In this document: positions 1-64,000 of the stretch, in pieces
How the letters are laid out: the number at the start of each line of letters is the position of its first letter
Position numbering within the stretch: position 1 is the first letter of the stretch
Origin: Elusimicrobiota bacterium
GTDB lineage: Bacteria; Elusimicrobiota; UBA8919
DNA length: 64,000 nt
NCBI GenBank assembly: GCA_028718185.1
Contig: JAQUMH010000009.1
Location: 37,764 to 101,763 of the forward strand
Direction: 5' to 3'
Translations under genes and position numbers: made by a program
The notes under the pieces: model-generated
Told to the model about the DNA's origin: nothing
What the model saw: only the letters and a program-made list of their open reading frames with translations
The model's database searches: none

Positions 1-127
1 TCGTCACGGGCTAAAAACTGTACCTGGTTTTTTGATAAAGTACCGAATGCGGATGAGTTATGTATAAGAGGTATCGCGGTTGCAGTTGAAAATTGCAATG
101 ATGTTGTTCCATCACTGCCTGTTGTAA
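1..127. repeat. Exact 127-bp direct repeat, copy 1 (partner 1684-1810)
   Basis: Bases 1-127 are identical to 1684-1810 and the match may continue off the left edge. The 1683-bp offset is exactly 561 codons, so this is an in-frame duplication of a linker between LamG and Fn3 modules within one gene. Confidence 0.9.
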
Positions 128-3100
128 ATACTGTCGGTTCGGTTGTTGTTGATAATATTATTTGTGAATTTGTCCATGCGTTTGTCGAGTATTTTACAGC
201 ACAACTATTATACATCACAGCTATCTCTTCCGGACTTAACGCACGTTTCCAAATACCTACTTCATCAATATACCCTCCAAAATAATCCGTTGCAGGTTGT
301 ATTAAGCCAATATATAAATTATTAGTCACACTCAAAACACCGGACGCACTTCCCTGCGCTGCTAAGAGTCCGTCTTTATATATCTTTGCTGTTGCACCAT
401 CATATGTATATACCATATGATGCCATACGTTTTGTGATACCGAGACAACAGCGGCAGGTGCCCACTTATTAACCCCACCATATGATGCATAAACACCCCA
501 ATTTAAACTGCTTGCTACAGCACCAAATCTAAAGTCATTTGTCCTTCCAATTGCTATTTGCTGGCACGACCAAAAGGGCCGTATCCATTTTACCCATAGT
601 GATACTGACATACTGTTCGTTATTTCGTTAAGTCCCGATCCTTTACCACAATTAACATATTCATTATTATAACCATCAAAATATAACGTACTTTCAGTGT
701 TAGCTCCTGTCTTCCACGAAGAAATATCTTGCCAGTCAGGATTTCCGGTTATTGTGCCGTCATTACCATAACCTGAACTATCTGTAGTATTCCCGTTAAA
801 ATGCATCAATAACACACAACCACTACTCGCTACCAACTCTGTTTTACCTACAATTAACCCGGAATAATTCTCATCCTGAACACTTACCTGTATCTGCGGC
901 GTTGATACGTTTACATATGCTGTATTTGCCGCCCAAGTTTCTGTGGATAATTTCACCTGCGGGTTACTAAATACGGCAGGAGTTGTATCTAATTTGAATG
1001 AACGGGTGGAACTCCAGGCACCATAATTATTAGCACTATATTTCGTTTTTACATGCCAATAGTACTGTGTATTTTCTGATAAAGAAGTTATCACTGCTGA
1101 TGACGGGGTAACATCTCCAAAACCGCCCACAGGCGAACCAAAATTTATGTCGTCATCTATTTCTAAATAATATCCAATTGCTCCAGATATATCACTCCAG
1201 TCACAGATATTTGCATTTGTCCATGGCGCTGTTGACGGACAGTATAGTGTTGGTGATGGTTGTATATATACCGTACAAGCATTGGATAAACTTGACCAGT
1301 TACCCGCTATGTCTCTTGTCCATATCCTAAAAAAATGCGTTGTATCGTTTGTTAAATTTGTAAATGTATTTGCACAATACGATAATTGTGGTAGTGAAGA
1401 GGTCGTGGCTGTATCTATCCGGACTTCTTCCGCTATTCCATGCGGCAGGGTGGTTTCATATCCAAAACCCCATTTGCTATTACTTGGAATAACCGACCAT
1501 GTAGCACGCCGTATCAAAAATTGACCGTTAGATATTGCATCTATTGTTCCGTCTGTGCCGGGTGATACCCAATATAAATTTATATTACTACCACTAGCAA
1601 GTCCTGTCAGTGAGGTTATTGCCGACGGTGGGACTGTATCTACGTTTATCGTGTAACTATCAGATACGGCAAGATTACCTGCTTCGTCACGGGCTAAAAA
1701 CTGTACCTGGTTTTTTGATAAAGTACCGAATGCGGATGAGTTATGTATAAGAGGTATCGCGGTTGCAGTTGAAAATTGCAATGATGTTGTTCCATCACTG
1801 CCTGTTGTAAGCACTAAAGGTTCTGTTGATGTTGAGGTAATTATCCCATAACCATTCACCCATGCAGTTGTTGAATACTTTACCGCACAGGAATTGTACA
1901 TCACCGCTATCTCTTCCGGACTTAATGCTCTGTTCCATATACCAACTTCATCTATATAACCATTGAAATAATTACCGCTCAAACTTCGTCCCATTCTCAC
2001 TGAAAAAGTTGAGATACATAAAGTACCGCTTATTGTTGATGTTCCACACACCACACCATCTTTATATAACTTCAAATAACTACCATCAAATGTTCCTACC
2101 AGGTGTGTCCATTTTCCTAATGGTATTGCAGTCGGACCATACACAATGTCGTCAGATATAACCCCTATTCTTCCTGCTGAAAAATCCGGTTCTCCTGTGT
2201 TAGATTTAGTCCCTAAGAATATACTGTGTAATGATGCAATAGCACCAAATCTCGGTATTGCAACAATTGCCGGCCAATCTTTTCGCGTTACTTGTTTCAC
2301 CCATGCGGAAACTGTGAATGCATTATCAAGACCTATAATTGTGTTAGTTCCACAAATTACACCGTCATCTGTCCCATCACAATATAACATATCCTCAGTA
2401 CCACCGGTTGTCTTCCATGTAGGAGTATTTGCCCATGCAGCCCCATTTATTGCTGTACCATCACAACCATACCCTGAAGAGTCGGTTGCACTACCATTCA
2501 AATGCATCAAGAACACACACCCGCTACTCGCTATTGTCTCAGTCTGCCCTACCCGCAATCCTGAATAATTCGCATCCTGAACATTTATCTGTATTTGCGG
2601 CGTTGATACGTTTACATATGCTGTCGACGTATTTGCCACCCAAGGTCCTGTGGTTAATTTAACCTGCGGGTTACTAAACACGGCAGGAGTTGTATCTAAC
2701 CTGAATGAACGGGTGGAACTCCATGAACTATAATTACTACTACTATCTTTTGATTTTGCATGCCAATAGTATTGGATATTTTCTTGTAAACCACTTACTA
2801 TTGCAGATGATGGGACACCTTCATATGAGAAATTTAACGAACCAAAATTTATGTCGTCATCTATTTGCATGTAATATGAAGTAGCATTAGTTACACTACT
2901 CCAATCAAATTTATCTGCATTTGTCCAAACCGCTGTTGAGGGATAATACAATTCAGGGGCTGATATCGGAGATAAAGCCAGATATGCTGTACATGCATTG
3001 GATACGGCTGACCAATTTGAAACATCATCTGCTGTCCATATCCTAAAATAACTGCTTGTACCTGCCATAAGTCCTGCGATTGTTTTATAACAATACTGAC

Positions 3101-4964
3101 CGGGATTTACCCCGCTGGTTGATATATATACGTTAGTCGCACCTACTACTGCATATGTCGCCCATGAAACCACATATGTAGAATATTGTATGTCAAACTG
3201 GCTGCCAACCTGAAGCGTGCCTGTAACATCATTATCGCCGGGTGTAGTCCACCTGAGTGTTATCTGGTCACCATAATTATATAAAGATGTTAAGTTTGTT
3301 ACTGCTGCAGGTGCAGTTGTATCACTGGTATAATTTATAGTGACATCGTATAAAACAGGTGTGGTTGTGGATGTTAATGTCGTAAATGTTGAACGGTATT
3401 GAATATATTGACCTACTGCTGTCGGGTCGCCGCCATTAGAAACATCTTCCCATACGGGTGTTGCATCTCCTATGTTGAAACTTGTATTGGATGCACGAAC
3501 CTGCATACTAAGTGTCCCGCCAATAACTCCCGCTGAACTGAAAGAAACAGAATCTATTTGAGTAACATTAGACCCCGTATTCTCACGATGAGATGCATAC
3601 GAACCCGTAGAATAGTATAAATTTTGCTCACTTCCTACACTAACGGTCGGTGGTGATGCCACATACATTTGACGATAATATATTGCCTTTATCTCTCCAG
3701 TAGATAATTTCGCTGTATATATCGCTGCTTCGTCTATAAGACCTAAGAAAGGAGTTCCAGTGGTAGTTGCATCTCCATCGCCTATTGCTAATTTATCGGT
3801 TCCTGAGTAAACGCAGCTAGTAATAACTACCTGATCCGTATTATCCTCATGGTCAAAACAACTTCCATTGTAATAATATAAATATTGACCATAACTGCCA
3901 CCACCAAAAGAACCACTCGAATATGTAATAGTTACCATTTGCCAAGTATTTGCTGTAACAAGAGCAGCATTGTTTGCGTAGCCGGCAGAATGGTTTGAGC
4001 CGCCACCTATGTTAATATGATATCCACCACCAACCTCAGCACCCATAAGATACCCATAACCACTGCTGTAACCAGTCCTTCTTCCTAAAATTGCACGATA
4101 AGCGAGAGTATTTGAGGGTTTTACCCATGCTGTTAATGTAAATGAAATTCCAACATTCAAACTTGCATTATTACCACAATCTATATAATCATTATAACCG
4201 TCAAATCTTAGACAATTACCTGAAGACTTAATTGTTGCGGTGCTTGTTCCGCCATATTGACTACCCTCACTTCCTTCCCAAGTTGCTTCATGTATCGTCC
4301 CGTTATTACCATTAGGAGATGAATCGTTTGCTGTTCCACTGCCTTCATCAAAATGCCATACACCTGCAATACGATTATCACCCGAGTTAAATACCGTAAC
4401 CGTAGATATCTTCTGCATGGTACTATCAAATGATGATACTCCTGCCGCTGAAGTATTACCATAATAAAAATATATCGTTTTTGCTGCCGGAGTCTCAGGT
4501 ATGCTGGATATCTTTATCCAAAATCCGGTAGGAGTTGTCTTGGTGGCTGTTGACGGACTAATCCAATAATTAAATAATGTCTTTCCATCGCTATCAGTAA
4601 ATCTTATATCGTCATAATCATCCTGTAATTTGGCGTCAAGGTCTGCGCCTATTGCATCTATCTGATTTGAACCTGTACCTGTACCTATCCATACCTGATA
4701 ATTTACTAATGTAGCGGTAGAGTTAGTTATTGTTATCGCCTTACGATAGGACCATCTTATGTCGTACCAATTAGTTGTAGTAGACGCTATCTGAACACTG
4801 GTAGGGACTGACCATGTATCTACCTGAACTAAATACCCATCACCAAAGTCAGATGCTGTAGTCTCCGTCCAGGTGGCGGAGTATATGTTAGTGGAAAATA
4901 TAAAAATAAACAATATAATGCTGAGACAAAAATATGTAAAATAAAATAATTTATTTTTTTTCAT
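1..4964 (-). CDS. Giant secreted DUF2341/LamG/Fn3 protein, 3' end beyond window
   Basis: The reading frame is open from an ATG at 4964 to the left edge (about 1654 codons visible, no stop). The first 28 or so residues (MKKNK, then a hydrophobic run ending near IYSA) form a signal peptide. A DUF2341-type segment follows (WSYRKAITITNST ... DIRFTDSDG), then a LamG/concanavalin-like domain (IAGVWHFDEGSGTANDSSPN), Fn3-like domains and two further LamG modules (SGCVFLMHLNGSATDSSGYG and a close copy). The Fn3-LamG unit repeats with a period of 561 codons. The start codon lies inside the last codons of the upstream transposase gene, so the two may be translationally coupled. No catalytic domain is visible in the part present. 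It is probably an extracellular glycan-binding or adhesive protein; whether it carries the C-terminal sorting domain of its neighbours cannot be seen. Confidence 0.85.
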   Translation of the reverse strand, partial: MKKNKLFYFTYFCLSIILFIFIFSTNIYSATWTETTASDFGDGYLVQVDTWSVPTSVQIASTTTNWYDIRWSYRKAITITNSTATLVNYQVWIGTGTGSNQIDAIGADLDAKLQDDYDDIRFTDSDGKTLFNYWISPSTATKTTPTGFWIKISSIPETPAAKTIYFYYGNTSAAGVSSFDSTMQKISTVTVFNSGDNRIAGVWHFDEGSGTANDSSPNGNNGTIHEATWEGSEGSQYGGTSTATIKSSGNCLRFDGYNDYIDCGNNASLNVGISFTLTAWVKPSNTLAYRAILGRRTGYSSGYGYLMGAEVGGGYHINIGGGSNHSAGYANNAALVTANTWQMVTITYSSGSFGGGSYGQYLYYYNGSCFDHEDNTDQVVITSCVYSGTDKLAIGDGDATTTGTPFLGLIDEAAIYTAKLSTGEIKAIYYRQMYVASPPTVSVGSEQNLYYSTGSYASHRENTGSNVTQIDSVSFSSAGVIGGTLSMQVRASNTSFNIGDATPVWEDVSNGGDPTAVGQYIQYRSTFTTLTSTTTPVLYDVTINYTSDTTAPAAVTNLTSLYNYGDQITLRWTTPGDNDVTGTLQVGSQFDIQYSTYVVSWATYAVVGATNVYISTSGVNPGQYCYKTIAGLMAGTSSYFRIWTADDVSNWSAVSNACTAYLALSPISAPELYYPSTAVWTNADKFDWSSVTNATSYYMQIDDDINFGSLNFSYEGVPSSAIVSGLQENIQYYWHAKSKDSSSNYSSWSSTRSFRLDTTPAVFSNPQVKLTTGPWVANTSTAYVNVSTPQIQINVQDANYSGLRVGQTETIASSGCVFLMHLNGSATDSSGYGCDGTAINGAAWANTPTWKTTGGTEDMLYCDGTDDGVICGTNTIIGLDNAFTVSAWVKQVTRKDWPAIVAIPRFGAIASLHSIFLGTKSNTGEPDFSAGRIGVISDDIVYGPTAIPLGKWTHLVGTFDGSYLKLYKDGVVCGTSTISGTLCISTFSVRMGRSLSGNYFNGYIDEVGIWNRALSPEEIAVMYNSCAVKYSTTAWVNGYGIITSTSTEPLVLTTGSDGTTSLQFSTATAIPLIHNSSAFGTLSKNQVQFLARDEAGNLAVSDSYTINVDTVPPSAITSLTGLASGSNINLYWVSPGTDGTIDAISNGQFLIRRATWSVIPSNSKWGFGYETTLPHGIAEEVRIDTATTSSLPQLSYCANTFTNLTNDTTHFFRIWTRDIAGNWSSLSNACTVYIQPSPTLYCPSTAPWTNANICDWSDISGAIGYYLEIDDDINFGSPVGGFGDVTPSSAVITSLSENTQYYWHVKTKYSANNYGAWSSTRSFKLDTTPAVFSNPQVKLSTETWAANTAYVNVSTPQIQVSVQDENYSGLIVGKTELVASSGCVLLMHFNGNTTDSSGYGNDGTITGNPDWQDISSWKTGANTESTLYFDGYNNEYVNCGKGSGLNEITNSMSVSLWVKWIRPFWSCQQIAIGRTNDFRFGAVASSLNWGVYASYGGVNKWAPAAVVSVSQNVWHHMVYTYDGATAKIYKDGLLAAQGSASGVLSVTNNLYIGLIQPATDYFGGYIDEVGIWKRALSPEEIAVMYNSCAVKYSTNAWTNSQIILSTTTEPTVFTTGSDGTTSLQFSTATAIPLIHNSSAFGTLSKNQVQFLARD
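1684..1810. repeat. Exact 127-bp direct repeat, copy 2
   Basis: Partner of bases 1-127, encoding the same stretch (around NSSAFGTLSKNQVQFLARDE). The surrounding modules are similar but diverged, so this segment was duplicated or homogenised more recently. Confidence 0.9.
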
Positions 4965-5511
4965 AAAATTGTTCAAAATTAATATTATCTACAAGCGGAT
5001 TATTTTGAATATATTCTCTAATTTTTGTTAATGCTTTTTCATTTCTTATTATATGTTCATAATAGTTCGGCTGCCAAATACTCGTAACTACATCGCCTTT
5101 TGTAGCCGCATCGCCTTGCGATGCTAATCCTTTCTTAATATCTCTCGTAACCCATGATTTAAATGCATTTATAATTTTTGCTAACGATATTTTTGAATCT
5201 TCTAAAACAAATATTATGTGTATATGGTTTAGCATAACTACACTGTAATCAATTTTAACACCAGGGTAATATTTATTTATTAAATTTAGTTTTTCTTTTA
5301 CAATTTCCTTTAATGATTTATTGGCACCATTAGATGGTGCAGCTACAAACTTATTGGTTACAAACTTATTGGCACCATTAGATGGTGCGGCTACAAATAA
5401 TGGGTTACGGTTTTTAGTGCATATTGTTACAAAATAATAACCATCCAAAGAATAGTCGTAATCTTTTAATCTTATTGTTTTATATTTAGGTAATGTATTT
5501 GTATTTACCAT
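4951..5511 (-). CDS. REP-associated tyrosine transposase (Y1/HUH family) with in-frame palindromic insertions
   Basis: This 186-residue protein belongs to the Y1_Tnp / RayT family, single-strand HUH nucleases linked to dispersed palindromic elements. Visible hallmarks are the N-terminal IRLKDYDYSLDGYYFVTICT, the histidine pair H96-I-H98 in VVMLNHIHIIF, and a catalytic tyrosine at 150 or 151 in QPNYYEHIIRNE. Between NPLF (about 38) and LKEIVKEKL (about 67) sits a duplicated VAAPSNGANK segment that family members normally lack. Its DNA is two copies of a 17-bp palindrome 48 bp apart. A third palindrome encodes part of LASQGDAATKGD near 129-140. The gene starts 16 bp after the MerR-receiver gene and overlaps the start of the next gene by 14 bp. 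It looks intact; activity is unknown. Confidence 0.85.
   Translation of the reverse strand: MVNTNTLPKYKTIRLKDYDYSLDGYYFVTICTKNRNPLFVAAPSNGANKFVTNKFVAAPSNGANKSLKEIVKEKLNLINKYYPGVKIDYSVVMLNHIHIIFVLEDSKISLAKIINAFKSWVTRDIKKGLASQGDAATKGDVVTSIWQPNYYEHIIRNEKALTKIREYIQNNPLVDNINFEQFYEKK
5108..5124. repeat. REP-like palindrome GCATCGCCTTGCGATGC inside transposase gene
   Basis: A 17-bp imperfect palindrome inside the transposase coding region. Its reverse complement occurs at 30908-30924, between two convergent genes 26 kb away. That fits a mobile REP-type element of the kind such transposases act on. Confidence 0.6.
5324..5388. repeat. Two REP-like palindromes GCACCATTAGATGGTGC in the transposase gene
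   Basis: Perfect copies lie at 5324-5340 and 5372-5388, 48 bp (16 codons) apart, with similar flanks. They encode the duplicated APSNGANK stretch and keep the frame open. Confidence 0.75.
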
Positions 5512-5527
5512 TTTAACGTCAGTCTCT

Positions 5528-6133
5528 CTATCTTTTCACTTCCACTTCCCCTAGAACCTCTCTTATTTTTGCTCGAAGTTCTTCGGGGGTAAAAGGTTTT
5601 GCCAGATAACCGTCGGCGCCTGCCTGTAAAATCTTGTTCCTATATTCCGGCGTATCGTATGCAGTAATTGAAATTATTTTTATTTTACTGGTACGCGGGT
5701 CGTTCCTTATATTCTGGCATACTTTAAACCCGTCCATACCCGGCATAACTAAATCAAGTGTAATCAAATCAGGCAAATAATCAACAAGCAGTTTGCCTGC
5801 TTCAAACCCGTCCGGTGCATGCTTAACTTCCCATTGCTCATCAGTTAAAATCGCCCTGATTAAATCTACTACGTCAGGGTCATCGTCTATTATAAGCATC
5901 CGCTTTTTCACACCACCGATTAAAGTATCTTTTATTTGAGTAAGTGTAAGCCCGCGAAGCGAAAGATGTTTTATTTGAGCAAGAACTGTAAGCGTTTTTT
6001 CTTCATCATAAAGACGCTGTCCGCCTTCTGTTCTTTCCGATACCTCAATAATCCCTAAATCGGTGTAATGCCTGATTGTACTCGGTAAAACCCTTGCTTT
6101 TTCTGCTATTTCAGAAATTTTTACATTTGGCAT
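5528..6133 (-). CDS. MerR-type HTH fused to a response-regulator receiver domain
   Basis: This 201-residue protein joins two domains. Residues 1-73 are a MerR-type winged helix-turn-helix (KISEIAEKARVLPSTIRHYTDLGII ... GGQRLYDEE). Residues 77-195 are a CheY-like receiver with acidic residues D83-D85, phospho-acceptor D127 in TLDLVMPGMDG, T157 and K179 in YLAKPF. The receiver is probably phosphorylated by a histidine kinase not present here, and the HTH would then act on DNA; this order (DNA-binding first, receiver last) is the reverse of most response regulators. A GGAG-rich site precedes the ATG, and a strong promoter lies 265 bp upstream. The gene is followed at 16 bp by the transposase. 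The target genes are unknown; the giant gene downstream is a candidate. Confidence 0.9.
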   Translation of the reverse strand: MPNVKISEIAEKARVLPSTIRHYTDLGIIEVSERTEGGQRLYDEEKTLTVLAQIKHLSLRGLTLTQIKDTLIGGVKKRMLIIDDDPDVVDLIRAILTDEQWEVKHAPDGFEAGKLLVDYLPDLITLDLVMPGMDGFKVCQNIRNDPRTSKIKIISITAYDTPEYRNKILQAGADGYLAKPFTPEELRAKIREVLGEVEVKR

Positions 6134-6170
6134 TTAAAATCTCCCTCCCCAATTAACCTATTCTTTGTAG

Positions 6171-6268
6171 TCATTGCGAACAGACATATTGTGAAGCAAT
6201 CTATTGAAATTACTTCGCTTACACTCACAACCTTCGGGATTGCCACGGGCTTCGCCCTCGCAATGACC
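6171..6268. repeat. Intergenic palindromic repeat (CATTGCGA ... TCGCAATGA type)
   Basis: The ends TCATTGCGA and TCGCAATGA are inverted, and inner GAAGCAATC and GATTGCC can also pair. Related pieces recur at 28086-28198 and 30906-30990. It lies in the untranslated leader of the MerR-receiver gene and resembles REP/BIME-like elements mobilised by Y1 transposases. Confidence 0.6.
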
Positions 6269-6397
6269 AATTATACTGTATTTTCTACCATCTTATTGTC
6301 ACAAACAATTTTTAAACCGTCAAAACAGTTTCTATAAATTAACCTTAACTGTTTGGTTTAAGTTTTATTCAAAAAAATATATGGTTTCCTACTATTT

Positions 6398-6426
6398 AGT
6401 ATAACACTAAAACAGCATTTTGTCAA
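6398..6426 (-). promoter_or_regulatory. Sigma70-type promoter of the MerR-receiver gene
   Basis: On the minus strand: TTGACA (6426-6421), 17-bp spacer, TATACT (6403-6398). Predicted start of transcription is near 6391, giving a leader of about 258 nt that contains the palindromic repeat. Confidence 0.75.
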
Positions 6427-6616
6427 GTGGTTTTTACATTAAGGTAATTATGTAATTAATGAATGGATACTGAAATTAATGCGGAATTTGTTATTTAGAT
6501 TATTCGATTAAAAAAACTAAGATAAAGATATTAGGATTTTACATAGTCTCTCAATTTTATAGTCATCTAATATCTATCATTAATTTCAATTTTTTTAACT
6601 TTGGACATTGGACATC

Positions 6617-6727
6617 GCCCACCACTCCCGCCACTCCCGCCACTCCCGCCACTGAACCTTTGGCGGGCAGGGAACCTTTGGCGGGCAGGGAACCTTTGGC
6701 GGACAAGAAACCGATGGCGGGCAAGGA
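6617..6727. repeat. Tandem CCACTCCCG units and GGCGGG hairpin repeats after the GH39 giant
   Basis: Three 9-bp CCACTCCCG units are followed by nearly three 18-bp AACCTTTGGCGGGCAGGG units and a variant. CCCGCC and GGCGGG blocks can pair into GC-rich hairpins just beyond the stop codon of the gene ending at 6728, so this may act as a transcript end. A related element lies at 15172-15232. The remainder of 6134-6727 is A/T-rich, apart from the promoter and repeat listed separately. Confidence 0.6.
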
Positions 6728-9700
6728 CTATTTGATTAGTCCTATCTTCCCGGTCTTCTTGTTACCGGCACTGTCATTTATCTGATAAACATATATACCT
6801 CTACCTACTTTATCACCATCGGCATTCTTTCCATCCCACTCGAGCCAGCCAAGATTGCCAAAATCTATCTCTTTCAATTCTCTAACTAATCCTCCTGATA
6901 CATTATACAATTTCATTATGCTGTTTACCGGCAAGTTCATTACTTTTAATTTACCCAGAACCGCTGTTGCCGGATTATATGGGTTTGGATATACTTTTAT
7001 ATTGCTCATATCAGCAGATAAATAACTACCCAATATACGGTATGTTGAAAAATGTTTGACGGTTGCAGTTACTGTGTTGTTTGTTTTATCTACTGTCTGC
7101 AGACCTGTTACCAAATCCCAATCTGTTCCGGTCCAATAATAAATCCTGAGTCCGTCTTCGTTTAATGTCCCTATATCTGCTGTTGTATATGGTATTGTTA
7201 TATTTACTGCTCTTGTGAATACCTGGTCCTCTAATTCCGGTGCACTTTCTTTAAATGTTAACTCACCAAAATCATAACATATCGGATGGACAGTATTAAT
7301 ATATTTTATTGAATTTTGGACCGACGGAACTGCACTCGTCTTTATTGAGGCAAGGTACTTGTTCATCGATAGGATTCCTGTAGGTATCAGTATCTTTAAT
7401 CCGTTAACACCCCGTATTGAACCACCCTGGTAGCCTACTAACTTTGCTATATACATATCATTGAAATTTATAATTATAGGCGATGTCGTGTCACCGGTCA
7501 GCTCTACAGTATCTATATCACTACGGAATGGAACAGAAACTTCCTTCTCACCTGCATCCGCTTCTGTTAATGTTGAATCTGTTGTATCCAGAACACTGCT
7601 TTTACTGTTCTTGGTTGTTAGTGTTAGTGTGCCGGTGTAATCGGTCGCAATACTATTCTCATCTACATTGTATACCTGTAATTTAAACTTTAAACTCGCA
7701 GATGCTGATGCTCCTACTTTTGTTGTTGTTGTCCCGTCATCGTAGTAATAGGTATATATCCGGTGTTTTAAGTTGTTGTTATATGTCGTAAAACTATATT
7801 GTGCTGATGTTTGAAGATTACCAAATGGGTCACGGCTATAAACCCTGTAATAATAGGTTTTGCCTTTCTGTAATCCGCCAATTGAAACGCTATGTAACCT
7901 TGTTGGTGTTGTATCTAATGAAGTTGTTATGCCCATTGCCGTTGTAGTTCCATATCCTACCTGCGAATCTGAGTTCTCATCAGTTGTCCATATTAAAACT
8001 GCACCATTTATTGTTACACTGGCACGTACATTGCTTATTACCGGCGGATTAGGATCAGTCGCACCTGTTGTAAAACTGTAATCACCTGTCGTTGTTGTGT
8101 TACCATTCATATCTACGGACACCATCCGGTAATGATAGACTGTATTCTCAGTAAGACCGTTTAATGTAACACTGTGTGAATATACTCCACCGGTATCTGC
8201 TACCAGCGTCGCACTACCATAACTTGTTGTTAAACCATATTCTATTTTGCTGTTCGCAGGTTCATTTGTCGTCCAGGTTAGAACTACGCCGCTACCGGAT
8301 ATGTTTGCCGGTGCCACCGCACTTACTACCGGCGGTGTAGTGTCGTTAGTTAGTCTTATTATACTGATATAATTAAAATTACCGTTCCAATCTTTACTAC
8401 CGGAATCCATTACTAACTTCATTATCAGGTTACCGGAAATAAGCAACACATTAGATGAGACTTCTATATCTGTCCACGTACTCCACCCGCCCGTATCAGG
8501 TATGCTTACCGGTGGTGTTATAATATTTGCTTGTGCATTATGAACACCAAATTCAAGGTGTATTGGATTTCCAATACTCCCCTGTCCATTTGATGCTCTT
8601 ATTATTATTTTATATTCAGCAGTCTCGCTCACATTTACACTGTATTCTAACCACTCACCGGATACTGCATACCCAATATTGTAACCACCACCGGTATCAG
8701 TGCAATTCTCTATATCTACTGCTTCACTTGTCCTGTATGCACCACCTAAATTGCCGGGGGTTGTATCATAATATGTTTTTCCTTCAGCAGAACCACTTGT
8801 TACCGTGTCATAATTCTCAATCTCTATCGTTGTTGTTGCTATTCCTATCTGCCATGGATTACCGTTGTTACCATATGACTGTTGTAGTGAAACGGGTGGT
8901 ATTACTATATATGCCACGCTATTAACTGAGCTATCGGTCATTGCTGTTTTAAACGCACGTGTTCGAACTGTCGCACTCTGGGCTAATGTAAATGGTGCTG
9001 AATATAGCAATGACGATGATGTCGGGTCTGTTCCATTTGTTGTATATCTTATCGTCGCTCCGCCGGTTGCACAACCTAAGGTTACTGTAACAGAACTTGC
9101 ATATGTCCCTGCTCCCGGGCTTATCGTTGGTGTTTCTACTGTATTGGGTGTATCTGCATTTAATTTTATTAAACTAATATAATTAAAATTACTACAATAA
9201 ACTGCCGCACTAGGATCCAACACTAACCTCATTATCTGGTTACCTGCATTAAGTGTTACATTTGTTGCGATTACTGCATCTGTCCATACCTGCCAGTTAC
9301 CTGTTCCAGGTAAGATTACTGAAGCTGTCTGAAGATATTTTACATCACTCTGGGCAAATTCAATATGAACACTATCGTCAACTGTTGTATCACGGGCTGT
9401 TCTTAATATTATTCTATATGTGCCGCTCTGATTTACATTAATACTATATTCTAACCATTCTCCGGGTATTGTATGTCCTATATCGTATCCAGCGCCTGTA
9501 TCACTGCATACTTCTATATCCACACCTTCGGTTGTCCTAAATATGTTTGAATGATCCTCCTGGCCAGGGGTTGTATCATGATATGCTATGCCCTCACCAG
9601 TGCCACTTGTTACTGTATCATAATCTTCTGCCTCTATAGTTGTTGTTCCTGAACCTATTGACCATGCTACTCCACTCGGATATGCCTGCTGTTGTGAAAC

Positions 9701-12700
9701 AGAACTATTTGTTATTACTACTACCAATGCTGACGTTGTCGTGGTTGCATTACTATTATCGGTTGCTTTTGCAGTTATGCTGTAAGTGCCCGATGATACA
9801 TTGTTCCATGTATATGCATACTGAGAATTACTGTCCGGAGTTGTAACTGCCGGTAATAACGGATTACCGTTACTGTAAAAATCTACTTTGCTGATAGTTC
9901 CGTCAGTGTCAGATGCATTTACTTTTATTGTTAATGTCGCAGGTGGATTACTGCCATTTGTAACCACAATTGTACTTATACTTACTGTCGGAGGAATTGA
10001 TGTTATTGTAAAATTACTGTCTGACATGTCTGTTGGACTACCATCAAGTTCCTGTATCCTTATCCGGCAGGTTGTGCTTGGTGTATTTGGGATATTTAAC
10101 GGTTGACTGCCGTCGTTGGCAGTGTTGGTTATATACGTTACCCAGCTTGTGCCGCTGTTTGTTGAGATAGCTATATTAACATTCCCTACTGTCCCGCCAC
10201 TCGTCCATGTTATTGTCTGCTGACTTCCGACTGTTAAACTTTCTCCACCATTGGGGTAGGTTACAGTTATTGTAGGTCCCGGGATTTCTGTAAGATGATT
10301 AAACCAAACATTAGCCATTTTATCGGAACCAGACTGGCTGGGATGGCAACCATCAATAAGATCTGTAGCAGGAATAATATTAGATTCATTATACATATCA
10401 ACAAAATAAACATTTTTGCCCTGGCTTTGTTTTGAAGCTACCACCCCAGGAATTGCATCATTATATGTAATAACTTCATTAAATAATTCAGTAGTTGTCT
10501 TGGGTGGATATGGCGCATTATCATAACTTGTCATAGGAATAATTGACGCTACGTAAACTTTTGCATTGGGTACTTTTGTCGTGATTTTATCTATAAGAGC
10601 ACTAAGTCTATTCGTAGTGTCAGCGAGTAGTTCGCCTGTATAACTACCCACGTCATTCGTTCCAATGTGCAGTAAAATAATATCGGAAGGATTCCACGTT
10701 AACCATGTGTCAATATCAGTATCAATTCCAAGCACTCTAATGCCACTATGTCCTTCATGATTTGGGTCCGGACAAGTATCTCCGACAGTTGTAGCACTTC
10801 CGACAAAATCATAATTCGGGTGAACAGGATCAGAATTTAGTAATGTCCATAAAGTGGTCCGATAACTAGGGCTCCGGGCAGTTATTGAATCTCCAAGGGG
10901 CATTATTTTTATAAGTGGTGTTACTTTGATTACTACATTGGATATTCCCGACCAGTTGGTGAGCATATCATCTCTTACCTTCATCGCAAAATAATAGGTT
11001 ATACCTGCACTTAAATTCTGGACTGTATAACTCTGTGGTGTTCCAGATGGCAGTGGGACCGGTTCGCCACTGCATTGTGTAGCTGTTGCCCAATTACTCT
11101 CATTTATACTTACATTTGCATAACGAATATCATACACACTTGCTGTACCTATATTACCATCATTACCGACTGAAGTCCAACTTAACACCACACTATTACT
11201 GGTTGCAACACCTGTCGTTAATGTGTTTATCGCTGAGGGTGGTGTTGTGTCGGGTGGCATAGTATAAGTTACTGTTATTGTTGTCTCTTTTATATTATTG
11301 GATGTATCAGTCGCTTTGGCATATATTACGTTGGAACCGTTTGCCAATGTAACACTATTACTCCATGGTGATAATGTTCCATTAACTGCAGTGTATGTTC
11401 CACCCGCTCCTACTTTCAATTCTACTTTACTCAACCCTACATTGTCTGACGCTGTACCACTTACCGTTAGTAGCGATGCTGTTACCGTTGAATTATTCGC
11501 CGGTGAGGTTATTGTTATTGCAGGAGGGGTAGGGTCAGATGCATTTGAATTACCATATATCTCAAATTCCCATAAGGAATATAAACAATATGAGATATTC
11601 TCCCCTCTTTTTGTACCATACATCCTTACATATCTACCACTACCATTTAATGTTATATCTTCAATACCGCCTGAACCACTTGTCTTTGTATATATTGTTT
11701 GCCAGTTTGAACCATCATTTGATACTTGTATCAGATAATCTTTAGCATATGTACAAAACCAATCTGTTCCCCATTTTAATACAATTTCAGTTATATTATA
11801 TGTAGCGCCTAAATCTATAGATATCCATTGCGGATCACTACCCAGTGATGCCCAACGAGTTGTTAAAATACCATCTACTGCTCTATTCGCGGAATAATTT
11901 GAATATATATCCGTGTATGTAGAAGAAACTGTTACTGTTTTATTTAATGCTATATTTGTTGTAAGAGCAGCAGTTTTAACAACAGGGGTAATATTAGATA
12001 TCGCAGAACAATTCCCTGCTGCATCTGACGACTTTATCGCAAAGTAATAATTGGTGTCCGGAACTAAACCCTGTACGGTATATGTCTGATTGTTACCTGC
12101 TGCCTTTGGCACAGGACCACCTAAACAATGTGCATCTTTCCAGTTGCTCTCGCTTATACTTAGAGTACTGCTACATCTTATATCGTATTCACTCACTGTA
12201 GTACTATAATCATCATTAGGATTTGGTGCTGTCCAACTTAGGACTATACTGCTACTGCCTAAACTACTTGTTGCAAAATTGTTTGTTACTGCTAAATTGT
12301 TTATTACTGTCGGAACAATTTTTTCAGTTACATAAGGAGTTCCACCTGTAGGTGTCATGACTATCAGCGTTGTGGCATACGGTCCCATATCAAAACTCTT
12401 ACTGTAGGAGTTAGTAGCTGGAACACTGGAATTATCTTCCTCTTTTTCAAGAAGGAAATTGTTATTGTTGTAACCATAGTTGCTGTGGGTATTATCCACC
12501 AGATATCGCTCATAGTGAATGGGCCCGGTCCCAAAACTGGAAGGAAGATTTGAGAGATTTATGCTCGCAGTTTGCATAACGTTTTGATTATTAGAGAGCA
12601 TTAACGCGACCCCCGAATTATCCTTGCTGGCAATGGAATATATATTGGTTGTACTTGACGCGCTGACCAGATAGTTCTTGGACATCTTCAGCATCTTATA

Positions 12701-13795
12701 GACGTTGTATTTAGGAAGCACAACCCCATCTGTGGTTATTAGTGTCGTCGTATTTAAGGCATCTGTTTTTATTCTATCCGGCGCCATAATAGACTCGTGT
12801 GTCTGAGCGTAGTCCATGTTTGCAAATTGCATAGGAATCACGTTGATACCGGTTTGCATGAGACTAGACCATCCTGATGCATTCCAAGACGCCTCTAAAC
12901 TCAGATTTCCCGGAGTGAAACCTGTTACGAAGTAGTCCCTACCTGAAGTACACCATTCCGTTATGATTAGTTCGGCGTTCATACCTCTCTCGTCCAGCCA
13001 CGATTTGATTTGCCTGGTAACTGTAGCGCTGATTCTCGGGTCTTTAGCGGTGAGTCCCAGGTAACTGGCATCATCGGTGTAGATATGATAATCAATAAAA
13101 TCCAACTTAAGTCCGTGGTCCTTGACGAAGTCTAAGAACAGTGGAACTATCGCATAGTCAGAATATTGGCCGTTGCCTCCCAATTTTATAGGAGCAACAC
13201 CCGGAGGCAGAGTGGCATTGACCGCAACGACTGCATTAGCGGTGTGTTGGTAGAGAACATTGTACCAGGTCCACTCTGCTGTGGGTTCACTCATTAGTGA
13301 AACATAGACAATTTTAGGATATTTCGCCTTGAGATGAGTAAGAATATCCCTGACCAGCTGCTCCCATTTAATATAATCCTTTGGGGGATGTTCATTTCCA
13401 TACCATACTGTCTCGCCTGTTAGCCATGAAGGAATATCAGCAATGGTTACTAATGGCTGTGAACCGTGGGATATGATGTTGTCCAGAATATTATCGGTGC
13501 CCATGAATCCATATTGATTAGAATTCCAGTTGTAGTCACCTTCTGTTTTACATATCAAACTCGGCCAATAGTATGTTCTCTCTACTGACATATCAATGTC
13601 TTTCAGTAACTGCGTATCCACAGGACCCCGAGTATTTCTTACTGTTGTAGTATACTTTTGATATCGTGGTAGATTCCCCCTGGTTTGTGAGTAATCTATA
13701 TTTACCGTTGCAGTATGTACAGACACCGTTATCAGTGTCAACACTAAAGTCATTACTAATTTTTCTATTAACTTACTTTCAATAGATTTACCCAT
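6728..13795 (-). CDS. Giant secreted GH39-like glycosidase + SGNH esterase with CBMs and T9SS-like C-terminal domain
   Basis: This 2355-residue protein has a signal peptide (1-29). Residues 30-485 form a clan GH-A barrel most like GH39, with probable acid/base E170 (SLMSEP) and nucleophile E280 (IITEWC). Then come Fn3 (495-605), an F5/8-type CBM32 (612-748), Ig-like (755-845) and Fn3 (850-957) domains. Residues 962-1172 are an SGNH/GDSL hydrolase with S970 (LGDSIT), GTND (1045-1048) and D1148/H1151 (DGCHPS), probably a CE3-like acetylesterase. A Kre9-like segment, Ig, two CBM6-type domains around a chitobiase-C-like domain, two Fn3 domains and a 350-residue C-terminal module (about 2006-2355) follow. 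The last 90 residues (VYPNPYNPATAV ... GKIGLIK) resemble T9SS sorting domains. Alternative sugar specificities within clan A are possible. It lies directly behind a riboswitch leader without a PorV gene. Confidence 0.9.
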   Translation of the reverse strand: MGKSIESKLIEKLVMTLVLTLITVSVHTATVNIDYSQTRGNLPRYQKYTTTVRNTRGPVDTQLLKDIDMSVERTYYWPSLICKTEGDYNWNSNQYGFMGTDNILDNIISHGSQPLVTIADIPSWLTGETVWYGNEHPPKDYIKWEQLVRDILTHLKAKYPKIVYVSLMSEPTAEWTWYNVLYQHTANAVVAVNATLPPGVAPIKLGGNGQYSDYAIVPLFLDFVKDHGLKLDFIDYHIYTDDASYLGLTAKDPRISATVTRQIKSWLDERGMNAELIITEWCTSGRDYFVTGFTPGNLSLEASWNASGWSSLMQTGINVIPMQFANMDYAQTHESIMAPDRIKTDALNTTTLITTDGVVLPKYNVYKMLKMSKNYLVSASSTTNIYSIASKDNSGVALMLSNNQNVMQTASINLSNLPSSFGTGPIHYERYLVDNTHSNYGYNNNNFLLEKEEDNSSVPATNSYSKSFDMGPYATTLIVMTPTGGTPYVTEKIVPTVINNLAVTNNFATSSLGSSSIVLSWTAPNPNDDYSTTVSEYDIRCSSTLSISESNWKDAHCLGGPVPKAAGNNQTYTVQGLVPDTNYYFAIKSSDAAGNCSAISNITPVVKTAALTTNIALNKTVTVSSTYTDIYSNYSANRAVDGILTTRWASLGSDPQWISIDLGATYNITEIVLKWGTDWFCTYAKDYLIQVSNDGSNWQTIYTKTSGSGGIEDITLNGSGRYVRMYGTKRGENISYCLYSLWEFEIYGNSNASDPTPPAITITSPANNSTVTASLLTVSGTASDNVGLSKVELKVGAGGTYTAVNGTLSPWSNSVTLANGSNVIYAKATDTSNNIKETTITVTYTMPPDTTPPSAINTLTTGVATSNSVVLSWTSVGNDGNIGTASVYDIRYANVSINESNWATATQCSGEPVPLPSGTPQSYTVQNLSAGITYYFAMKVRDDMLTNWSGISNVVIKVTPLIKIMPLGDSITARSPSYRTTLWTLLNSDPVHPNYDFVGSATTVGDTCPDPNHEGHSGIRVLGIDTDIDTWLTWNPSDIILLHIGTNDVGSYTGELLADTTNRLSALIDKITTKVPNAKVYVASIIPMTSYDNAPYPPKTTTELFNEVITYNDAIPGVVASKQSQGKNVYFVDMYNESNIIPATDLIDGCHPSQSGSDKMANVWFNHLTEIPGPTITVTYPNGGESLTVGSQQTITWTSGGTVGNVNIAISTNSGTSWVTYITNTANDGSQPLNIPNTPSTTCRIRIQELDGSPTDMSDSNFTITSIPPTVSISTIVVTNGSNPPATLTIKVNASDTDGTISKVDFYSNGNPLLPAVTTPDSNSQYAYTWNNVSSGTYSITAKATDNSNATTTTSALVVVITNSSVSQQQAYPSGVAWSIGSGTTTIEAEDYDTVTSGTGEGIAYHDTTPGQEDHSNIFRTTEGVDIEVCSDTGAGYDIGHTIPGEWLEYSINVNQSGTYRIILRTARDTTVDDSVHIEFAQSDVKYLQTASVILPGTGNWQVWTDAVIATNVTLNAGNQIMRLVLDPSAAVYCSNFNYISLIKLNADTPNTVETPTISPGAGTYASSVTVTLGCATGGATIRYTTNGTDPTSSSLLYSAPFTLAQSATVRTRAFKTAMTDSSVNSVAYIVIPPVSLQQSYGNNGNPWQIGIATTTIEIENYDTVTSGSAEGKTYYDTTPGNLGGAYRTSEAVDIENCTDTGGGYNIGYAVSGEWLEYSVNVSETAEYKIIIRASNGQGSIGNPIHLEFGVHNAQANIITPPVSIPDTGGWSTWTDIEVSSNVLLISGNLIMKLVMDSGSKDWNGNFNYISIIRLTNDTTPPVVSAVAPANISGSGVVLTWTTNEPANSKIEYGLTTSYGSATLVADTGGVYSHSVTLNGLTENTVYHYRMVSVDMNGNTTTTGDYSFTTGATDPNPPVISNVRASVTINGAVLIWTTDENSDSQVGYGTTTAMGITTSLDTTPTRLHSVSIGGLQKGKTYYYRVYSRDPFGNLQTSAQYSFTTYNNNLKHRIYTYYYDDGTTTTKVGASASASLKFKLQVYNVDENSIATDYTGTLTLTTKNSKSSVLDTTDSTLTEADAGEKEVSVPFRSDIDTVELTGDTTSPIIINFNDMYIAKLVGYQGGSIRGVNGLKILIPTGILSMNKYLASIKTSAVPSVQNSIKYINTVHPICYDFGELTFKESAPELEDQVFTRAVNITIPYTTADIGTLNEDGLRIYYWTGTDWDLVTGLQTVDKTNNTVTATVKHFSTYRILGSYLSADMSNIKVYPNPYNPATAVLGKLKVMNLPVNSIMKLYNVSGGLVRELKEIDFGNLGWLEWDGKNADGDKVGRGIYVYQINDSAGNKKTGKIGLIK

Positions 13796-13868
13796 TGTTT
13801 TTCCTTTTTATTATATTTTATATGAATAAATATTTAGTTTTATGGATGATCCCTCGCCTACCACTCGG

Positions 13869-13983
13869 GATTGTTTTATTGGTCTCCAGTAGGGGACTCA
13901 AAGTTGATTACCCCGATTTTTTTTATAACTGAATATGTTATCGGGATTGTTTTATTGGTCTCCAGTAGGGGACTCAATAAAAC
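13869..13983 (-). repeat. Two CCUACUGG-loop hairpins between terminator and GH39 giant
   Basis: GTCCCCTACTGGAGACC (minus strand) occurs at about 13949-13983 inside a 9-bp GUUUUAUUG/CAAUAAAAC stem and again near 13869-13897 without that outer stem. AATCCCGATAAC segments separate the copies. Near-identical hairpins occur at 63594-63628, and a variant at 29524-29545. Confidence 0.65.
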
Positions 13984-14074
13984 AAAAAAAGAAGTCCGTT
14001 AGAAAATTAGTCAATCAGTTAATTGGGTTTTTTAACCTAATTCACTAATTTACTAATTCACTAATCCACTTCTT
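13984..14074 (-). terminator. Riboswitch-linked intrinsic terminator, leader 1
   Basis: On the minus strand a long A/T-rich hairpin starts with AGAAGTGGATTAG (14074 leftward), returns through CTAACGGACTTCT and ends in a run of seven U (13990-13984). It lies directly after the aptamer, where ligand binding could decide between termination and read-through into the giant gene at 13795. Confidence 0.65.
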
Positions 14075-14078
14075 TTGT

Positions 14079-14224
14079 TTTCGGTAACCTAGCTGGCTTG
14101 ATAGCCACAAGCGGTTTACACGCTTGTGGTTTGTCGCTTATCGGCAACCTGTGTTGGCGTTCACTATCTTAGCCCTTGGTTTTGCGAACTCATCCCGATT
14201 TCTCGGGAGCAGCCTTTTCGGATT
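14079..14224 (-). promoter_or_regulatory. Cyclic-di-GMP-I (GEMM-like) riboswitch with P3 insertion, copy 1
   Basis: The minus-strand RNA shows GAAAAGGCUGCUC, a CCCGA-GAAA-UCGGG stem with GNRA loop, GAUGAGUUCGCAAAACC, AGGGCUAAGAUAG and two versions of the 3' element: GCCAACACAGGUUGCCGA and, further on, GCCAGCUAGGUUACCGA. This matches the GEMM consensus elements (GGCAAACC, GNRA stem, CGCAAA, GGGUCUAAG, AGCCGGGUUGCCGA). The GNRA-capped stem differs in sequence between the four copies while pairing is kept, which argues for RNA structure. GAUAG can pair with CUAUC beyond a CCACAAGCG hairpin insertion. No clear closing P1 stem was found. The family call is by motif comparison only. Confidence 0.7.
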
Positions 14225-14350
14225 CTTTGCGCGGAAGTCGGACCTACCGGACCGACTGAGTTAATGCTCGGAGTTCGGACCTACTGGACCGAGCGAGAAC
14301 ATAACCCCGATGTTAATCGTGGGCACATGACCCCGCAGTTAGCGGGGTAA
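14225..14350 (-). ncRNA. Tandem GC-rich leader hairpins upstream of riboswitch 1
   Basis: On the minus strand four stem-loops follow each other (CCCCGC-UAACU-GCGGGG, CGAU-UAACA-AUCG, GCUCGG-CCGAGC and GUCGG-CCGAC), separated by AUGUGCC, AUGUUCUC and AUUAACUC-like spacers. Equivalent arrays precede the other three riboswitches. Function is unknown; leader stabilisation or protein binding is possible. Confidence 0.55.
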
Positions 14351-14503
14351 ACAATATGAAATACTTTGCTTCTCTAATTACTTGCCCTTTCCTACGCTAT
14401 TTATAATATATTTTTGTTGTTTTGTCAAGATATTTTTACTCTTGTTTCCTGCCTCTTATTTCACGACCTCAGACTAATGGCTTCGGACTAACTCTTTACT
14501 ACA

Positions 14504-14532
14504 TATATAACACACTACCGGTTTTTTGTCAA
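14504..14532 (-). promoter_or_regulatory. Promoter of riboswitch leader 1
   Basis: Minus strand: TTGACA (14532-14527), 17-bp spacer, TATATA (14509-14504). The sequence is nearly shared with the promoters at 43126-43098 and 27918-27890, including GTTATATA and the following TAGTA. Confidence 0.8.
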
Positions 14533-14538
14533 TAATTT

Positions 14539-14660
14539 ATTTTTACGCAAAATCGCTATTAAATATTTTTATAAAACAATCTATTTCTTCTCAAAGAATT
14601 GAAAATAACAATGTTTTATATACTGCATTTTTACGCAAAATTATACTATTAAAAATAAAT
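14539..14660 (-). promoter_or_regulatory. Probable AraC-type operator repeats and regulator-gene relic, copy 1
   Basis: ATTTTTACGCAAAATCGCTATTAA (14539-14562) and ATTTTTACGCAAAATTATACTATTAA (from 14627) form a direct repeat 88 bp apart, upstream of the -35 box. The same pair with the same spacing occurs at 43135-43245. CAAAATCRCTATT also lies beside the promoter at 30049-30077. The second repeat resembles the start of the AraC genes with ATG changed to ATT. The rest of 14660-14810 shows a short poly-A run and nothing else recognised. Confidence 0.5.
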
Positions 14661-14810
14661 ATCACTCGGAAGGCATAAAAAAAAACACATTCTTATGTTC
14701 TTGTATTCTACAATCTGCTAAAAGCAACTACATCAAAATCCGTCGCATAGTAATGCGACCGCTGTTATGTAATTGTCAAGCTGTTATTTTATTTTAGATT
14801 TACCTGCAAT

Positions 14811-15029
14811 CTACTCTATTGAGAAGGTGTTGTAACTATAATAATCGCATTTTCCTCTAAAACCATCATCGCAGATTTCTCTTTTTTTATTAAGAAAAGA
14901 TTTCTTTTTACAAAAATACAACATACAACTGACACCTTCTCCAAGTAAACAATAAATACAATCCGAACCCATTCTTTTAATTGGTACTGATGTTTTTAAT
15001 ACTTTGTTTCTGGTTGAATTTGTTTGCAT
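14811..15029 (-). CDS. Small cysteine-rich hypothetical protein
   Basis: This 72-residue reading frame has six cysteines in its central and C-terminal part (DCIYCLLGEGVSCMLYFCKK and EICDDGFRGKCDYY). The composition is unlike the surrounding non-coding DNA and could suit a metal site or disulfides. It has no signal peptide. No good ribosome-binding site precedes the ATG; a GAGGA lies too far away (about 20 nt). It stands alone between the GH123-type gene and the promoter of riboswitch 1, so context gives no hint of function. It may be a chance frame. Confidence 0.4.
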   Translation of the reverse strand: MQTNSTRNKVLKTSVPIKRMGSDCIYCLLGEGVSCMLYFCKKKSFLNKKREICDDGFRGKCDYYSYNTFSIE

Positions 15030-15171
15030 GTTTATGTTTTATATATATCCTCACTTTCGTAAAACTCTGCAATTAAATCTGACAACGATTGTGAGAGCGA
15101 GGGAGCACATTCGCTTCGCTCAGTGTAAACTCCGCGACCGCGGCAACCTCATTAGTCTTGCTTTACCTACG

Positions 15172-15232
15172 AGCTTGCTTCCCCGCCACTAAATCTATGG
15201 CGGGCAAGAAACCGTCGGCGGGCAGGGACTTC
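15172..15232. repeat. GGCGGG hairpin repeat after GH123-type gene
   Basis: CCCCGCCACTAAATCTATGGCGGG and a following GGCGGGCAGGGAC are of the same family as 6617-6727. It lies just beyond the stop codon at 15246 and may end the transcript. The rest of 15030-15245 includes A/T-rich and GCGACCGCGG-containing sequence with no recognised feature. Confidence 0.5.
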
Positions 15233-15245
15233 GGACTACCCTTCA

Positions 15246-17009
15246 CTATCTTTTATCTGAAAGCTTTAAAATAGCTTCAGCTACCATTTTTTTTGCCTGA
15301 TATATATCAGAAGGAGTCGTGGAATAATCTGTCATATTTCGAGCAACCATCTCAAGACTTTTAGTAATCACCTCTTCTCCTTCTTTTGCAAGTTGTGTGT
15401 TTCCTGCTTTTTTGTGTTTCTCAACTAATTGTCCCAACATATATAGATAACAATTGTCTTCCCTGCCATCACGCAAAACTTCTTCCCGGATTGAACTTAG
15501 AAACAGATTGTTTTTGTCCGGCGTAGGATTGGGAAAAATATAATTTCTTGTATAACCGGTTACCGGGAATGACTCGTCGTTGGTTTTCCAAAAAGTCTTC
15601 ACTCCGTCCCGCTCGCCATAGTCATACCCTCTCCAACTTTGGTTATAATTCCAAATAGGAAATAAAGATATATCATATTTATAGGCAAGCCAGGAGATAG
15701 TCCTTTGCTCTATTAAAAGATGATGCTGCATGTATCCGGGAGCAACTAATGTCGCACCCCAATACCAGCCTACTCTGTCGCCTGCTTTCTTTCTTGCTAT
15801 TAAAAAGTCGGTCGCCTCACCTTCCCACAGCCCAAGATGAGCACACCATATTCCGGGATAACCTATCATCTGGTTAAGAGACCCTAAAGCACGACCGGTA
15901 AAATCTGTAAAATAATTTGTAAATCCGGCATCTTTTACCTCCTGCTGCGATTTCTGCCATTTCTCAAGATTGCCTGCTTTGGTAAAATCAGGTTCATCCC
16001 ATGTGAATAACATAAAATTATCCAACCAGCCTTTCTCCTTCAAATGGTTATATACTCTTTTAAGTATTGCCTGCCGTTCCGGTCCCATGCGCTCGTCGGT
16101 GTTCTTAGTGCGAAGCGGGCCTTCAGGATAAAAATACCGCATATCTATAAAAATCCAGAATTTATTCATGCCAAGATGCATAAGTTCTTCTGTCTGTTTA
16201 TCAAATGTATCATAAGAACCTTCAGATGGCGGATTCCATGCCAGACATGTATTGCCACGATGAAGTTTAATCATATGTTTTGATATCATTTTTTTATACT
16301 CAAACTCATCTATCCCTAATACTTTAGAAGCAACCGTATCGTCTCCCCATGCGTTTAACTCAACAGGACATTCTTTTATTAAAACAAAATCCCATACTTT
16401 TAAAGAAACCTTTACGTCTGTTCTTTTACCATTCTTTGGAATGATAGATACTGTCCCGGTATATGTTCCTGCGACCGTATCTTTAGGTACATAAAAAGTA
16501 AGCCAGACTGTATTATTCTTATTAGTACGTGCATCAAATACTTTATCTGATTTTAACGGGTCAGGACGAAAACCATAAACTTCATCTAAAGATTTAAGAT
16601 GCCGTGCATTTAGGAACGATTGTGTTTGGGGACCATTTAAGTCAAGGTTATACTTTACTGCATCTATGTTTATCCACGCCGCATTATGATACTCAAAATT
16701 AGTTTTGCTTATTTTAACAGTAGTGTTATCCGGTAATTTACCATTGAGATCTGTAAATTCTACCTTTACACCTTTCAAGTCTTCTTTACCTTTTGGTATT
16801 ATAATTATCTGTGCAGGTTCATACTCGTCTTTCGCTGCATATAGTTCGATGGATTTAGTTTTACCGGTAAATACTTTGTCACGGAATACACTCACCATAG
16901 AATTTTCCACAAAAGCATCATACATTACTGCTGCTGTAGAAACATTTGCCAATAAACCAATACCTGCAATTATTAATACTGCTACCATAAAAAAACTCTT
17001 CCACTTCAT
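15246..17009 (-). CDS. Secreted GH123-type (DUF4091) glycosidase
   Basis: This 587-residue protein has a signal peptide (1-26). An N-terminal beta-sandwich (about 30-205; ELYAAKDEYEPAQIII, GTYTGTVSI) is typical of DUF4091 proteins. A TIM-barrel part (about 215-500) contains FTWDEPDF with the D338-E339 pair expected for GH123, whose characterised members are beta-N-acetylgalactosaminidases using substrate-assisted catalysis. The C-terminal helical part (500-587) has no sorting domain, so unlike its neighbours it is probably periplasmic or freely secreted. A GGGGAGG site 7 nt before the ATG supports the start. It is the last gene of the unit led by the GH172 gene. Actual specificity is not determined by sequence. 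Confidence 0.85.
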   Translation of the reverse strand: MKWKSFFMVAVLIIAGIGLLANVSTAAVMYDAFVENSMVSVFRDKVFTGKTKSIELYAAKDEYEPAQIIIIPKGKEDLKGVKVEFTDLNGKLPDNTTVKISKTNFEYHNAAWINIDAVKYNLDLNGPQTQSFLNARHLKSLDEVYGFRPDPLKSDKVFDARTNKNNTVWLTFYVPKDTVAGTYTGTVSIIPKNGKRTDVKVSLKVWDFVLIKECPVELNAWGDDTVASKVLGIDEFEYKKMISKHMIKLHRGNTCLAWNPPSEGSYDTFDKQTEELMHLGMNKFWIFIDMRYFYPEGPLRTKNTDERMGPERQAILKRVYNHLKEKGWLDNFMLFTWDEPDFTKAGNLEKWQKSQQEVKDAGFTNYFTDFTGRALGSLNQMIGYPGIWCAHLGLWEGEATDFLIARKKAGDRVGWYWGATLVAPGYMQHHLLIEQRTISWLAYKYDISLFPIWNYNQSWRGYDYGERDGVKTFWKTNDESFPVTGYTRNYIFPNPTPDKNNLFLSSIREEVLRDGREDNCYLYMLGQLVEKHKKAGNTQLAKEGEEVITKSLEMVARNMTDYSTTPSDIYQAKKMVAEAILKLSDKR

Positions 17010-17040
17010 AATACAACCTCCCCTTTTAAATTTTGTGTAA

Positions 17041-17113
17041 TGAGTAATGTGAATGTATGTTATAGAGTTTTAAGGTTATCGGGTTTTTAACTCTATAAAC
17101 TCTATAATGCTTC
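17041..17113. repeat. Intercistronic TATAGAGTT hairpin spacer, copy 1
   Basis: GTTATAGAGTTTTAAGG and AACTCTATAAACTCTATAA can pair. Related spacers lie at 31664-31738, 46465-46538 and 62461-62545, each directly after a stop codon. Confidence 0.6.
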
Positions 17114-17115
17114 TC

Positions 17116-20100
17116 TTATTTCACAAGCCCTATTTTTCCGGTCTTCTTATTACCGGCAGTGTCTTCTATCTGATATATATATACCGCTCTACCTACTTTG
17201 TCACCATCGTCATTCTTGCCATCCCACTCGAGCCAGCCAAGATTGCCATACTCTATCTCTTTCAACTCTCTGATTTTCTCACCTGTCACAGTATATATTT
17301 TCATAATGCTGTTTATCGGTAAATTGGTTATCTTCAATTTACCACTTACTGCCGTGGCAGGATTATACGGGTTTGGATACACATTAACATTACTCATGTC
17401 AGCAAACACGTAACTGCCCAATATACGGTATGTTGAAAAATGTCTGACGTTTGCAGTTACTGTGTTATTTGACTTATCTACTGTCTGAACTCCTGTCACC
17501 AAATCCCAATCTGTGCCAGTCCAGTAGTAGATTCTGAGTCCATCCTCGTTTAATGTCCCTATGTCCGTTGCTGTATATGGTATAGTTATGTTTACTGCAC
17601 GTGTAAATACCTGGTTTTCTAATACCGGTGCATTTCCAGTTCCAAATGTTAACTCACCAAAATCATAACATATCGGATTAACTGTATTAACATATCTCAT
17701 TGTGTTTTGGACTGCAGGTGGTACACTTGTTTTGATTGTTGCAAGATACTTGCCTATGGATACCACTCCTGATGGCACTACTATCTTTATTCCGCCTACT
17801 CCTTCTATTGTTCCGCCCTTATTGCCAACTAATTTTGATATATACAAATCACTAAAATTTATCATTATCGTTGTTGTAGTATCACCGGTCAATTCTAATG
17901 TATTTATATCTTTACTGAGCGGGATAGAAACATTCTTCTCACCTGAATCTGACTCAATAAATGTTGAATTTATTGAATCTACTACAGTGCCATTAGAATC
18001 TTTTGTCTTAATGGTCAGTGTTCCACTGTAATCCGTTGCTAAACTGTTCTCATCATTATACACCTGCAACAAGAACTTCAAACTTGCAGGTGTCGTTGAA
18101 TTATCGTAGTAATAGGTGTATATTCTGTGTTGTAGGTTAGATGTCTTGAAACTATACTGTGTTGATATCGCAAGGTTACCAGATGAATCTTTACTATAAA
18201 CCTTATAATAATATGTCTTACCTTTCTCTAAATTGCTAAGGAGGACACTGTGGTCGGGGACAAGTGTTGCGATTAATGTAGTTGTACTGCCCATTGCTGT
18301 TGTAAGTCCGTATGCTACCTGTGAATCTGATGGCTCATTAGTGGTCCATGTTATCACTGCACTGTCTTGTGTTACGCCGGCATGGACATTACTTATTAGC
18401 GGTGCATCAGGGTCATTTGCTGTTGTTGTAAAAACGTAGTCACCGGTTGTTGTAGGATTATTACTCATATCCGTTGTTATTATCCTGTAATGATATAATG
18501 TCTTTTCGGTAAGACCTGTTATTGGTACACTGTGGCTGGTTACAAAACTTGCTAATGTTGTTGTACTGCTATATGGTAGTGTTGTTCCGTATTGCACCTT
18601 ACTATTTGCAGGTTCATTTGTTGTCCAGGTTACTACTGCTTGACTGCCGGTTATGCTTGTTGTTGATACCGCACTTACTTCCGGTGGTGTTGTATCGGGA
18701 GTTAGTTTTATTATTTTAATGTAATTAATATTACTACAATCAGTTGCCGGGCTATTATCAAATACTAACTTCATTATCTGGTCACCTGGGAGAAGTATTA
18801 CTGAATTTACGACTTCTGTATCTTTCCATACCTGCCAACCACCTGTTGCCGGTAAACTTACTGATGGTGTTGCAAAATAAGTTACACCGTTCTGAACGAA
18901 TTCAAGATGTACTATATCGTTGACCGCAGGATCACGGGCTGTTCTCAATATTATTTGGTATTCGCCACCTTCACTTACATTTACACTGTATTCCAGCCAC
19001 TCTCCTTGTTTTGTCCACCCTATATTATACCCACCACCGGTATCAGTGCATTCCTGTACATCTACATTCTCAGTTGTCCTGTATGCATTACCACTGTTGC
19101 CTGGTGTTGTATCATTATATGCTACATCCTCACCACCTGTGTCATAGTTCTCTGCCTCTATTGTTGTTGCACTTAATAAAACTGAAGATATCTGCCACGG
19201 TGTTGTTGAATTTGTATTATCGGGATGATATGCATGTTGGGTTGATGTAGGTGTTATTGTTATACTTAATGCAGTGCTCCAGCCAGAACCCGCACCTTTG
19301 CTATCGGTTGCTTTGGTTTTTATTTGATATGTTCCTGCTGCTGTCCAACTGTGTGATAAACCCGCACCGGTACCTGAATTAACTAAATTAGTTTCATTAG
19401 TTGTTCCATCTCCCCAATCAAATGTATATTTCACCTGGTCACCATCAGGGTCTGTTCCCGATGTTGAGTAAGTATATGATACACCAATATTACCAGTTGT
19501 AGTTCCTGTTGGCGTGTTTGGTGTGTTGGGTGAATTGTTTAAGCCAGGAGTGTATGTTACTGTTACTGTTGTCTCTTTCTGATTAGCAGGTGTAGCGGTA
19601 TCTGTCGCTCTGGCATATATTACATTAGAACCACTTGTTGTTAATGTTACGGTTTTATTCCATGGTGATAATGCTCCACTAGCTGCGGTATATGTCCCAC
19701 CTATGCCTACCTTTACCTCCACTTTACTTAATGCTACATTGTCATATGCTGTGCCACTTACGGTTAAGAACGATGATACTGTTGCGTTATTCGCGGGTGA
19801 GGTGATTGTTATTATTGGCGGTGTGGTGTCGGGAGTTGTTGGTCCATCAACTGCTAATGGATCTTTGGACCATCTTACAATCACAGGAGCAGCATCAATA
19901 GGAGCAAATGGATCATTCAGTCGTCCTGTTCCACTAAGTAGAATCCAACTAGTCACTCCATTGCGTAAACATATATCTATTTTAGTATCAAGAGAATCAT
20001 CACCAGGACTAAGCTTACATCCTCCAGTTGGCATAGTTGGGTAATTATCGCTCAATTCTTTTATTTCCTTTTCAATTATGCCGTATAAATGAAATCCAAC

Positions 20101-20838
20101 AAAAGCATTACTATAGTCAATTTTACCAACTGATGTGTTTACTACATAAGTCATACAAATATATTCAGGACATGCCCTATATGCCCCCGCAAATTCCCAC
20201 ATGCTAAGCATCGTATTAGGCGCTATTGCACGAACTCTTAGGTATTCATCCTCTTGCCATTTTACATCTCCAGCGTCTCCCTCGGGATCCGAAAGATAAG
20301 ATTCTGGCTTGTATCCTCCACCAGGCTCCGATGACAATGCGTAAATTACATGGGTTTTATCCTTATATCGAAGTGCAACTCTATCCCAGAACTCAAGTGA
20401 ATCGGTCTTCCATGGTTCGTCTCTGTGCATATATTTTCCAGTAGGTACAGGTACATACTCAATAAGTGCATACATACCAAGTTCTTCTGCATATTGAACT
20501 TGTTTGTCAATTTCGGCAATACATTCATCAATAGTTAACCATAGATCTCCAGGCTGACCTGTTCCTCCGAATTCAGTAGGACTACGCATATCTCTATAAA
20601 CAAATATTCTCCCAATATTATAGTTGAATTGATCTCGCATACCCTGCCAGAATTTTTTATCCGATATTACCCACTTTCCTACCCGCGCTGTATCTCCTCT
20701 CAACGGCCAGCCATTCTCTGCTACTGCATTATGACCAACTATTCTAGGCCGCCCTCGCATTGCAGCATTTGCTGTTCCATATAATACAACCAACAACACA
20801 AATATACAAACTGCTAAAAACAACCTATACTTTTTCAT
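17116..20838 (-). CDS. Secreted GH5-like protein with CBM6 and T9SS-like C-terminal domain, nucleophile apparently missing
   Basis: This 1240-residue protein has a signal peptide (1-26). Residues 27-320 are a GH5-like barrel related to the internal barrels of the two giants at 46541-61646. The acid/base position is kept as E171 in SSEPGGG. Where those relatives have YPxIxTExMG, this one reads YPTMPTGGC (267-274), so the expected nucleophile glutamate is absent. An Ig-like domain (335-425), a PKD domain (430-525, DPDGDQVKYTFDWGDG), CBM6-type (535-710), two Fn3 domains and the shared C-terminal module (about 900-1240) follow. It starts 73 bp after the GH172 giant with a GAGG site before the ATG and has no own promoter. 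It may be a binding protein rather than an enzyme. Confidence 0.88.
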   Translation of the reverse strand: MKKYRLFLAVCIFVLLVVLYGTANAAMRGRPRIVGHNAVAENGWPLRGDTARVGKWVISDKKFWQGMRDQFNYNIGRIFVYRDMRSPTEFGGTGQPGDLWLTIDECIAEIDKQVQYAEELGMYALIEYVPVPTGKYMHRDEPWKTDSLEFWDRVALRYKDKTHVIYALSSEPGGGYKPESYLSDPEGDAGDVKWQEDEYLRVRAIAPNTMLSMWEFAGAYRACPEYICMTYVVNTSVGKIDYSNAFVGFHLYGIIEKEIKELSDNYPTMPTGGCKLSPGDDSLDTKIDICLRNGVTSWILLSGTGRLNDPFAPIDAAPVIVRWSKDPLAVDGPTTPDTTPPIITITSPANNATVSSFLTVSGTAYDNVALSKVEVKVGIGGTYTAASGALSPWNKTVTLTTSGSNVIYARATDTATPANQKETTVTVTYTPGLNNSPNTPNTPTGTTTGNIGVSYTYSTSGTDPDGDQVKYTFDWGDGTTNETNLVNSGTGAGLSHSWTAAGTYQIKTKATDSKGAGSGWSTALSITITPTSTQHAYHPDNTNSTTPWQISSVLLSATTIEAENYDTGGEDVAYNDTTPGNSGNAYRTTENVDVQECTDTGGGYNIGWTKQGEWLEYSVNVSEGGEYQIILRTARDPAVNDIVHLEFVQNGVTYFATPSVSLPATGGWQVWKDTEVVNSVILLPGDQIMKLVFDNSPATDCSNINYIKIIKLTPDTTPPEVSAVSTTSITGSQAVVTWTTNEPANSKVQYGTTLPYSSTTTLASFVTSHSVPITGLTEKTLYHYRIITTDMSNNPTTTGDYVFTTTANDPDAPLISNVHAGVTQDSAVITWTTNEPSDSQVAYGLTTAMGSTTTLIATLVPDHSVLLSNLEKGKTYYYKVYSKDSSGNLAISTQYSFKTSNLQHRIYTYYYDNSTTPASLKFLLQVYNDENSLATDYSGTLTIKTKDSNGTVVDSINSTFIESDSGEKNVSIPLSKDINTLELTGDTTTTIMINFSDLYISKLVGNKGGTIEGVGGIKIVVPSGVVSIGKYLATIKTSVPPAVQNTMRYVNTVNPICYDFGELTFGTGNAPVLENQVFTRAVNITIPYTATDIGTLNEDGLRIYYWTGTDWDLVTGVQTVDKSNNTVTANVRHFSTYRILGSYVFADMSNVNVYPNPYNPATAVSGKLKITNLPINSIMKIYTVTGEKIRELKEIEYGNLGWLEWDGKNDDGDKVGRAVYIYQIEDTAGNKKTGKIGLVK

Positions 20839-20911
20839 AATATCCTCTTTACCTTTACCTCTACCTGATTTTACTATTTACAAAATGCTTTTCTTGTTTT
20901 ATTAATCCTAC

Positions 20912-23900
20912 TCATTTAATTAGTCCAATTTTCCCGGTCTTCTTATTACCGGCAGTGTCTTCTATCTGGTATATATATACAGCTCTGCCTACTTTATCAC
21001 CATCATCATTCTTGCCATCCCACTCGAGCCAGCCAAGGTTACCAAAATCTATCTCCTTCAACTCTCTGATTTTCTCACCTGTCACAGTATACAACTTCAT
21101 TACGCTGTTCATTGGCAGGTTTGTCACTTTTAACTTACATAGAACTGCTGTCGTTGGATTATATGGATTCGGATATACCCGGACATTGCTCATGTCAGCA
21201 GTTACATAACTGCCCAATATCCGGTATGTTGAAAAATGTGTGACGGTTGCGGTTACTGTATTGTTTGTTTTATCTACTATCTGAACTCCTGTCACCAAAT
21301 CCCAATCTGTCCCAGTCCAGTAATATATCCTGAGTCCATCTTCATCTAATGTCCCTATATCCACTGCTGTATATGGTATCGTTATGTTTAGTGCTCTTAT
21401 GAATGTCTGGTTGCTCAATACCGGTGCATTATTGTTAAATGTCAACTCACCAAAATCATAACATATCGGATTTACTGTGTTAACATACCTCATTGTGTTT
21501 TGGACTGCAGGTGCTGCGCTCGTCTTTATTGACGCTAAATACTTATTTACTGATAATACACCTGTAGGTATCAGTATTCTTAACCCGTTGGCGCCACGTA
21601 TTGAACCACCCTGATATCCTATTAACTTCGCTATATACATATCATTGAAATTTATCACTACCGGCGCTGTTACGTCGCCTGTTAGTTCTACTGTATTTAT
21701 ATCGCTGCGGAACGGGATTGAAACATCTTTCTCACCAGAATCTGCTTCGGTCAATGTTGAATCTGTTGTATCCAAGACACTACCCTTGCTGTTCTTCGTT
21801 GTAAGCGTTACAGTACCGGTATAATCCGTCACTAAACTACCCTCATCTAAATTATATACCTGCAGCTTGAACTTTAAACTCACAGATGCTGAAGCTCCTA
21901 TCTTAGTTGTTGTTGTCCCATCATCGTAGTAATAAGTATATATCCTGTGCTTTATGTTACTTAAAATCTTAAAACTATATTGTGATGATGTCGCAAGGTT
22001 ATCAGATGCATCTTTGCTGTAGACCTTGTAATAATAGGTCTTGTTTTTCTGTAACCCGGTAATGGAAACACTGTGTAGTCTGGCTGGTGTTGAATCTAAT
22101 GTTGTTGTTGTGCCTAACGCCGTTGTAGTTCCATATCCTACCTGGGTGTCCGAGTTCTCATCGGTATTCCATGTTATCACAGCACTGTTTTGTGTTACAC
22201 TGGCTCGGACATTGGTTATTACCGGAGCATCAATATCATTTTTAGTTGTTGTAAAACTATAATCACCAGTCGTTGTTGTATTGCCATTCATATCTACAGA
22301 CACTATCCTGTAATGATACAATGTATTCTCCGCAAGACCTGTTAATGGCACACTGTGACTATATACTCCACCAGTATCCGTCACCGGTGTTGCACTTCCA
22401 TAACCTGTTGTTAATCCATACTCTACTTTACTATTCGCTAATTCATTTGTCGTCCATGTTATTATCGCTCTATTACCACTTATGTTTGTTGTTGTTGCTA
22501 CACTTACTACTGGCGGTGTAGTATCGGCACTTAATCTTATTATTTTAATATAATTGAAATTGCCATTATACTCTCCTGCTCCAGTGTCCAGGACTAACTT
22601 CATTATCTGATTGCCTGCGGTAAGTACCACATTGGATGAAACTTCTACATCTGTCCATGTCTGCCATCCACCGGTATTAGGTATGCTCACTAATGGGGTT
22701 GTCCGATATGCGGTTCCACCGTGCGAACCGAATTCAAGATGGAACGGACTTGCTATACCATCTATAGCTCCTCTCATTATTATCTGGTACTCTGCGGTCT
22801 CATTCACATTTATACTGTATTCTAACCATTCGGTTGGTACTACGTATCCTACATCGTAACCACCACCGATATCAGTGCATTCCTCTATATCTACACCTTC
22901 ATTTGTCCTGTATTTATTTGGGATGTTGGTAGGTGTTGTATCATTGTATGCTTCACCCTGACCGCCTGTATCATAGTTCTCTGCTTCTATCGTTGATATT
23001 ACTACCCCTATTTTCCACGGATTCCCATTGTTTCCAAATGACATCTGACCTGTTACTGTTATTGCAAAATTAGAATTTGAAGTATCAGTAGTTCCTCCGC
23101 TTATCTCTAATAATCTTATTAAACAATTACTACTTGCGCTACTTGGCAGGGTTACCACTTCACTACCATCATTCGCTGTACTGGGAATTAGCGTGTTCCA
23201 ATTTGTTCCACCGTCTAATGATATCTGTATCAGGACATTCCCTACACCACCTGCACTTGTCCATGTTACTGTCTGCTGACTGCCGGCTATTAAATTTTCA
23301 CTGCCATTCGGGTAGGTTATTGTTATACTCTTTGTAGGTGTTGTCCCACTTGTCCCGTATACTTCAAACTCATATAACGAATATCCCCAACTTGTTCCTC
23401 GCGCTGTTCCATACATACGGATATATCTGCCACTACCATTTAGTCCAAGGGTCTCTATTCCGCCGGTTCCATTTGTCTTTGTGTATATTGTTGTCCAATT
23501 TATATTGTTACTTGATACTTGTATCTGGTAGTCCTTACCATATGCGTCTTGCCACTTTAGAACTACCTGAGTTATATTATATGTATCTGCTAAATCTATT
23601 TTTATCCATTGCGGGTCACTAAATTGTGATGACCACCGGGTTGCCGGATTACCATCTATCGCTTTTGTTGCTTCATACCCTGCTCCTTCTACTGATGATG
23701 TTGATACTATTTTCCCTATTGCTATATTACCTTGGGTATTTGTCTGTCCGCTTACAACATTGGATATTCCTGACCAATTAGGCACTTCATCACCTACCTT
23801 CATTGCAAAATAATAGATTATTCCTGCACTTAAACCCTGGACTGTATAACTCTGATTATTTCCGGATACCAACGGAGTGGGCACACCACTGCATTGGGTC

Positions 23901-26900
23901 ACACTTACCCAATCCCAGTTGTTACTTGTTATACTATATGTCGCATATCGGATATCATACACACTTGCTGTGCCTATATTTCCATCATCACCTACTGATG
24001 TCCAATTTAATACTACACTGTTACTGGTTGCAACACCTGTCGCTAATGTATTTATTGTTGATGGTTCTGTTGTATCGGGGGCGGTTGTTGCTTTACTTAC
24101 TACATTGGATATTCCTGACCAGTTAGGTACTTCATCACCTACCTTCATTGCAAAATAATAGGTTATTCCTGCACTTAAACTCTGGACCGTCCAACTCTGT
24201 ATTGTTCTAGATGGCTGGGGGGCTGGCTCATTACTGCATTTTGTTACACTTACAAAATCCCAGTTACTACTTGTTATATTAAAAGTCGCATAACGGATAT
24301 CATATTCACTTGCTGTGCCTATAATTCCATCATCGCCCACTGTTGTCCAATTTAATGCTATACTGTTACTGGTTGCTACACCGCTCGTTAATGTAGTTAT
24401 ATCTGAGGGTGCTATCGTGTCGGGTGGATTGTAGGTTACTGTTATTGTTGTCTCTTTCTCATTTCCTGATGTGTCGGTCGCTCTGGCATATACTGTATTA
24501 GAACCATTTGCAACTAATGTAACACTCCCGCTCCATGTCTCTAATCCACTAACTGTTGTGTATGTTCCACCTGCTTCCAACTTCAAATCTACTTTGCTTA
24601 ATCCTACGTTGTCGGATGCTGCGCCACTTACTGTTAATAGCGAGACCGCTACTGTTGTGCTATTTGCAGGCGATGTGATACTTATTATCGGTGGAACCGT
24701 ATCGGAAGCCGGAACTATTTCAAGTCGCACATCATCTATGTAATAAATATCTCCTGCAGTTGCATACGGTGCTAACCAGAACTGTAAACGTCCGTCGCTA
24801 ACTTCACTTGTAAATCCGGTTGTGTTGAATTCTGTGATAAATGTCTGCCATGTAGTGCCAAGGTTAGATATGTAACTTAATCCATAATTGGTATATGGTG
24901 AAACATTCTGAACAAGGTTCACCATAACATCATGCCCTGTAGTTGAATATGCTGAAAATGTCAAACGATAGTGTGTGTTAGGTTCAAGAACAATACCAAC
25001 TTGAGATAACTGAATATTTCCATTGGCTGCGATTATGGTGCATTTGGCAGCATTAGTTCCTGTATATCCTGGTGATGTTGTAGAAAACGAGCCTCCTCCA
25101 CCATCATAATATATCCAAGACGATGTGCCTGATTCAAAACCAGGATTGCTGATAATATTTATGGCTGCACTTGTTGCTTTGTTTGCTATATTGGATATTC
25201 CTGACCAGTTAGGCACTTCATCCCGGACCTTCATCGCAAAATAATATATAGTGCTTGCATTTAACCCTTGCACTGTGTAGGTCTGATTTGTTCCTGCTAT
25301 CTGGGGTATTGGTTCATTATTGCATTGTGTCGCGCTATCCCAATTACTACTATCTATACTTATTGCAGAATACCTAATATCATACTCACTCGCTGTGCCT
25401 GTGTTCCCATCATCGCCTACTGATGTCCAACTTAATGCTATACTGTTACTGGTTACATTTCCTGCCGCTAACGTATTTATATCTATGGGCGGTGTGGTGT
25501 CAGGGGCATTTGTTGCTTTACTTACTACATTGGATAGTCCTGACCAGTTGGTGGGCACTTCATCTCGGACCTTCATCGCAAAATAATAGGTTATCCCTGC
25601 ACTTAAACCATTGACGGTGTAACTCTGATTATTACCTGCTACTAATGGAGTAGGCTCTCCACTGCATTGTGTTGCTGTTGCCCAATTACTATCAGTTATA
25701 TTTACATTTGCATATCGGATATCATACACACTTGCTGTGCCTATATTTCCATCATCACCTACTGATGTCCAATTTAACACTACACTGTTACTGGTTGCAA
25801 CACCACTTGCTAATGTGTTTATATCTGTGGGTGGGATTGTATCGGGCGGTGGTTGAGATTGAGAGAAATTGAGAGAATAAACTTGATATTTATACTCTGT
25901 CCATGCACTATTTGGAAATACTGGATCTTGTACCCATTGTATTTTCACTTGTATCTGACTCTTGCCGTTTATATAACTTGACAGCGGTATAAGAAAATCT
26001 GAGTCTCTCCATTTTTTTGTATTATTTCTAGTTTTATTATCTATATTATCATTACTTCCAGCTATATACCATGTTCCAACCTTTCCATTGTCTACATATA
26101 TATCTGCTGTCTGGTTCGTTGTACCATAGTCTAAAGTCCTATGCAATATTACTCCTGAATTGGTAGGATTAATTACTACATTAAATTGACTATATCCCTT
26201 ATGTGACCTGCCTGAGTCAGTAATATTTACTTTATCAAAGTCACCGGAATAAGCTGAAGTTATTGTGGAAAGCGCAGTTTGATTTGTTATTACATATCCA
26301 TGGTTTGCTTCACTTGCAAGATTACCAATATCTACAGTATCAGTTAGAACCATCTTAACATCAGGCTTATGATAATAATATACAAGTGTCCATTCTTGAC
26401 CTCCTTTGCTGCAAGAGCCACATTGCATACCAAACCTAATATGTTTTCTGAACGGAATTAAATCACTAATAAAAAAACGGTATTGAGAATTTGCCACATT
26501 AGGATATTTTTGCCACGCGGTCATTCCATGTGTCGGTAAAGTAAATTTAGTGCCATCTCCTGTACCTCCATCACTATAATAGAACCCGGCATTATAAAAA
26601 TCTTCAGTACCTGTTCCCTGTATTACCGGACTTGAACTGACGTCAACATATATTCTTTCATCTCCTTCTAAATATTCTAAAAATGAATTTCTATCAAAAG
26701 GGGTAGTAGTAAGAGAAGTAACCTTAAAGGTCTGTACAACACCAACCATATGACCGGAACCTTCAACATCCAAAAACACAAAATCGCGATCATTAGAACA
26801 ACCACTTACGTTAGAACCATATTTACTCTGTGTTTTAAAATATCCTACTTTAGAAAAATCGTCTATAAACGGCTTGTGTTTAATCTCGTAAGACACATTA

Positions 26901-27880
26901 TTAACAGCAAAAGAATATTGACTAACCAATTCAATTTTAGCATTACTTTCAAAAGGCATAGGAAAGTAACAATACATATATTCATTTGCATCTTTTCCGA
27001 GAGGTAGTGAACGTGTGGGATAAGGTTCAAAATTCAATGTGGGACACGTTCCTAATGCAAAAAACGTTCCTAACGGTGCATTAACACTGGGTTCAATTTC
27101 ATTGTCCCAATATATTTTCAAATATAAGTTGTTTAAAATATCCTTTGTCAAATTCGGAATTTTTATTCTTATTGATGAGATACTACGAGGACCAGCTGTA
27201 TCCAAGAGAGTTTGAGTTCCATTCGCAGGTATGCTTGTTGTTCCAGTAGCAGGAATATTACCTGTATCATTTTTAGGATCACTCCCAACATTATTCCATA
27301 TAGTCCTTACAGACGAACTGTCTTCGTTTCCTGTCCAAGTTGTAACTGGTGTACCTGCAGGAAACAATTGATATCCAAAATTATAATAAAAAGATAGCCA
27401 ATTAAAATTTGGCGATCCATTGGTTTTAATTTTAATTGATTTATTAAAAGGGATAGGCAAGTAACTACAAAAACCACCAGGTGATACAGTATCACTTGCG
27501 ACTAAAGGGGATAAAAATGGAGGTGTATTACCAGTAAACACATTATTAAGTAGCGTATCTTTAACAGGGGTAGTATCACCATCCAAATATATCTTTATAG
27601 TTGCATCAGATTTGAATCCAGTAAACCACATACGATATAATACACCGGGACCTTTTAAATCCAAAATTACCCGTTCATTATTTTCAGTATATAACCAGTT
27701 AGAAGAATCTGCATTTTCACCGCTTCTATCATAACTGGAATCTCCGGCAGCAAATGTATCCAACCTTAAATACGGTAATCTTTCAAACTGTGACATTGCA
27801 TCAAGACCATATGGTTCAGCTGAATGCAAATATGGATTACAAATTAATAGAATAGTAGATAATAATATTGTTTTTTTCAT
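20912..27880 (-). CDS. Giant secreted GH172 (DUF2961) enzyme with CBMs and T9SS-like C-terminal domain
   Basis: The called start is the ATG at 27880 (signal peptide MKKTILLSTILLICNPYLHSA). The frame is open upstream to 28018 but a promoter lies in that stretch. Residues 25-670 match DUF2961/GH172 (LPYLRLDTFAAGDSSYDRSG, LDLKGPGVLYRMWFTG). E405 (EGDE) and E426 (GTGTEDF) are 21 residues apart, like the catalytic pair described for GH172 fructofuranosidase; other members act on arabinan. Two Fn3, a CBM4/9-like domain (910-1057), Ig, two Fn3, F5/8-type CBM32 (1380-1510), Kre9-like, CBM6-type (1613-1780), two Fn3 and the 350-residue C-terminal module (1972-2322) follow. No Shine-Dalgarno sequence is seen. 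Substrate is probably an arabinose- or fructose-containing glycan. Confidence 0.88.
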   Translation of the reverse strand: MKKTILLSTILLICNPYLHSAEPYGLDAMSQFERLPYLRLDTFAAGDSSYDRSGENADSSNWLYTENNERVILDLKGPGVLYRMWFTGFKSDATIKIYLDGDTTPVKDTLLNNVFTGNTPPFLSPLVASDTVSPGGFCSYLPIPFNKSIKIKTNGSPNFNWLSFYYNFGYQLFPAGTPVTTWTGNEDSSSVRTIWNNVGSDPKNDTGNIPATGTTSIPANGTQTLLDTAGPRSISSIRIKIPNLTKDILNNLYLKIYWDNEIEPSVNAPLGTFFALGTCPTLNFEPYPTRSLPLGKDANEYMYCYFPMPFESNAKIELVSQYSFAVNNVSYEIKHKPFIDDFSKVGYFKTQSKYGSNVSGCSNDRDFVFLDVEGSGHMVGVVQTFKVTSLTTTPFDRNSFLEYLEGDERIYVDVSSSPVIQGTGTEDFYNAGFYYSDGGTGDGTKFTLPTHGMTAWQKYPNVANSQYRFFISDLIPFRKHIRFGMQCGSCSKGGQEWTLVYYYHKPDVKMVLTDTVDIGNLASEANHGYVITNQTALSTITSAYSGDFDKVNITDSGRSHKGYSQFNVVINPTNSGVILHRTLDYGTTNQTADIYVDNGKVGTWYIAGSNDNIDNKTRNNTKKWRDSDFLIPLSSYINGKSQIQVKIQWVQDPVFPNSAWTEYKYQVYSLNFSQSQPPPDTIPPTDINTLASGVATSNSVVLNWTSVGDDGNIGTASVYDIRYANVNITDSNWATATQCSGEPTPLVAGNNQSYTVNGLSAGITYYFAMKVRDEVPTNWSGLSNVVSKATNAPDTTPPIDINTLAAGNVTSNSIALSWTSVGDDGNTGTASEYDIRYSAISIDSSNWDSATQCNNEPIPQIAGTNQTYTVQGLNASTIYYFAMKVRDEVPNWSGISNIANKATSAAINIISNPGFESGTSSWIYYDGGGGSFSTTSPGYTGTNAAKCTIIAANGNIQLSQVGIVLEPNTHYRLTFSAYSTTGHDVMVNLVQNVSPYTNYGLSYISNLGTTWQTFITEFNTTGFTSEVSDGRLQFWLAPYATAGDIYYIDDVRLEIVPASDTVPPIISITSPANSTTVAVSLLTVSGAASDNVGLSKVDLKLEAGGTYTTVSGLETWSGSVTLVANGSNTVYARATDTSGNEKETTITVTYNPPDTIAPSDITTLTSGVATSNSIALNWTTVGDDGIIGTASEYDIRYATFNITSSNWDFVSVTKCSNEPAPQPSRTIQSWTVQSLSAGITYYFAMKVGDEVPNWSGISNVVSKATTAPDTTEPSTINTLATGVATSNSVVLNWTSVGDDGNIGTASVYDIRYATYSITSNNWDWVSVTQCSGVPTPLVSGNNQSYTVQGLSAGIIYYFAMKVGDEVPNWSGISNVVSGQTNTQGNIAIGKIVSTSSVEGAGYEATKAIDGNPATRWSSQFSDPQWIKIDLADTYNITQVVLKWQDAYGKDYQIQVSSNNINWTTIYTKTNGTGGIETLGLNGSGRYIRMYGTARGTSWGYSLYEFEVYGTSGTTPTKSITITYPNGSENLIAGSQQTVTWTSAGGVGNVLIQISLDGGTNWNTLIPSTANDGSEVVTLPSSASSNCLIRLLEISGGTTDTSNSNFAITVTGQMSFGNNGNPWKIGVVISTIEAENYDTGGQGEAYNDTTPTNIPNKYRTNEGVDIEECTDIGGGYDVGYVVPTEWLEYSINVNETAEYQIIMRGAIDGIASPFHLEFGSHGGTAYRTTPLVSIPNTGGWQTWTDVEVSSNVVLTAGNQIMKLVLDTGAGEYNGNFNYIKIIRLSADTTPPVVSVATTTNISGNRAIITWTTNELANSKVEYGLTTGYGSATPVTDTGGVYSHSVPLTGLAENTLYHYRIVSVDMNGNTTTTGDYSFTTTKNDIDAPVITNVRASVTQNSAVITWNTDENSDTQVGYGTTTALGTTTTLDSTPARLHSVSITGLQKNKTYYYKVYSKDASDNLATSSQYSFKILSNIKHRIYTYYYDDGTTTTKIGASASVSLKFKLQVYNLDEGSLVTDYTGTVTLTTKNSKGSVLDTTDSTLTEADSGEKDVSIPFRSDINTVELTGDVTAPVVINFNDMYIAKLIGYQGGSIRGANGLRILIPTGVLSVNKYLASIKTSAAPAVQNTMRYVNTVNPICYDFGELTFNNNAPVLSNQTFIRALNITIPYTAVDIGTLDEDGLRIYYWTGTDWDLVTGVQIVDKTNNTVTATVTHFSTYRILGSYVTADMSNVRVYPNPYNPTTAVLCKLKVTNLPMNSVMKLYTVTGEKIRELKEIDFGNLGWLEWDGKNDDGDKVGRAVYIYQIEDTAGNKKTGKIGLIK

Positions 27881-27889
27881 TATACTATT

Positions 27890-27918
27890 TATATAACACA
27901 CTTCTGATATTTTGTCAA
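27890..27918 (-). promoter_or_regulatory. Promoter of the GH172 giant, nearly leaderless
   Basis: Minus strand: TTGACA (27918-27913), 17-bp spacer, TATATA (27895-27890). Only 9 bases separate the -10 box from the ATG at 27880, so transcription should start within a few bases of the start codon. GTGTGTTATATA is shared with the promoter at 14504-14532. Confidence 0.75.
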
Positions 27919-28085
27919 TCTTATTTGTTAACCCGATAACAAGTCGCCTTGCTCCTACCAGAAATAATGTAATCAAAATTTGCAAAATTTGTTTACAAAA
28001 AACATAAATTTTGTTCATAACATATTCCCCCTGTTCCCTTTAAAATCGTTATTATGTTCCTGACTTCGGACATTGCTTATCTGTC

Positions 28086-28198
28086 GTCATGCTGAACGAT
28101 AGTGTCGTCAGACTACGCCGAACTCTGGCGAGAAGCATCTTGTCTTTGAGATTCTTCCCGAAGTTTACACTGAACGAAGTGAATGTGGTCAGAATGAC
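28086..28198. repeat. Intergenic palindromic repeat (GTCATGCTGAAC ... GGTCAGAATGAC)
   Basis: Inverted ends and inner GAAGCATCTTG / GAGATTCTTC segments match the dispersed intergenic repeat family also seen at 6171-6268. A 61-codon open frame across it (28052-28237, minus) is treated as chance. The rest of 27919-28454 is A/T-rich spacer with CTAATTCTCTAATCC-like fragments. Confidence 0.55.
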
Positions 28199-28390
28199 TT
28201 CGGATATCGAACACTTCTCTCTCAATCTTAATATCACTATTAACCTTATAATCTTCTGGATTTAATTTTAAGTTATATTTTATCATTTATTTTTTTATTT
28301 TTTAATCTTCAATTTCAGTCTCAATCTGCATAACTTAAGCAGAGCAATCTCTGCAACTACAAATTATCACTAATTCTCTAATCCTTCTCT

Positions 28391-28424
28391 TTACAGAAGC
28401 AGAGCTTTGCTCTGCCGCTACTTT
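28391..28424. repeat. CAGAAGCAGAGC hairpin after PorV-like gene, copy 1
   Basis: AGCAGAGCTTTGCTCTGC is a short strong hairpin 30 bp after the stop of the PorV-like gene. Longer versions lie at 41541-41600 and 61695-61754. It may limit read-through or protect mRNA ends. Confidence 0.55.
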
Positions 28425-28454
28425 TGACTAAGGACTAAAGACTTCAGACTATCT

Positions 28455-29405
28455 TTATTCTTTTGCCCCAAACCTTATACCTAATGATATTCTGTGAGTG
28501 TCGCCTAAATCTTTTGTAGGTATAAACGCATAATCCATATCAAATGACGAACTTTCACCGGCTATTTTAAACCCGCCTCCTAATGTGTAACTCTCTTCAT
28601 CATAACCTATCTTATAACCTGCGCGGATACTTAACATCTCTGCTATCAATAATTCCATCCCAATGTTCTCTCTCATACTATCTGTGTCTAATCCATAATT
28701 AATATCGGCTGCTATCGTTAAATTATTCTCGCTTTCAAATACAGATAGCTTTTTGCCTAAACCGGCTTTTATATTACCGGGCAAACTGTCGCTGCCTACT
28801 TTGCCGCCAATGTTCTGGACTGCAAGGCCTAATTGTATCCCGCCTTTTACAGGAACATATTCTGCACCTAAATCCAAGCCAAAACCTGATGCACTGTCTG
28901 TGTCTATTTTTTGACTTACCATCTTCAAACTACCACCTATGTTTATTGTTTCATCTACCTGTTTGCCGTAACTTATCGCACCACCCATATCCTTCGCACT
29001 ATAATTGCCTAAGCTGCCTGCCGTATCATATGCTCCATAGACATCTTCTAATGTCTTGCGTATACTACCATAATTAAGGTACATTATCTGCAGCCCTATT
29101 GTTGAATCTTCACTTATGGGATGTCCTATTGCTAAATATTCGTAACTTATTCCTTCAAAATGTGATAAATGCATAAATGAAAGTTCGGTCGCACTGACCG
29201 AACCTAACCCTGCGGGATTCCAATACACGCTATTAACATCTTCTGCTACTGCTGCCTGCGCGCCACCCATGCCTTCTTGCTTGGCGCCTACTCCTAACTT
29301 CAAAAACTGCATTGTTGAACTGCCTACTCCGGCTTCTGCATTGCTGATACATGTTACACAAGTAAACATTACTGACAACATTACTGCACTTAACATCTTA
29401 AACAT
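28455..29405 (-). CDS. PorV/UPF0164-family outer-membrane beta-barrel protein, paralogue 1
   Basis: The called start is the ATG at 29405, preceded by GGAGGTAATT; an in-frame ATG at 29441 lacks a site. The protein has a signal peptide ending near SNAEA and the family signature FLKLGVGAKQEGMGGAQAAVAEDVNSVYWNPAGL, split here by its repeats of alternating strands to a C-terminal HRISLGIRFGAKE. In T9SS, PorV binds C-terminal signals of cargo in the outer membrane and passes them to the sortase. That role is inferred here from family and from the adjacent cargo gene. It is the first gene behind riboswitch leader 2 and is followed after about 570 bp by the GH172 giant. The other two paralogues in the window are closely similar. 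Confidence 0.88.
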   Translation of the reverse strand: MFKMLSAVMLSVMFTCVTCISNAEAGVGSSTMQFLKLGVGAKQEGMGGAQAAVAEDVNSVYWNPAGLGSVSATELSFMHLSHFEGISYEYLAIGHPISEDSTIGLQIMYLNYGSIRKTLEDVYGAYDTAGSLGNYSAKDMGGAISYGKQVDETINIGGSLKMVSQKIDTDSASGFGLDLGAEYVPVKGGIQLGLAVQNIGGKVGSDSLPGNIKAGLGKKLSVFESENNLTIAADINYGLDTDSMRENIGMELLIAEMLSIRAGYKIGYDEESYTLGGGFKIAGESSSFDMDYAFIPTKDLGDTHRISLGIRFGAKE

Positions 29406-29523
29406 AATTACCTCCGACCAACAGGATTCAGGATTCAGCAAACAGCAATAAGAATTCAGTAATTTGATGTTGATGATCCCGATTCTTATTTATAATGGAA
29501 TTTGTTATCGGGATTATTTACTC

Positions 29524-29545
29524 GGTCGGTGCAGTAGCTCCGACC
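29524..29545 (-). repeat. GGTCGG hairpin complementary to an upstream leader hairpin
   Basis: GGTCGG-TGCAGTAGCT-CCGACC type hairpin between terminator 2 and the PorV-like gene. Bases 29527-29543 are the exact reverse complement (17 nt) of 29834-29850 on the far side of the riboswitch, allowing long-range pairing. Confidence 0.6.
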
Positions 29546-29554
29546 TCCGTGAAT

Positions 29555-29674
29555 AAAAAAAAGAAGCTTATTAGAAGTAGTTAATTAGAGAATTAGTAAA
29601 TTAGAGAATTAGGGTTTACCCTTAATCAACTAATTAACCAATTAACTAATCAACTGGTTTCTAACAACTTCTTT
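29555..29674 (-). terminator. Riboswitch-linked intrinsic terminator, leader 2
   Basis: On the minus strand AAGAAGTTGTTAGAA pairs with TTCTAATAAGCTTCT across a long A/T-rich hairpin (AATTAGTTGATT repeats), followed by eight U (29562-29555). Confidence 0.7.
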
Positions 29675-29680
29675 TGTTTT

Positions 29681-29822
29681 CGATAACCTTGCTGGCTTGA
29701 TAGCCACAAGCGTGTAAACCGCTTGTGGTTTGTTGTTTGTCGGCAACCTGTTGGCTTTCACTATCTTAGCCCTGGGTTTTGCGAACTCATCAAGGTTTCC
29801 CTTGAGTAGCCTTTTCGGATTA
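29681..29822 (-). promoter_or_regulatory. Cyclic-di-GMP-I (GEMM-like) riboswitch with P3 insertion, copy 2
   Basis: The minus-strand RNA has GAAAAGGCUACUC, CAAGG-GAAA-CCUUG, GAUGAGUUCGCAAAACC, AGGGCUAAGAUAG, proximal GCCAACAGGUUGCCGA, a CCACAAGCG-CGCUUGUGG hairpin, then CUAUCAAGCCAGCAAGGUUAUCGA. It controls the PorV-like gene at 29405 and possibly genes beyond. Confidence 0.7.
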
Positions 29823-29945
29823 GTGCCCGGAGCTCGGAGCTACTGCACCGAGCGAGTTAATGCGCGGAATCCGGCTCAACCGAAACGGATGAGCACATAA
29901 TCCCGTTATTAACGTGGGAACACAATCCCGCAGTATGCGGGGTAA
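29823..29945 (-). ncRNA. Tandem GC-rich leader hairpins upstream of riboswitch 2
   Basis: Stem-loops CCCCGC-AUAC-UGCGGG, a CCCACGUU-AACGGG pair, an AUCCG-CGGAU pair and CUCGGUGC-AGUA-GCUCCGAG (29852-29833) follow one another, with AUUGUGUU and AUUAUGUGCUC spacers. Confidence 0.55.
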
Positions 29946-29988
29946 AACAACTGCATTGGATATAGATCTTTTTTATTAGTAATTGCTA

Positions 29989-30017
29989 TTGACAAATTTA
30001 AATTTTATCTGTATAGT
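29989..30017 (+). promoter_or_regulatory. Promoter of AraC-type gene 1
   Basis: Plus strand: TTGACA (29989-29994), 17-bp spacer, TATAGT (30012-30017), giving a leader of about 90 nt. It is placed face to face with the minus-strand promoter at 30049-30077, so the two transcripts would overlap at their 5' ends. Confidence 0.65.
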
Positions 30018-30048
30018 ATTTGTGTTTCTTCTTGTCCTTTCTAACTAA

Positions 30049-30116
30049 AGTATAACGTACAAAGTAAAAACTGTCAATTGCCAAAATCACTATTTTTTTA
30101 TCAAAAATCACACTAT
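30049..30116 (-). promoter_or_regulatory. Promoter of riboswitch leader 2 with adjacent operator-like repeats
   Basis: Minus strand: TTGACA (30077-30072), 17-bp spacer, TATACT (30054-30049). CAAAATCACTATT (30082-30094) and CAAAAATCACACTAT (30102-30116) lie just upstream. The same 13-base motif lies 11 bp (one helical turn) further from the -35 box in leaders 1 and 3. Confidence 0.65.
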
Positions 30117-30894
30117 GAAAATAGAGCATGATAAAAAGTTTGGTTTGAAAATAAGTAAAACTAATAAGTTGTTTTATGCAGGATATGTTGCTCCAGCCTC
30201 TGACTGGGGAGGAGATAATCATTACCATTCATATAATGAAATGTTAGTTATTCTTAATGGTTCAATAAATGTTAGAATATTGAAGAAAAACATTTGTGCA
30301 AATACCGGTGATATACTGTTTTATCCCGCAGGAGTAAGTCACAACGACCGTCCTGATAGTAGTAATCCACCTGAATTTATTTTTTTGCTATGGAAAGAAA
30401 AAGGAAAGTTAGAGGTTCCTGTTTTAACTCACGACATAAACCAAAAAATCAGGTTTTTAGCCCAGTGGTTATATCAAAAAAGTCAACCAATTTCTTTTCA
30501 CAGAAACTTATTGAAAAAGAATATTTTTGAAGTGATATTGGCTGAATTAATAGAAATTTCTAAATCTAAAGAAGAACATCCTGTTATTAGTAAAGTAAGA
30601 AGTTTTATGATAGATCACTTAAAAGAACACTTAACTCTGGAAAGTTTGGCTGAATATGTTGGTATGAGTAAAAATTATTTTTTAATAACATATAAAAAAC
30701 TTACAAGACGAACGCCAATGGATGACTTAAGAATCATCCGCATTGAAACTGCTAAAAATATGATATTTACAACAGATTTGCCATTAAAAACTATTTCAAC
30801 TGAGGTGGGTTTTGTTAATGTGTATCACTTTTCAGAAGTGTTCACAAAACATTTCGGAATACCACCAGGACATTTCCGCAAAAAAACATTTTAA
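30115..30894 (+). CDS. AraC-family transcriptional regulator 1
   Basis: This 259-residue protein has an N-terminal cupin-like sensor domain (about 20-110; HYHSYNEMLVILNGS, GDILFYPAGVSH) and a C-terminal double helix-turn-helix (about 160-258; LTLESLAEYVGMSKNYFLITYKKLTRRTPM ... ISTEVGFVNVYHFSEVFTKHFGIPPGHFRKK). Such proteins commonly sense sugars and act on direct-repeat operators beside the -35 box. It is divergent from the third riboswitch-PorV-GH172 unit and probably controls it, and perhaps itself. No Shine-Dalgarno sequence precedes the ATG, as in the second AraC gene. A paralogue lies at 43416-44207. Confidence 0.9.
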   Translation: MKIEHDKKFGLKISKTNKLFYAGYVAPASDWGGDNHYHSYNEMLVILNGSINVRILKKNICANTGDILFYPAGVSHNDRPDSSNPPEFIFLLWKEKGKLEVPVLTHDINQKIRFLAQWLYQKSQPISFHRNLLKKNIFEVILAELIEISKSKEEHPVISKVRSFMIDHLKEHLTLESLAEYVGMSKNYFLITYKKLTRRTPMDDLRIIRIETAKNMIFTTDLPLKTISTEVGFVNVYHFSEVFTKHFGIPPGHFRKKTF

Positions 30895-30905
30895 CTCTAA
30901 GATAT

Positions 30906-30990
30906 TGGCATCGCAAGGCGATGCGACTATACACAGAAGCCGAAGCCTCGCGATTTATCGAGATTGCTTCGGCTTCACATTGCAATGACA
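30906..30990. terminator. Bidirectional hairpin with REP-like palindrome between convergent genes
   Basis: GAAGCCGAAGC (30936-30946) and GCTTCGGCTTC (30966-30976) form a perfect 11-bp stem. A palindrome GCATCGCAAGGCGATGC (30908-30924), also found inverted in the transposase gene, precedes it, and GCAATGACA ends the element. Its place between convergent genes suits a two-way transcript end, although no long U-run is present. Confidence 0.55.
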
Positions 30991-31009
30991 TCTTTTGTTA
31001 ATTAGCAAA

Positions 31010-31642
31010 CTAAGGTTCTGTAACAATCGGTTTTTCTGTTGCAGGGCTACCTTGCTCACTTTCAAATTTAAGATTTATGTAGTTAAAATTACCTACCCAC
31101 TCAGCGCCAGCAGTATCCATTGCCAACTTCATTGTATGTTTTCCTTCACTTAAATTAATTCCTGTCTTTGTTACTGTTTGCCATTTCTGAAAATCACCCG
31201 TGTCAGGAACTGTCATAGGACCTGTCTTATCTGCATCATCGAGCTCTACGTGGAAGTTACCGCCTTTACCACCACACGATACCCGCACTTCTACCGTGTA
31301 TGTTCCCGCGGTCTTTACATCTATTGTATATTTCAACCATTCACCTGGCAAAACCCAGCCGACATCATAACCGCCTTCACTGCAATTTTCTATATCTACT
31401 CCTTCATCAAGACGATATTGTTCCCCATAATTCCTTGCTTCTTTGTCGTGATATCCAACTCCTTCTCCCCCCTTATCAAAATCTTCTGCTTCAATCTTTA
31501 TATCTGCTACTGAACCTTTCTTTTTAGCAGCAGTTTTTTCTTCTTTATTTTTTTTCGTGATAACTTTCTTTTTCGCCTCAACCTGTCCAACACATGTTAA
31601 ACATATACCTAACACTAATCCTGCAATTAACCAGTTTCTCAT
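31010..31642 (-). CDS. Small secreted CBM6/35-type carbohydrate-binding protein
   Basis: This 210-residue protein has a signal peptide (MRNWLIAGLVLGICLTCVGQVEA), a lysine-rich linker (24-43) and one beta-sandwich CBM domain (about 46-195; IKIEAEDFDKGGEGVGYHD, EGVDIENC, GYDVGWVLPGEWLKYTIDV, WVGNFNYINLKF). The same domain type recurs inside all the giants. It has no C-terminal sorting domain. AGGAGG precedes the ATG by 8-9 nt. It follows the FG-GAP giant after 97 bp and ends that unit. The signal peptide is nearly the same as in the protein at 61833-62438. It probably binds glycans in the periplasm or outside the cell; a transport or sensing role is possible. Confidence 0.85.
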   Translation of the reverse strand: MRNWLIAGLVLGICLTCVGQVEAKKKVITKKNKEEKTAAKKKGSVADIKIEAEDFDKGGEGVGYHDKEARNYGEQYRLDEGVDIENCSEGGYDVGWVLPGEWLKYTIDVKTAGTYTVEVRVSCGGKGGNFHVELDDADKTGPMTVPDTGDFQKWQTVTKTGINLSEGKHTMKLAMDTAGAEWVGNFNYINLKFESEQGSPATEKPIVTEP

Positions 31643-31663
31643 CTTAAACTACCTCCTCGTTGT

Positions 31664-31738
31664 AGAGTTATAGCGTTTATAGAGTTTTAGAGTTTAAACC
31701 CTATAACCCCATAACACTATAACTCTATGACGCTTCTC
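31664..31738. repeat. Intercistronic TATAGAGTT hairpin spacer, copy 2
   Basis: TAGAGTTATAGCG...TTTAGAGTTTAAACCC and ATAACTCTATGACGC can pair. It fills the gap between the FG-GAP giant and the small CBM gene. Confidence 0.6.
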
Positions 31739-34700
31739 TTATTTCACTAATCCTATTTTCCCGGTCTTCTTGTTACCAGCACTGTCTTCTATCTGATATA
31801 CATATACTCCTCTGCCTACTTTGTCGCCATCGGCATTCTTACCATCCCACTCTATCCAGCCAAGATTGCCAAAATCTATCTCTTTCAATTCTCTAACTAA
31901 TCCTCCGGATACGTTATACAACTTCATCACGCTGTTTACAGGCAGGTTCATTACCTTTAACTTTCCCAAAACCGCTGTAGTAGGATTGTAGGGGTTAGGA
32001 TAGACTCGGACATTGTTCATATCAGCAGATAAATAACTACCCAATATACGGTATGTTGAAAAATGTTTGACTGTTGCAGTTACTGTATTGTTTGTTTTGT
32101 CTACTGTCTGAATTCCTGTAACCAATTCCCAATCTGTCCCGGTCCAGTAGTAGATTCTAAGTCCATCCTCATTTAACGTTCCTATATCCGATGCTGTCCA
32201 TGGTATAGTTATATTAACTGCTCTTGTAAATACCTGGTCCTCCAATTTCGGCGCACTTTCACCAAATGTTAACTCGCCAAAATTATAACATATCGGATTA
32301 ACTGTGTTTACATATTTTATTGAGTTCTTCACTGCAGGTACCGCACTCGTCTTTATTGACGCAAGATACTTGTTCGTAGATAAGACTCCCGTAGGTATTA
32401 ATATCTTCAGTCCGTTAGCACCCCGTATTGTTCCACCCTGGTAGCCTACTAACTTAGAGATATACATATCATTGAAACTTATCACGATCGGCGCTGTTGT
32501 ATCGCCTGTTAGCTCTACCGTATTTATATCACTACGGAACGGTATTGAAACTTCCTTCTCGCCGGAATCTGCCCCGGTCAATGTTGAATCTGTTGTATCC
32601 AGAACACTACTCTTACTGTTCTTGGTTGTAAGTGTTACTGTTCCTGTGTAATCGGTCGCAATACTGTTCTCATCTACGTTATATACCTGAACTTTGAACT
32701 TCAAACTCGCAGCTGCAGATGCTCCTGTCTTGGTTGCAGTTGTCCCGTCATCGTAGTAATAAGTATATATCTTGTGCTTTAAGTTATATGTCTTGAAACT
32801 ATACTGCGATGATGTTGCAAGGTTACCGGTTGCATCTTTGCTATAAACCTTATAATAATATATTTTACCTTTCTGTAATCCGGTAATAGTAACACTGTGT
32901 AGCATATACTTTGCGGTATCTAACGTCGTTGTACTGCCCAGCGATGTTGTAAGTCCATATGCTACCTGCGAATCGGACGCCTCATCTGTATTCCACGTTA
33001 TTACTGCAGTATTCTGCGATACACCGGCTACAACATTGCTTATTACCGGTGCCTTAGTATCATTTGCTGTTGTTGTAAAACTGTAATCTCCGGTCGTAGT
33101 AGGGTTACCATTCATATCTGTCGACACTATCCGGTAATGATATAATGTATTTTCGGTAAGCCCGCTGAGTGTAACACTGTGGTTATATACTCCACCGGAA
33201 TCTGTTACAGGTGTTGAATTACCATAACTTGTTGTTAAACCATATTCTACTTTACTGGTAGATGGCTCATTCGTGGTCCATCTTATTACTATTCCACTGC
33301 CGGATATATTCGATGGTGTTACAACACTTACTACCGGTGGTGTTATATCAGCACTTAGTCTTATTATCTTAATGTAATTAAAATTACCGTTCCAATCTGC
33401 ACTGCCGGAATCCATTACTAATTTCATTATCTGGCTGCCGGAGGTAAGTGACACATTTGATGATACTTCTATATCAGTCCATACCTGAAAACCACCTGTC
33501 ACTGGTACACTTACAGATGGTGTTAGAATATATGGAGTTAAATTGTGTGTTCCAAACTCAATGTGTATTGGATTTCCGGCACTTGCAAGTCCGTTGGCTG
33601 CTCTTAGTATTATCTTGTATTCAGCAGTCTCACTCACACTTACACTATATTCCAACCATTCGGTTGGTAGCGTCCATCCTACATCGTACCCACCACCGGT
33701 ATCACCGCAAATCTCTATATCCACTGCTTCAGTTGTCCTGTATGCTCCGCCACTGTTGCCTGGTGTTGTATCATTATATGTCTCTCCTTCAGCCAAACCT
33801 GTTGTTACTGTATCATAATTTTCCACCTCTATAGTTGATGTTCCTATTCCTATCTGCCATGGCAATGCTGAACCATCAACATGATATGCATGCTGAGGTG
33901 AAGTGCCTGTTATTGTATATGCCACGCTATTTACTGAACTGTCGGTCATTGCTGCTTTGAATGCACGGGCTCGGACTGTCGCACTCGCAGTTAACGTGAA
34001 TGGTGCCGAATATAATATTGACGATGATGTTGGGTCTGTTATTCCATCTGTCGTATATCTTATCGTTGCTCCGTTGGTTGCACAGCCGAGTGTTACAGTA
34101 ACAAAATCTGAATATGTTCCTGCGCTTGGACTAATTGTCGGTGTTGCTACTGTGTTAGGTGTCTCTGCACTTATTCTTACTAATTTTATGTAGTTAAAAT
34201 CACCACACCATTCCGCTGTGCTGTTTTCCATAACTAACTTCATTATCTGGTTGCCTGCGGTAAGCGTTACCGAAGATGAGATTTCTACATCAGCCCAAGT
34301 ATCAAAACCACCTGTCGGCGGCACACCTATGGACGGTGTTGTACTATATGGTGATAAATTATGTGTACCAAATTCAAGGTGTATCGGACCGGCAGTATCC
34401 ATAAGTCCGTTAGCTGTCCTTAATATTACTTTATATTCACCGCCTTGATTCACATTTATGCTGTATTCCAGCCATTCACCGGGTTTCGCCCAACCAACCT
34501 GGTATCCGGCACCTGTATCAGAGCATGCTCTCACATCTACATCATCTGTTCTGTATTCATTACCGCTGTTACCCACCGTTGTATCACTATATGCCTCACC
34601 CTCTCCAGTACCACTTGTTACCATATCGTAATCTTCCATCTGTATAGTTGTCGTTCCTGTTCCTATTGACCAAGCCACCCCACCCGGGTATGCCTGCTGT

Positions 34701-37700
34701 TGTGAAACAGAACCTGCGGTTATTACTATTATTTGCGATGCTGTTGTCGTTGTTGCATTACTATTATCAGTTGCTTTCGCAGTTATACTATACGTTCCTG
34801 CACCAACACTGTTCCATGTGTAACTATACGGCGAACTTGTGTCTTCACCAAGCAGGGTGATGCCATTGTAAAATTCCACTTTGCTTACTGTTCCATCACT
34901 GTCTGATGCTGTAGCGTCTATTCGGACTGTCGCCGGCGCATTAGTACCGTTCGTTATCGCTATTGTGCTTATGCTTATTGTCGGTGGTTGAGAAGTTAAA
35001 TTCATATCCGCTAATATCTCATCTACTGTAAGTGCTACATCATATATCTTAACACCATCCATGGCACCGTTTAAAGGTTCTTGATTTGCGCCATTAACTC
35101 CTAACCTTAATGCAGCACCGGATGCTGTTATATTACCGGTTTGTGCAGTACTACCTCTTTCAACGCCGTCTACATATATCTTCATTGTAGCGCCGTTATA
35201 TACAGCAGCCACGTGATACCAGTTACTACCGGCGGTCAAGTTCTGACTGGCAGATAATAATTTAAGAGAACCCCCGATATTTAGAGCAAAACGCGGTGTT
35301 AATACTGTAGGATTGCTGCTAATCCAATCCCCATGCAGGGAATATGAATAATACGGGTCATTATGTGTGCCGTCTGCTGCGGGTTTCGCTATAAAGACTT
35401 GATATCCATTACTTGCAGCTATACTGTCTATCCTAACCCAGGTTATCAATGTTAACTGGTCACCATTTATATCTAACGATGTTGAATTAGGAACGCTGAC
35501 ATAATCATTAGTTCCGTCAAATTTTAACCCGGTACCTACTTTACCGGCAACCCAGCAAGTGCTGGTGTCCATATTAGTTAATGTACCATTATTATTATTG
35601 CCGGATGTATCTGTTGCTGTTGAACTACCTGATGTGCCTTCCATATCCCATTTGCCTACAGGAATAAGCGAACCTGAACTTTTGACTTTAATGCTGACTT
35701 GTGTACTACCGGTTTTATTAAGATTATCGGTCGCTACCACCCTTATAGTATAATTACCAGTTTTAACACTATTCCACGTGTAACTATACGGCGAAGTGTT
35801 GTCTGTTCCAAGTAAAGTATTGCCATTGTAAAAATCTACTTTTGAAACAGAAACATCATCATACGCTGTTGCATTTATTATTATATTTGAATTGTACTCA
35901 AATTCCTGATTAGGTGTAGGATTTGATATTACTACCACCGGTGCAGGATTATTATCGCCGCCACCACCAAAAGGATTGTCATTACGTAAGATATACATTA
36001 AACCACCGGTAGAACCATCAGAGGTAAAATTAGCTACCCATGTAATATTTACCATATCAAGGTCTCCATCACCATCTAAGTCAGATAGATATGCAGAGTT
36101 GTGAGTTTCCTTTGTTAACAATAAATTCTTAGTAAAACTTCCGGTTCCGTTGTTTTCCCATATTGATATCTCTTTGTTACCGTAAACTTCGCCGGTTACT
36201 ACATCTATATCTCCATCAAAATCCAAATCGGCAACACCCAGCGAGTTGGTTGATGCCTGCTTTACTATCTCATTTGAATTTCCCCAGTTAGTTGCTGTCT
36301 TCGGGTCTGCCGGACAGGTAAACCAATATGTACGACTTGTTTCTCTATTGGGGTTTGAACCATCCCAGACTTCATCTGTCATTACTAAATCAAGCCGGCC
36401 ATCACCGTTTAAATCTGCCAGCTCTACTCTGTCAGCTCCATCAGAGCCAGAAATTGTAGAAAGTGGGGATGCGTTGCCTATTGTGTGTTCTATCCAGTTA
36501 CCATTTGTTGCCGGATAGGGGTTTTCCCACCACACCACTGTCTGATTATCCGACTTCACTCCTGCAACATCTATATCTCCGTCCCCATCTATATCTCCTA
36601 CTGATATTCCTTGTGTATTATTACTATTGCTTATTTCAGTAACTTGCCAACTATCGGGGGTTTGAGGATTGACCAATGGTATCTGTATGTAATACACTCT
36701 TCCTTTCACTGTTCCAGGATTAGCAGGATCACCGGCAGCAATAACTATCTCTTCTCTGCCACCGGGAATTATTTGTGCCATTTTCATTCCCTGCGATTGT
36801 GAATGAAGGGTTGGAGGTATTTTGGTATTTGGTACAACCCGTATAGCCGTCCAATCGCCTGTCGTGTCTCCTGCCCCGGTTTTTTCTAACCAGTATACAC
36901 CGGGATTAGGAGTAAAACTAGAATTAAGTCCAAAAGCTATTACATCGGCATTTGCATCGCTATCTACATCGGTAACCAAACTGGCATCCACATTTACCGG
37001 GAATATTGTTCTTGTCCAGTTTCCGGTCATATCACCAGCAGGGTTTTTGTAGAAGTACTTTCCCGAAACTATATCCTTATACCCGTCATTATTCATATCT
37101 GCAGCAGCAATTCCAAACCACCTATACCAGCTACCGTACCCTGCTCTGGTTGTGTCTACTTCTTTATATGTCCAATTGGTAAGTCCTTTCTTTCCGCCAC
37201 CTGTCTGTAGCCAAACTGCTATCTCGCTCTCACCGGCAGGTTTACCCTGGTCTGCATAACTCTTCTGGAAAATATCAAGCCTGCCGTCACCATTAAAATC
37301 GCCTAATCTTGATTCGTGGTTATTCAGTCCTGTTCCTAATGATAAAGTTTCTGTAAAACCAGGATTAGCAGCACCGTCATTTTTATATATTAACATCCTG
37401 CCCGTAGCCGTGGCGTCATTCAATCCTGAAGTAAATATCTCAGCAAAGAAAATATCAATATCACCATCAGTGTCTAAATCTCCCACTCTTACACTATGTC
37501 CATATTTTACATTGGTATCTAACGTGTGTTTTGTCCAGTCAGAAGGTGTTCCTGATGTCCCTCCATTCCATTCGTACCATGCAAGAAAACCCGTGAAATC
37601 TCCAGCTCCAAAAACTACCTCAGGTCTACCGCCTTTCTTTAACTGTCCTACTGCTACCCGGCCCCTCACGGCACTTTCTGCTGTATCTATATCACTTCGT

Positions 37701-40700
37701 GTATATTGTATTCCACTTACATACTTCCACCAACCGCCACCACCAACGATATCTACTTTTCCATCTAAATCAATATCGGCTGCCACCATACCTTCCCAGT
37801 ATTTGCCATCTGTTATGTTTGTTTTTGTCGCAATAGTGTCATATGGCCAAGCTGTAGTGCGGGTTTTTGCATCTGCTGGTACTTTGGCTAAATATAATTT
37901 GCTTGTACCTGATGAACCTTCTTGCCGGCCAAACCAAGCCAACTCTAATTTACCATCACCGTCAAAATCCCCAAAAGCAGAATCATGCTGATAGTTATAA
38001 TCTCCACTTTTTACCAAGTGACATTTCCAACTGGTTGCAGTAAGAACATTTTGTGGTCCCGGGTTTTCCCACCACCATGCCTGATTAGAAGTCCAGTCAC
38101 CTGTAAAGAAAATATCTAAGTCACCGTCATTATCTATATCCGCAAAGGTACCGCCTGCTTCTATAGGATAAATTCCTGATTCAATAACATGTTTGTCCCA
38201 GTTATTACCATTCTTCTTATACCATACAATTGCAGGTCCTGCTTTTCTCTCCATAACAACTGGTTCGTCTATCCCATCATTATCTATATCTAACACAAGA
38301 CTTGCTGTATATTCACCTGTGCCGGGCAAAGGTATATACCCGTCTTTACTTGAATATTTTGTAAATCCGGTTGGTGTAGATGCTGCAGATATTATATATG
38401 CTGCTGAATTCTCGTAACTGTTCTCTAAACCTGATTTAACCGCAGCGACTCTTAACGTACCTGAAGCAGATATTGTAGCTACCTGCGGAGAATTGCCGGA
38501 AGTCGCTGTTAAGCTTGTCAATGGGTCACTACCATCTGTTGTATATTTTATTGTAGCTCCACCGGTTCCACAGGATATTACGTTTAATTGAGGTCCTGAG
38601 TAAGTACCTGCCGGCAAACTAAATTGCGGTGTTGCTACTTTTGTAGGTCCACCACTACTACCGGGTGTTCCTAAAGTAGTAGTCAAATCTCGCCACGCAG
38701 ATTCTATTGTGTCTTTGGTGGTTGCATAATCACGGCTGTCGGCAAAACCTATTGTGAAATACGCAGGTGTATAATTTAGTTGTCCTACCAAACCTGAACC
38801 CCTGCCAAAACCAAACACTGTCATTGGCGGATATGTGTAATATGAATCGGTTAAGCCATCAGGGTTCTTATGATTAACAAGATACAAACTTCTATTTATA
38901 CTTCCATCTGCAAAATATACCCACTCAGGGTCCGGCAACTCGTCATTATTAGGACTGGTTGCAGATATATTCATACGCGTATTGTCAGATTTTACAATAT
39001 AATCAGAAGCAGTATCTAATGAACCTCCGGGTGTACCTTCATACAAGAACCAATATCCCCTGTTAGGGTCTCTTTCATATAATGTCATTCTTGCATATTT
39101 AGGGAATACATCCCAATAACATTTCCATTTATTATCGCTGCTTACTGAACTTATCCGGACTTTCAATGGTCCCTGACTTATTATATTACTCGTTGATGCG
39201 CCTTTGTTGTTTGCTGAACCATCAAACCCGGGATGAAAATAACATTTTACGGTATCTGTCGGATTTTGTTCGTATGCCATATTTGGTATTCCGCGGTATT
39301 CACCTGCCCCGCCGGTTGCCAAACTATAACTAATCCAGTCGTTGTTCTGGCTGTCTACCATACTGGAAAAACCTGCACCTACCTTATGATAATAGTAGGT
39401 TGCATTCGCTGTATCAAACTTGTAACTTGCCTGATTCTCATCCATCACGTTATCTGTCAATGTTACCTGTTTTGTAAAATTTACTTTTGTGATAGACGGG
39501 TCTATATCAAAAAATATCCTGAAATATCTAGTTGCACTTGCATTCGTTGTACCACTCATCATAAATGTAACTGTACCTATCGCATTGCTCGCTGCATTAT
39601 ATGTAGCGTCTTTGTCAAACTGAAATACAACACTGTCATTTATTACTGTATTACCGGTACTGTCGGTCTCTCTCACCCTTAAAGATTGGTCATTCAAACT
39701 ACCGCTTACACTAAGAGCGGTAAGATATTGAGTAAAATTAACTGCGACTTCGACCGGTTTATCAGACCTTGTATAATTACCGACTGCCACATTTACCGGC
39801 ACATAGTATAAAGGGTCACCTTGTGGAGGTGCTGTTATTGTAAATGCCGCTGATGTTACCACATTACTGTTTAACATACCTGTTTTAGTTGCTATCGCTT
39901 TTAACGTAGTATCCTGAGATATTGTTAAAGGAGAAGAATATACTGTTCCATTTGTCGGGTCACTGCCATCTGTTGTATATCTTATTATTGCTCCAGCGGT
40001 TGCACAGGTTATCTGTACTGTCTGGGCACTGCTATATGTCCCGCCGTTAGGATTTATTGACGGGTCTGCTACTGTTTGCATCCCACCGGTGTTATATTGT
40101 ACAAATAAGACAGGTCCGGGCCAGGTTACTTCGGGTCCGTGGGTCCAATTGACAATACCTTGAGCAGTTAACCTAAACTCCTTAGTTCCTACTGTTATAA
40201 GACTTGTCGGGACTGTTATATTACTAAAACCATAATCATGATCTGTTCCGTTAGGAAAAGTAGTACAAATCTGCGTTCCTGCTAATGTTACTGACTGTGT
40301 GATACCGCCTTCCGCGCCATTCCAGTTAACAACTGATATTCTTGCACCGGTAACCGTTAATGGGCTTGACGGAATAGCAATATTGCAGATTTTATAATTA
40401 GGACTAGTACCGGCTACCACAGAAAAACCTGTTGGGACATTGGATGGTTTATACATCTTAACAGAAATGGTTGTACGTGAAAGACTTACACCTGCTATTT
40501 CGGGTGTTGCATAACACATATTATCACTGCCTACTATTACTGCCATAAACTTCATTGATGATGCCGCCTGGTCAGGAACCCATGTTGTATCCCAGGTAAC
40601 TGAATATGGTGCTGATGTATCTGTTCCTATGTGACCCGCCATCGCTCCGTTACGGACTAAATACCTGTAATGCCATTGCGTATATATGCCATCGCCATTT

Positions 40701-41410
40701 TCGTCAAAATCATCATAATAGCCTATAAAATCCACCCGGTTTATTCCTCCGGAATAAGTATTTACATTAGCTGAAATTGTAGGATTATCGTTTATTGTTG
40801 AACTGGCCGTCGGGGAGGTTATACTGCCAGTCGGATGGGTTTTATTAGCATCATAGTATACTCTTAACTTTAAACCATAATATGCCCATTGACCCCAGCC
40901 CATACTGTTACATGTCTGTGGTCCGGCTGTAAATTCTATAGTGTTACTTCCGGGTAGCAGTTGGCTAAGCGGTATAGCAACTGCAGGATATCTAACATTA
41001 AGATAACACTCGGGACTTGATACGTCTGTGTTTTCCGGTATATTTATCCATGCATTATTATTTACTTTGAATTTTTTGCCGCTAGTACCAATATGACCGC
41101 CCCACATTTCTACTACTACTTCTGCGCCTGTAGCATTGGTTAAATCAACAGAAGTAAAAGTCTGCACGTAATTTGGAAGAAAATCTATAGGGTCATTACA
41201 ACTACCAGCTATCGGTGCATATGTTGCTCCGGGGTCGGTTACCCTATAGAACATATTAGCACAATTTCTAGATGGTGGCGTTGTCCATACATATACTTCT
41301 TTAAATATATCTCCGGGTGCTATACCGCTGCCCGGTGCTGCCTGCAATACTGCTGCGAAACCCGTCATTACTACTGCAACCATCATACACCATCTGATAA
41401 TCTTACCCAT
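31739..41410 (-). CDS. Giant secreted FG-GAP/LamG/CBM6 protein with T9SS-like C-terminal domain
   Basis: The called start is the ATG at 41410 with GGAGG 7 nt upstream; the frame continues to 41464. Length is 3223 residues. After the signal peptide (1-24) comes an unassigned beta-rich region (30-440), a chitobiase-C-like domain (445-525), an unassigned region with parts like those that flank DUF2341 proteins (530-915) and another chitobiase-C-like domain. Residues 1015-1815 hold at least ten FG-GAP/VCBS motifs (DIDNDGDLDIFF, DGDGDIDVAG, DLNGDGRLDLVM) that should fold into calcium-binding propellers. A LamG domain (1915-2140), Ig, CBM6, chitobiase-C, CBM6, two Fn3 and the 350-residue C-terminal module follow. 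No glycosidase is recognised. It may be an adhesin or binding scaffold, or an enzyme of an unrecognised family. Confidence 0.87.
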   Translation of the reverse strand: MGKIIRWCMMVAVVMTGFAAVLQAAPGSGIAPGDIFKEVYVWTTPPSRNCANMFYRVTDPGATYAPIAGSCNDPIDFLPNYVQTFTSVDLTNATGAEVVVEMWGGHIGTSGKKFKVNNNAWINIPENTDVSSPECYLNVRYPAVAIPLSQLLPGSNTIEFTAGPQTCNSMGWGQWAYYGLKLRVYYDANKTHPTGSITSPTASSTINDNPTISANVNTYSGGINRVDFIGYYDDFDENGDGIYTQWHYRYLVRNGAMAGHIGTDTSAPYSVTWDTTWVPDQAASSMKFMAVIVGSDNMCYATPEIAGVSLSRTTISVKMYKPSNVPTGFSVVAGTSPNYKICNIAIPSSPLTVTGARISVVNWNGAEGGITQSVTLAGTQICTTFPNGTDHDYGFSNITVPTSLITVGTKEFRLTAQGIVNWTHGPEVTWPGPVLFVQYNTGGMQTVADPSINPNGGTYSSAQTVQITCATAGAIIRYTTDGSDPTNGTVYSSPLTISQDTTLKAIATKTGMLNSNVVTSAAFTITAPPQGDPLYYVPVNVAVGNYTRSDKPVEVAVNFTQYLTALSVSGSLNDQSLRVRETDSTGNTVINDSVVFQFDKDATYNAASNAIGTVTFMMSGTTNASATRYFRIFFDIDPSITKVNFTKQVTLTDNVMDENQASYKFDTANATYYYHKVGAGFSSMVDSQNNDWISYSLATGGAGEYRGIPNMAYEQNPTDTVKCYFHPGFDGSANNKGASTSNIISQGPLKVRISSVSSDNKWKCYWDVFPKYARMTLYERDPNRGYWFLYEGTPGGSLDTASDYIVKSDNTRMNISATSPNNDELPDPEWVYFADGSINRSLYLVNHKNPDGLTDSYYTYPPMTVFGFGRGSGLVGQLNYTPAYFTIGFADSRDYATTKDTIESAWRDLTTTLGTPGSSGGPTKVATPQFSLPAGTYSGPQLNVISCGTGGATIKYTTDGSDPLTSLTATSGNSPQVATISASGTLRVAAVKSGLENSYENSAAYIISAASTPTGFTKYSSKDGYIPLPGTGEYTASLVLDIDNDGIDEPVVMERKAGPAIVWYKKNGNNWDKHVIESGIYPIEAGGTFADIDNDGDLDIFFTGDWTSNQAWWWENPGPQNVLTATSWKCHLVKSGDYNYQHDSAFGDFDGDGKLELAWFGRQEGSSGTSKLYLAKVPADAKTRTTAWPYDTIATKTNITDGKYWEGMVAADIDLDGKVDIVGGGGWWKYVSGIQYTRSDIDTAESAVRGRVAVGQLKKGGRPEVVFGAGDFTGFLAWYEWNGGTSGTPSDWTKHTLDTNVKYGHSVRVGDLDTDGDIDIFFAEIFTSGLNDATATGRMLIYKNDGAANPGFTETLSLGTGLNNHESRLGDFNGDGRLDIFQKSYADQGKPAGESEIAVWLQTGGGKKGLTNWTYKEVDTTRAGYGSWYRWFGIAAADMNNDGYKDIVSGKYFYKNPAGDMTGNWTRTIFPVNVDASLVTDVDSDANADVIAFGLNSSFTPNPGVYWLEKTGAGDTTGDWTAIRVVPNTKIPPTLHSQSQGMKMAQIIPGGREEIVIAAGDPANPGTVKGRVYYIQIPLVNPQTPDSWQVTEISNSNNTQGISVGDIDGDGDIDVAGVKSDNQTVVWWENPYPATNGNWIEHTIGNASPLSTISGSDGADRVELADLNGDGRLDLVMTDEVWDGSNPNRETSRTYWFTCPADPKTATNWGNSNEIVKQASTNSLGVADLDFDGDIDVVTGEVYGNKEISIWENNGTGSFTKNLLLTKETHNSAYLSDLDGDGDLDMVNITWVANFTSDGSTGGLMYILRNDNPFGGGGDNNPAPVVVISNPTPNQEFEYNSNIIINATAYDDVSVSKVDFYNGNTLLGTDNTSPYSYTWNSVKTGNYTIRVVATDNLNKTGSTQVSIKVKSSGSLIPVGKWDMEGTSGSSTATDTSGNNNNGTLTNMDTSTCWVAGKVGTGLKFDGTNDYVSVPNSTSLDINGDQLTLITWVRIDSIAASNGYQVFIAKPAADGTHNDPYYSYSLHGDWISSNPTVLTPRFALNIGGSLKLLSASQNLTAGSNWYHVAAVYNGATMKIYVDGVERGSTAQTGNITASGAALRLGVNGANQEPLNGAMDGVKIYDVALTVDEILADMNLTSQPPTISISTIAITNGTNAPATVRIDATASDSDGTVSKVEFYNGITLLGEDTSSPYSYTWNSVGAGTYSITAKATDNSNATTTTASQIIVITAGSVSQQQAYPGGVAWSIGTGTTTIQMEDYDMVTSGTGEGEAYSDTTVGNSGNEYRTDDVDVRACSDTGAGYQVGWAKPGEWLEYSINVNQGGEYKVILRTANGLMDTAGPIHLEFGTHNLSPYSTTPSIGVPPTGGFDTWADVEISSSVTLTAGNQIMKLVMENSTAEWCGDFNYIKLVRISAETPNTVATPTISPSAGTYSDFVTVTLGCATNGATIRYTTDGITDPTSSSILYSAPFTLTASATVRARAFKAAMTDSSVNSVAYTITGTSPQHAYHVDGSALPWQIGIGTSTIEVENYDTVTTGLAEGETYNDTTPGNSGGAYRTTEAVDIEICGDTGGGYDVGWTLPTEWLEYSVSVSETAEYKIILRAANGLASAGNPIHIEFGTHNLTPYILTPSVSVPVTGGFQVWTDIEVSSNVSLTSGSQIMKLVMDSGSADWNGNFNYIKIIRLSADITPPVVSVVTPSNISGSGIVIRWTTNEPSTSKVEYGLTTSYGNSTPVTDSGGVYNHSVTLSGLTENTLYHYRIVSTDMNGNPTTTGDYSFTTTANDTKAPVISNVVAGVSQNTAVITWNTDEASDSQVAYGLTTSLGSTTTLDTAKYMLHSVTITGLQKGKIYYYKVYSKDATGNLATSSQYSFKTYNLKHKIYTYYYDDGTTATKTGASAAASLKFKVQVYNVDENSIATDYTGTVTLTTKNSKSSVLDTTDSTLTGADSGEKEVSIPFRSDINTVELTGDTTAPIVISFNDMYISKLVGYQGGTIRGANGLKILIPTGVLSTNKYLASIKTSAVPAVKNSIKYVNTVNPICYNFGELTFGESAPKLEDQVFTRAVNITIPWTASDIGTLNEDGLRIYYWTGTDWELVTGIQTVDKTNNTVTATVKHFSTYRILGSYLSADMNNVRVYPNPYNPTTAVLGKLKVMNLPVNSVMKLYNVSGGLVRELKEIDFGNLGWIEWDGKNADGDKVGRGVYVYQIEDSAGNKKTGKIGLVK

Positions 41411-41540
41411 ATTTTTACCTCCATTTACACCAGCTCTTATGTTATTATGTTCTAATGTTATCATATTATCAAATTATATTAATTTATCAATCTTTTAATC
41501 TTTCAATTCTCTAATTCACTAATCCACTAATTATTTTCTT

Positions 41541-41600
41541 TACAGAAGCAGAGCGGAGTTTATCCCGCATATTTGTTATGCGGGACTCTGCAGCTACTTT
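41541..41600. repeat. CAGAAGCAGAGC hairpin after PorV-like gene, copy 2
   Basis: GCAGAG and CTCTGC arms enclose an inner CCCGCAT-ATGCGGG stem, 27 bp after the PorV stop codon. This is the same element as 28391-28424 and 61695-61754. Confidence 0.6.
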
Positions 41601-41626
41601 TAACTAAGTACCAAACACCTCTGTTT

Positions 41627-42577
41627 TTATTCTTTTGCCCCGAACCTTATACCAAGCGATATCCTGTGTGTGTCTCCTAAATCTTTTGTCGGGACAAATG
41701 CATAATCTATATTGAATGTTGAGCTTTCACCGGTTATCTTAAACCCGCCGCCTAATGTGTATGTCTCTTCGTCATATCCGAGCTTGTAGCCTGCTCGAAT
41801 TGCTATCATCTCTGCTATTAATAATTCTAAACCTATATTCTCTTTTGTAATTGCACTGTCTAATCCATAATTTACATCTGCTGCTACCGTCAAATTGTTC
41901 TCACCTTCAAATGCTGATAGCTTCTTGCCTAATCCCGCTTTTATATTGCCGGGCAAACTGTCACTGCCTACTTTCCCGCCTAAGTTCTGGACTGCTAACC
42001 CTAATTGTAACCCGCCTTTTACAGGAACATATTCTACTCCAAAATCTAATCCAAACCCTGATGCACTGTCACTATCTATCTTCTGGCTTACCATCTTCAA
42101 ACTACCGCCTACATTTATTGTTTCATCTATCTGTTTGCCATAACTTATTGCTCCACCCATGTCTTTTGCGTTAAAACTACCTACACTACCAACAGCATCA
42201 TAACCACCATTGGCATCTTCTAATGTCTTATCCATACTGCCATAACTTACATACATTATTTGTAAGCCTATTGTTGAACTTTCATTAATCGGATGTCCTA
42301 CTGCCAAATACTCATAACTTATTCCTTCAAAAAGTGATAAATGCATAAATGATAGTTCGGTAGCACTTACTGAACCTAACCCAGCAGGGTTCCAATACAC
42401 ACTATTTACATCTTCGGCTACTGCTACCTGTGCACCACCCATACCTTCCTGCTTTGCACCTATTCCTACTTTTAAAAACTCCATAGCTGAAGTACCGACA
42501 TCGGCATCTACTTTACCCGTACATATAGTACCTATAACCATTACTATCAACATTACTGCATTTAACATCTTGCGCAT
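41627..42577 (-). CDS. PorV/UPF0164-family outer-membrane beta-barrel protein, paralogue 2
   Basis: This 316-residue protein begins with a signal peptide (to about VDA) and carries FLKVGIGAKQEGMGGAQVAV and NSVYWNPAGLGSV near the N-terminus, then repeated strand pairs and the C-terminal HRISLGIRFGAKE. GGAGG lies 4 nt before the ATG. It is the first gene behind riboswitch leader 3 and precedes the FG-GAP giant, whose C-terminal domain is its likely client by analogy with T9SS. The clearest difference from paralogue 1 lies in the strand-loop around MYVSYGSMDKTLEDANGGYD. Confidence 0.88.
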   Translation of the reverse strand: MRKMLNAVMLIVMVIGTICTGKVDADVGTSAMEFLKVGIGAKQEGMGGAQVAVAEDVNSVYWNPAGLGSVSATELSFMHLSLFEGISYEYLAVGHPINESSTIGLQIMYVSYGSMDKTLEDANGGYDAVGSVGSFNAKDMGGAISYGKQIDETINVGGSLKMVSQKIDSDSASGFGLDFGVEYVPVKGGLQLGLAVQNLGGKVGSDSLPGNIKAGLGKKLSAFEGENNLTVAADVNYGLDSAITKENIGLELLIAEMIAIRAGYKLGYDEETYTLGGGFKITGESSTFNIDYAFVPTKDLGDTHRISLGIRFGAKE

Positions 42578-42589
42578 ATTACCTCCATT

Positions 42590-42660
42590 TGCTGAAATTT
42601 ATTGAAACTTATTGAAATTGATTGCAATTTGTTGTTAAATTTCTACAATTTACTAACTTT
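42590..42660. repeat. TTGAAATTTA-type spacer repeats upstream of PorV paralogue 2
   Basis: Short units such as GAAATTTATTGAAACTTATTG repeat directly before the ribosome-binding site. Similar spacers lie at 53998-54110 and 63515-63545, each in front of a start codon. Unlike leaders 1, 2 and 4 there is no CUACUG-loop hairpin here. Confidence 0.5.
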
Positions 42661-42670
42661 TATTTCAAAT

Positions 42671-42761
42671 AAAAAAAAGTTTCTTAAAAAACTAGATAAA
42701 TACTTAATTAAGTTTTTTCAACCTAATTAACTAATTCGCTAATTCTCTAATCAACTTTTTT
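42671..42761 (-). terminator. Riboswitch-linked intrinsic terminator, leader 3
   Basis: On the minus strand AAAAAAGTTGATTAGA can pair with CTAGTTTTTTAAGAAACTT over an A/T-rich hairpin; eight U follow (42678-42671). It is nearly the same as the terminator in leader 4. Confidence 0.65.
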
Positions 42762-42766
42762 GTTTT

Positions 42767-42910
42767 CGATAACCTTGCTGGCTTGATAGCTACAAGCGTG
42801 TAAACCGCTTGTGGTTTGGCGTTTATCGGTAACCTGTGTTGGCTCTATCTATCTTAGCCCTTGGTTTTGCGAACTCATCCCGCTTTCGCAGGAGCAGCCT
42901 TTTCGGATTA
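42767..42910 (-). promoter_or_regulatory. Cyclic-di-GMP-I (GEMM-like) riboswitch with P3 insertion, copy 3
   Basis: The minus-strand RNA has GAAAAGGCUGCUC, CCUGC-GAAA-GCGGG, GAUGAGUUCGCAAAACC, AGGGCUAAGAUAG, proximal GCCAACACAGGUUACCGA, a CACAAGCG hairpin, then CUAUCAAGCCAGCAAGGUUAUCGA. It leads the PorV 2 / FG-GAP unit. Confidence 0.7.
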
Positions 42911-42968
42911 GTGCTCGGAGCTCGGACCTACTGGACCGAGCGAGAACACAATCCCGCATTAAGCGGGG
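42911..42968 (-). ncRNA. Shortened leader hairpin array upstream of riboswitch 3
   Basis: Only two clear stem-loops are left, CCCCGC-UUAA-UGCGGG and GCUCGG ... CCGAGC with the CAGUAG loop, instead of four in leaders 1 and 2. The spacer AUUGUGUUCUC is kept. Between 42969 and 43097 nothing else is recognised. Confidence 0.5.
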
Positions 42969-43097
42969 TAAAACAACATGTGATTCTTTTTCCTCCTGTT
43001 TAACTATTTTATGTGTTATTAACCTTCAGTTTTGTTTAAGCTTGCTAATTAGTTGCCTTAGATTGCAATTAGTTGTCATAAGTTGTGCTTCACTACA

Positions 43098-43126
43098 TAT
43101 ATAACCTATTGCTGATTTTTTGTCAA
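43098..43126 (-). promoter_or_regulatory. Promoter of riboswitch leader 3
   Basis: Minus strand: TTGACA (43126-43121), 17-bp spacer, TATATA (43103-43098). Confidence 0.8.
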
Positions 43127-43134
43127 GAACTTTT

Positions 43135-43280
43135 ATTTACACAAAATCGCTATTGATATTTTTATAAGACAACCATTTCATCCTCGGTAAAAATGAAAAC
43201 AATGATGCCCTATGTACGATATTTTTACGTAAAATTATACTATTAAAATAAAAAACTCCTCAGAAGATAAAAAAAAACAT
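43135..43280 (-). promoter_or_regulatory. Probable AraC operator repeats and relic of an AraC gene start, copy 3
   Basis: ACACAAAATCGCTATT (from 43139) and ACGTAAAATTATACTATT (from 43227) are 88 bp apart, exactly as in leader 1. Plus-strand 43237-43273 matches the first bases of the AraC gene at 43416 almost base for base (TACTATTAAAATAAAAAACT against TACTATGAAAACAAAAAACT), with the ATG changed to ATT. Confidence 0.5.
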
Positions 43281-43337
43281 TAAGCTAATATATACAAACT
43301 TACCTTTGTTGCATTTTAGATGATTCGGTACGAAATC

Positions 43338-43365
43338 TTGACAATTTTTTGATTTTTTATATAAT
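43338..43365 (+). promoter_or_regulatory. Promoter of AraC-type gene 2
   Basis: Plus strand: TTGACA (43338-43343), 16-bp spacer, TATAAT (43360-43365), about 45 nt of leader before the ATG at 43416. Confidence 0.75.
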
Positions 43366-43415
43366 GCTTTCAATAAATGAAAAAGTAATGCCTAAATAAT
43401 TGCCACACTTTTACT

Positions 43416-44207
43416 ATGAAAACAAAAAACTCCTCAGAAAATAAAAAACCAATTAATTTAATTGATATATCGTATGTCGGTCCAAGTCCTATCTGGGGAA
43501 AGAACGGACATTATCATTTTTTTCACGAACTCGTAATTGTTCTTAAGGGTCCTTTGCTTGTTAATATATTAGGGAAAACTGTTCGTGCGAGTTATGGTGA
43601 TATCTTATTTTATAACGAAGGCGTACCCCACAAAGAACATTCCTATCGCGGAAAGCGAGTTGAAGTTATCTGTATCTCCTGGGAAGAAAAAAGAAAAATT
43701 AATTTCCCTGTTTTAACTCATGATACAAACGGGAATATTACTTATTTGGCTAAATGGGCATGTAAACAAGACCAGTCAAGTTACCCCTATAAACGTTTAA
43801 TGCAAGATAAAATTTTTGAAGTTATACGTGTTGAATTAGCAAAAATTTCCGAATCCGAAAAAGAACACCATCTTATCAAGAAAATAAAAAACTTTATGCT
43901 GCATAATTTCAACAAGTCACTAACACTGGAAAACTTGGCAAATTATGCCCGCATTAAAAAACATTATTTCTTAAAGAAATATAAAAAACTTACAGGACGA
44001 ACTCCAATGGACGATTTAAGAAATATTCGTCTTGAAATCGCTAAAGATATGATTTTAACTTCAACTTTACCGCTAAAAGATATTTCCACTAAGGTAGGGT
44101 TTAATAATGTACACCTCTTTTCAGAACTATTTCAGAAGTATTTCAACATGCCTCCAGGTCACTTTCAAAAAAGCACATCTTTTCGCAGAAACACCGTTTT
44201 CTTGTAA
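43416..44207 (+). CDS. AraC-family transcriptional regulator 2
   Basis: This 263-residue paralogue of the regulator at 30115 has a cupin-like sensor (about 20-115; GHYHFFHELVIVLKG, GDILFYNEGVPH) and a C-terminal double helix-turn-helix (about 160-255; LTLENLANYARIKKHYFLKKYKKLTGRTPM, ISTKVGFNNVHLFSELFQKYFNMPPGHF). It is divergent from riboswitch leader 3 and convergent with the GH127-type gene, 87 bp away. It probably activates the PorV 2 / FG-GAP unit through the direct repeats beside that promoter. The signal it senses is unknown; a sugar released by the neighbouring enzymes is a reasonable guess. No Shine-Dalgarno sequence is visible. Confidence 0.9.
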   Translation: MKTKNSSENKKPINLIDISYVGPSPIWGKNGHYHFFHELVIVLKGPLLVNILGKTVRASYGDILFYNEGVPHKEHSYRGKRVEVICISWEEKRKINFPVLTHDTNGNITYLAKWACKQDQSSYPYKRLMQDKIFEVIRVELAKISESEKEHHLIKKIKNFMLHNFNKSLTLENLANYARIKKHYFLKKYKKLTGRTPMDDLRNIRLEIAKDMILTSTLPLKDISTKVGFNNVHLFSELFQKYFNMPPGHFQKSTSFRRNTVFL

Positions 44208-44293
44208 AACATCGAATTTGAGTCCTACTTGACATAAAGCTGATTCGTCAGATTCTGTTATAAGAGACTTTTGCAGATTGTGACCGGCTAAAC

Positions 44294-46294
44294 TCATTTT
44301 TTCCAGTCGCGGGCGCAGGGTCCTTCGCCAATAACAGGGAAACAGGATATTCGTAGGCGGGCACATCCTAAAGGAATAAGAGTTATTTTTTCTTTTGGTT
44401 TATCTGATTTGATGGGACCCGGTTGAAGGCTTTGTACCGTCTCATTTTTCAAACCCCAGTCAGATATTATTTTACCATTTGCTTTGATTTCAATAGGGCT
44501 ATTTTCAATTGTCCATGGTTGATTAGGAATTTTTTTCTTTTTAATGATATGTAAATCTGCTGAAGGATTATTTGTGTCAACAACCAAACCATAATTCCAT
44601 GGTGTTACGGGTAATACTTCCCATTCCGGCCATTTTTTCGTTCCACCGCATTTCTGCCATCGTTCTTCAATTTTCAGCGAATAACTAAGCGGACCATGAT
44701 TTACCGTTATACTTCCGGTTCGCGGCCATGTAGTAAGTGAGGTTTCCATTAGCATTTTTAATGAAACTACGTCACCATTTTTCCACGTCCGTTCAACACG
44801 TAAATAAGTTCCGGGTTTAGATGTAACTTTCAAAGGACGATTATTTATATTAACTTTGAATTTGTGGCACCACCCGGGTATGCGAAGATATAGCGGAAAA
44901 GATACTGGCTTTGAACTTTTAAATACCATTTTTACTGCACCATCAAAAGGATAATCTGTTTCAACATTAAATATTACTTTTGTCCCATTTTCACCGACCT
45001 TAGCCGTAACTTCATTGGACGCATAAAGCCAGGCTGCAAGACCACTGTCAGAAGTCGCCTGCCATAAGTTTTGTACATACCAGGGCCATCCCATTGCCAC
45101 ATTATGCTGGCAACAGCGATATCTGTTGTCTGGAGAATAAGTAATCATACGTACTTTGTTGGTATAATCGTGTTTTTCATATTTATCCAATTGAGGTTGA
45201 TTTGAAGCAGTCAGGTAATGTAAAGCTTTCAGGTCTTTAGTTTGAGAAGCAGGAAAGTGATTAAGTGTAATATCTTCGCACCTGTCGGCGTATTTCGCTT
45301 CACCCGTGATTCTTCCAAGGATATAAAAGCTTTTATTAAATTCAACCATCGCACAGGTTTCAAATGCCTGGCGCGGGTCTGTATAACCATGCCGGATTTT
45401 TTCATCAGCGCCAAAAATACCTCTCGGTTGTTGTCCCCATGTTCCCATATGCTGGTCATACCAGTAATCGGTCTGTGCCAAATGATAGGGATATTTTGAC
45501 TGAACATAATAATTACCTGAATAGCGAAATCGCTGGGTAAAATGAACGACATGATGTTCTAACCACTCGTCTGTTGGTGGTTCTATTTGTCGGTAAAATC
45601 TCGTTGCAAGGTCTAACAGCCATTCCTCGCCTGTATGATTATAAAGCCAGTATATATGCGGAAGCATATCGCCTGCACGCAATATCTGAACAGATACATA
45701 CCATGTAAATCCATCAGTGTTAGCCGGAATAAATTGGTCATCGGGTAAATTCTTACAGAATTTAAAAAAGTGGGTCATCATTGGAATAACTCTTGAATCG
45801 GACGTGTGTTCATAATGGCTTCTAATCGCATCCAGCATAACCATGTGGGGCCAAAGATCACATATTTTTTGTCCATTCTTACCAATAATACACTTATGAT
45901 ATTTTGCACCAAAATATCCGTCTTCATCTTGACTTGCAATTACAGCATCAATCCATTTTTTTGCTTCAGAAAACAGACGTTTATCTCCGGTCAATACGGC
46001 TAAATCATAAAACCCGCGTAACCAGTAAGGTTGTTCCTCCCAACCTTCTTTATTACCGCCAAACCAACCGTTATCTGATTTTAAAAAATCACTTAATTCT
46101 GACAAACGGCCGGTCATTCCATTTATCATCAGGTCAAGCTGGTGTTTCAGCCACCCTTTTGGTTTAATACTGCCAAGTGGAAGTTTTGCGAAAGGATTAG
46201 GTAGAAGCGGAGAGCGGTTAAATAAATAATGTTTACTTTTTTCTTTTGATATTTCAGGTTTTTCTACAGAAGTAATTTTTATAGCATTTTTCAT
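44294..46294 (-). CDS. Cytoplasmic GH127-type (DUF1680) glycosidase, probable beta-L-arabinofuranosidase
   Basis: The called start is the ATG at 46294; a TTG at 46306 in frame is an alternative, and neither has a clear ribosome-binding site. The protein of about 666 residues has the DUF1680/GH127 (alpha/alpha)6 barrel from about 30 to 420 and beta domains after it. Two motifs match the zinc-thiolate active site known in GH127: ETCAMVEFNKS (glutamate and cysteine) and RYRCCQHN (cysteine pair, the first the nucleophile). There is no signal peptide and no sorting domain, so it acts in the cytoplasm, presumably on imported arabinose-containing oligosaccharides. It lies 246 bp after the second GH27 giant with a likely promoter of its own and is convergent with the AraC gene 2. 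Confidence 0.87.
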   Translation of the reverse strand: MKNAIKITSVEKPEISKEKSKHYLFNRSPLLPNPFAKLPLGSIKPKGWLKHQLDLMINGMTGRLSELSDFLKSDNGWFGGNKEGWEEQPYWLRGFYDLAVLTGDKRLFSEAKKWIDAVIASQDEDGYFGAKYHKCIIGKNGQKICDLWPHMVMLDAIRSHYEHTSDSRVIPMMTHFFKFCKNLPDDQFIPANTDGFTWYVSVQILRAGDMLPHIYWLYNHTGEEWLLDLATRFYRQIEPPTDEWLEHHVVHFTQRFRYSGNYYVQSKYPYHLAQTDYWYDQHMGTWGQQPRGIFGADEKIRHGYTDPRQAFETCAMVEFNKSFYILGRITGEAKYADRCEDITLNHFPASQTKDLKALHYLTASNQPQLDKYEKHDYTNKVRMITYSPDNRYRCCQHNVAMGWPWYVQNLWQATSDSGLAAWLYASNEVTAKVGENGTKVIFNVETDYPFDGAVKMVFKSSKPVSFPLYLRIPGWCHKFKVNINNRPLKVTSKPGTYLRVERTWKNGDVVSLKMLMETSLTTWPRTGSITVNHGPLSYSLKIEERWQKCGGTKKWPEWEVLPVTPWNYGLVVDTNNPSADLHIIKKKKIPNQPWTIENSPIEIKANGKIISDWGLKNETVQSLQPGPIKSDKPKEKITLIPLGCARLRISCFPVIGEGPCARDWKK

Positions 46295-46317
46295 ATGTTT
46301 TTTCAACGACTAAACAG

Positions 46318-46346
46318 ATTATAATGTTTTCCCTTCCAAAAATCAA
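46318..46346 (-). promoter_or_regulatory. Possible promoter of the GH127-type gene
   Basis: Minus strand: TTGATT (46346-46341), 17-bp spacer, TATAAT (46323-46318). The -10 box lies only 11-24 bp from the two candidate start codons, so the message would have a very short leader. Confidence 0.5.
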
Positions 46347-46464
46347 GATTTTTTTATAAACAAAAGAAGCAATCTCAATAAATAAGATTGTTTCTGAGAA
46401 ATTTCATTAAGCAACTACATCATTGGACTAAACTGTGTAATAGTGTCGTTGAGTCGTTGAGTGC

Positions 46465-46538
46465 AAAGAGTTTTAGTGTTTTAGAGTTATAGAGTTTAAA
46501 CCCTATAACCCTACAACCCAATAACGATATAACTCTTC
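46465..46538. repeat. Intercistronic TATAGAGTT hairpin spacer, copy 3
   Basis: AGAGTTATAGAGTTTAAACCC and ATAACGATATAACTC segments match copies 1, 2 and 4. It lies directly after the stop codon of the GH27 giant at 46541. Confidence 0.6.
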
Positions 46539-46540
46539 TC

Positions 46541-49500
46541 TCATTTCACTAATCCAACTTTCCCTGTCTTCTTGTTACCGGCAGCGTCTTCTATCTTGTA
46601 TATATATACTCCTTTGCCTACCTTGTCACCATTGTCATTCTTGCCATCCCACTCAAGCCAGCCAAGATTACCATAATCTGTCTCTTTTAACTCTCTTATT
46701 ATATCGCCTGTCACAGTATATAACTTCACTATACTGTTTATAGGTAAATTGCTTATCTTCAATTTACCATTAACTGCTGTTGCAGGATTATATGGGCTTG
46801 GATATACTTTTATATTATTTAAATCTACTGTCACATAACTGCCTAATATCCGGTATGTTGAAAAGTGTGTTACTGTTGCTGTTACTGTATTGTTTACTTT
46901 GTCTACTTTCTGCACTCCCGTAACTAACTCCCAATCTGTTCCTGTCCAATAGTAAATTCTAAGTCCGTCTTCGTTTAATGTCCCTATGTCCGATGATGTA
47001 TATGGTATCGTTATGTTCACTGCTCTTGTGAATGTCTGGTTCTCTAATACAGGCGCACTATTGTTAAATGTCAGCTCGCCAAAATCATAACAGATAGGAT
47101 TCACCGTGTTAGCATATTTCATTGTGTCTCGGACCACAGGCGCTGCACTTGTCCTTATTGACGCTAAATATTTATTAACTGATAAGACTCCTGTCGGTAT
47201 CAGTATCTTTAATCCGTTAGCGCCTCGTATTGTTCCACCTTGATAGCCTACTGACTTGCCAACATACATATCACTGAAATTTATTATCACAGGGGCAGTG
47301 GTATCACCGGTCAACTCTACTGTATTTATATCACTTCGGAACGGGATTGATACTTCCTTCTCACCTGCATCTGCCTCGGTTAATAATGTATCTACCGTAT
47401 CCAGGACACTACTTTTACTGTTCTTTGTTGTAAGTGTTATTGTGCCTGTGTAGTCAGTCGCTATGCTGTTCTCATCTACATTATATACCTGCACTTTAAA
47501 CTTCAAACTCGCTGATGATGATGCACCTACCTTGGTTGTTGTTGTTCCGTCATCGTAGTAATATGTGTATATTATATGTTTTATGTTGTTGTTGTATGTC
47601 TTAAAACTGGATTGTTCTGATTCTGCAAGATTGTTAGATGCATCTTTGCTGTAAACCTTATAATAATAGGTCTTTCCTTTTAGTAACCCGCTAATGGAAA
47701 CACTATGTAACCTAGTCATTGTGGTATCTAATGTCGTTGTACTGCCCATCGTTGTTGTTTGTCCATATGCTAATTGCGAATCTGAGTTCTCATCGGTATT
47801 CCAGGTTATCACTGCTCCATTTTGTGTTACTCCGACTTTCACATTGCTTATTACTGGCGGATTAGGATCATTAAGAATTGTTGCAAAACTATAATCAACT
47901 GTCGTTGTAGGATTACCGTTCATATCTACGGACACCATCCGGTAATGATAGGTTGTGTTCTCAGCAAGCCCGCTTAGTGTAACACTGTGGTTATATACTC
48001 CTCCGGTATCGGTTATAGCGGTAACACTGCCATAACTTGTTGTTAAGCCGTACTCTACTCTACTGTTAGATAACTCATTTGTTGTCCAGGTTATCACTAT
48101 TGAATTCCCTGTTATACTTATTGTCCCCGGAGTACTAACTACTGGCGGTGTCGTATCAGAACTCAGTCTTATTATCTTAATGTAATTTAAATTACCGCAA
48201 TGGTCGGCTGCTCCTGATTCCATGACCAGCTTCATTATTTGGTTGCCTGCGGTAAGTACCATATCAGACGAAACTTCTATATCTGTCCAGGTCTGCCAGC
48301 CACCGGTATTTGGTACATTTACTGATGCTGTTGTCCTATATGGAACTAAATTGTGCGAACCAAATTCAAGATGTACAGGACCACCGGCACTCCCGGCTGC
48401 TCCTCTTAGGATTATCCTGTATTCAGCAGTCTCGCTCACATTTATACTGTATTCTAACCATTCGCTTGGAATTGTATATTCTACATCGTAGCCGCCTCCG
48501 ATATCTGTACAATTCTCGATATCTACCGCCTCGTTTGTCCGGTATTTATTGGGGATGTTGCTGGGAGTTGTATCATTGTATGCCTCTCCCTGTCCGCCTG
48601 TATCGAAATTCTCTAACTCTATTGTTGTTGTGTTTGCTCCTATCTGCCAGGGGTTACCATTGTTTCCAAATGACATCTGGCCGGTTACTGTTATTGAAAA
48701 AGTAGCATTTGAACTGTCGGTAGTCCCTCCAACTATCTCTACTAACCTTATTAAACAATTACTACTCGCACTGCTCGGTAATGTTACGACTTCATTACCA
48801 TCATTAACTGTGTTGGCTACTAATGTACTCCAATTAGTTCCGCCATCTACAGATATCTGGAGCATTACATTCCCTACTCCACCGGCACTCGTCCACGTTA
48901 CTGTCTGCTGGCTGCCGGCTAGTAAATTCTCGCCACCGTTCGGGTAACTTATTGTTATACTCTTCACTGGAGTTATACCACTTGTCCCGTATACTTCAAA
49001 CTCATTTAGTGAATAGCCCCAACTTGTTCCCCGCGCTGTGCCATACATACGGATATATCTACCGCTGCCATTAAGTCCACTTAGTGTTTCTACACCACCG
49101 GTTCCATTTACCTTTGTATATATTGCTGTCCAATTTATATCATTACTGGATACTTGGAGCTGATAGTCCTTTCCATATGCGCCTGCGTCTTGCCACCTTA
49201 GCACTACCTGATTTATATTATATGTATTTACTAAATCTATTTCTAACCATTGCGGGTCGCTAAATTGTGATGACCAGCGAGTCGATACATTCCCATCTAC
49301 TGCCTTAGTCGCTTCTAATCCCGCGCCCTCTTCCGATGACGCTGTCGCTGTTTTACCTATTGCTATATTCCCTTGGGTAGTCGTCTGTCCACTTACTATA
49401 TTGGATATCCCTGACCAGTTAGGTACTTCATCGCCTACCTTCATCGCAAAATAATATGTTATCCCGACATTTAAACCCTGGACTGCATAACTCTGGTTAT

Positions 49501-52500
49501 TTCCGGCTATCAACGGAGTAGGTTCGCCACTGCACTGTGTTACACCTACACTGTCCCAATTGCTACCGGTTATACTAAATGTCGCATACCGAATATCATA
49601 TACACTTGCTGTCCCTATATTATTATCATCACCTACTGATATCCAACTTAACGAAATACTATTACTGGTTGCACTACCTGTTGCTAATGTGTTTATCACT
49701 GTGGGTGGTGTCGTGTCAGGTGCATTTGTTGCTTTGTTTACTACATTGGATATTCCTGACCAGTTTGATACTTCATCACCTACCTTCATCGCAAAATAAT
49801 AAGTTATCCCAGAACTTAAACCCTGGACCGTATAACTCTGATTAGTTCCAGCTACTAATGGAGCAGGTACTCCACTGCATTGTGTAGCTGTTGCCCAATT
49901 ACTCTCATTTATACTTACATTTGCATAGCGGATATCATACACACTTGCCGTACCTATATTTCCATCATCACCTACTGTTGTCCAACTTAATGTTACACTG
50001 TTACTGGTTGCAACACCTGTCGCTAATGTGTTTATCGCTGAGGGTGTTATCGCGTCAGGTCCTATTATTGTATAGTCAGCGGAGTTTTCAATACTGGTAG
50101 TCATTCCACTCTTAGTTGCTATTGCTCTCAACTTGCAGTTCTGGGTTATTGTAACTGCCAACGGCGAACTTCCGGAAATAGTGGTTCCTCCGCCGGTTGG
50201 TGAAGGAACACTTCCATCAATAGTATATCTTATGGTTGCTCCTGAAGTGCCACATTTAATTATAACCGGTGTGCCTGATAAGTATTTTCCTTTAAAAAGA
50301 GAAAATGAAGGAGGATAAACTGTGTTTTTATTCACTGTATTATTTACAAGCGTATAATAATCGTCGAAAGGAGTTAATACGGGTGGTTTAGGGTCTCCAC
50401 CAATGAATAACATACTTAGAAATATATAGTTATTTACACCCCACGACTCTATCTCTTGCCTTACCTGATTCATGCCGTACGTAGTCCATGCCCCTGGTGA
50501 TCCGTCCATCCCCATTGTCTCTGTATCAATTTGTGGGTATGTTTGTACTAATTCTTTTATACGAATTTCATTCCGCCCATAAGCATGCCATCCGACACTT
50601 GCATTTGAATAATCTATTGGTGCCAGTCCCAGTGACGGCGTAGTTCCTGAAGACACTACAGATACATAAGATAAAGATGGATCACATGTACTACATATTC
50701 CGGATGATGTAAAAGTCCACATTATTATGGGTGTATCAGGTGCTCTATCACGAATGTATTTATACATATATGCCTGATAATCTATTTCCTTCTGGGTATA
50801 ATGATCAATTCTATAACCTATAGGTTCGTTGCTGTATTCAAATAAAACATTGGTATCGTTCTTGAATTCCCTGGCAACTGCATCCCAAAAAGCAATATGG
50901 TCATTTTTCCAAACATTTTGAACAGTTATCTTTCCATTCACTAGTCCTGTTGCTTTATCGTAAGTATCCAAAGTAAAAGAGTCTTCATACAACAATATCC
51001 CTGTCAATCCATCATAGCCCACAGGGTGGTAATCAATAATGATATACATACCCAGTTCTGCGGCATAATCTACTGCTTTCCGAATTTGGGCGGTAGAGAA
51101 GCCTACTGTTGTCCAATCAGCACCTACAGGACCAAGCCATGTTCCCATAGCCTTACCTTCTACTCTCTTATCCCTATAAACTAATAATCTATTTGTATTA
51201 AAATTGTATGTATCTCTCGAATTTTGCCATTCGGCTTTAGTGTTTGTTCCTGTACCTACCGGCACCCTTGGAGTATCTCCTCTTAACGGTGCACCATTAT
51301 CAGCACATAGCCGACCATTTACTATTATGGGACGTCCCCTTGGTATAATACCCTGAGCAGTTGTTGCTTTACTTACTACATTGGATAGTCCTGACAAATT
51401 TGGAACTTCATCTGCTACCTTCATAGCAAAATAATATGTTATCCCTGAACTTAAACCCTGGACTGTATAATTCTGAATACTTCCGGCTACTGATGGAGCA
51501 GGTACTCCACTGCATTGCGTTGCTGTTGCCCAATTACTATCATTTATACTTACATTTGCATAACGGATATCATATACGCTTGCTGTACCAGTATTTCCAT
51601 CATCGCCTACTGACGTCCAACTTAATGCTACACTATTACTGGTTGCACTACCTGCCGTTAATGTGTTTATTGGCGAAGGTGCTGTTGTGTCAGCTGCATT
51701 TGTTGCTTTGCTTACTACATTGGATATTCCTGACAAGTTGGGCACTTCATCCGCTACCTTCATTGCAAAATAATAGGTTATTCCTGAACTTAAACCATTA
51801 ACTGTCCAACTCTGATTAGTTCCGGCTACTAATGGCGCTGGTTCTCCGCTGCATTGTGTCGCTGTCGCCCAATTACTCTCAGTTATACTTACATTCGAAT
51901 ACCGGATATCATACGCACTTGCTGTTCCTGTGTTACCATCATCACCTACTGATGTCCAATTTAACACTACACTGTTACTGGTCGCACTACCTGTCGCTAA
52001 TGTATTTATTGCTGATGGTGCTGTAGTGTCGGGTGTATTTAAATTACCATATATTTTAAACTCGCGTAATCCAAGATTGTAACTATCAAGGGTTCCGGAC
52101 GGTGTTATTCTCGTTGTCACATTCAACCGGACATATTGACCCCTATCACTACCACCTAATACTATATCTTCAGTACCCGCATAATCACCTCTGGTACCGT
52201 TTGTCTGCGTGTATATTGGTGTCCAGTTTATATGGTCATCTGATATTTGTATTGCATAAGATTTACCGTAAGAATTGTATGGATATCTTCCCCACTCTAA
52301 GATTACTTCTGTTATTTTATATTTAGCACCTAAATCTACATATATCCATTCCGGCTCAATACGTTGTGCTACCCAACCTGTACTTAAATCACCATCTACG
52401 GCTTTACTCGCTATATCTGTTCCTTCAACAGTAGATGCTGTTACTGCTTTATTTAATGCTATATTTGTATAATTCTCAGTAATTGTACCTTGCGCATTAT

Positions 52501-53977
52501 TGGATACATCCGACCAGTTACCTACTTCATCTGCTGTTCTTATTGCAAAATAATAAAGTGTATTCGGCTTCCTGCCGGGTACTGTAAAGGTCTCAGAATT
52601 ATAAGGTGCTTTCGGGTGGAATCCACCGTAAATACTCGCTATTCCCCAGTTGGCATTTGTTATTGAAAAAGTTGCACTCCTTATACTATACTCAAACGCT
52701 GTGCCTGTCATCCCATTATTACCGGGCGCACTCCAGCTTAATGTCATTGTGTCACGACCTTTACTGCTTACTGATAAATTATTTATCGCTGATGGTGCTG
52801 TTGTGTCTAATGTCCAAGTAAGTGGGGACAATTTTATCATCACAACATCTTTTGCAGGTACATTTGCTGTGTAACTTCCACTAATTGTTCCTAATTCGCT
52901 ATGTGTCCACAAATCACGGACCTTCATACCGGTCCCTGATGGCAATCCTAAATCAGACCAGTTAACAGTTATGTTTGATGCTGATGTCCCTCGGTTATAT
53001 AATACTACTGCTGTACAACCATTTATTAATGGCTTTGCTATAACGTCTAAAGTTCCAACATTTACAGTGTTTACCCTTTTACCCGCAATACCAAGTCTAT
53101 CCTGATGTACTGCTATTACTTCTGTGTTTGTAGCTATAGCTTTGGCTTCCGCTGACCAACTATATCCAACAGCTAATGGTGCAGCTAATATGCATTGAAG
53201 ACTAAAAGCCATTTTACCACCATCAAGCGAATCAGGATGATTCCAATGACCGGGTCCTGCATATGGAGATAGCGTAATCAGGTTGTCGTAAGCAGCGATA
53301 CCTCCGCCATCGCCTGCAGTTCGCCATAAATTACCTATAGGTTCGCCCCATGTCCAGACTGAATTATTTCCATAGTTACATATTTCATAAATCATTGAAC
53401 GTCCTGTTCTTAGTATACAATCTCGCATAAGTGTATATGCCGCTATTGATTCACTCGCACCTCCAGTGAAACTACATGCGTCATATTTCAAAAAATCTAC
53501 TCCCCATGATGCAAATTCGTCTGCATCCTGTTGTTCGTGTCCATAACTACCTTGATAAAGTACCTTTCCATCCCACGCAGCACAAGTAGTGGGTCCGGGA
53601 GATGAATATATTCCAAACTTAAATCCCAATTCATGAACCTTATCAGCTACATATTTCATTCCATGTGGAAATTTTACAAGGTCTACTTGTATACTGCCAT
53701 CAGGATTAAGACTGCCTGTCTGCCAACCATCATCTATGTCTATATATTTATATCCGGCAGCTTGCATCCCGTTTGCTACCATTCCATTTGCTACTTCTAA
53801 GATTTTTGCCTCGTTTATATTTGTAACATATTCCCAACTACACCAAACCATCGGTGGTGTACGTGCTAACCCATTATCCAAAGCATATGTTGAGGTTCTG
53901 AATGAAAGTAGAAGTCCTATACAAATACAAATAAACATAAAACATTGACTGCTTAACTTATTTTTCATCTTCTTCAT
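46541..53977 (-). CDS. Giant secreted GH27 + GH5-like glycosidase with CBMs and T9SS-like C-terminal domain (paralogue 2)
   Basis: The called start is the ATG at 53977 with GAGGTG upstream; a GTG at 53986 is part of that site. Length 2478. After the signal peptide (to about TYA), residues 35-390 are GH27 (alpha-galactosidase / beta-arabinopyranosidase family), with D166 (FLKYDAC) as nucleophile, D223 (WRTAGD) as acid/base and the sugar-binding IDIDDGWQ. Fn3, CBM32 (500-645), two Fn3, then a GH5-like barrel (877-1212) with acid/base in EYSNEP and nucleophile in IDTETMG. Chitobiase-C, two Fn3, CBM32 (1532-1664), Kre9-like, CBM6 (1767-1939), two Fn3 and the C-terminal module (2129-2478) follow. 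It is the tandem paralogue of the next gene upstream. Confidence 0.9.
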   Translation of the reverse strand: MKKMKNKLSSQCFMFICICIGLLLSFRTSTYALDNGLARTPPMVWCSWEYVTNINEAKILEVANGMVANGMQAAGYKYIDIDDGWQTGSLNPDGSIQVDLVKFPHGMKYVADKVHELGFKFGIYSSPGPTTCAAWDGKVLYQGSYGHEQQDADEFASWGVDFLKYDACSFTGGASESIAAYTLMRDCILRTGRSMIYEICNYGNNSVWTWGEPIGNLWRTAGDGGGIAAYDNLITLSPYAGPGHWNHPDSLDGGKMAFSLQCILAAPLAVGYSWSAEAKAIATNTEVIAVHQDRLGIAGKRVNTVNVGTLDVIAKPLINGCTAVVLYNRGTSASNITVNWSDLGLPSGTGMKVRDLWTHSELGTISGSYTANVPAKDVVMIKLSPLTWTLDTTAPSAINNLSVSSKGRDTMTLSWSAPGNNGMTGTAFEYSIRSATFSITNANWGIASIYGGFHPKAPYNSETFTVPGRKPNTLYYFAIRTADEVGNWSDVSNNAQGTITENYTNIALNKAVTASTVEGTDIASKAVDGDLSTGWVAQRIEPEWIYVDLGAKYKITEVILEWGRYPYNSYGKSYAIQISDDHINWTPIYTQTNGTRGDYAGTEDIVLGGSDRGQYVRLNVTTRITPSGTLDSYNLGLREFKIYGNLNTPDTTAPSAINTLATGSATSNSVVLNWTSVGDDGNTGTASAYDIRYSNVSITESNWATATQCSGEPAPLVAGTNQSWTVNGLSSGITYYFAMKVADEVPNLSGISNVVSKATNAADTTAPSPINTLTAGSATSNSVALSWTSVGDDGNTGTASVYDIRYANVSINDSNWATATQCSGVPAPSVAGSIQNYTVQGLSSGITYYFAMKVADEVPNLSGLSNVVSKATTAQGIIPRGRPIIVNGRLCADNGAPLRGDTPRVPVGTGTNTKAEWQNSRDTYNFNTNRLLVYRDKRVEGKAMGTWLGPVGADWTTVGFSTAQIRKAVDYAAELGMYIIIDYHPVGYDGLTGILLYEDSFTLDTYDKATGLVNGKITVQNVWKNDHIAFWDAVAREFKNDTNVLFEYSNEPIGYRIDHYTQKEIDYQAYMYKYIRDRAPDTPIIMWTFTSSGICSTCDPSLSYVSVVSSGTTPSLGLAPIDYSNASVGWHAYGRNEIRIKELVQTYPQIDTETMGMDGSPGAWTTYGMNQVRQEIESWGVNNYIFLSMLFIGGDPKPPVLTPFDDYYTLVNNTVNKNTVYPPSFSLFKGKYLSGTPVIIKCGTSGATIRYTIDGSVPSPTGGGTTISGSSPLAVTITQNCKLRAIATKSGMTTSIENSADYTIIGPDAITPSAINTLATGVATSNSVTLSWTTVGDDGNIGTASVYDIRYANVSINESNWATATQCSGVPAPLVAGTNQSYTVQGLSSGITYYFAMKVGDEVSNWSGISNVVNKATNAPDTTPPTVINTLATGSATSNSISLSWISVGDDNNIGTASVYDIRYATFSITGSNWDSVGVTQCSGEPTPLIAGNNQSYAVQGLNVGITYYFAMKVGDEVPNWSGISNIVSGQTTTQGNIAIGKTATASSEEGAGLEATKAVDGNVSTRWSSQFSDPQWLEIDLVNTYNINQVVLRWQDAGAYGKDYQLQVSSNDINWTAIYTKVNGTGGVETLSGLNGSGRYIRMYGTARGTSWGYSLNEFEVYGTSGITPVKSITISYPNGGENLLAGSQQTVTWTSAGGVGNVMLQISVDGGTNWSTLVANTVNDGNEVVTLPSSASSNCLIRLVEIVGGTTDSSNATFSITVTGQMSFGNNGNPWQIGANTTTIELENFDTGGQGEAYNDTTPSNIPNKYRTNEAVDIENCTDIGGGYDVEYTIPSEWLEYSINVSETAEYRIILRGAAGSAGGPVHLEFGSHNLVPYRTTASVNVPNTGGWQTWTDIEVSSDMVLTAGNQIMKLVMESGAADHCGNLNYIKIIRLSSDTTPPVVSTPGTISITGNSIVITWTTNELSNSRVEYGLTTSYGSVTAITDTGGVYNHSVTLSGLAENTTYHYRMVSVDMNGNPTTTVDYSFATILNDPNPPVISNVKVGVTQNGAVITWNTDENSDSQLAYGQTTTMGSTTTLDTTMTRLHSVSISGLLKGKTYYYKVYSKDASNNLAESEQSSFKTYNNNIKHIIYTYYYDDGTTTTKVGASSSASLKFKVQVYNVDENSIATDYTGTITLTTKNSKSSVLDTVDTLLTEADAGEKEVSIPFRSDINTVELTGDTTAPVIINFSDMYVGKSVGYQGGTIRGANGLKILIPTGVLSVNKYLASIRTSAAPVVRDTMKYANTVNPICYDFGELTFNNSAPVLENQTFTRAVNITIPYTSSDIGTLNEDGLRIYYWTGTDWELVTGVQKVDKVNNTVTATVTHFSTYRILGSYVTVDLNNIKVYPSPYNPATAVNGKLKISNLPINSIVKLYTVTGDIIRELKETDYGNLGWLEWDGKNDNGDKVGKGVYIYKIEDAAGNKKTGKVGLVK
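47547..48493. repeat. 947-bp tract identical to 55162-56108
   Basis: I compared both stretches block by block and found no difference over 947 bases at an offset of 7615. Just outside, substitutions appear every few tens of bases. The tract covers the CBM6-type domain, both Fn3 domains and the start of the C-terminal module. Confidence 0.85.
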
Positions 53978-53997
53978 AATTAACACCTCAATAAGTT

Positions 53998-54150
53998 CTT
54001 TGAAATTTGCTTCGCGTAATTTATTGAAATTTATAGAAACTTACTGAAATTTGTTGAAATTCATGGAAAATTTATTGTTTTATTTCTATCTATTTCTATC
54101 AGTTTCAATATATTTCCCTAATCTCTTAGTCTCCTAGTATCCTAATCTCT
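53998..54150. repeat. TTGAAATTTA and CTAATCTC spacer repeats between the GH27 paralogues
   Basis: GAAATTTATTGAAATTTATAGAAACTTACTG-like units, each about 10-13 bp, are followed by CCTAATCTCTTAGTCTCC. No promoter was found here, so the two giant genes probably share one transcript. Confidence 0.5.
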
Positions 54151-54155
54151 GTCTT

Positions 54156-57100
54156 TCACTTTACCAGTCCTACCTTCCCTGTCTTCTTGTTACCGGCAGC
54201 GTCTTCTATCTTGTATATATATACTCCTTTGCCTACCTTGTCGCCATTGTCATTCTTACCATCCCACTCGAGCCAGCCTAGATTACCATAATCTATTTCT
54301 CTTAACTCCCTTATTATATCGCCTGTCACAGTATACAACTTCACTATACTGTTTATAGGCAGGTTTGTTATCTTCAATTTACCATTGACTGCCGTTGCAG
54401 GATTATACGGGCTTGGATAGACTTTTATATTATTTAAATCTACTGTAACATAACTGCCTAATATCCGGTATGTTGAAAAGTGTGTTACTGTCGCTGTTAC
54501 CGTATTGTTTAATTTGTCTACCTTCTGCACTCCTGTTACTAACTCCCAATCTGTCCCACTCCAGTAATATATCCTAAGTCCATCTTCGTTTAATGTCCCT
54601 ATGTCCGCTGATGTATATGGTATCGTTATGTTCACTGCTCTTGTGAATGTCTGGTTCTCTAATACAGGAGCACTATTGCTAAATGTCAGCTCGCCAAAAT
54701 CATAACATATCGGATTTACCGTGTTAGCATATTTCATTGTGTCTCGAACAGCAGGCACTGCACTTGTCTTTATTGATGCTAAATATTTATTAACTGATAA
54801 GACTCCTGTCGGTATCAGTATCTTTAGTCCGTTTGCACCTCGTATTGTTCCTCCCTGATAACCTACCAACTTACCAATATACATATCACTGAAATTTATT
54901 ACTATCGTAGATGTTGTATCTCCTGTTAGCTCTATTGTGTTTATATCACTTCTAAACGGGATTGAAACTTCTTTCTCGCCTGCATCCGTCTCAAGTAATG
55001 TTGAATCTACTGTATCCAAAACACTACTCTTACTGTTCTTTGTTGTAAGTGTTATTGTCCCGGTATAGTCAGTCGCTATGCTGTTCTCATCCATATTATA
55101 TACCTGCACTTTAAACTTCAAACTCGCTGATGCTGACGCACCTACCTTGGTCGTTGTTGTCCCGTCATCGTAGTAATATGTGTATATTATATGTTTTATG
55201 TTGTTGTTGTATGTCTTAAAACTGGATTGTTCTGATTCTGCAAGATTGTTAGATGCATCTTTGCTGTAAACCTTATAATAATAGGTCTTTCCTTTTAGTA
55301 ACCCGCTAATGGAAACACTATGTAACCTAGTCATTGTGGTATCTAATGTCGTTGTACTGCCCATCGTTGTTGTTTGTCCATATGCTAATTGCGAATCTGA
55401 GTTCTCATCGGTATTCCAGGTTATCACTGCTCCATTTTGTGTTACTCCGACTTTCACATTGCTTATTACTGGCGGATTAGGATCATTAAGAATTGTTGCA
55501 AAACTATAATCAACTGTCGTTGTAGGATTACCGTTCATATCTACGGACACCATCCGGTAATGATAGGTTGTGTTCTCAGCAAGCCCGCTTAGTGTAACAC
55601 TGTGGTTATATACTCCTCCGGTATCGGTTATAGCGGTAACACTGCCATAACTTGTTGTTAAGCCGTACTCTACTCTACTGTTAGATAACTCATTTGTTGT
55701 CCAGGTTATCACTATTGAATTCCCTGTTATACTTATTGTCCCCGGAGTACTAACTACTGGCGGTGTCGTATCAGAACTCAGTCTTATTATCTTAATGTAA
55801 TTTAAATTACCGCAATGGTCGGCTGCTCCTGATTCCATGACCAGCTTCATTATTTGGTTGCCTGCGGTAAGTACCATATCAGACGAAACTTCTATATCTG
55901 TCCAGGTCTGCCAGCCACCGGTATTTGGTACATTTACTGATGCTGTTGTCCTATATGGAACTAAATTGTGCGAACCAAATTCAAGATGTACAGGACCACC
56001 GGCACTCCCGGCTGCTCCTCTTAGGATTATCCTGTATTCAGCAGTCTCGCTCACATTTATACTGTATTCTAACCATTCGCTTGGAATTGTATATTCTACA
56101 TCGTAGCCACCACCGATATCTGTACAATTTTCTATATCTACCGCCTCGTTTGTCCGGTATTTATTGGGGATGTTGCTGGGAGTTGTATCATTATACGCCT
56201 CTCCCTGTCCGCCTGTATCATAGTTCTCTAACTCTATTGTTGTTGTGTTTGCTCCTATCTGCCACGGGGTACCTGCCGGTGTGTTTCCAAATGACATCTG
56301 TCCTGTTACTGTTATTGAAAAATATCCATTTGTAGTATCAGTAGTCCCGCCAACTATCTCTACTAACCTTATTAAACAACTACTGCTTGCATTACTCGGT
56401 AATGTTACGACTTCATTACCATCATTCGCTGTGTTGGCTACTAATATACTCCAATTTGTCCCGCCATCTACAGATATCTGGAGCATTACATTCCCTACTC
56501 CACCAACACTTGTCCATGTTACTGTCTGCTGGCTGCCGGCTAGTAAATTCTCGCCACCGTTCGGGTAGGTTATTGTTATGCTCTTTGCCGGCGTTGTCCC
56601 GCTTGTCCCGTATACTTCAAACTCATTTAGTGAATATCCCCAATTCGTTCCTCGCGCTGTGCCATACATACGGATATATCTGCCACTACCGCTAAGTCCA
56701 CTTAGTGTTTCTACACCACCGGTTCCATTTACCTTTGTATATATCGCTGTCCAATTTATATCATTACTGGATACTTGGAGCTGGTAGTCTCTTCCATATG
56801 CGCCTGCGTCTTGCCACCTTAGCACTACCTGGGTTATATTATATGTATTTACTAAATCTATTCTTAGCCATTGCGGGTCGCTAAATTGTGATGACCAACG
56901 AGTCGAGACATTCCCATCTACTGCCTTAGTCGCTTCTAATCCTGCGCCCTCTTCCGACGATGCTGTCGCTGTTTTACCTATAGCTATATTCCCTTGGGTA
57001 GTCGTCTGTCCACTTACTACATTGGATATCCCTGACCAGTTAGGTACTTCATCGCCTACCTTCATAGCAAAATAATATGTTATCCCGGCATTTAAACCCT

Positions 57101-60100
57101 GAACTGTATAACTCTGGTTATTTCCGGCTACTAATGGAGTAGGTTCGCCACTGCACTGTGTTACACCTACACTGTCCCAATTGCTACCGGTTATACTAAA
57201 TGTCGCATAGCGAATATCATATACGCTTGCTGTGCCTATATTATTATCATCACCTACTGATGTCCAATTTAACGCTATACTATTACTGGTTGCACTGCCT
57301 GTTGCCAATGTGTTTATCACTGTGGGTGGTGTCGTGTCAGGTGCATTTGTTGCTTTATATACTACATTGGATATTCCTGACCAGTTTGATACTTCATCAC
57401 CTACCTTCATCGCAAAATAATATGTTATCCCCGAACTTAAACCATTGACCGTATAACTTTGATTATTACCAGCTACCAACGGCGTCGGCTCTCCACTACA
57501 TTGTGTTACACCTGCCAAATCCCAGTTGCTACTTGTTATTCCAAATGTCGCATAGCGAATATCATACACACTTGCCGTACCAATATTATTATCATCGCCT
57601 ACTGAGGTCCAACTTAATGCTACACTGTTACTGGTTGCAACACCTGTCGCTAATGTGTTTATCGCTGAGGGTGATATCGCGTCAGGTCCTGTTATTGTAT
57701 AGTCAGCAGAATTTTCAATACTGGTAGTCATTCCACTCTTGGTAGCTATTGCTCTCAACTTGCAGTTCTGGGTTATTGTAACTGCCAACGGCGAACTTCC
57801 GGAAATAGTGGTTCCTCCGCCGGTTGGTGAAGGAACACTCCCATCAATAGTATATCTTACGGTTGCTCCTGAAGTACCACATTTAATTATAACCGGTGTT
57901 CCTGATGAGTATTTTCCTTTAAAAAGAGAAAATGAAGGAGGATAGACTATGTTTGGATTTGAATAATAAGGGTCGGGATTTTCCATTACAGGAGGAAGAA
58001 CTCCTCCTCCACTGAATAATTGACTTAGGAATATATAGTTATGTTCACCCCACGTATCCAACTTTTGCCTTACCTGATTAAAAGTAGTCGTTGTGTCCTT
58101 AGTATAATCTGCGTCCCAACCCATCTGCTCTGTCATAATACTTGGATATGTTTGTACTAATTCTCTTACACGAACTCCCCCCATACAATTTCCATCATAT
58201 GCACAATCACCTATCCAGTATGCATGCCATCCTACACTGGCATTTGAATAATCTATTGGTGTCAATGCAAGCGATGGTGTTGTTCCTGAAGAGACTACTG
58301 TGACAAAAGATAAATTTGGGTCACAGGTCTGGCAAACTACAGGTGATGGGAAAGACCACATTATAATGTGTGTATCGGGTGCTCTATCACGTATGTATTT
58401 ATACATAAATGCCTGGTAATCTATATCCTTCTGTGTCCAATGGTCTATTCTATATCCTATCGGTTCATTGTCCCATTCATATATAACATGGGTTTTGTCT
58501 TTGTACCGCCTGGCAACTTTATCCCAAAACTCAAGATGGTCGGCTTTGGTAAGATTGGCTGCCTGGATATTGTTAAACTTCCATGTATCTTCATAAACCC
58601 CGTACCCGATAGGATGATGACTATAATTAATAATTATATACATTCCCAGTTCTTCAGCATACTGTACTGCTTTGTCTATTTGTGTGATACACCAATCTGT
58701 TGTTGTCCAACCAAGGCCACTAAGACCGAAAGTTGTCCTCTGGTCCCTGTAAACAAATAACCTTCCTGTATTAAAATGAAATTCGTCTCTCGCTCGCTGC
58801 CATTCGGCTTTACTGTTTGTCCCTGCACCATCCGGATTTGACGGCCAGCTTGAGTTTCCTACTCTTGGAGTATCTCCTCTTAATGGCGCACCATTATCGG
58901 CACATAACTGACCGTTTAGTATTATAGGACGACCCCTTCCAATATTACTTTGTGCAGTCGTCTGACCGGTTACTATATTGGATATCCCTGACAAATTTGG
59001 AACTTCATCCGCTACCTTCATAGCAAAATAATAAGTTATTCCTGAACTTAAACCCTGGACGGTATAACCCTGATTAGTTCCGGCTACTAACGGAGCAGGT
59101 ACTCCACTGCATTGTGTTACACCTGCCAAATCCCAGTTGCTGCCGGTTATATTAAAAGTCGCATAGCGAATATCATATGTCGTAGCTGTACCAGTTTTAT
59201 CATCATCACCTACTGACGTCCAACTTAACGCTATACTGTTACTCGTTACACTACCTGCAACTAATGTGTCTATTGCCGAAGGCGCTTTGGTGTCGGCTGT
59301 ATTTGTTGCTCTGCTTACTACATTGGATAGTCCTGACCAGTTGGTGGGCACTTCATCTCGGACCTTCATCGCAAAATAATAGGTTATCCCAGAACTTAAA
59401 CCCTGGACTGTATAACTCTGATTAGTTCCGGCTACTAACGGAGCAGGTACTCCACTACATTGTGTCGCTGTTGCCCAATTACTATCATTTATATTTACAT
59501 TTGAATATCGGATATCATATACACTCGCTGTTCCTGTGTTATTATCATCACCTACTGACGTCCAACTTAACGAAACACTGTTGCTCGTTGCAACACCTGT
59601 CGTTAATGTATTTACAGCTGAAGGTGATATAATGTCAGGTGTACTTGAATTGCCATATATTTTAAACTCGCGTAAACAAAGATTATACCACCCATCCATT
59701 CCTATAGTTTTTCCCGATGGTGATATTATTGTTGTTACATATAACCGAACATATCTACCCCTATCGTTACCACCTAATACTATATCTTCAGTACTCGCAA
59801 AATCACCTCTGACTCCATTTGTCTGTGTGTATATTGGTGTCCAGTTTATTTTATCATCCGATATTTGTATTGCATAAGATTTACTATATGAATTGTATGG
59901 ATCCCTTCCCCATTCTAATATAACTTCTGTTATCTTGTATGTTGCACCTAAATCTACATATATCCATGTAGGCTCTATACGTTGTGCTATCCAACCAGTA
60001 TTTAAATCACCATCGACTGCTTTACTCTCTATATCTGTTCCTTCTACATTTAATGCTTTCGCTGATTTATTTAATGCTAAATTTGTAAAATTCTCAGTAA

Positions 60101-61646
60101 TCGTACCCTGCGCATTATTGGATACATCAGACCAGTTACCAACCTCATCTGCTGTTCTTATCGCAAAGTAATAAAGCGTGTTCGGCTTCCTGCCGGGTAC
60201 TGTAAAGGTCTCTGAACTATAAGGTGCTTTCGGGTGGAACCCACCGTAAATACTTGCTGTTCCCCAGTTGGCATTTGTTATTGGAAAAGTTGCACTCCGT
60301 ATACTATACTCAAACGCTGTGCCACTCATTTCATTATTACCAGGCGCACTCCAACTTAAAGTCATTGTATCACGACCTTTACTACTTACTACCAAACTGT
60401 TTATCACTGCGGGTGATGATGTGTCTAACGTCCAGGAAGGCGGAGATAACTTTAGCATTACAACATTTGTTGATTCTACAATTGTTGTGTAACTTCCACT
60501 AAATGTTCCTTTATCACTATTTGCCCATATATCAAATACCTTCATACCGGTTCCTGAGGGCAATCCTATATCAGACCAGTTAACTGTTATATTTTGTGCT
60601 GATGTCCCTCTATTATATATTAATACTGCTGTACAACCATTTATTAAAGGCCTTGCTATAATGTCTACATTACCCACTATTTTTACCCTTCTGCCTGCTA
60701 TTCCAAGTCTATCCTGATTTATTGCTATTGCTTCTTTGTTTTTATACATTGTAATCCTATCTAGTGTTGCCTGTGTCATATTGCGAAAATCAATAATAAT
60801 ATCCAATGATACGGCTAACATGCAATTAAGACTAAATGACACTCTCTCATCACCAACAGGCGCATTATCCTCAGGAGCATTCCAATGTCCAGGACCCGCA
60901 TATTTATATAGAGTATCCACTATCTTGTCATAATTTGAACCATCATAACCTGCTCCATCGCCTGCTGTCCGCCAAGAATTACCTACCGGGTCTCCCCATT
61001 CCCATACTGAATTCGCACCATAGTTACTTATTTCATAAATCATAGAACGTCCTGTTCTAAGTATACAGTCTCGCATTAGTGCATATCCCGCTATTTCCTC
61101 TTCCTTGCTACCAGGATGAAAAGTACACTCGTCATAATACACACCATCAATACCCCATGCTGCAAATTCGTCTGCATCCTGTTGTTCATGGCCATAACTA
61201 CCTAGTTTTAGACTGCAATTCTGAGGTCCAGGTGATGAAGATATTTCCATCTTTAGTCCTTTAGAGTGAGTATAATCAACTATATATTTTATACCATTCA
61301 CACTCACACCATTAACAATAACAGCTGGAAATTTGTTTGTATCTTCTTTCTGGCTTCCATCCGGATTAAGGGTATCAGTACTCTGCCAACCATCACATAG
61401 ACCCTCGAGCCATATATATCCAGCATCCCGCAGTCCACTTGATACCATACCATCTGCCATCAACTTAAGATTATCCCCACTTATATTTGTAGTAAAAACA
61501 CACCAAGCATTACAACCCATTTTTGGTGTACGAACTAACCCATTATCCCAAGCATATGCAGGTGTTCTTAATGAAATAAATAATCCTATACAAATACAAA
61601 CAAATAAAAAACATGGACTACTTAGCTTATTTTTCATCTTTTTCAC
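54156..61646 (-). CDS. Giant secreted GH27-like + GH5-like glycosidase with CBMs and T9SS-like C-terminal domain (paralogue 1)
   Basis: The called start is a GTG at 61646, with GGAGGT 7 nt upstream; it aligns with the ATG of its paralogue. An ATG at 61661 lies inside the ribosome-binding site. Length 2496. The GH27-like domain (about 35-390) keeps D172 (YYDEC) and D230 (WRTAGD), but sugar-binding positions differ from its paralogue: DDGWQ reads CDGWQ and KYD reads YYD. Order after that is Fn3, CBM32 (519-665), two Fn3, GH5-like barrel (899-1222; EWDNEP acid/base, IMTEQMG nucleophile), chitobiase-C, two Fn3, CBM32, Kre9-like, CBM6, two Fn3 and the C-terminal module (2147-2496). It has its own promoter. 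GH27 activity may be altered or lost; the GH5-like part looks active. Confidence 0.9.
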   Translation of the reverse strand: MKKMKNKLSSPCFLFVCICIGLFISLRTPAYAWDNGLVRTPKMGCNAWCVFTTNISGDNLKLMADGMVSSGLRDAGYIWLEGLCDGWQSTDTLNPDGSQKEDTNKFPAVIVNGVSVNGIKYIVDYTHSKGLKMEISSSPGPQNCSLKLGSYGHEQQDADEFAAWGIDGVYYDECTFHPGSKEEEIAGYALMRDCILRTGRSMIYEISNYGANSVWEWGDPVGNSWRTAGDGAGYDGSNYDKIVDTLYKYAGPGHWNAPEDNAPVGDERVSFSLNCMLAVSLDIIIDFRNMTQATLDRITMYKNKEAIAINQDRLGIAGRRVKIVGNVDIIARPLINGCTAVLIYNRGTSAQNITVNWSDIGLPSGTGMKVFDIWANSDKGTFSGSYTTIVESTNVVMLKLSPPSWTLDTSSPAVINSLVVSSKGRDTMTLSWSAPGNNEMSGTAFEYSIRSATFPITNANWGTASIYGGFHPKAPYSSETFTVPGRKPNTLYYFAIRTADEVGNWSDVSNNAQGTITENFTNLALNKSAKALNVEGTDIESKAVDGDLNTGWIAQRIEPTWIYVDLGATYKITEVILEWGRDPYNSYSKSYAIQISDDKINWTPIYTQTNGVRGDFASTEDIVLGGNDRGRYVRLYVTTIISPSGKTIGMDGWYNLCLREFKIYGNSSTPDIISPSAVNTLTTGVATSNSVSLSWTSVGDDNNTGTASVYDIRYSNVNINDSNWATATQCSGVPAPLVAGTNQSYTVQGLSSGITYYFAMKVRDEVPTNWSGLSNVVSRATNTADTKAPSAIDTLVAGSVTSNSIALSWTSVGDDDKTGTATTYDIRYATFNITGSNWDLAGVTQCSGVPAPLVAGTNQGYTVQGLSSGITYYFAMKVADEVPNLSGISNIVTGQTTAQSNIGRGRPIILNGQLCADNGAPLRGDTPRVGNSSWPSNPDGAGTNSKAEWQRARDEFHFNTGRLFVYRDQRTTFGLSGLGWTTTDWCITQIDKAVQYAEELGMYIIINYSHHPIGYGVYEDTWKFNNIQAANLTKADHLEFWDKVARRYKDKTHVIYEWDNEPIGYRIDHWTQKDIDYQAFMYKYIRDRAPDTHIIMWSFPSPVVCQTCDPNLSFVTVVSSGTTPSLALTPIDYSNASVGWHAYWIGDCAYDGNCMGGVRVRELVQTYPSIMTEQMGWDADYTKDTTTTFNQVRQKLDTWGEHNYIFLSQLFSGGGVLPPVMENPDPYYSNPNIVYPPSFSLFKGKYSSGTPVIIKCGTSGATVRYTIDGSVPSPTGGGTTISGSSPLAVTITQNCKLRAIATKSGMTTSIENSADYTITGPDAISPSAINTLATGVATSNSVALSWTSVGDDNNIGTASVYDIRYATFGITSSNWDLAGVTQCSGEPTPLVAGNNQSYTVNGLSSGITYYFAMKVGDEVSNWSGISNVVYKATNAPDTTPPTVINTLATGSATSNSIALNWTSVGDDNNIGTASVYDIRYATFSITGSNWDSVGVTQCSGEPTPLVAGNNQSYTVQGLNAGITYYFAMKVGDEVPNWSGISNVVSGQTTTQGNIAIGKTATASSEEGAGLEATKAVDGNVSTRWSSQFSDPQWLRIDLVNTYNITQVVLRWQDAGAYGRDYQLQVSSNDINWTAIYTKVNGTGGVETLSGLSGSGRYIRMYGTARGTNWGYSLNEFEVYGTSGTTPAKSITITYPNGGENLLAGSQQTVTWTSVGGVGNVMLQISVDGGTNWSILVANTANDGNEVVTLPSNASSSCLIRLVEIVGGTTDTTNGYFSITVTGQMSFGNTPAGTPWQIGANTTTIELENYDTGGQGEAYNDTTPSNIPNKYRTNEAVDIENCTDIGGGYDVEYTIPSEWLEYSINVSETAEYRIILRGAAGSAGGPVHLEFGSHNLVPYRTTASVNVPNTGGWQTWTDIEVSSDMVLTAGNQIMKLVMESGAADHCGNLNYIKIIRLSSDTTPPVVSTPGTISITGNSIVITWTTNELSNSRVEYGLTTSYGSVTAITDTGGVYNHSVTLSGLAENTTYHYRMVSVDMNGNPTTTVDYSFATILNDPNPPVISNVKVGVTQNGAVITWNTDENSDSQLAYGQTTTMGSTTTLDTTMTRLHSVSISGLLKGKTYYYKVYSKDASNNLAESEQSSFKTYNNNIKHIIYTYYYDDGTTTTKVGASASASLKFKVQVYNMDENSIATDYTGTITLTTKNSKSSVLDTVDSTLLETDAGEKEVSIPFRSDINTIELTGDTTSTIVINFSDMYIGKLVGYQGGTIRGANGLKILIPTGVLSVNKYLASIKTSAVPAVRDTMKYANTVNPICYDFGELTFSNSAPVLENQTFTRAVNITIPYTSADIGTLNEDGLRIYYWSGTDWELVTGVQKVDKLNNTVTATVTHFSTYRILGSYVTVDLNNIKVYPSPYNPATAVNGKLKITNLPINSIVKLYTVTGDIIRELREIDYGNLGWLEWDGKNDNGDKVGKGVYIYKIEDAAGNKKTGKVGLVK
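55162..56108. repeat. 947-bp tract identical to 47547-48493
   Basis: Partner of 47547-48493, in the same place within the paralogous gene. Confidence 0.85.
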
Positions 61647-61694
61647 AATTAATACCTCCATATGAATGTTCTTGTATTCTTACGTTCTAAATTC

Positions 61695-61754
61695 TTTACA
61701 GAAGCAGAGTGGAGTTTATCCCACATAATCACTGTACGAGGCTCTGCGGCTACA
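61695..61754. repeat. CAGAAGCAGAGT hairpin upstream of GH27 giant, copy 3
   Basis: GCAGAGTGGAGTTTATCCC ... GGCTCTGC has the same outer arms as the copies after the PorV genes, but the inner CCCGCAT stem is degraded. It lies in the leader between the promoter at 61802 and the GTG at 61646. Confidence 0.5.
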
Positions 61755-61801
61755 TGACATTGGACATCGGACTTCGGACTTCGGACTGCTTCTTTAATTA
61801 C

Positions 61802-61830
61802 TATATAACGTACTTTTGCTGTTTTGTCAA
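61802..61830 (-). promoter_or_regulatory. Promoter of the GH27-like giant (paralogue 1)
   Basis: Minus strand: TTGACA (61830-61825), 17-bp spacer, TATATA (61807-61802), beginning 3 bp after the stop codon of the small CBM gene. The leader is about 150 nt and contains TCGGACTTCGGACTTCGGACT triplicate units. Confidence 0.75.
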
Positions 61831-61832
61831 TA

Positions 61833-62438
61833 CTATTCCACCTTTTTTATAACAATATAATCTAAATTCAGTCCGGGAGAATATACTTGCTGCAATTTTA
61901 AAACATGTTCTCCTGCTTTAATATTGAACTTTAGAGGAGTTTGTCCATCCGGATTCAGGACAATCCATGGTTGCCATTCGGTTGCTTGATAGCCCCATCC
62001 TCCGGTAACTTTAAAGAAAATCCTTTCTAAATCTGCTGTTGGATATGCGCCATCAATAATTAGCGAGCGACAAGCATCCTCCGGAGTAGCATATTGTAAT
62101 GTAATTGTATATAAACCGGTTTTAGGTATAGAAAATTTCCATTCAACCCATTGCCCGGCATTATTCCAATTCCCAATTGTTTTTTTACTTGCTCCTACTT
62201 TATTTTCTTCAATTTTTACTTCACCGCCGCCTTGTCCGCTAAAATCTTCTGCCTCAATTTTTATTTCTTCCCCAGATACATTTTGCTTAGGAGCAGTTTC
62301 ACTTTTGTTAGTTGTTGTTTCACTTTTCTTAGCAGTTGTAGTAGTTTTCTTACTGACAGATTTTTTTCTTGCCTCAACCTGCCCCACACAAGTTAAACAC
62401 ATTCCAAACACAATCCCGAAAACAATCCAATTCCTCAT
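61833..62438 (-). CDS. Small secreted CBM35-like carbohydrate-binding protein
   Basis: The called start is the ATG at 62438 with AGGAGGT 8 nt upstream. The 201-residue protein has a signal peptide (MRNWIVFGIVFGMCLTCVGQVEA), a Ser/Thr/Lys-rich linker (about 25-58) and one beta-sandwich domain (about 60-200; EIKIEAEDFSGQGGGEVKIE, NWNNAGQWVEWKFSIPKTGLYTITLQY, GLNLDYIVIKK). The signal peptide closely matches that of the protein at 31010-31642, but the binding domain is of a different subfamily. It follows the PorV paralogue 3 after 110 bp. A role as periplasmic or cell-surface glycan binder is inferred. Confidence 0.85.
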   Translation of the reverse strand: MRNWIVFGIVFGMCLTCVGQVEARKKSVSKKTTTTAKKSETTTNKSETAPKQNVSGEEIKIEAEDFSGQGGGEVKIEENKVGASKKTIGNWNNAGQWVEWKFSIPKTGLYTITLQYATPEDACRSLIIDGAYPTADLERIFFKVTGGWGYQATEWQPWIVLNPDGQTPLKFNIKAGEHVLKLQQVYSPGLNLDYIVIKKVE

Positions 62439-62460
62439 ATTCAACTACCTCCTATTAAAT

Positions 62461-62545
62461 TCTGTTATAGGGTTATAGTGTTATAGGGTTTTAACTCTAC
62501 AAACTCTATGAACTCTATAACTCTATAACTCTATAATTCTTTTTC
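62461..62545. repeat. Intercistronic TATAGAGTT hairpin spacer, copy 4
   Basis: GTTATAGGGTTATAGTGTTATAGGG faces AACTCTATAACTCTATAA. It sits directly after the PorV 3 stop codon, as the other copies follow other stop codons. Confidence 0.6.
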
Positions 62546-62548
62546 CTT

Positions 62549-63499
62549 TTACTCTTTCCCTCCAAACCTTATACCTAACGATATCCTGTGTGTATCGCCT
62601 AAATCTTTTGTCGGAACAAACGCATAATCTAAATTAAATGTTGAACTTTCACCGGCTATCCTAAACCCGCCACCTAATGTATATGTCTCTTCATCATATC
62701 CGAGCTTGTAGCCTGCTCGGATTCCTATCATCTCCGCGAGCATTAACTCCATACCGATATTCTCTTTCGTAATTGCAGTGTCTAATCCATAATTGACATC
62801 AACTGCGAGCGTTAAATTGTTCTCACCTTCAAATGCTGAGAACTTCTTGCCTAAACCTGCCTTTATATTACCCGGCATACTATCACTTCCTACTTTACCG
62901 CCTAAATTCTGTACCGCTAAACCTAATTGAATTCCACCTTTAACAGGAACATACTCTACTCCTAAGTCTAATCCAAACCCGGATGTATTGTCTGTGTCTA
63001 TCTTCTGGCTTGCTATCTTCAAACTGCCACCTACATTTATTGTATCATCTACCTGTTTGCCGTAACTTATCGCGCCACCAATATCCTTTGGACTGTAACT
63101 GCCCACACTACCTACTGCATCATATGCGCCTGCAGAATCTTCTAACGTCTTATCAATACTGCCATAATTAAGGTACATTACCTGTAAACCAATTGTAGAA
63201 CTTTCACTAACAGGATGTCCGAACGCCAAATACTCGTAACTTATTCCTTCAAAATATGATAAATGCATAAAGGAGAATTCGGTCGCACTAACTGACCCTA
63301 ACCCTGCCGGATTCCAATACACGCTATTGACATCTTCGGCTACTGCTACCTGCGCGCCACCCATTCCTTCCTGCTTGGCACCTACTCCTACTTTTAAAAA
63401 CTGCATTGCTGAGCTGCCGACACCGGCTTCTACTTTGCTGATACACATAATTCCAGTAAACAATGTTGCTAACATAACGACATTCATCACTTTTAACAT
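62549..63499 (-). CDS. PorV/UPF0164-family outer-membrane beta-barrel protein, paralogue 3
   Basis: The called start is the ATG at 63499 with GGAGG 5 nt upstream; the open frame extends to 63622 through the leader hairpin, which is unlikely to be translated. The 316-residue protein has a signal peptide (to about VEA), the FLKVGVGAKQEGMGGAQVAV and NSVYWNPAGLGSV signature and ends HRISLGIRFGGKE. It heads the unit with the small CBM35-like gene and the two GH27 giants, whose C-terminal domains are its likely clients. Confidence 0.88.
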   Translation of the reverse strand: MLKVMNVVMLATLFTGIMCISKVEAGVGSSAMQFLKVGVGAKQEGMGGAQVAVAEDVNSVYWNPAGLGSVSATEFSFMHLSYFEGISYEYLAFGHPVSESSTIGLQVMYLNYGSIDKTLEDSAGAYDAVGSVGSYSPKDIGGAISYGKQVDDTINVGGSLKIASQKIDTDNTSGFGLDLGVEYVPVKGGIQLGLAVQNLGGKVGSDSMPGNIKAGLGKKFSAFEGENNLTLAVDVNYGLDTAITKENIGMELMLAEMIGIRAGYKLGYDEETYTLGGGFRIAGESSTFNLDYAFVPTKDLGDTHRISLGIRFGGKE

Positions 63500-63514
63500 A
63501 TTTACCTCCATTTT

Positions 63515-63628
63515 CTGAAATTTATTGAAACTTATTGAAATTTGTTGTTGATTATCCCGATTCTTATTTATAATTGAATATGTAATCGGGATTGTTTTAT
63601 TGGTCTCCGGTAGGGGACTCAATAAAAC
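63515..63628 (-). repeat. Spacer repeats and CCUACCGG-loop hairpin, leader 4
   Basis: TTGAAATTTA-type units lie at 63515-63545. A hairpin with GUUUUAUUG/CAAUAAAAC arms (63594-63628) matches the one at 13949-13983 except for one loop base (CCUACUGG to CCUACCGG). Confidence 0.6.
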
Positions 63629-63720
63629 AAAAAAAAAGTTTCTTAAAAAACTAGATAATTACTTAATTAAGTTTTTAAAACCTAATTAACTAATTCGCTA
63701 ATTCTCTAATCAACTTTTTT
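63629..63720 (-). terminator. Riboswitch-linked intrinsic terminator, leader 4
   Basis: AAAAAAGTTGATTAGAG pairs with CTAGTTTTTTAAGAAACTT on the minus strand and is followed by nine U (63637-63629). Confidence 0.65.
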
Positions 63721-63725
63721 GTTTT

Positions 63726-63907
63726 CGGTAACCTTGCTGGCTTGATAGTTAGATCTTTGTAATTTCTATTAATTTCTACTTTATTTCCACTTATTACAAG
63801 ATCTACTTTAATTGTTTTGTCGCTTATCGGCAACCTGTTGGCGTTACTATCTTAGCCCTTGGTTTTGCGAACTCATCAAGGTTTCCCTTGAGCAGCCTTT
63901 TCGGATT
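63726..63907 (-). promoter_or_regulatory. Cyclic-di-GMP-I (GEMM-like) riboswitch with P3 insertion, copy 4
   Basis: The minus-strand RNA has GAAAAGGCUGCUC, CAAGG-GAAA-CCUUG, GAUGAGUUCGCAAAACC, AGGGCUAAGAUAG, proximal GCCAACAGGUUGCCGA and distal CUAUCAAGCCAGCAAGGUUACCGA. Here the inserted hairpin is a different sequence, AGAUCUUGUAAU paired with AUUACAAAGAUCU, instead of the CCACAAGCG stem of the other copies. Confidence 0.7.
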
Positions 63908-64000
63908 AGCACTCGCAGGTCGGAGCTACTGCACCGACCGAGAATGCAACCCCGCAGTATGCGGGGCAAACAGCATAGTATACTTTTTTCTCTTTTTGTT
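63908..64000 (-). ncRNA. Leader hairpin array upstream of riboswitch 4, promoter outside window
   Basis: CCCCGC-AUAC-UGCGGG and CUCGGUCGGUGC-AGUA-GCUCCGACC stem-loops are visible up to 63967. The last bases to 64000 are A/T-rich; by comparison with leaders 1-3 the promoter should lie just past the right edge. Confidence 0.5.

Follow-up and report, generated by a model that had tools for sequence, protein, structure and literature searches.

The window, the whole 64,000-nucleotide stretch of Elusimicrobiota DNA analysed here, encodes on its minus strand six complete giant proteins that end in a common block. Sequence comparison divides this block into three parts: a sandwich-type spacer, a ZU5-family domain and a type IX secretion system (T9SS)-like sorting domain. 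The best explanation of the whole, to which a probability of roughly 0.5 is assigned, is that the block forms the secretion end of a cargo in which self-cleavage of the ZU5 domain at an F-S bond takes the place of the peptidase PorU. This reading draws on the domain identities, on a strongly conserved tripeptide directly before the sorting domain and on the SprA-like and PorV-family proteins recognized by profile matches. The module described as uncharacterised in the initial annotation represents an established domain family that here occupies a new position.

The first copy of the block lies at 6728-7768 on the minus strand (IYTYYYDDGTT...HFSTYRILGSY...GKIGLIK), and on the plus strand the translation of 6728-7790 is riddled with stops. 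The block terminates all six complete minus-strand giants, with a length of 343 aa in five of them and 335 aa in ORF 17116-20838, and the other five copies share 73-89% identity with copy 1, in agreement with the initial annotation, which had described the block as conserved in all six. The features of the window are as follows:

6728..7768, minus strand: C-terminal block copy 1, which ends ORF 6728-13795 (2355 aa)
7427..7768, minus strand: copy 1 part 1, probable Ig/macroglobulin-like beta sandwich of about 105 aa (AF2, Foldseek, VIA-align)
7022..7426, minus strand: copy 1 part 2, predicted ZU5-family domain GGSIRG...HFSTYRILGSY (hhalign, PDB ankyrin ZU5 matches)
7046..7054, minus strand: copy 1 H-F-S tripeptide with Ser-2250 and the candidate scissile F-S bond (conservation)
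6731..7021, minus strand: copy 1 part 3, predicted T9SS type A-like sorting domain YPNPYNP...WDGKN...GKIGLIK (PorZ/PorU profile matches)
17116..18132, minus strand: copy 2, 335 aa, of ORF 17116-20838 (predicted ZU5 17410-17817, HFS 17434-17442, sorting domain 17119-17409)
20912..21952, minus strand: copy 3, of ORF 20912-28018 (predicted ZU5 21206-21610, HFS 21230-21238, sorting domain 20915-21205)
31739..32779, minus strand: copy 4, of ORF 31739-41464 (predicted ZU5 32033-32437, HFS 32057-32065, sorting domain 31742-32032)
46541..47581, minus strand: copy 5, of ORF 46541-53986 (predicted ZU5 46835-47239, HFS 46859-46867, sorting domain 46544-46834)
54156..55196, minus strand: copy 6, of ORF 54156-61661 (predicted ZU5 54450-54854, HFS 54474-54482, sorting domain 54159-54449)
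28455..29441, minus strand: PorV/PorQ-family barrel upstream of giants 20912 and 17116 (NF033709, E 1.5e-50, 172.6 bits, cut-off 90)
41627..42577, minus strand: PorV/PorQ-family barrel upstream of giant 31739 (NF033709, 177.6 bits)
62549..63622, minus strand: PorV/PorQ-family barrel upstream of giants 54156 and 46541 (NF033709, 169.8 bits)

The window also contains a minus-strand ORF at 4951-5511 with the internal repeat KFVAAPSNGAN, which resembles REP-associated transposases, and two plus-strand genes at 30115-30894 and 43416-44207 that by eye resemble AraC-like regulators and are divergent from the PorV-led giant clusters.

A search of the genome from which the window derives (3.03 Mb, 27 contigs) with a profile of the six window copies gave 73 matches at E<=1e-3. 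Near-complete blocks make up 30 of these, 22 begin at columns 144-227 and extend into the sorting domain, 20 are confined to the sorting domain (five of these lie in short frames, of 42-86 aa), and one comprises the first part only. With 73 matches, 30 of them near full length, recurrence of the block is far beyond chance, and the conservation across the six window giants is that of one paralogue family within one genome. The upstream edge of the block is not sharp, as the two fibronectin-like domains before it are also well conserved in the 30 copies; the frequency of the majority residue per 20-residue stretch is 0.67-0.80 in these upstream domains and 0.76-0.93 inside the block. Five contigs of this genome (C1, C5, C9, C15 and C24 of G000) terminate inside a copy of the block or its sorting domain, or exactly at one, as if repeats had broken the assembly, and further copies may exist. 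At another locus (L093:3-3563; G000:C3, match 141248-141559), the sorting domain closes an open frame of 18319 aa. In other genomes, similarity to the block falls on parts 2 and 3 among the matches listed.

Residues 250-346 of the block are very probably a T9SS type A-like C-terminal sorting domain, as judged from profile comparisons. The last ~95 residues align with the C-termini of PorZ and PorU in NCBIfam, and a profile of 41 diverse members (A3) matches PorZ (5m11) at E 7.2e-15 and PorU (6za2) at E 3.4e-5. At E<=0.1, both the PorZ model NF052228 and TIGR04183 match 40 of the 41 members. The window copies themselves are below the curated cut-offs, with 16.2 and 16.5 bits against 23 for TIGR04183 and 14.5 against 27 for PF18962. 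The domain sits at the extreme C-terminus, starts with YPNP (YPSP in two window copies) and has a Lys near its end; a near-invariant Lys close to the C-terminus of such domains (CTDs) is described in PMC10994853, and the residue is present in 37 of 41 members. The final 90 residues, ~96 as delimited here, had been called sorting-like in the initial annotation and the block had been placed in a secretion context, and both views are borne out by the sorting domain and by the PorV-family proteins, which had been named as PorV paralogues and exceed the NF033709 cut-off. A sorting-domain-like tail was also observed after a PorV-like barrel (by eye) in a 444-aa ORF of another locus (L059:209-1540, minus strand), where it is not at the C-terminus.

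The stretch of ~140 residues that precedes the sorting domain (about 108-249 of the block) is almost certainly a ZU5-family domain whose end carries the H-F-S tripeptide, an assignment that draws on a chain of profile matches. Pfam ZU5 (PF00791) gave no match to three window copies even at E<=10 and none in the window's own genome at E<=1e-3, and therefore membership rests on intermediates. Among 60 genomes of relatives, the Pfam model exceeds its cut-off at five places in three genomes; the scores of individual relatives are 37.6 bits (L081), 23.2 (L082), 19.0 (L085) and 13.5 (L067) against a cut-off of 21. A single 249-aa tail from a genome of the same family exceeds both the ZU5 cut-off (37.6 bits, cut-off 21) and that of Por_Secre_tail (30.4 bits, cut-off 27). 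A window-type profile, built from the six window copies with L028 and L029, was aligned by hhalign to the domains of six relatives, namely the five places above the Pfam cut-off and L067, which is under it, and the two align through H-F-S over 115 columns with a probability of 99.5 and an E-value, referring to this one comparison, of 3.6e-22. In BLASTP, one pair has 35% identity (E 5e-10). Against the PDB, the profile of the six relatives' domains (A7) matches ankyrin-2 at E 3.6e-7 and ZO-1 at E 2.4e-4, and a profile of 20 rows including two window copies (A6) matches ankyrin-3 at E 7.7e-6; the ankyrin alignments displayed end upstream of the H-F-S columns, and so the PDB matches lend the tripeptide itself no support. 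The initial annotation recognized no named domain in the first 200 residues, a statement superseded by the ~140 residues assigned to ZU5 and by the sandwich-like appearance of the first ~105.

ZU5-like matches are widespread in the phylum, occurring in 145 of the 294 genomes and 74 of the 90 genera sampled. Outside the phylum, a search of genome contigs with profile A2 gave one locus, from a Bacilli genome assembled from sheep rumen (L051:4846-7806), in which the ZU5-like domain ends in KHFSPY and is followed by what by eye is a VWA-like part; no sorting domain was found after the ZU5-like domain of this protein. Four queries found no relatives on viral contigs, the window ZU5 and sorting part gave no match on plasmids, and the L051 domain gave none in phages. 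At one locus (L061:1492-2241, minus strand), the ZU5-like part matches columns 59-152 of 153 of the archaeal PGF-pre-PGF model TIGR04213 at E 3.5e-4, which is possibly the same domain ahead of another kind of sorting signal.

Residues 1-105 of the block are probably an Ig/macroglobulin-like sandwich, as judged from a predicted model. An AF2 model of the whole block (copy 1 with the six window rows) has a mean pLDDT of 41.9, and the sole stretch with some confidence is at residues about 21-100, where ten-residue means are mostly 55-83. The best Foldseek match of this model is complement C5 at E 2.9e-3. VIA-align, whose listing of 50 rows effectively compared residues 1-128 of this first model, gave Z 8.5 and an rmsd of 2.0 over 75 residues against an E. 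coli alpha-2-macroglobulin fragment; a Z near 8 is weak, and nothing beyond a common arrangement can be said. None of the 50 rows is a ZU5 chain, an absence without weight given the span compared. None of the relatives among the matches listed covers part 1, and those that reach its end do so from column 82 (G001:C50) and column 78 (L053). A second AF2 model, of the ZU5 part (six window rows and L051), has a mean pLDDT of 39.7. Both models are too poor to judge the geometry of a strained bond or how parts 2 and 3 are folded.

To describe the end of the ZU5-family domain, which reads HFST in all six window copies, ZU5-like sites were collected from the fetched loci with profile A6 at E<=1e-6, giving 139 sites, or 124 distinct sites after removal of 15 duplicates, of which 123 are from the phylum and one is the Bacilli locus. 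Sites falling below this threshold with A6, such as L047 (HLA) and L049, were excluded. The tripeptide H-[FL]-[ST] is present in 118 of the 124 distinct sites, a set collected by profiles that contain the tripeptide and hence biased in its favour. HFS occurs 81 times, HLS 26, HFT seven and HLT four, and six others occur once each, among them SFS, KLS, NFS, EFS and HLG. By position, H is found in 119 of 124, F or L in all 124, and S or T in 123; in an earlier and looser set of 41, the corresponding counts are 36, 40 and 38. Two loci of the window's own genome (L029 and L030, G000:C2; their open frames measure 2544 and 4198 aa) have R-F-T in place of H-F-S with equal match scores. When 36 loci, one per genome, were picked by match rank and not by motif, all 36 had both H[FL][ST] and a sorting domain, these loci being among the best-scoring sites of a profile that contains the tripeptide. 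Among the ZU5 columns of profiles A3, A6 and A9, the His of the tripeptide is second in information content to a Trp. The sorting domain follows 118 of the 124 distinct sites, and the median distance from the Ser to its YPxP start is 19 residues (115 sites). Similarity to the GPS cleavage site is not significant: the site of ADGRF1 was matched at E 0.27 and 0.84, the latter in a search with an alignment of 32 ZU5-like domains, trimmed to their final ~59 residues, in which ADGRF1 ranked second with HLT beneath HFS, and Pfam GPS matched two of 41 members with a best E of 0.13.

The same residues mark a known cleavage site, as PIDD is described in PMC3210808 to cut itself at HF/S after each of its ZU5 domains, and CARD8 and NLRP1 at SF/S. 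By analogy, self-cleavage of the bacterial domain at HF-S is a tentative prediction given slightly less than even odds. The main rival is a ZU5 domain that does not cleave and serves as a rigid junction presenting or capping the sorting domain, with H-F-S kept for folding, the F or L as a buried anchor and the His for packing; it is a serious contender, if clearly short of an even chance. Several animal ZU5 domains, such as those of ankyrin and UNC5, are not known to self-cleave, and the family is present in non-cleaving animal proteins. The variants RFT, SFS, KLS, NFS, EFS and HLG are also consistent with a non-cleaving role, as are two ZU5-like domains internal to other giants (L083 and L084) that are followed by hundreds of residues. 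In the Nup98 experiments described in PMC3210808, change of the His lowers cleavage only slightly, so that conservation of this residue could be structural, and PorZ, which has the closest solved sorting domain, is described in PMC11285876 as retaining that domain on secretion, so that the window domains might stay on too. Were the role purely structural, however, the S or T found in 123 of 124 sites would be hard to account for, as would the tight association with a sorting domain in 118 of 124.

The proteins expected around a T9SS-type sorting domain were sought in the window's own genome and in related genomes. In its own genome there are 44 PorV/PorQ-family matches over the cut-off. On the same strand, 17 of them begin no more than 500 bp downstream of a sorting-domain match, and 34 do so within 3 kb. 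For 20 neighbour pairs, the distances among sorting domains correlate with those among PorV-family proteins (Mantel r 0.76, p 5e-5), and after removal of near-duplicates the correlation in 16 pairs is r 0.27 (p 0.013); joint duplication accounts for part of it, and the sequence distances suggest cognate pairs of shuttle and type A-like cargo. SprA-like matches (E<=1e-3) are present in 56 of 60 related genomes and none of 14 control genomes, and none of the 60 has SprA over the curated cut-off. The SprA-like protein of the window's own genome (1733 aa) matches TIGR04189 in three stretches at E 6.1e-35, with 119.9 bits against a cut-off of 200, and its gene adjoins PorV-family genes and a CTD-bearing M6-type protease. 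Two further genes beside it resemble LptF and LptG. The PorU model NF033707, with at most 10 candidates scored per genome, gave listed matches confined to the C-terminal end of PorU (columns 861-1095), and so the C25 peptidase family (PF01364) was searched instead: a PorU-type C25 peptidase was not found in the window's own genome and was found in one of the 60 genomes. The sole C25 matches among the 60 are two loci of that genome, L079 and L080 (G004). The motor GldM/PorM gave no match in any of the 60 genomes, but the control genomes likewise gave none. T9SS genes are stated in a passage of PMC11285876 to be absent outside a group of phyla.

The initial annotation had offered the whole ~260-residue region as a possible unit for recognition by the PorV paralogues, and the PorV-family genes upstream of the window giants, together with the 44 matches in the genome, agree with such a unit; it is nevertheless very unlikely. 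Docking in the T9SS is attributed to the C-terminal domain in PMC10994853 and PMC11285876, and none of the 17 PorV genes that lie at most 500 bp after a sorting domain has a neighbour of the full-block class. Among the 73 own-genome matches, 20 comprise the sorting domain only; of the 15 outside short frames, the upstream sequence was examined for five (the second gene of L035, L036, L046, L087 and L093), and no ZU5-like site precedes the sorting domain in any of them (A6, E<=1e-6). Sorting domains are thus found without ZU5, and the Bacilli protein has ZU5 without a sorting domain, so that part 3 is the expected PorV-facing unit. A stalk in the cell wall or at the surface, in which sandwich domains made uniform by duplication act as filler, suits the first ~105 residues, which resemble a common Ig/macroglobulin sandwich and are preceded by fibronectin-like domains, but is most improbable for the block as a whole, because filler would not keep a ZU5 and sorting-domain pair with ZU5-like matches in 74 of 90 genera and a sorting domain after 118 of 124 sites.

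In the preferred reading, a secretion end with self-cleavage in place of PorU, docking, translocation, self-cleavage and release are putative steps. The cargo would first be exported by Sec, after which part 3 would dock, as in the T9SS, on a shuttle of the PorV family and on the SprA-like pore. The folded ZU5 domain would then break the F-S bond of its chain through an N-to-O acyl shift, as in PIDD and CARD8/NLRP1, where according to PMC3210808 the Ser attacks the preceding bond and the pieces can remain together. Cleavage would free the enzyme part from its covalent tie to the sorting domain, which is the task of PorU in P. gingivalis, where it generally removes the CTD as described in PMC11285876. 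The two pieces may remain associated by way of the final ZU5 strand until a pull separates them, and part 1 together with the fibronectin-like domains would serve as a spacer. Extended to the phylum, this would amount to a T9SS-like export without a PorU sortase, in which cargoes cut themselves from their sorting domain by ZU5 (H-[FL]/[ST]) and many have a dedicated PorV-family shuttle, a generalization that is rather doubtful. If it held for the whole phylum, with the cut built into the cargo, processing in the T9SS need not depend on PorU. Self-cleavage would also give the H-[FL]-[ST] signature of bacterial ZU5 domains a clear and easily tested use, link the cleavage chemistry of animal inflammasome proteins and PIDD to bacterial secretion, and provide a self-releasing tag for surface display.

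Among known systems, the T9SS type A CTD (TIGR04183/PF18962; PorZ, PorU) resembles part 3 in its C-terminal position, YPNP start, near-invariant Lys and significant PorZ profile match, whereas the window copies are under the curated cut-offs and differ in having a ZU5 domain directly before the sorting domain, 44 PorV-family matches in one genome and no PorU-type peptidase found there. PGF-pre-PGF (TIGR04213) is archaeal and precedes a sorting signal; three of 41 members match it at E<=0.1, but below its cut-off (20.6 against 28). Type B CTDs with their PorP/SprF shuttles (PMC12618676) are similar in that the shuttle gene often comes immediately after that of the cargo, whereas the pairs described here combine type A-like sorting domains with PorV-family genes. 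The self-cleaving ZU5 domains of PIDD and CARD8/NLRP1 (FIIND), and the related GPS and Nup98 sites, share the ZU5 profile similarity and H-[FL]-[ST] at the domain end, with HF/S as in PIDD (described in PMC3210808); here, however, the protein is a bacterial cargo predicted to be secreted, the place of the UPA and death-fold domains of PIDD and CARD8 is taken by a sorting domain, and cleavage is a prediction only. No report of ZU5 coupled to a T9SS tag was found in the open-licence literature. A bacterial self-cleaving ZU5 domain is already a published prediction: Zhang et al. 2012 (PMC3482391) describe the unity of ZU5, GPS and Nup98 domains, the presence of ZU5 in bacterial toxins and in large surface proteins with glycohydrolases, and their proposed self-cleavage. 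The window giants share with these proteins the ZU5 superfamily in large bacterial surface proteins, some with glycohydrolases, and the predicted cut, but in the toxins described there the domain is typically near the N-terminus of RHS proteins with TcdB/TcaC-type export, whereas in the window giants it is C-terminal and directly before a T9SS-type tag.

Follow-up and report, generated by a model that had tools for sequence, protein, structure and literature searches.

Why should a bacterium outside the Bacteroidota place a PorV-family gene of its own at the head of each of several operons for giant exported proteins? The type IX secretion system (T9SS) has been described as restricted to the Bacteroidota, with a single PorV for all type A cargo (PMC12618676). 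A sequence-only reading of a 64,000-nucleotide stretch of an Elusimicrobiota genome (contig JAQUMH010000009.1; hereafter, the window) had noted three PorV genes behind similar leaders, each followed by giant proteins with a common C-terminal domain. This observation was confirmed and extends beyond the window to the whole genome. Within the window, three modules occupy the minus strand from about 17116 to 63907, each running from a leader to a PorV-family gene to giant cargo (2368-3241 aa) with the common domain, of about 100 aa, at the cargo ends.

Module 1 begins with a leader at 29566..29821 (aptamer 29739-29821, including a first 3′ half; second 3′ half at ~29681-29704; terminator-like stem to ~29566) and PorV-family gene 1 (28455..29405, with an ATG read from the sequence at 29405). 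Its two cargo genes lie outside the interval of the earlier reading (28455-64000): one of 2368 aa (20912..28018; DUF2961, F5/8C, CBM6, CBM4_9 and FN3; signal domain 20915-21214) and one of 1240 aa (17116..20838; GH5-like, CBM6 and PKD; signal domain 17119-17418). The module ends in a GH123-like protein of 587 aa (15246..17009), in which the signal-domain HMM search found no signal domain. Module 2 consists of a leader (42676..42909; aptamer 42825-42909, terminator-like stem to ~42676), PorV-family gene 2 (41627..42577), a cargo of 3241 aa (31739..41464; FG-GAP, CHB_HEX_C, LamG and CBM35; signal domain 31742-32041) and, at its downstream end, a CBM6 protein of 210 aa (31010..31642). Module 3 has a leader with a second 3′ half (63626..63907; aptamer 63826-63907, terminator-like stem to ~63626) and PorV-family gene 3 (62549..63499, ATG read at 63499), separated by a small CBM35-like protein (203 aa, 61833..62444) from two giants with the same domain order. 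These measure 2501 aa (54156..61661; signal domain 54159-54458) and 2481 aa (46541..53986; GH27-like (Melibiase_2), GH5, F5/8C and CBM6; signal domain 46544-46843), and a GH127 protein of 670 aa (44294..46306) closes the module. A fourth leader (13985..14224; aptamer 14080-14224, terminator-like stem ~13985-14085 with z -5.76) directly heads a cargo gene of 2355 aa with no PorV between them (6728..13795; GH39-like, GDSL lipase, CBM6, F5/8C and FN3; signal domain 6731-7030, from the signal-domain HMM). All these features are on the minus strand, and the Pfam domains show a cargo rich in glycosidases, in keeping with the surface-glycosidase system proposed earlier.

The window PorV genes 1 and 3 are 80-82% identical to gene 2. 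In the two window copies scanned, the NCBIfam PorV/PorQ family NF033709 scores 172.9 and 177.6 bits (cut-off 90); window copies reach 66-71 bits for the T9SS PorV equivalog NF033710, below its cut-off of 250. A window PorV sequence profile matches the solved PorV 6h3i (E 8e-37), and the structure model is a 14-strand FadL-type barrel whose best fold matches are 8gl6_F and 6h3i_F. The closest solved structure is the PorV of the SprA translocon, which, with the NF033709 scores, bears out the assignment to the PorV family. A PorP/SprF identity, hinted at by Pfam and by the type B precedent, was rejected on the NCBIfam scores (TIGR03519: 18.2 and 25.6 bits, cut-off 90.55) and the solved-structure profile.

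The cargo proteins have a signal-like N-terminus. In sequence profile and fold comparisons their C-terminal domain matches PorZ, PorU and translocon-bound substrate domains; similarity to the FlgD Ig-like domain appears in the same comparisons. With the T9SS model TIGR04183 (cut-off 23), one window cargo scores 23.8 bits and three others score 16.9-21.4; two give no match. Judged by profile and modelled fold, the domain is T9SS type A-like, as had been proposed in general terms; a type B assignment, raised by weak CHU_C matches, was dropped on profile, fold and TIGR04183.

Homologues of porU and sov had been named as the genes to look for elsewhere in the genome. The second was found: a SprA/Sov homologue exceeds the SprA_N cut-off and scores 119.8 bits (E 6e-35) with TIGR04189, below the equivalog cut-off of 200. 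A divergent SprA/Sov is present in all 23 Elusimicrobiota genomes searched. The PorU sortase (C25 peptidase) gave no match in this genome (96.7% complete) or in five named Elusimicrobia, in a search that was positive in Flavobacterium and Ignavibacteria genomes. A search for the PorM/GldM motor, run without a positive control, found no match in the genome. Literature searching turned up nothing direct on T9SS in Elusimicrobia.

Matches to the c-di-GMP-I riboswitch lie ~330-420 nt upstream of each window PorV gene. Singly they are weak: the three PorV-heading leaders score 23-27.5 bits with RF01051 and the fourth leader 34.6, all below the gathering score of 35. Genome-wide, the RF01051 search returned 38 matches at E <= 10, six of them above the gathering score and none of these six in the window; members in relatives reach 83.9 bits. 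The P2/P3 architecture is kept, with 99.8% of cells paired versus 16-39% in slid controls, and across leader copies P2 shows four pairs with changes on both sides. Such compensated variation indicates that the RNA structure is kept. Terminator-like stems follow the aptamers (z -5.6 to -7.4). It is the body of ~38 related copies, together with the six strong matches, the stem covariation and the strong members in relatives, that supports the c-di-GMP-I assignment of the window leaders. From sequence, then, they are c-di-GMP-I-like aptamers with a terminator-like stem, in keeping with the earlier proposal, and c-di-GMP control of the modules is predicted. GGDEF genes are present in the genome.

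Like GEMM-I (RF01051), the leaders have a GAAA-capped P2, a CGCAAA strand, P3, a GGUUnCCGA 3′ strand and the downstream stem. Unlike typical GEMM-I, they score low, number ~38 in one genome, precede PorV and T9SS-like cargo genes, and mostly (in most of the expanded copies) combine one 5′ half with two alternative 3′ halves. The ligand-contact G is kept; the contact C is kept in the first 3′ half, and several copies have T instead in their second half. We take these contacts to be numbered G20 and C92. The position numbers come in part from PMC9049102. Two further leader candidates were discarded, one as a false positive of the pattern inside a gene (C2:90733) and one as a duplicate (C11:42306).

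The analysis covered the neighbourhoods of PorV, riboswitch and signal-domain genes, which make up ~0.7 of the 3.03 Mb of the genome. The genome holds at least 43 PorV-family genes, 33 of the 43 no more than 250 nt from a signal-domain cargo gene; the C-terminal domain of the cargo was matched 86 times. The next gene is PorV in 23 of 38 class-I c-di-GMP riboswitch-like leaders, and PorV lies within 1 kb of 22 of 39 leaders counted (binomial tail ~1e-37). The association recurs in relatives, as the earlier reading would have it: PorV stands behind the riboswitch at 14 of 32 sites against 1.15 expected (~12-fold over chance). This pattern suggests that one signal, c-di-GMP, could control whole sets of exported surface enzymes.

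The reading that we consider probable is T9SS-like export under predicted c-di-GMP control, in which each PorV copy serves as a carrier for one class of cargo and perhaps also as its anchor. A T9SS-like outer-membrane route would export and display giant proteins that bind and degrade glycans, the window being part of a genome-wide set of such modules. The divergent SprA/Sov, whose homology is established, is the likely pore; the operon's own 14-strand barrel would collect cargo there through the C-terminal domain, as Flavobacterium PorV does. Because PorU was not found, the barrel may stay bound as a surface anchor. The 15 window-type PorV copies look interchangeable, so each module may bring its own supply of carrier. 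In some 38 transcription units, c-di-GMP would set expression by way of a class-I riboswitch and the terminator stem behind it, ligand and direction being presumed. A fuller version, which we advance more tentatively, envisages a sortase-less T9SS branch in Elusimicrobiota, with class-specific PorV carriers that are also lasting anchors and riboswitches (many with competing 3′ halves) that jointly set export capacity and cargo. The resemblance to Bacteroidota T9SS type A (PMC10994853; PDB 6H3I, 8GL6) lies in the PorV-family barrel, the type A-like signal domain and the SprA homologue. Unlike that system with its one general carrier, more than 40 PorV-family genes occur here adjoining cargo, PorU was not found, SprA is divergent, and the phylum and the predicted riboswitch control are different.

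Alternatively, each PorV could be dedicated to its adjoining cargo, as SprF is to SprB, the modules being alternative surface programmes. Cognate shuttles have precedent (PMC12618676, PMC9143113): in Flavobacterium johnsoniae, too, the shuttle gene adjoins its cargo and has several paralogues, and a carrier and anchor role is likely for both. The non-riboswitch layout of this genome repeats the cognate PorP/SprF order, with the shuttle directly downstream of cargo. Unlike those systems, the barrel here is of the PorV/PorQ family and the signal domain type A-like. Between classes, distances among PorV types and among signal-domain types correlate (Mantel r 0.56, p 0.0005), and nearest neighbours match in some non-window pairs (C1:492116 with C2:38348; C2:194942 with C1:936768). 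Within the window type the distances are uncorrelated (r 0.08, p 0.35, 12 pairs, with limited power), and one-to-one pairing found no support for this type. Several modules also have two to three cargo genes for one PorV, and in one leader-PorV unit (C15:27426) the next leader comes before any cargo. The proposed dedication of PorV copies to cargo sets thus holds at class level and finds no support among window-type pairs; the copies appear specific to a signal-domain class and not to a single cargo, which leaves strict pairing unlikely. Modules inherited as units could also produce the class-level correlation, with no binding specificity involved.

Equally doubtful is that the modules stem mainly from recent duplication and homogenisation around a repetitive leader, with PorV and riboswitch carried along, many perhaps redundant and of little regulatory meaning. 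The expansion is lineage-specific (35 RF01051 matches here versus 0-11 in 17 relatives), palindromes are repeated around leaders, and contigs break at leaders or signal domains. Against this, window-type PorV frames are open and ~89% conserved per column, P2 variation is compensated, and the riboswitch-PorV link is also present in distant families with few copies. A role for the barrels as FadL-like porins that take up sugars or further glycosidase products, with the C-terminal domain as a FlgD-like Ig domain put to another use, is very improbable. Weak FadL/TodX matches in Pfam, profile and fold searches and the FlgD Ig-like similarity speak for it. Against it, PorV leads the FadL relatives by several orders of magnitude in fold E-value (2.7e-16 versus 1.6e-9) and by ~30 in profile E-value, the genome has a SprA homologue, and barrel class tracks signal-domain class.

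Both PorV-family genes and a SprA homologue turned up across the Elusimicrobiota searched, and PorV is here cargo-linked and class-matched. With several PorV and signal-domain classes in a single genome, the specificity of the carriers can be put to a direct test; the leaders offer a natural set of ~38 related switches. We found no paper joining c-di-GMP riboswitches with type IX secretion. Riboswitches of this type stand before carrier and cargo genes and, in three relatives (G025, G020 and G017), before the sprA-like gene of the likely pore.

The window contains three PorV-family genes, all on the minus strand (28455-29405, 41627-42577 and 62549-63499), each with a closely similar leader upstream and giant cargo genes downstream that share a C-terminal domain of about 100 residues. 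The repeated modules described in the sequence-only reading were thus recovered. A fourth leader (14080-14224) lies directly upstream of cargo, with no PorV gene between. Two AraC-type regulators with cupin domains (30115-30894 and 43416-44207, plus strand) diverge from the module 1 and module 2 leaders, and a minus-strand gene at 5528-6133, adjoined by an IS200-like transposase (4951-5511), fuses a MerR-type DNA-binding domain to a response-regulator receiver domain.

Two of the window PorV copies score 173-178 bits against the NCBIfam PorV/PorQ family (cut-off 90). Against the PorV, PorQ and PorV2 equivalogs they stay below the cut-offs, and against PorP/SprF far below it. A PorV profile retrieves the solved PorV structure (6h3i, E 8e-37). 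The AlphaFold model (pLDDT 87.8) predicts 14 strands, its best matches among solved structures being PorV chains in SprA translocon complexes. The closest PorV relatives with a name come from Elusimicrobia and from further candidate phyla, at 34-41% identity in the best segment. The genome itself falls in the phylum Elusimicrobiota: relative G054, listed under its phylum, has an rpoB match whose position coincides exactly with that in G006, the genome of locus L060 (Elusimicrobia bacterium RIFOXYA2_FULL_39_19). The profile of the cargo signal domain retrieves PorZ and PorU C-terminal domains as well as substrate domains of translocon structures, and a fold search with the predicted model (pLDDT 77) is concordant. 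One window cargo reaches the TIGR04183 cut-off and others fall just short; FlgD Ig-like domains are likewise similar, so that the fold alone is no proof.

Taken singly, the window leaders match the c-di-GMP-I riboswitch weakly (23-34.6 bits; gathering score 35), making the window alone insufficient for the assignment. Leaders of this genome read by pattern have in common CCGAAAAGGC, a GAAA-capped stem, CGCAAA and GGGCUAAGAUA. In the P2 stem both sides have changed in 4 of 6 pairs and 99.3% of cells are paired; slid versions of the whole leader structure give 16-39%. Shuffle counts for this covariation are not probabilities, the alignment rows being related copies. Downstream of the aptamer, folding predicts a long A+U stem with a T run (z -5.6 to -7.4). 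In most expanded leaders two alternative 3′ halves, GCCAACAGGUUGCCGA and CUAUCAAGCCAGCAAGGUUACCGA, flank a variable hairpin. Since AUCGA replaces ACCGA in the second half of several copies, the first may be the half that binds the ligand. Such a pairing of a single aptamer 5′ half with two alternative 3′ halves (e.g., 29681-29821) is unusual for a riboswitch; canonical copies at C5:4296 and C1:651849 (other contigs of this genome) hint at it too. Palindromic short repeats such as GTTTTATTGAGTCCCCTACCGGAGACCAATAAAAC recur next to leaders (63580-63950 and around others) and may have aided module spread. The genome encodes eight GGDEF domains, four of them strong, making c-di-GMP production plausible.

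Across the stretches examined, this genome (3.03 Mb, 96.7% complete) carries 43 PorV-family genes, 33 of which have a signal-domain gene within 250 nt; among the remaining 10, three precede genes that a contig end truncates, and for one the examined stretch stops within its cargo. The whole genome yields 86 signal-domain matches; one, at C3:141248-141559, lies within an open frame of 18319 aa. Twenty-two modules read leader-PorV-cargo (15 with window-type barrels, 7 with a second type), and most other PorV genes lie just downstream of their cargo. PorV is the next gene for 23 of 38 riboswitch-like leaders and cargo for several more; three lie at contig ends, with no downstream sequence to read.

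Distances among PorV proteins and among signal domains correlate over 35 PorV-cargo pairs (Mantel r 0.56, p 0.0005; A and B in this test label PorV sequence classes, not T9SS type A/B signals), as they do in the non-window classes alone (r 0.30, p 0.003). The correlation supports matching at class level and is not proof of binding specificity, because joint descent of modules can produce it. Within the 12 window-type pairs it vanishes (r 0.08, p 0.35), which, with limited power, speaks against one-to-one dedication. The suggestion that PorV copies serve particular cargo sets therefore appears to stand between classes but not within the window type.

Of the porU/sov homologues sought elsewhere in the genome, as the sequence-only reading advised, a probable pore was found and the sortase was not. 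A 1726-aa SprA-like protein is encoded at C12:19125-24305 (SprA_N above cut-off; TIGR04189 E 6e-35, under the equivalog cut-off), and SprA-like matches occur in 23 of 23 Elusimicrobiota genomes (Flavobacterium control, 2794 bits). A search for the C25 sortase PorU, positive in Flavobacterium and Ignavibacteria, gave no match in this genome or in five named Elusimicrobia genomes; GldM was not found here by a search without positive control. Given these results and the divergent SprA homologue, the system is called T9SS-like rather than T9SS.

Beyond the observed genes, domains, folds, RNA structure and linkage, we infer secretion, anchoring, ligand and switch direction; c-di-GMP may turn expression either on or off. 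Most likely, c-di-GMP would set the states in which module transcription runs past the terminator stem, PorV would be made together with its own module's cargo, and cargo would cross via SprA and be picked up at its signal domain by PorV. As no sortase was found, PorV may additionally hold cargo at the surface, as has been suggested of the Flavobacterium pair SprF and SprB (PMC9143113). Two known systems come nearest: the PorV/SprA type A route (PMC10994853), with which this one shares a PorV-type barrel and a type A-like signal, and cognate PorP/SprF-type B pairs (PMC12618676), which it resembles in having shuttle genes adjoining cargo; it mixes the two.

The association of PorV with riboswitches extends to relatives. 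Among the 13 further Elusimicrobiota genomes that had hits, 32 riboswitch sites are followed by 6 kb or more of contig; PorV lies within the next 6 kb at 14 of them, where 1.15 would be expected (P 3e-11). A sprA-like gene is the first after a riboswitch in two relatives (G025 and G020) and the third in another (G017). Loci named Sumerlaeota, Ignavibacteria, Delongbacteria and UBP11 likewise have PorV next to a signal-domain gene. Riboswitch matches number 35 in the window's genome versus 0-11 in 17 relatives, making the large set a lineage-specific expansion. In several relatives (G018, G025, G041, G043, G048, G050) a giant open frame, about 4500-5800 aa long, comes after a riboswitch and a smaller gene.

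A canonical riboswitch at C3:49856-49936 heads an operon (locus L026:1084-12276; C3:50083-61275) that begins with PorV carrying TPR repeats. The next product, of 652 aa, combines the FliG middle and C-terminal domains with TPR (TIGR00207, 120 bits); after it come a protein of 1163 aa, one with a CHU_C tail and a barrel with a LysM tail. Nearby lie genes for a response regulator with a GGDEF domain and a PilZ-TPR protein (L026:15027-15959 and 17777-19663). Like gene orders, judged by gene sizes with domains read in the window's genome only, stand behind riboswitches in G016, G019, G048, G050 and G054.
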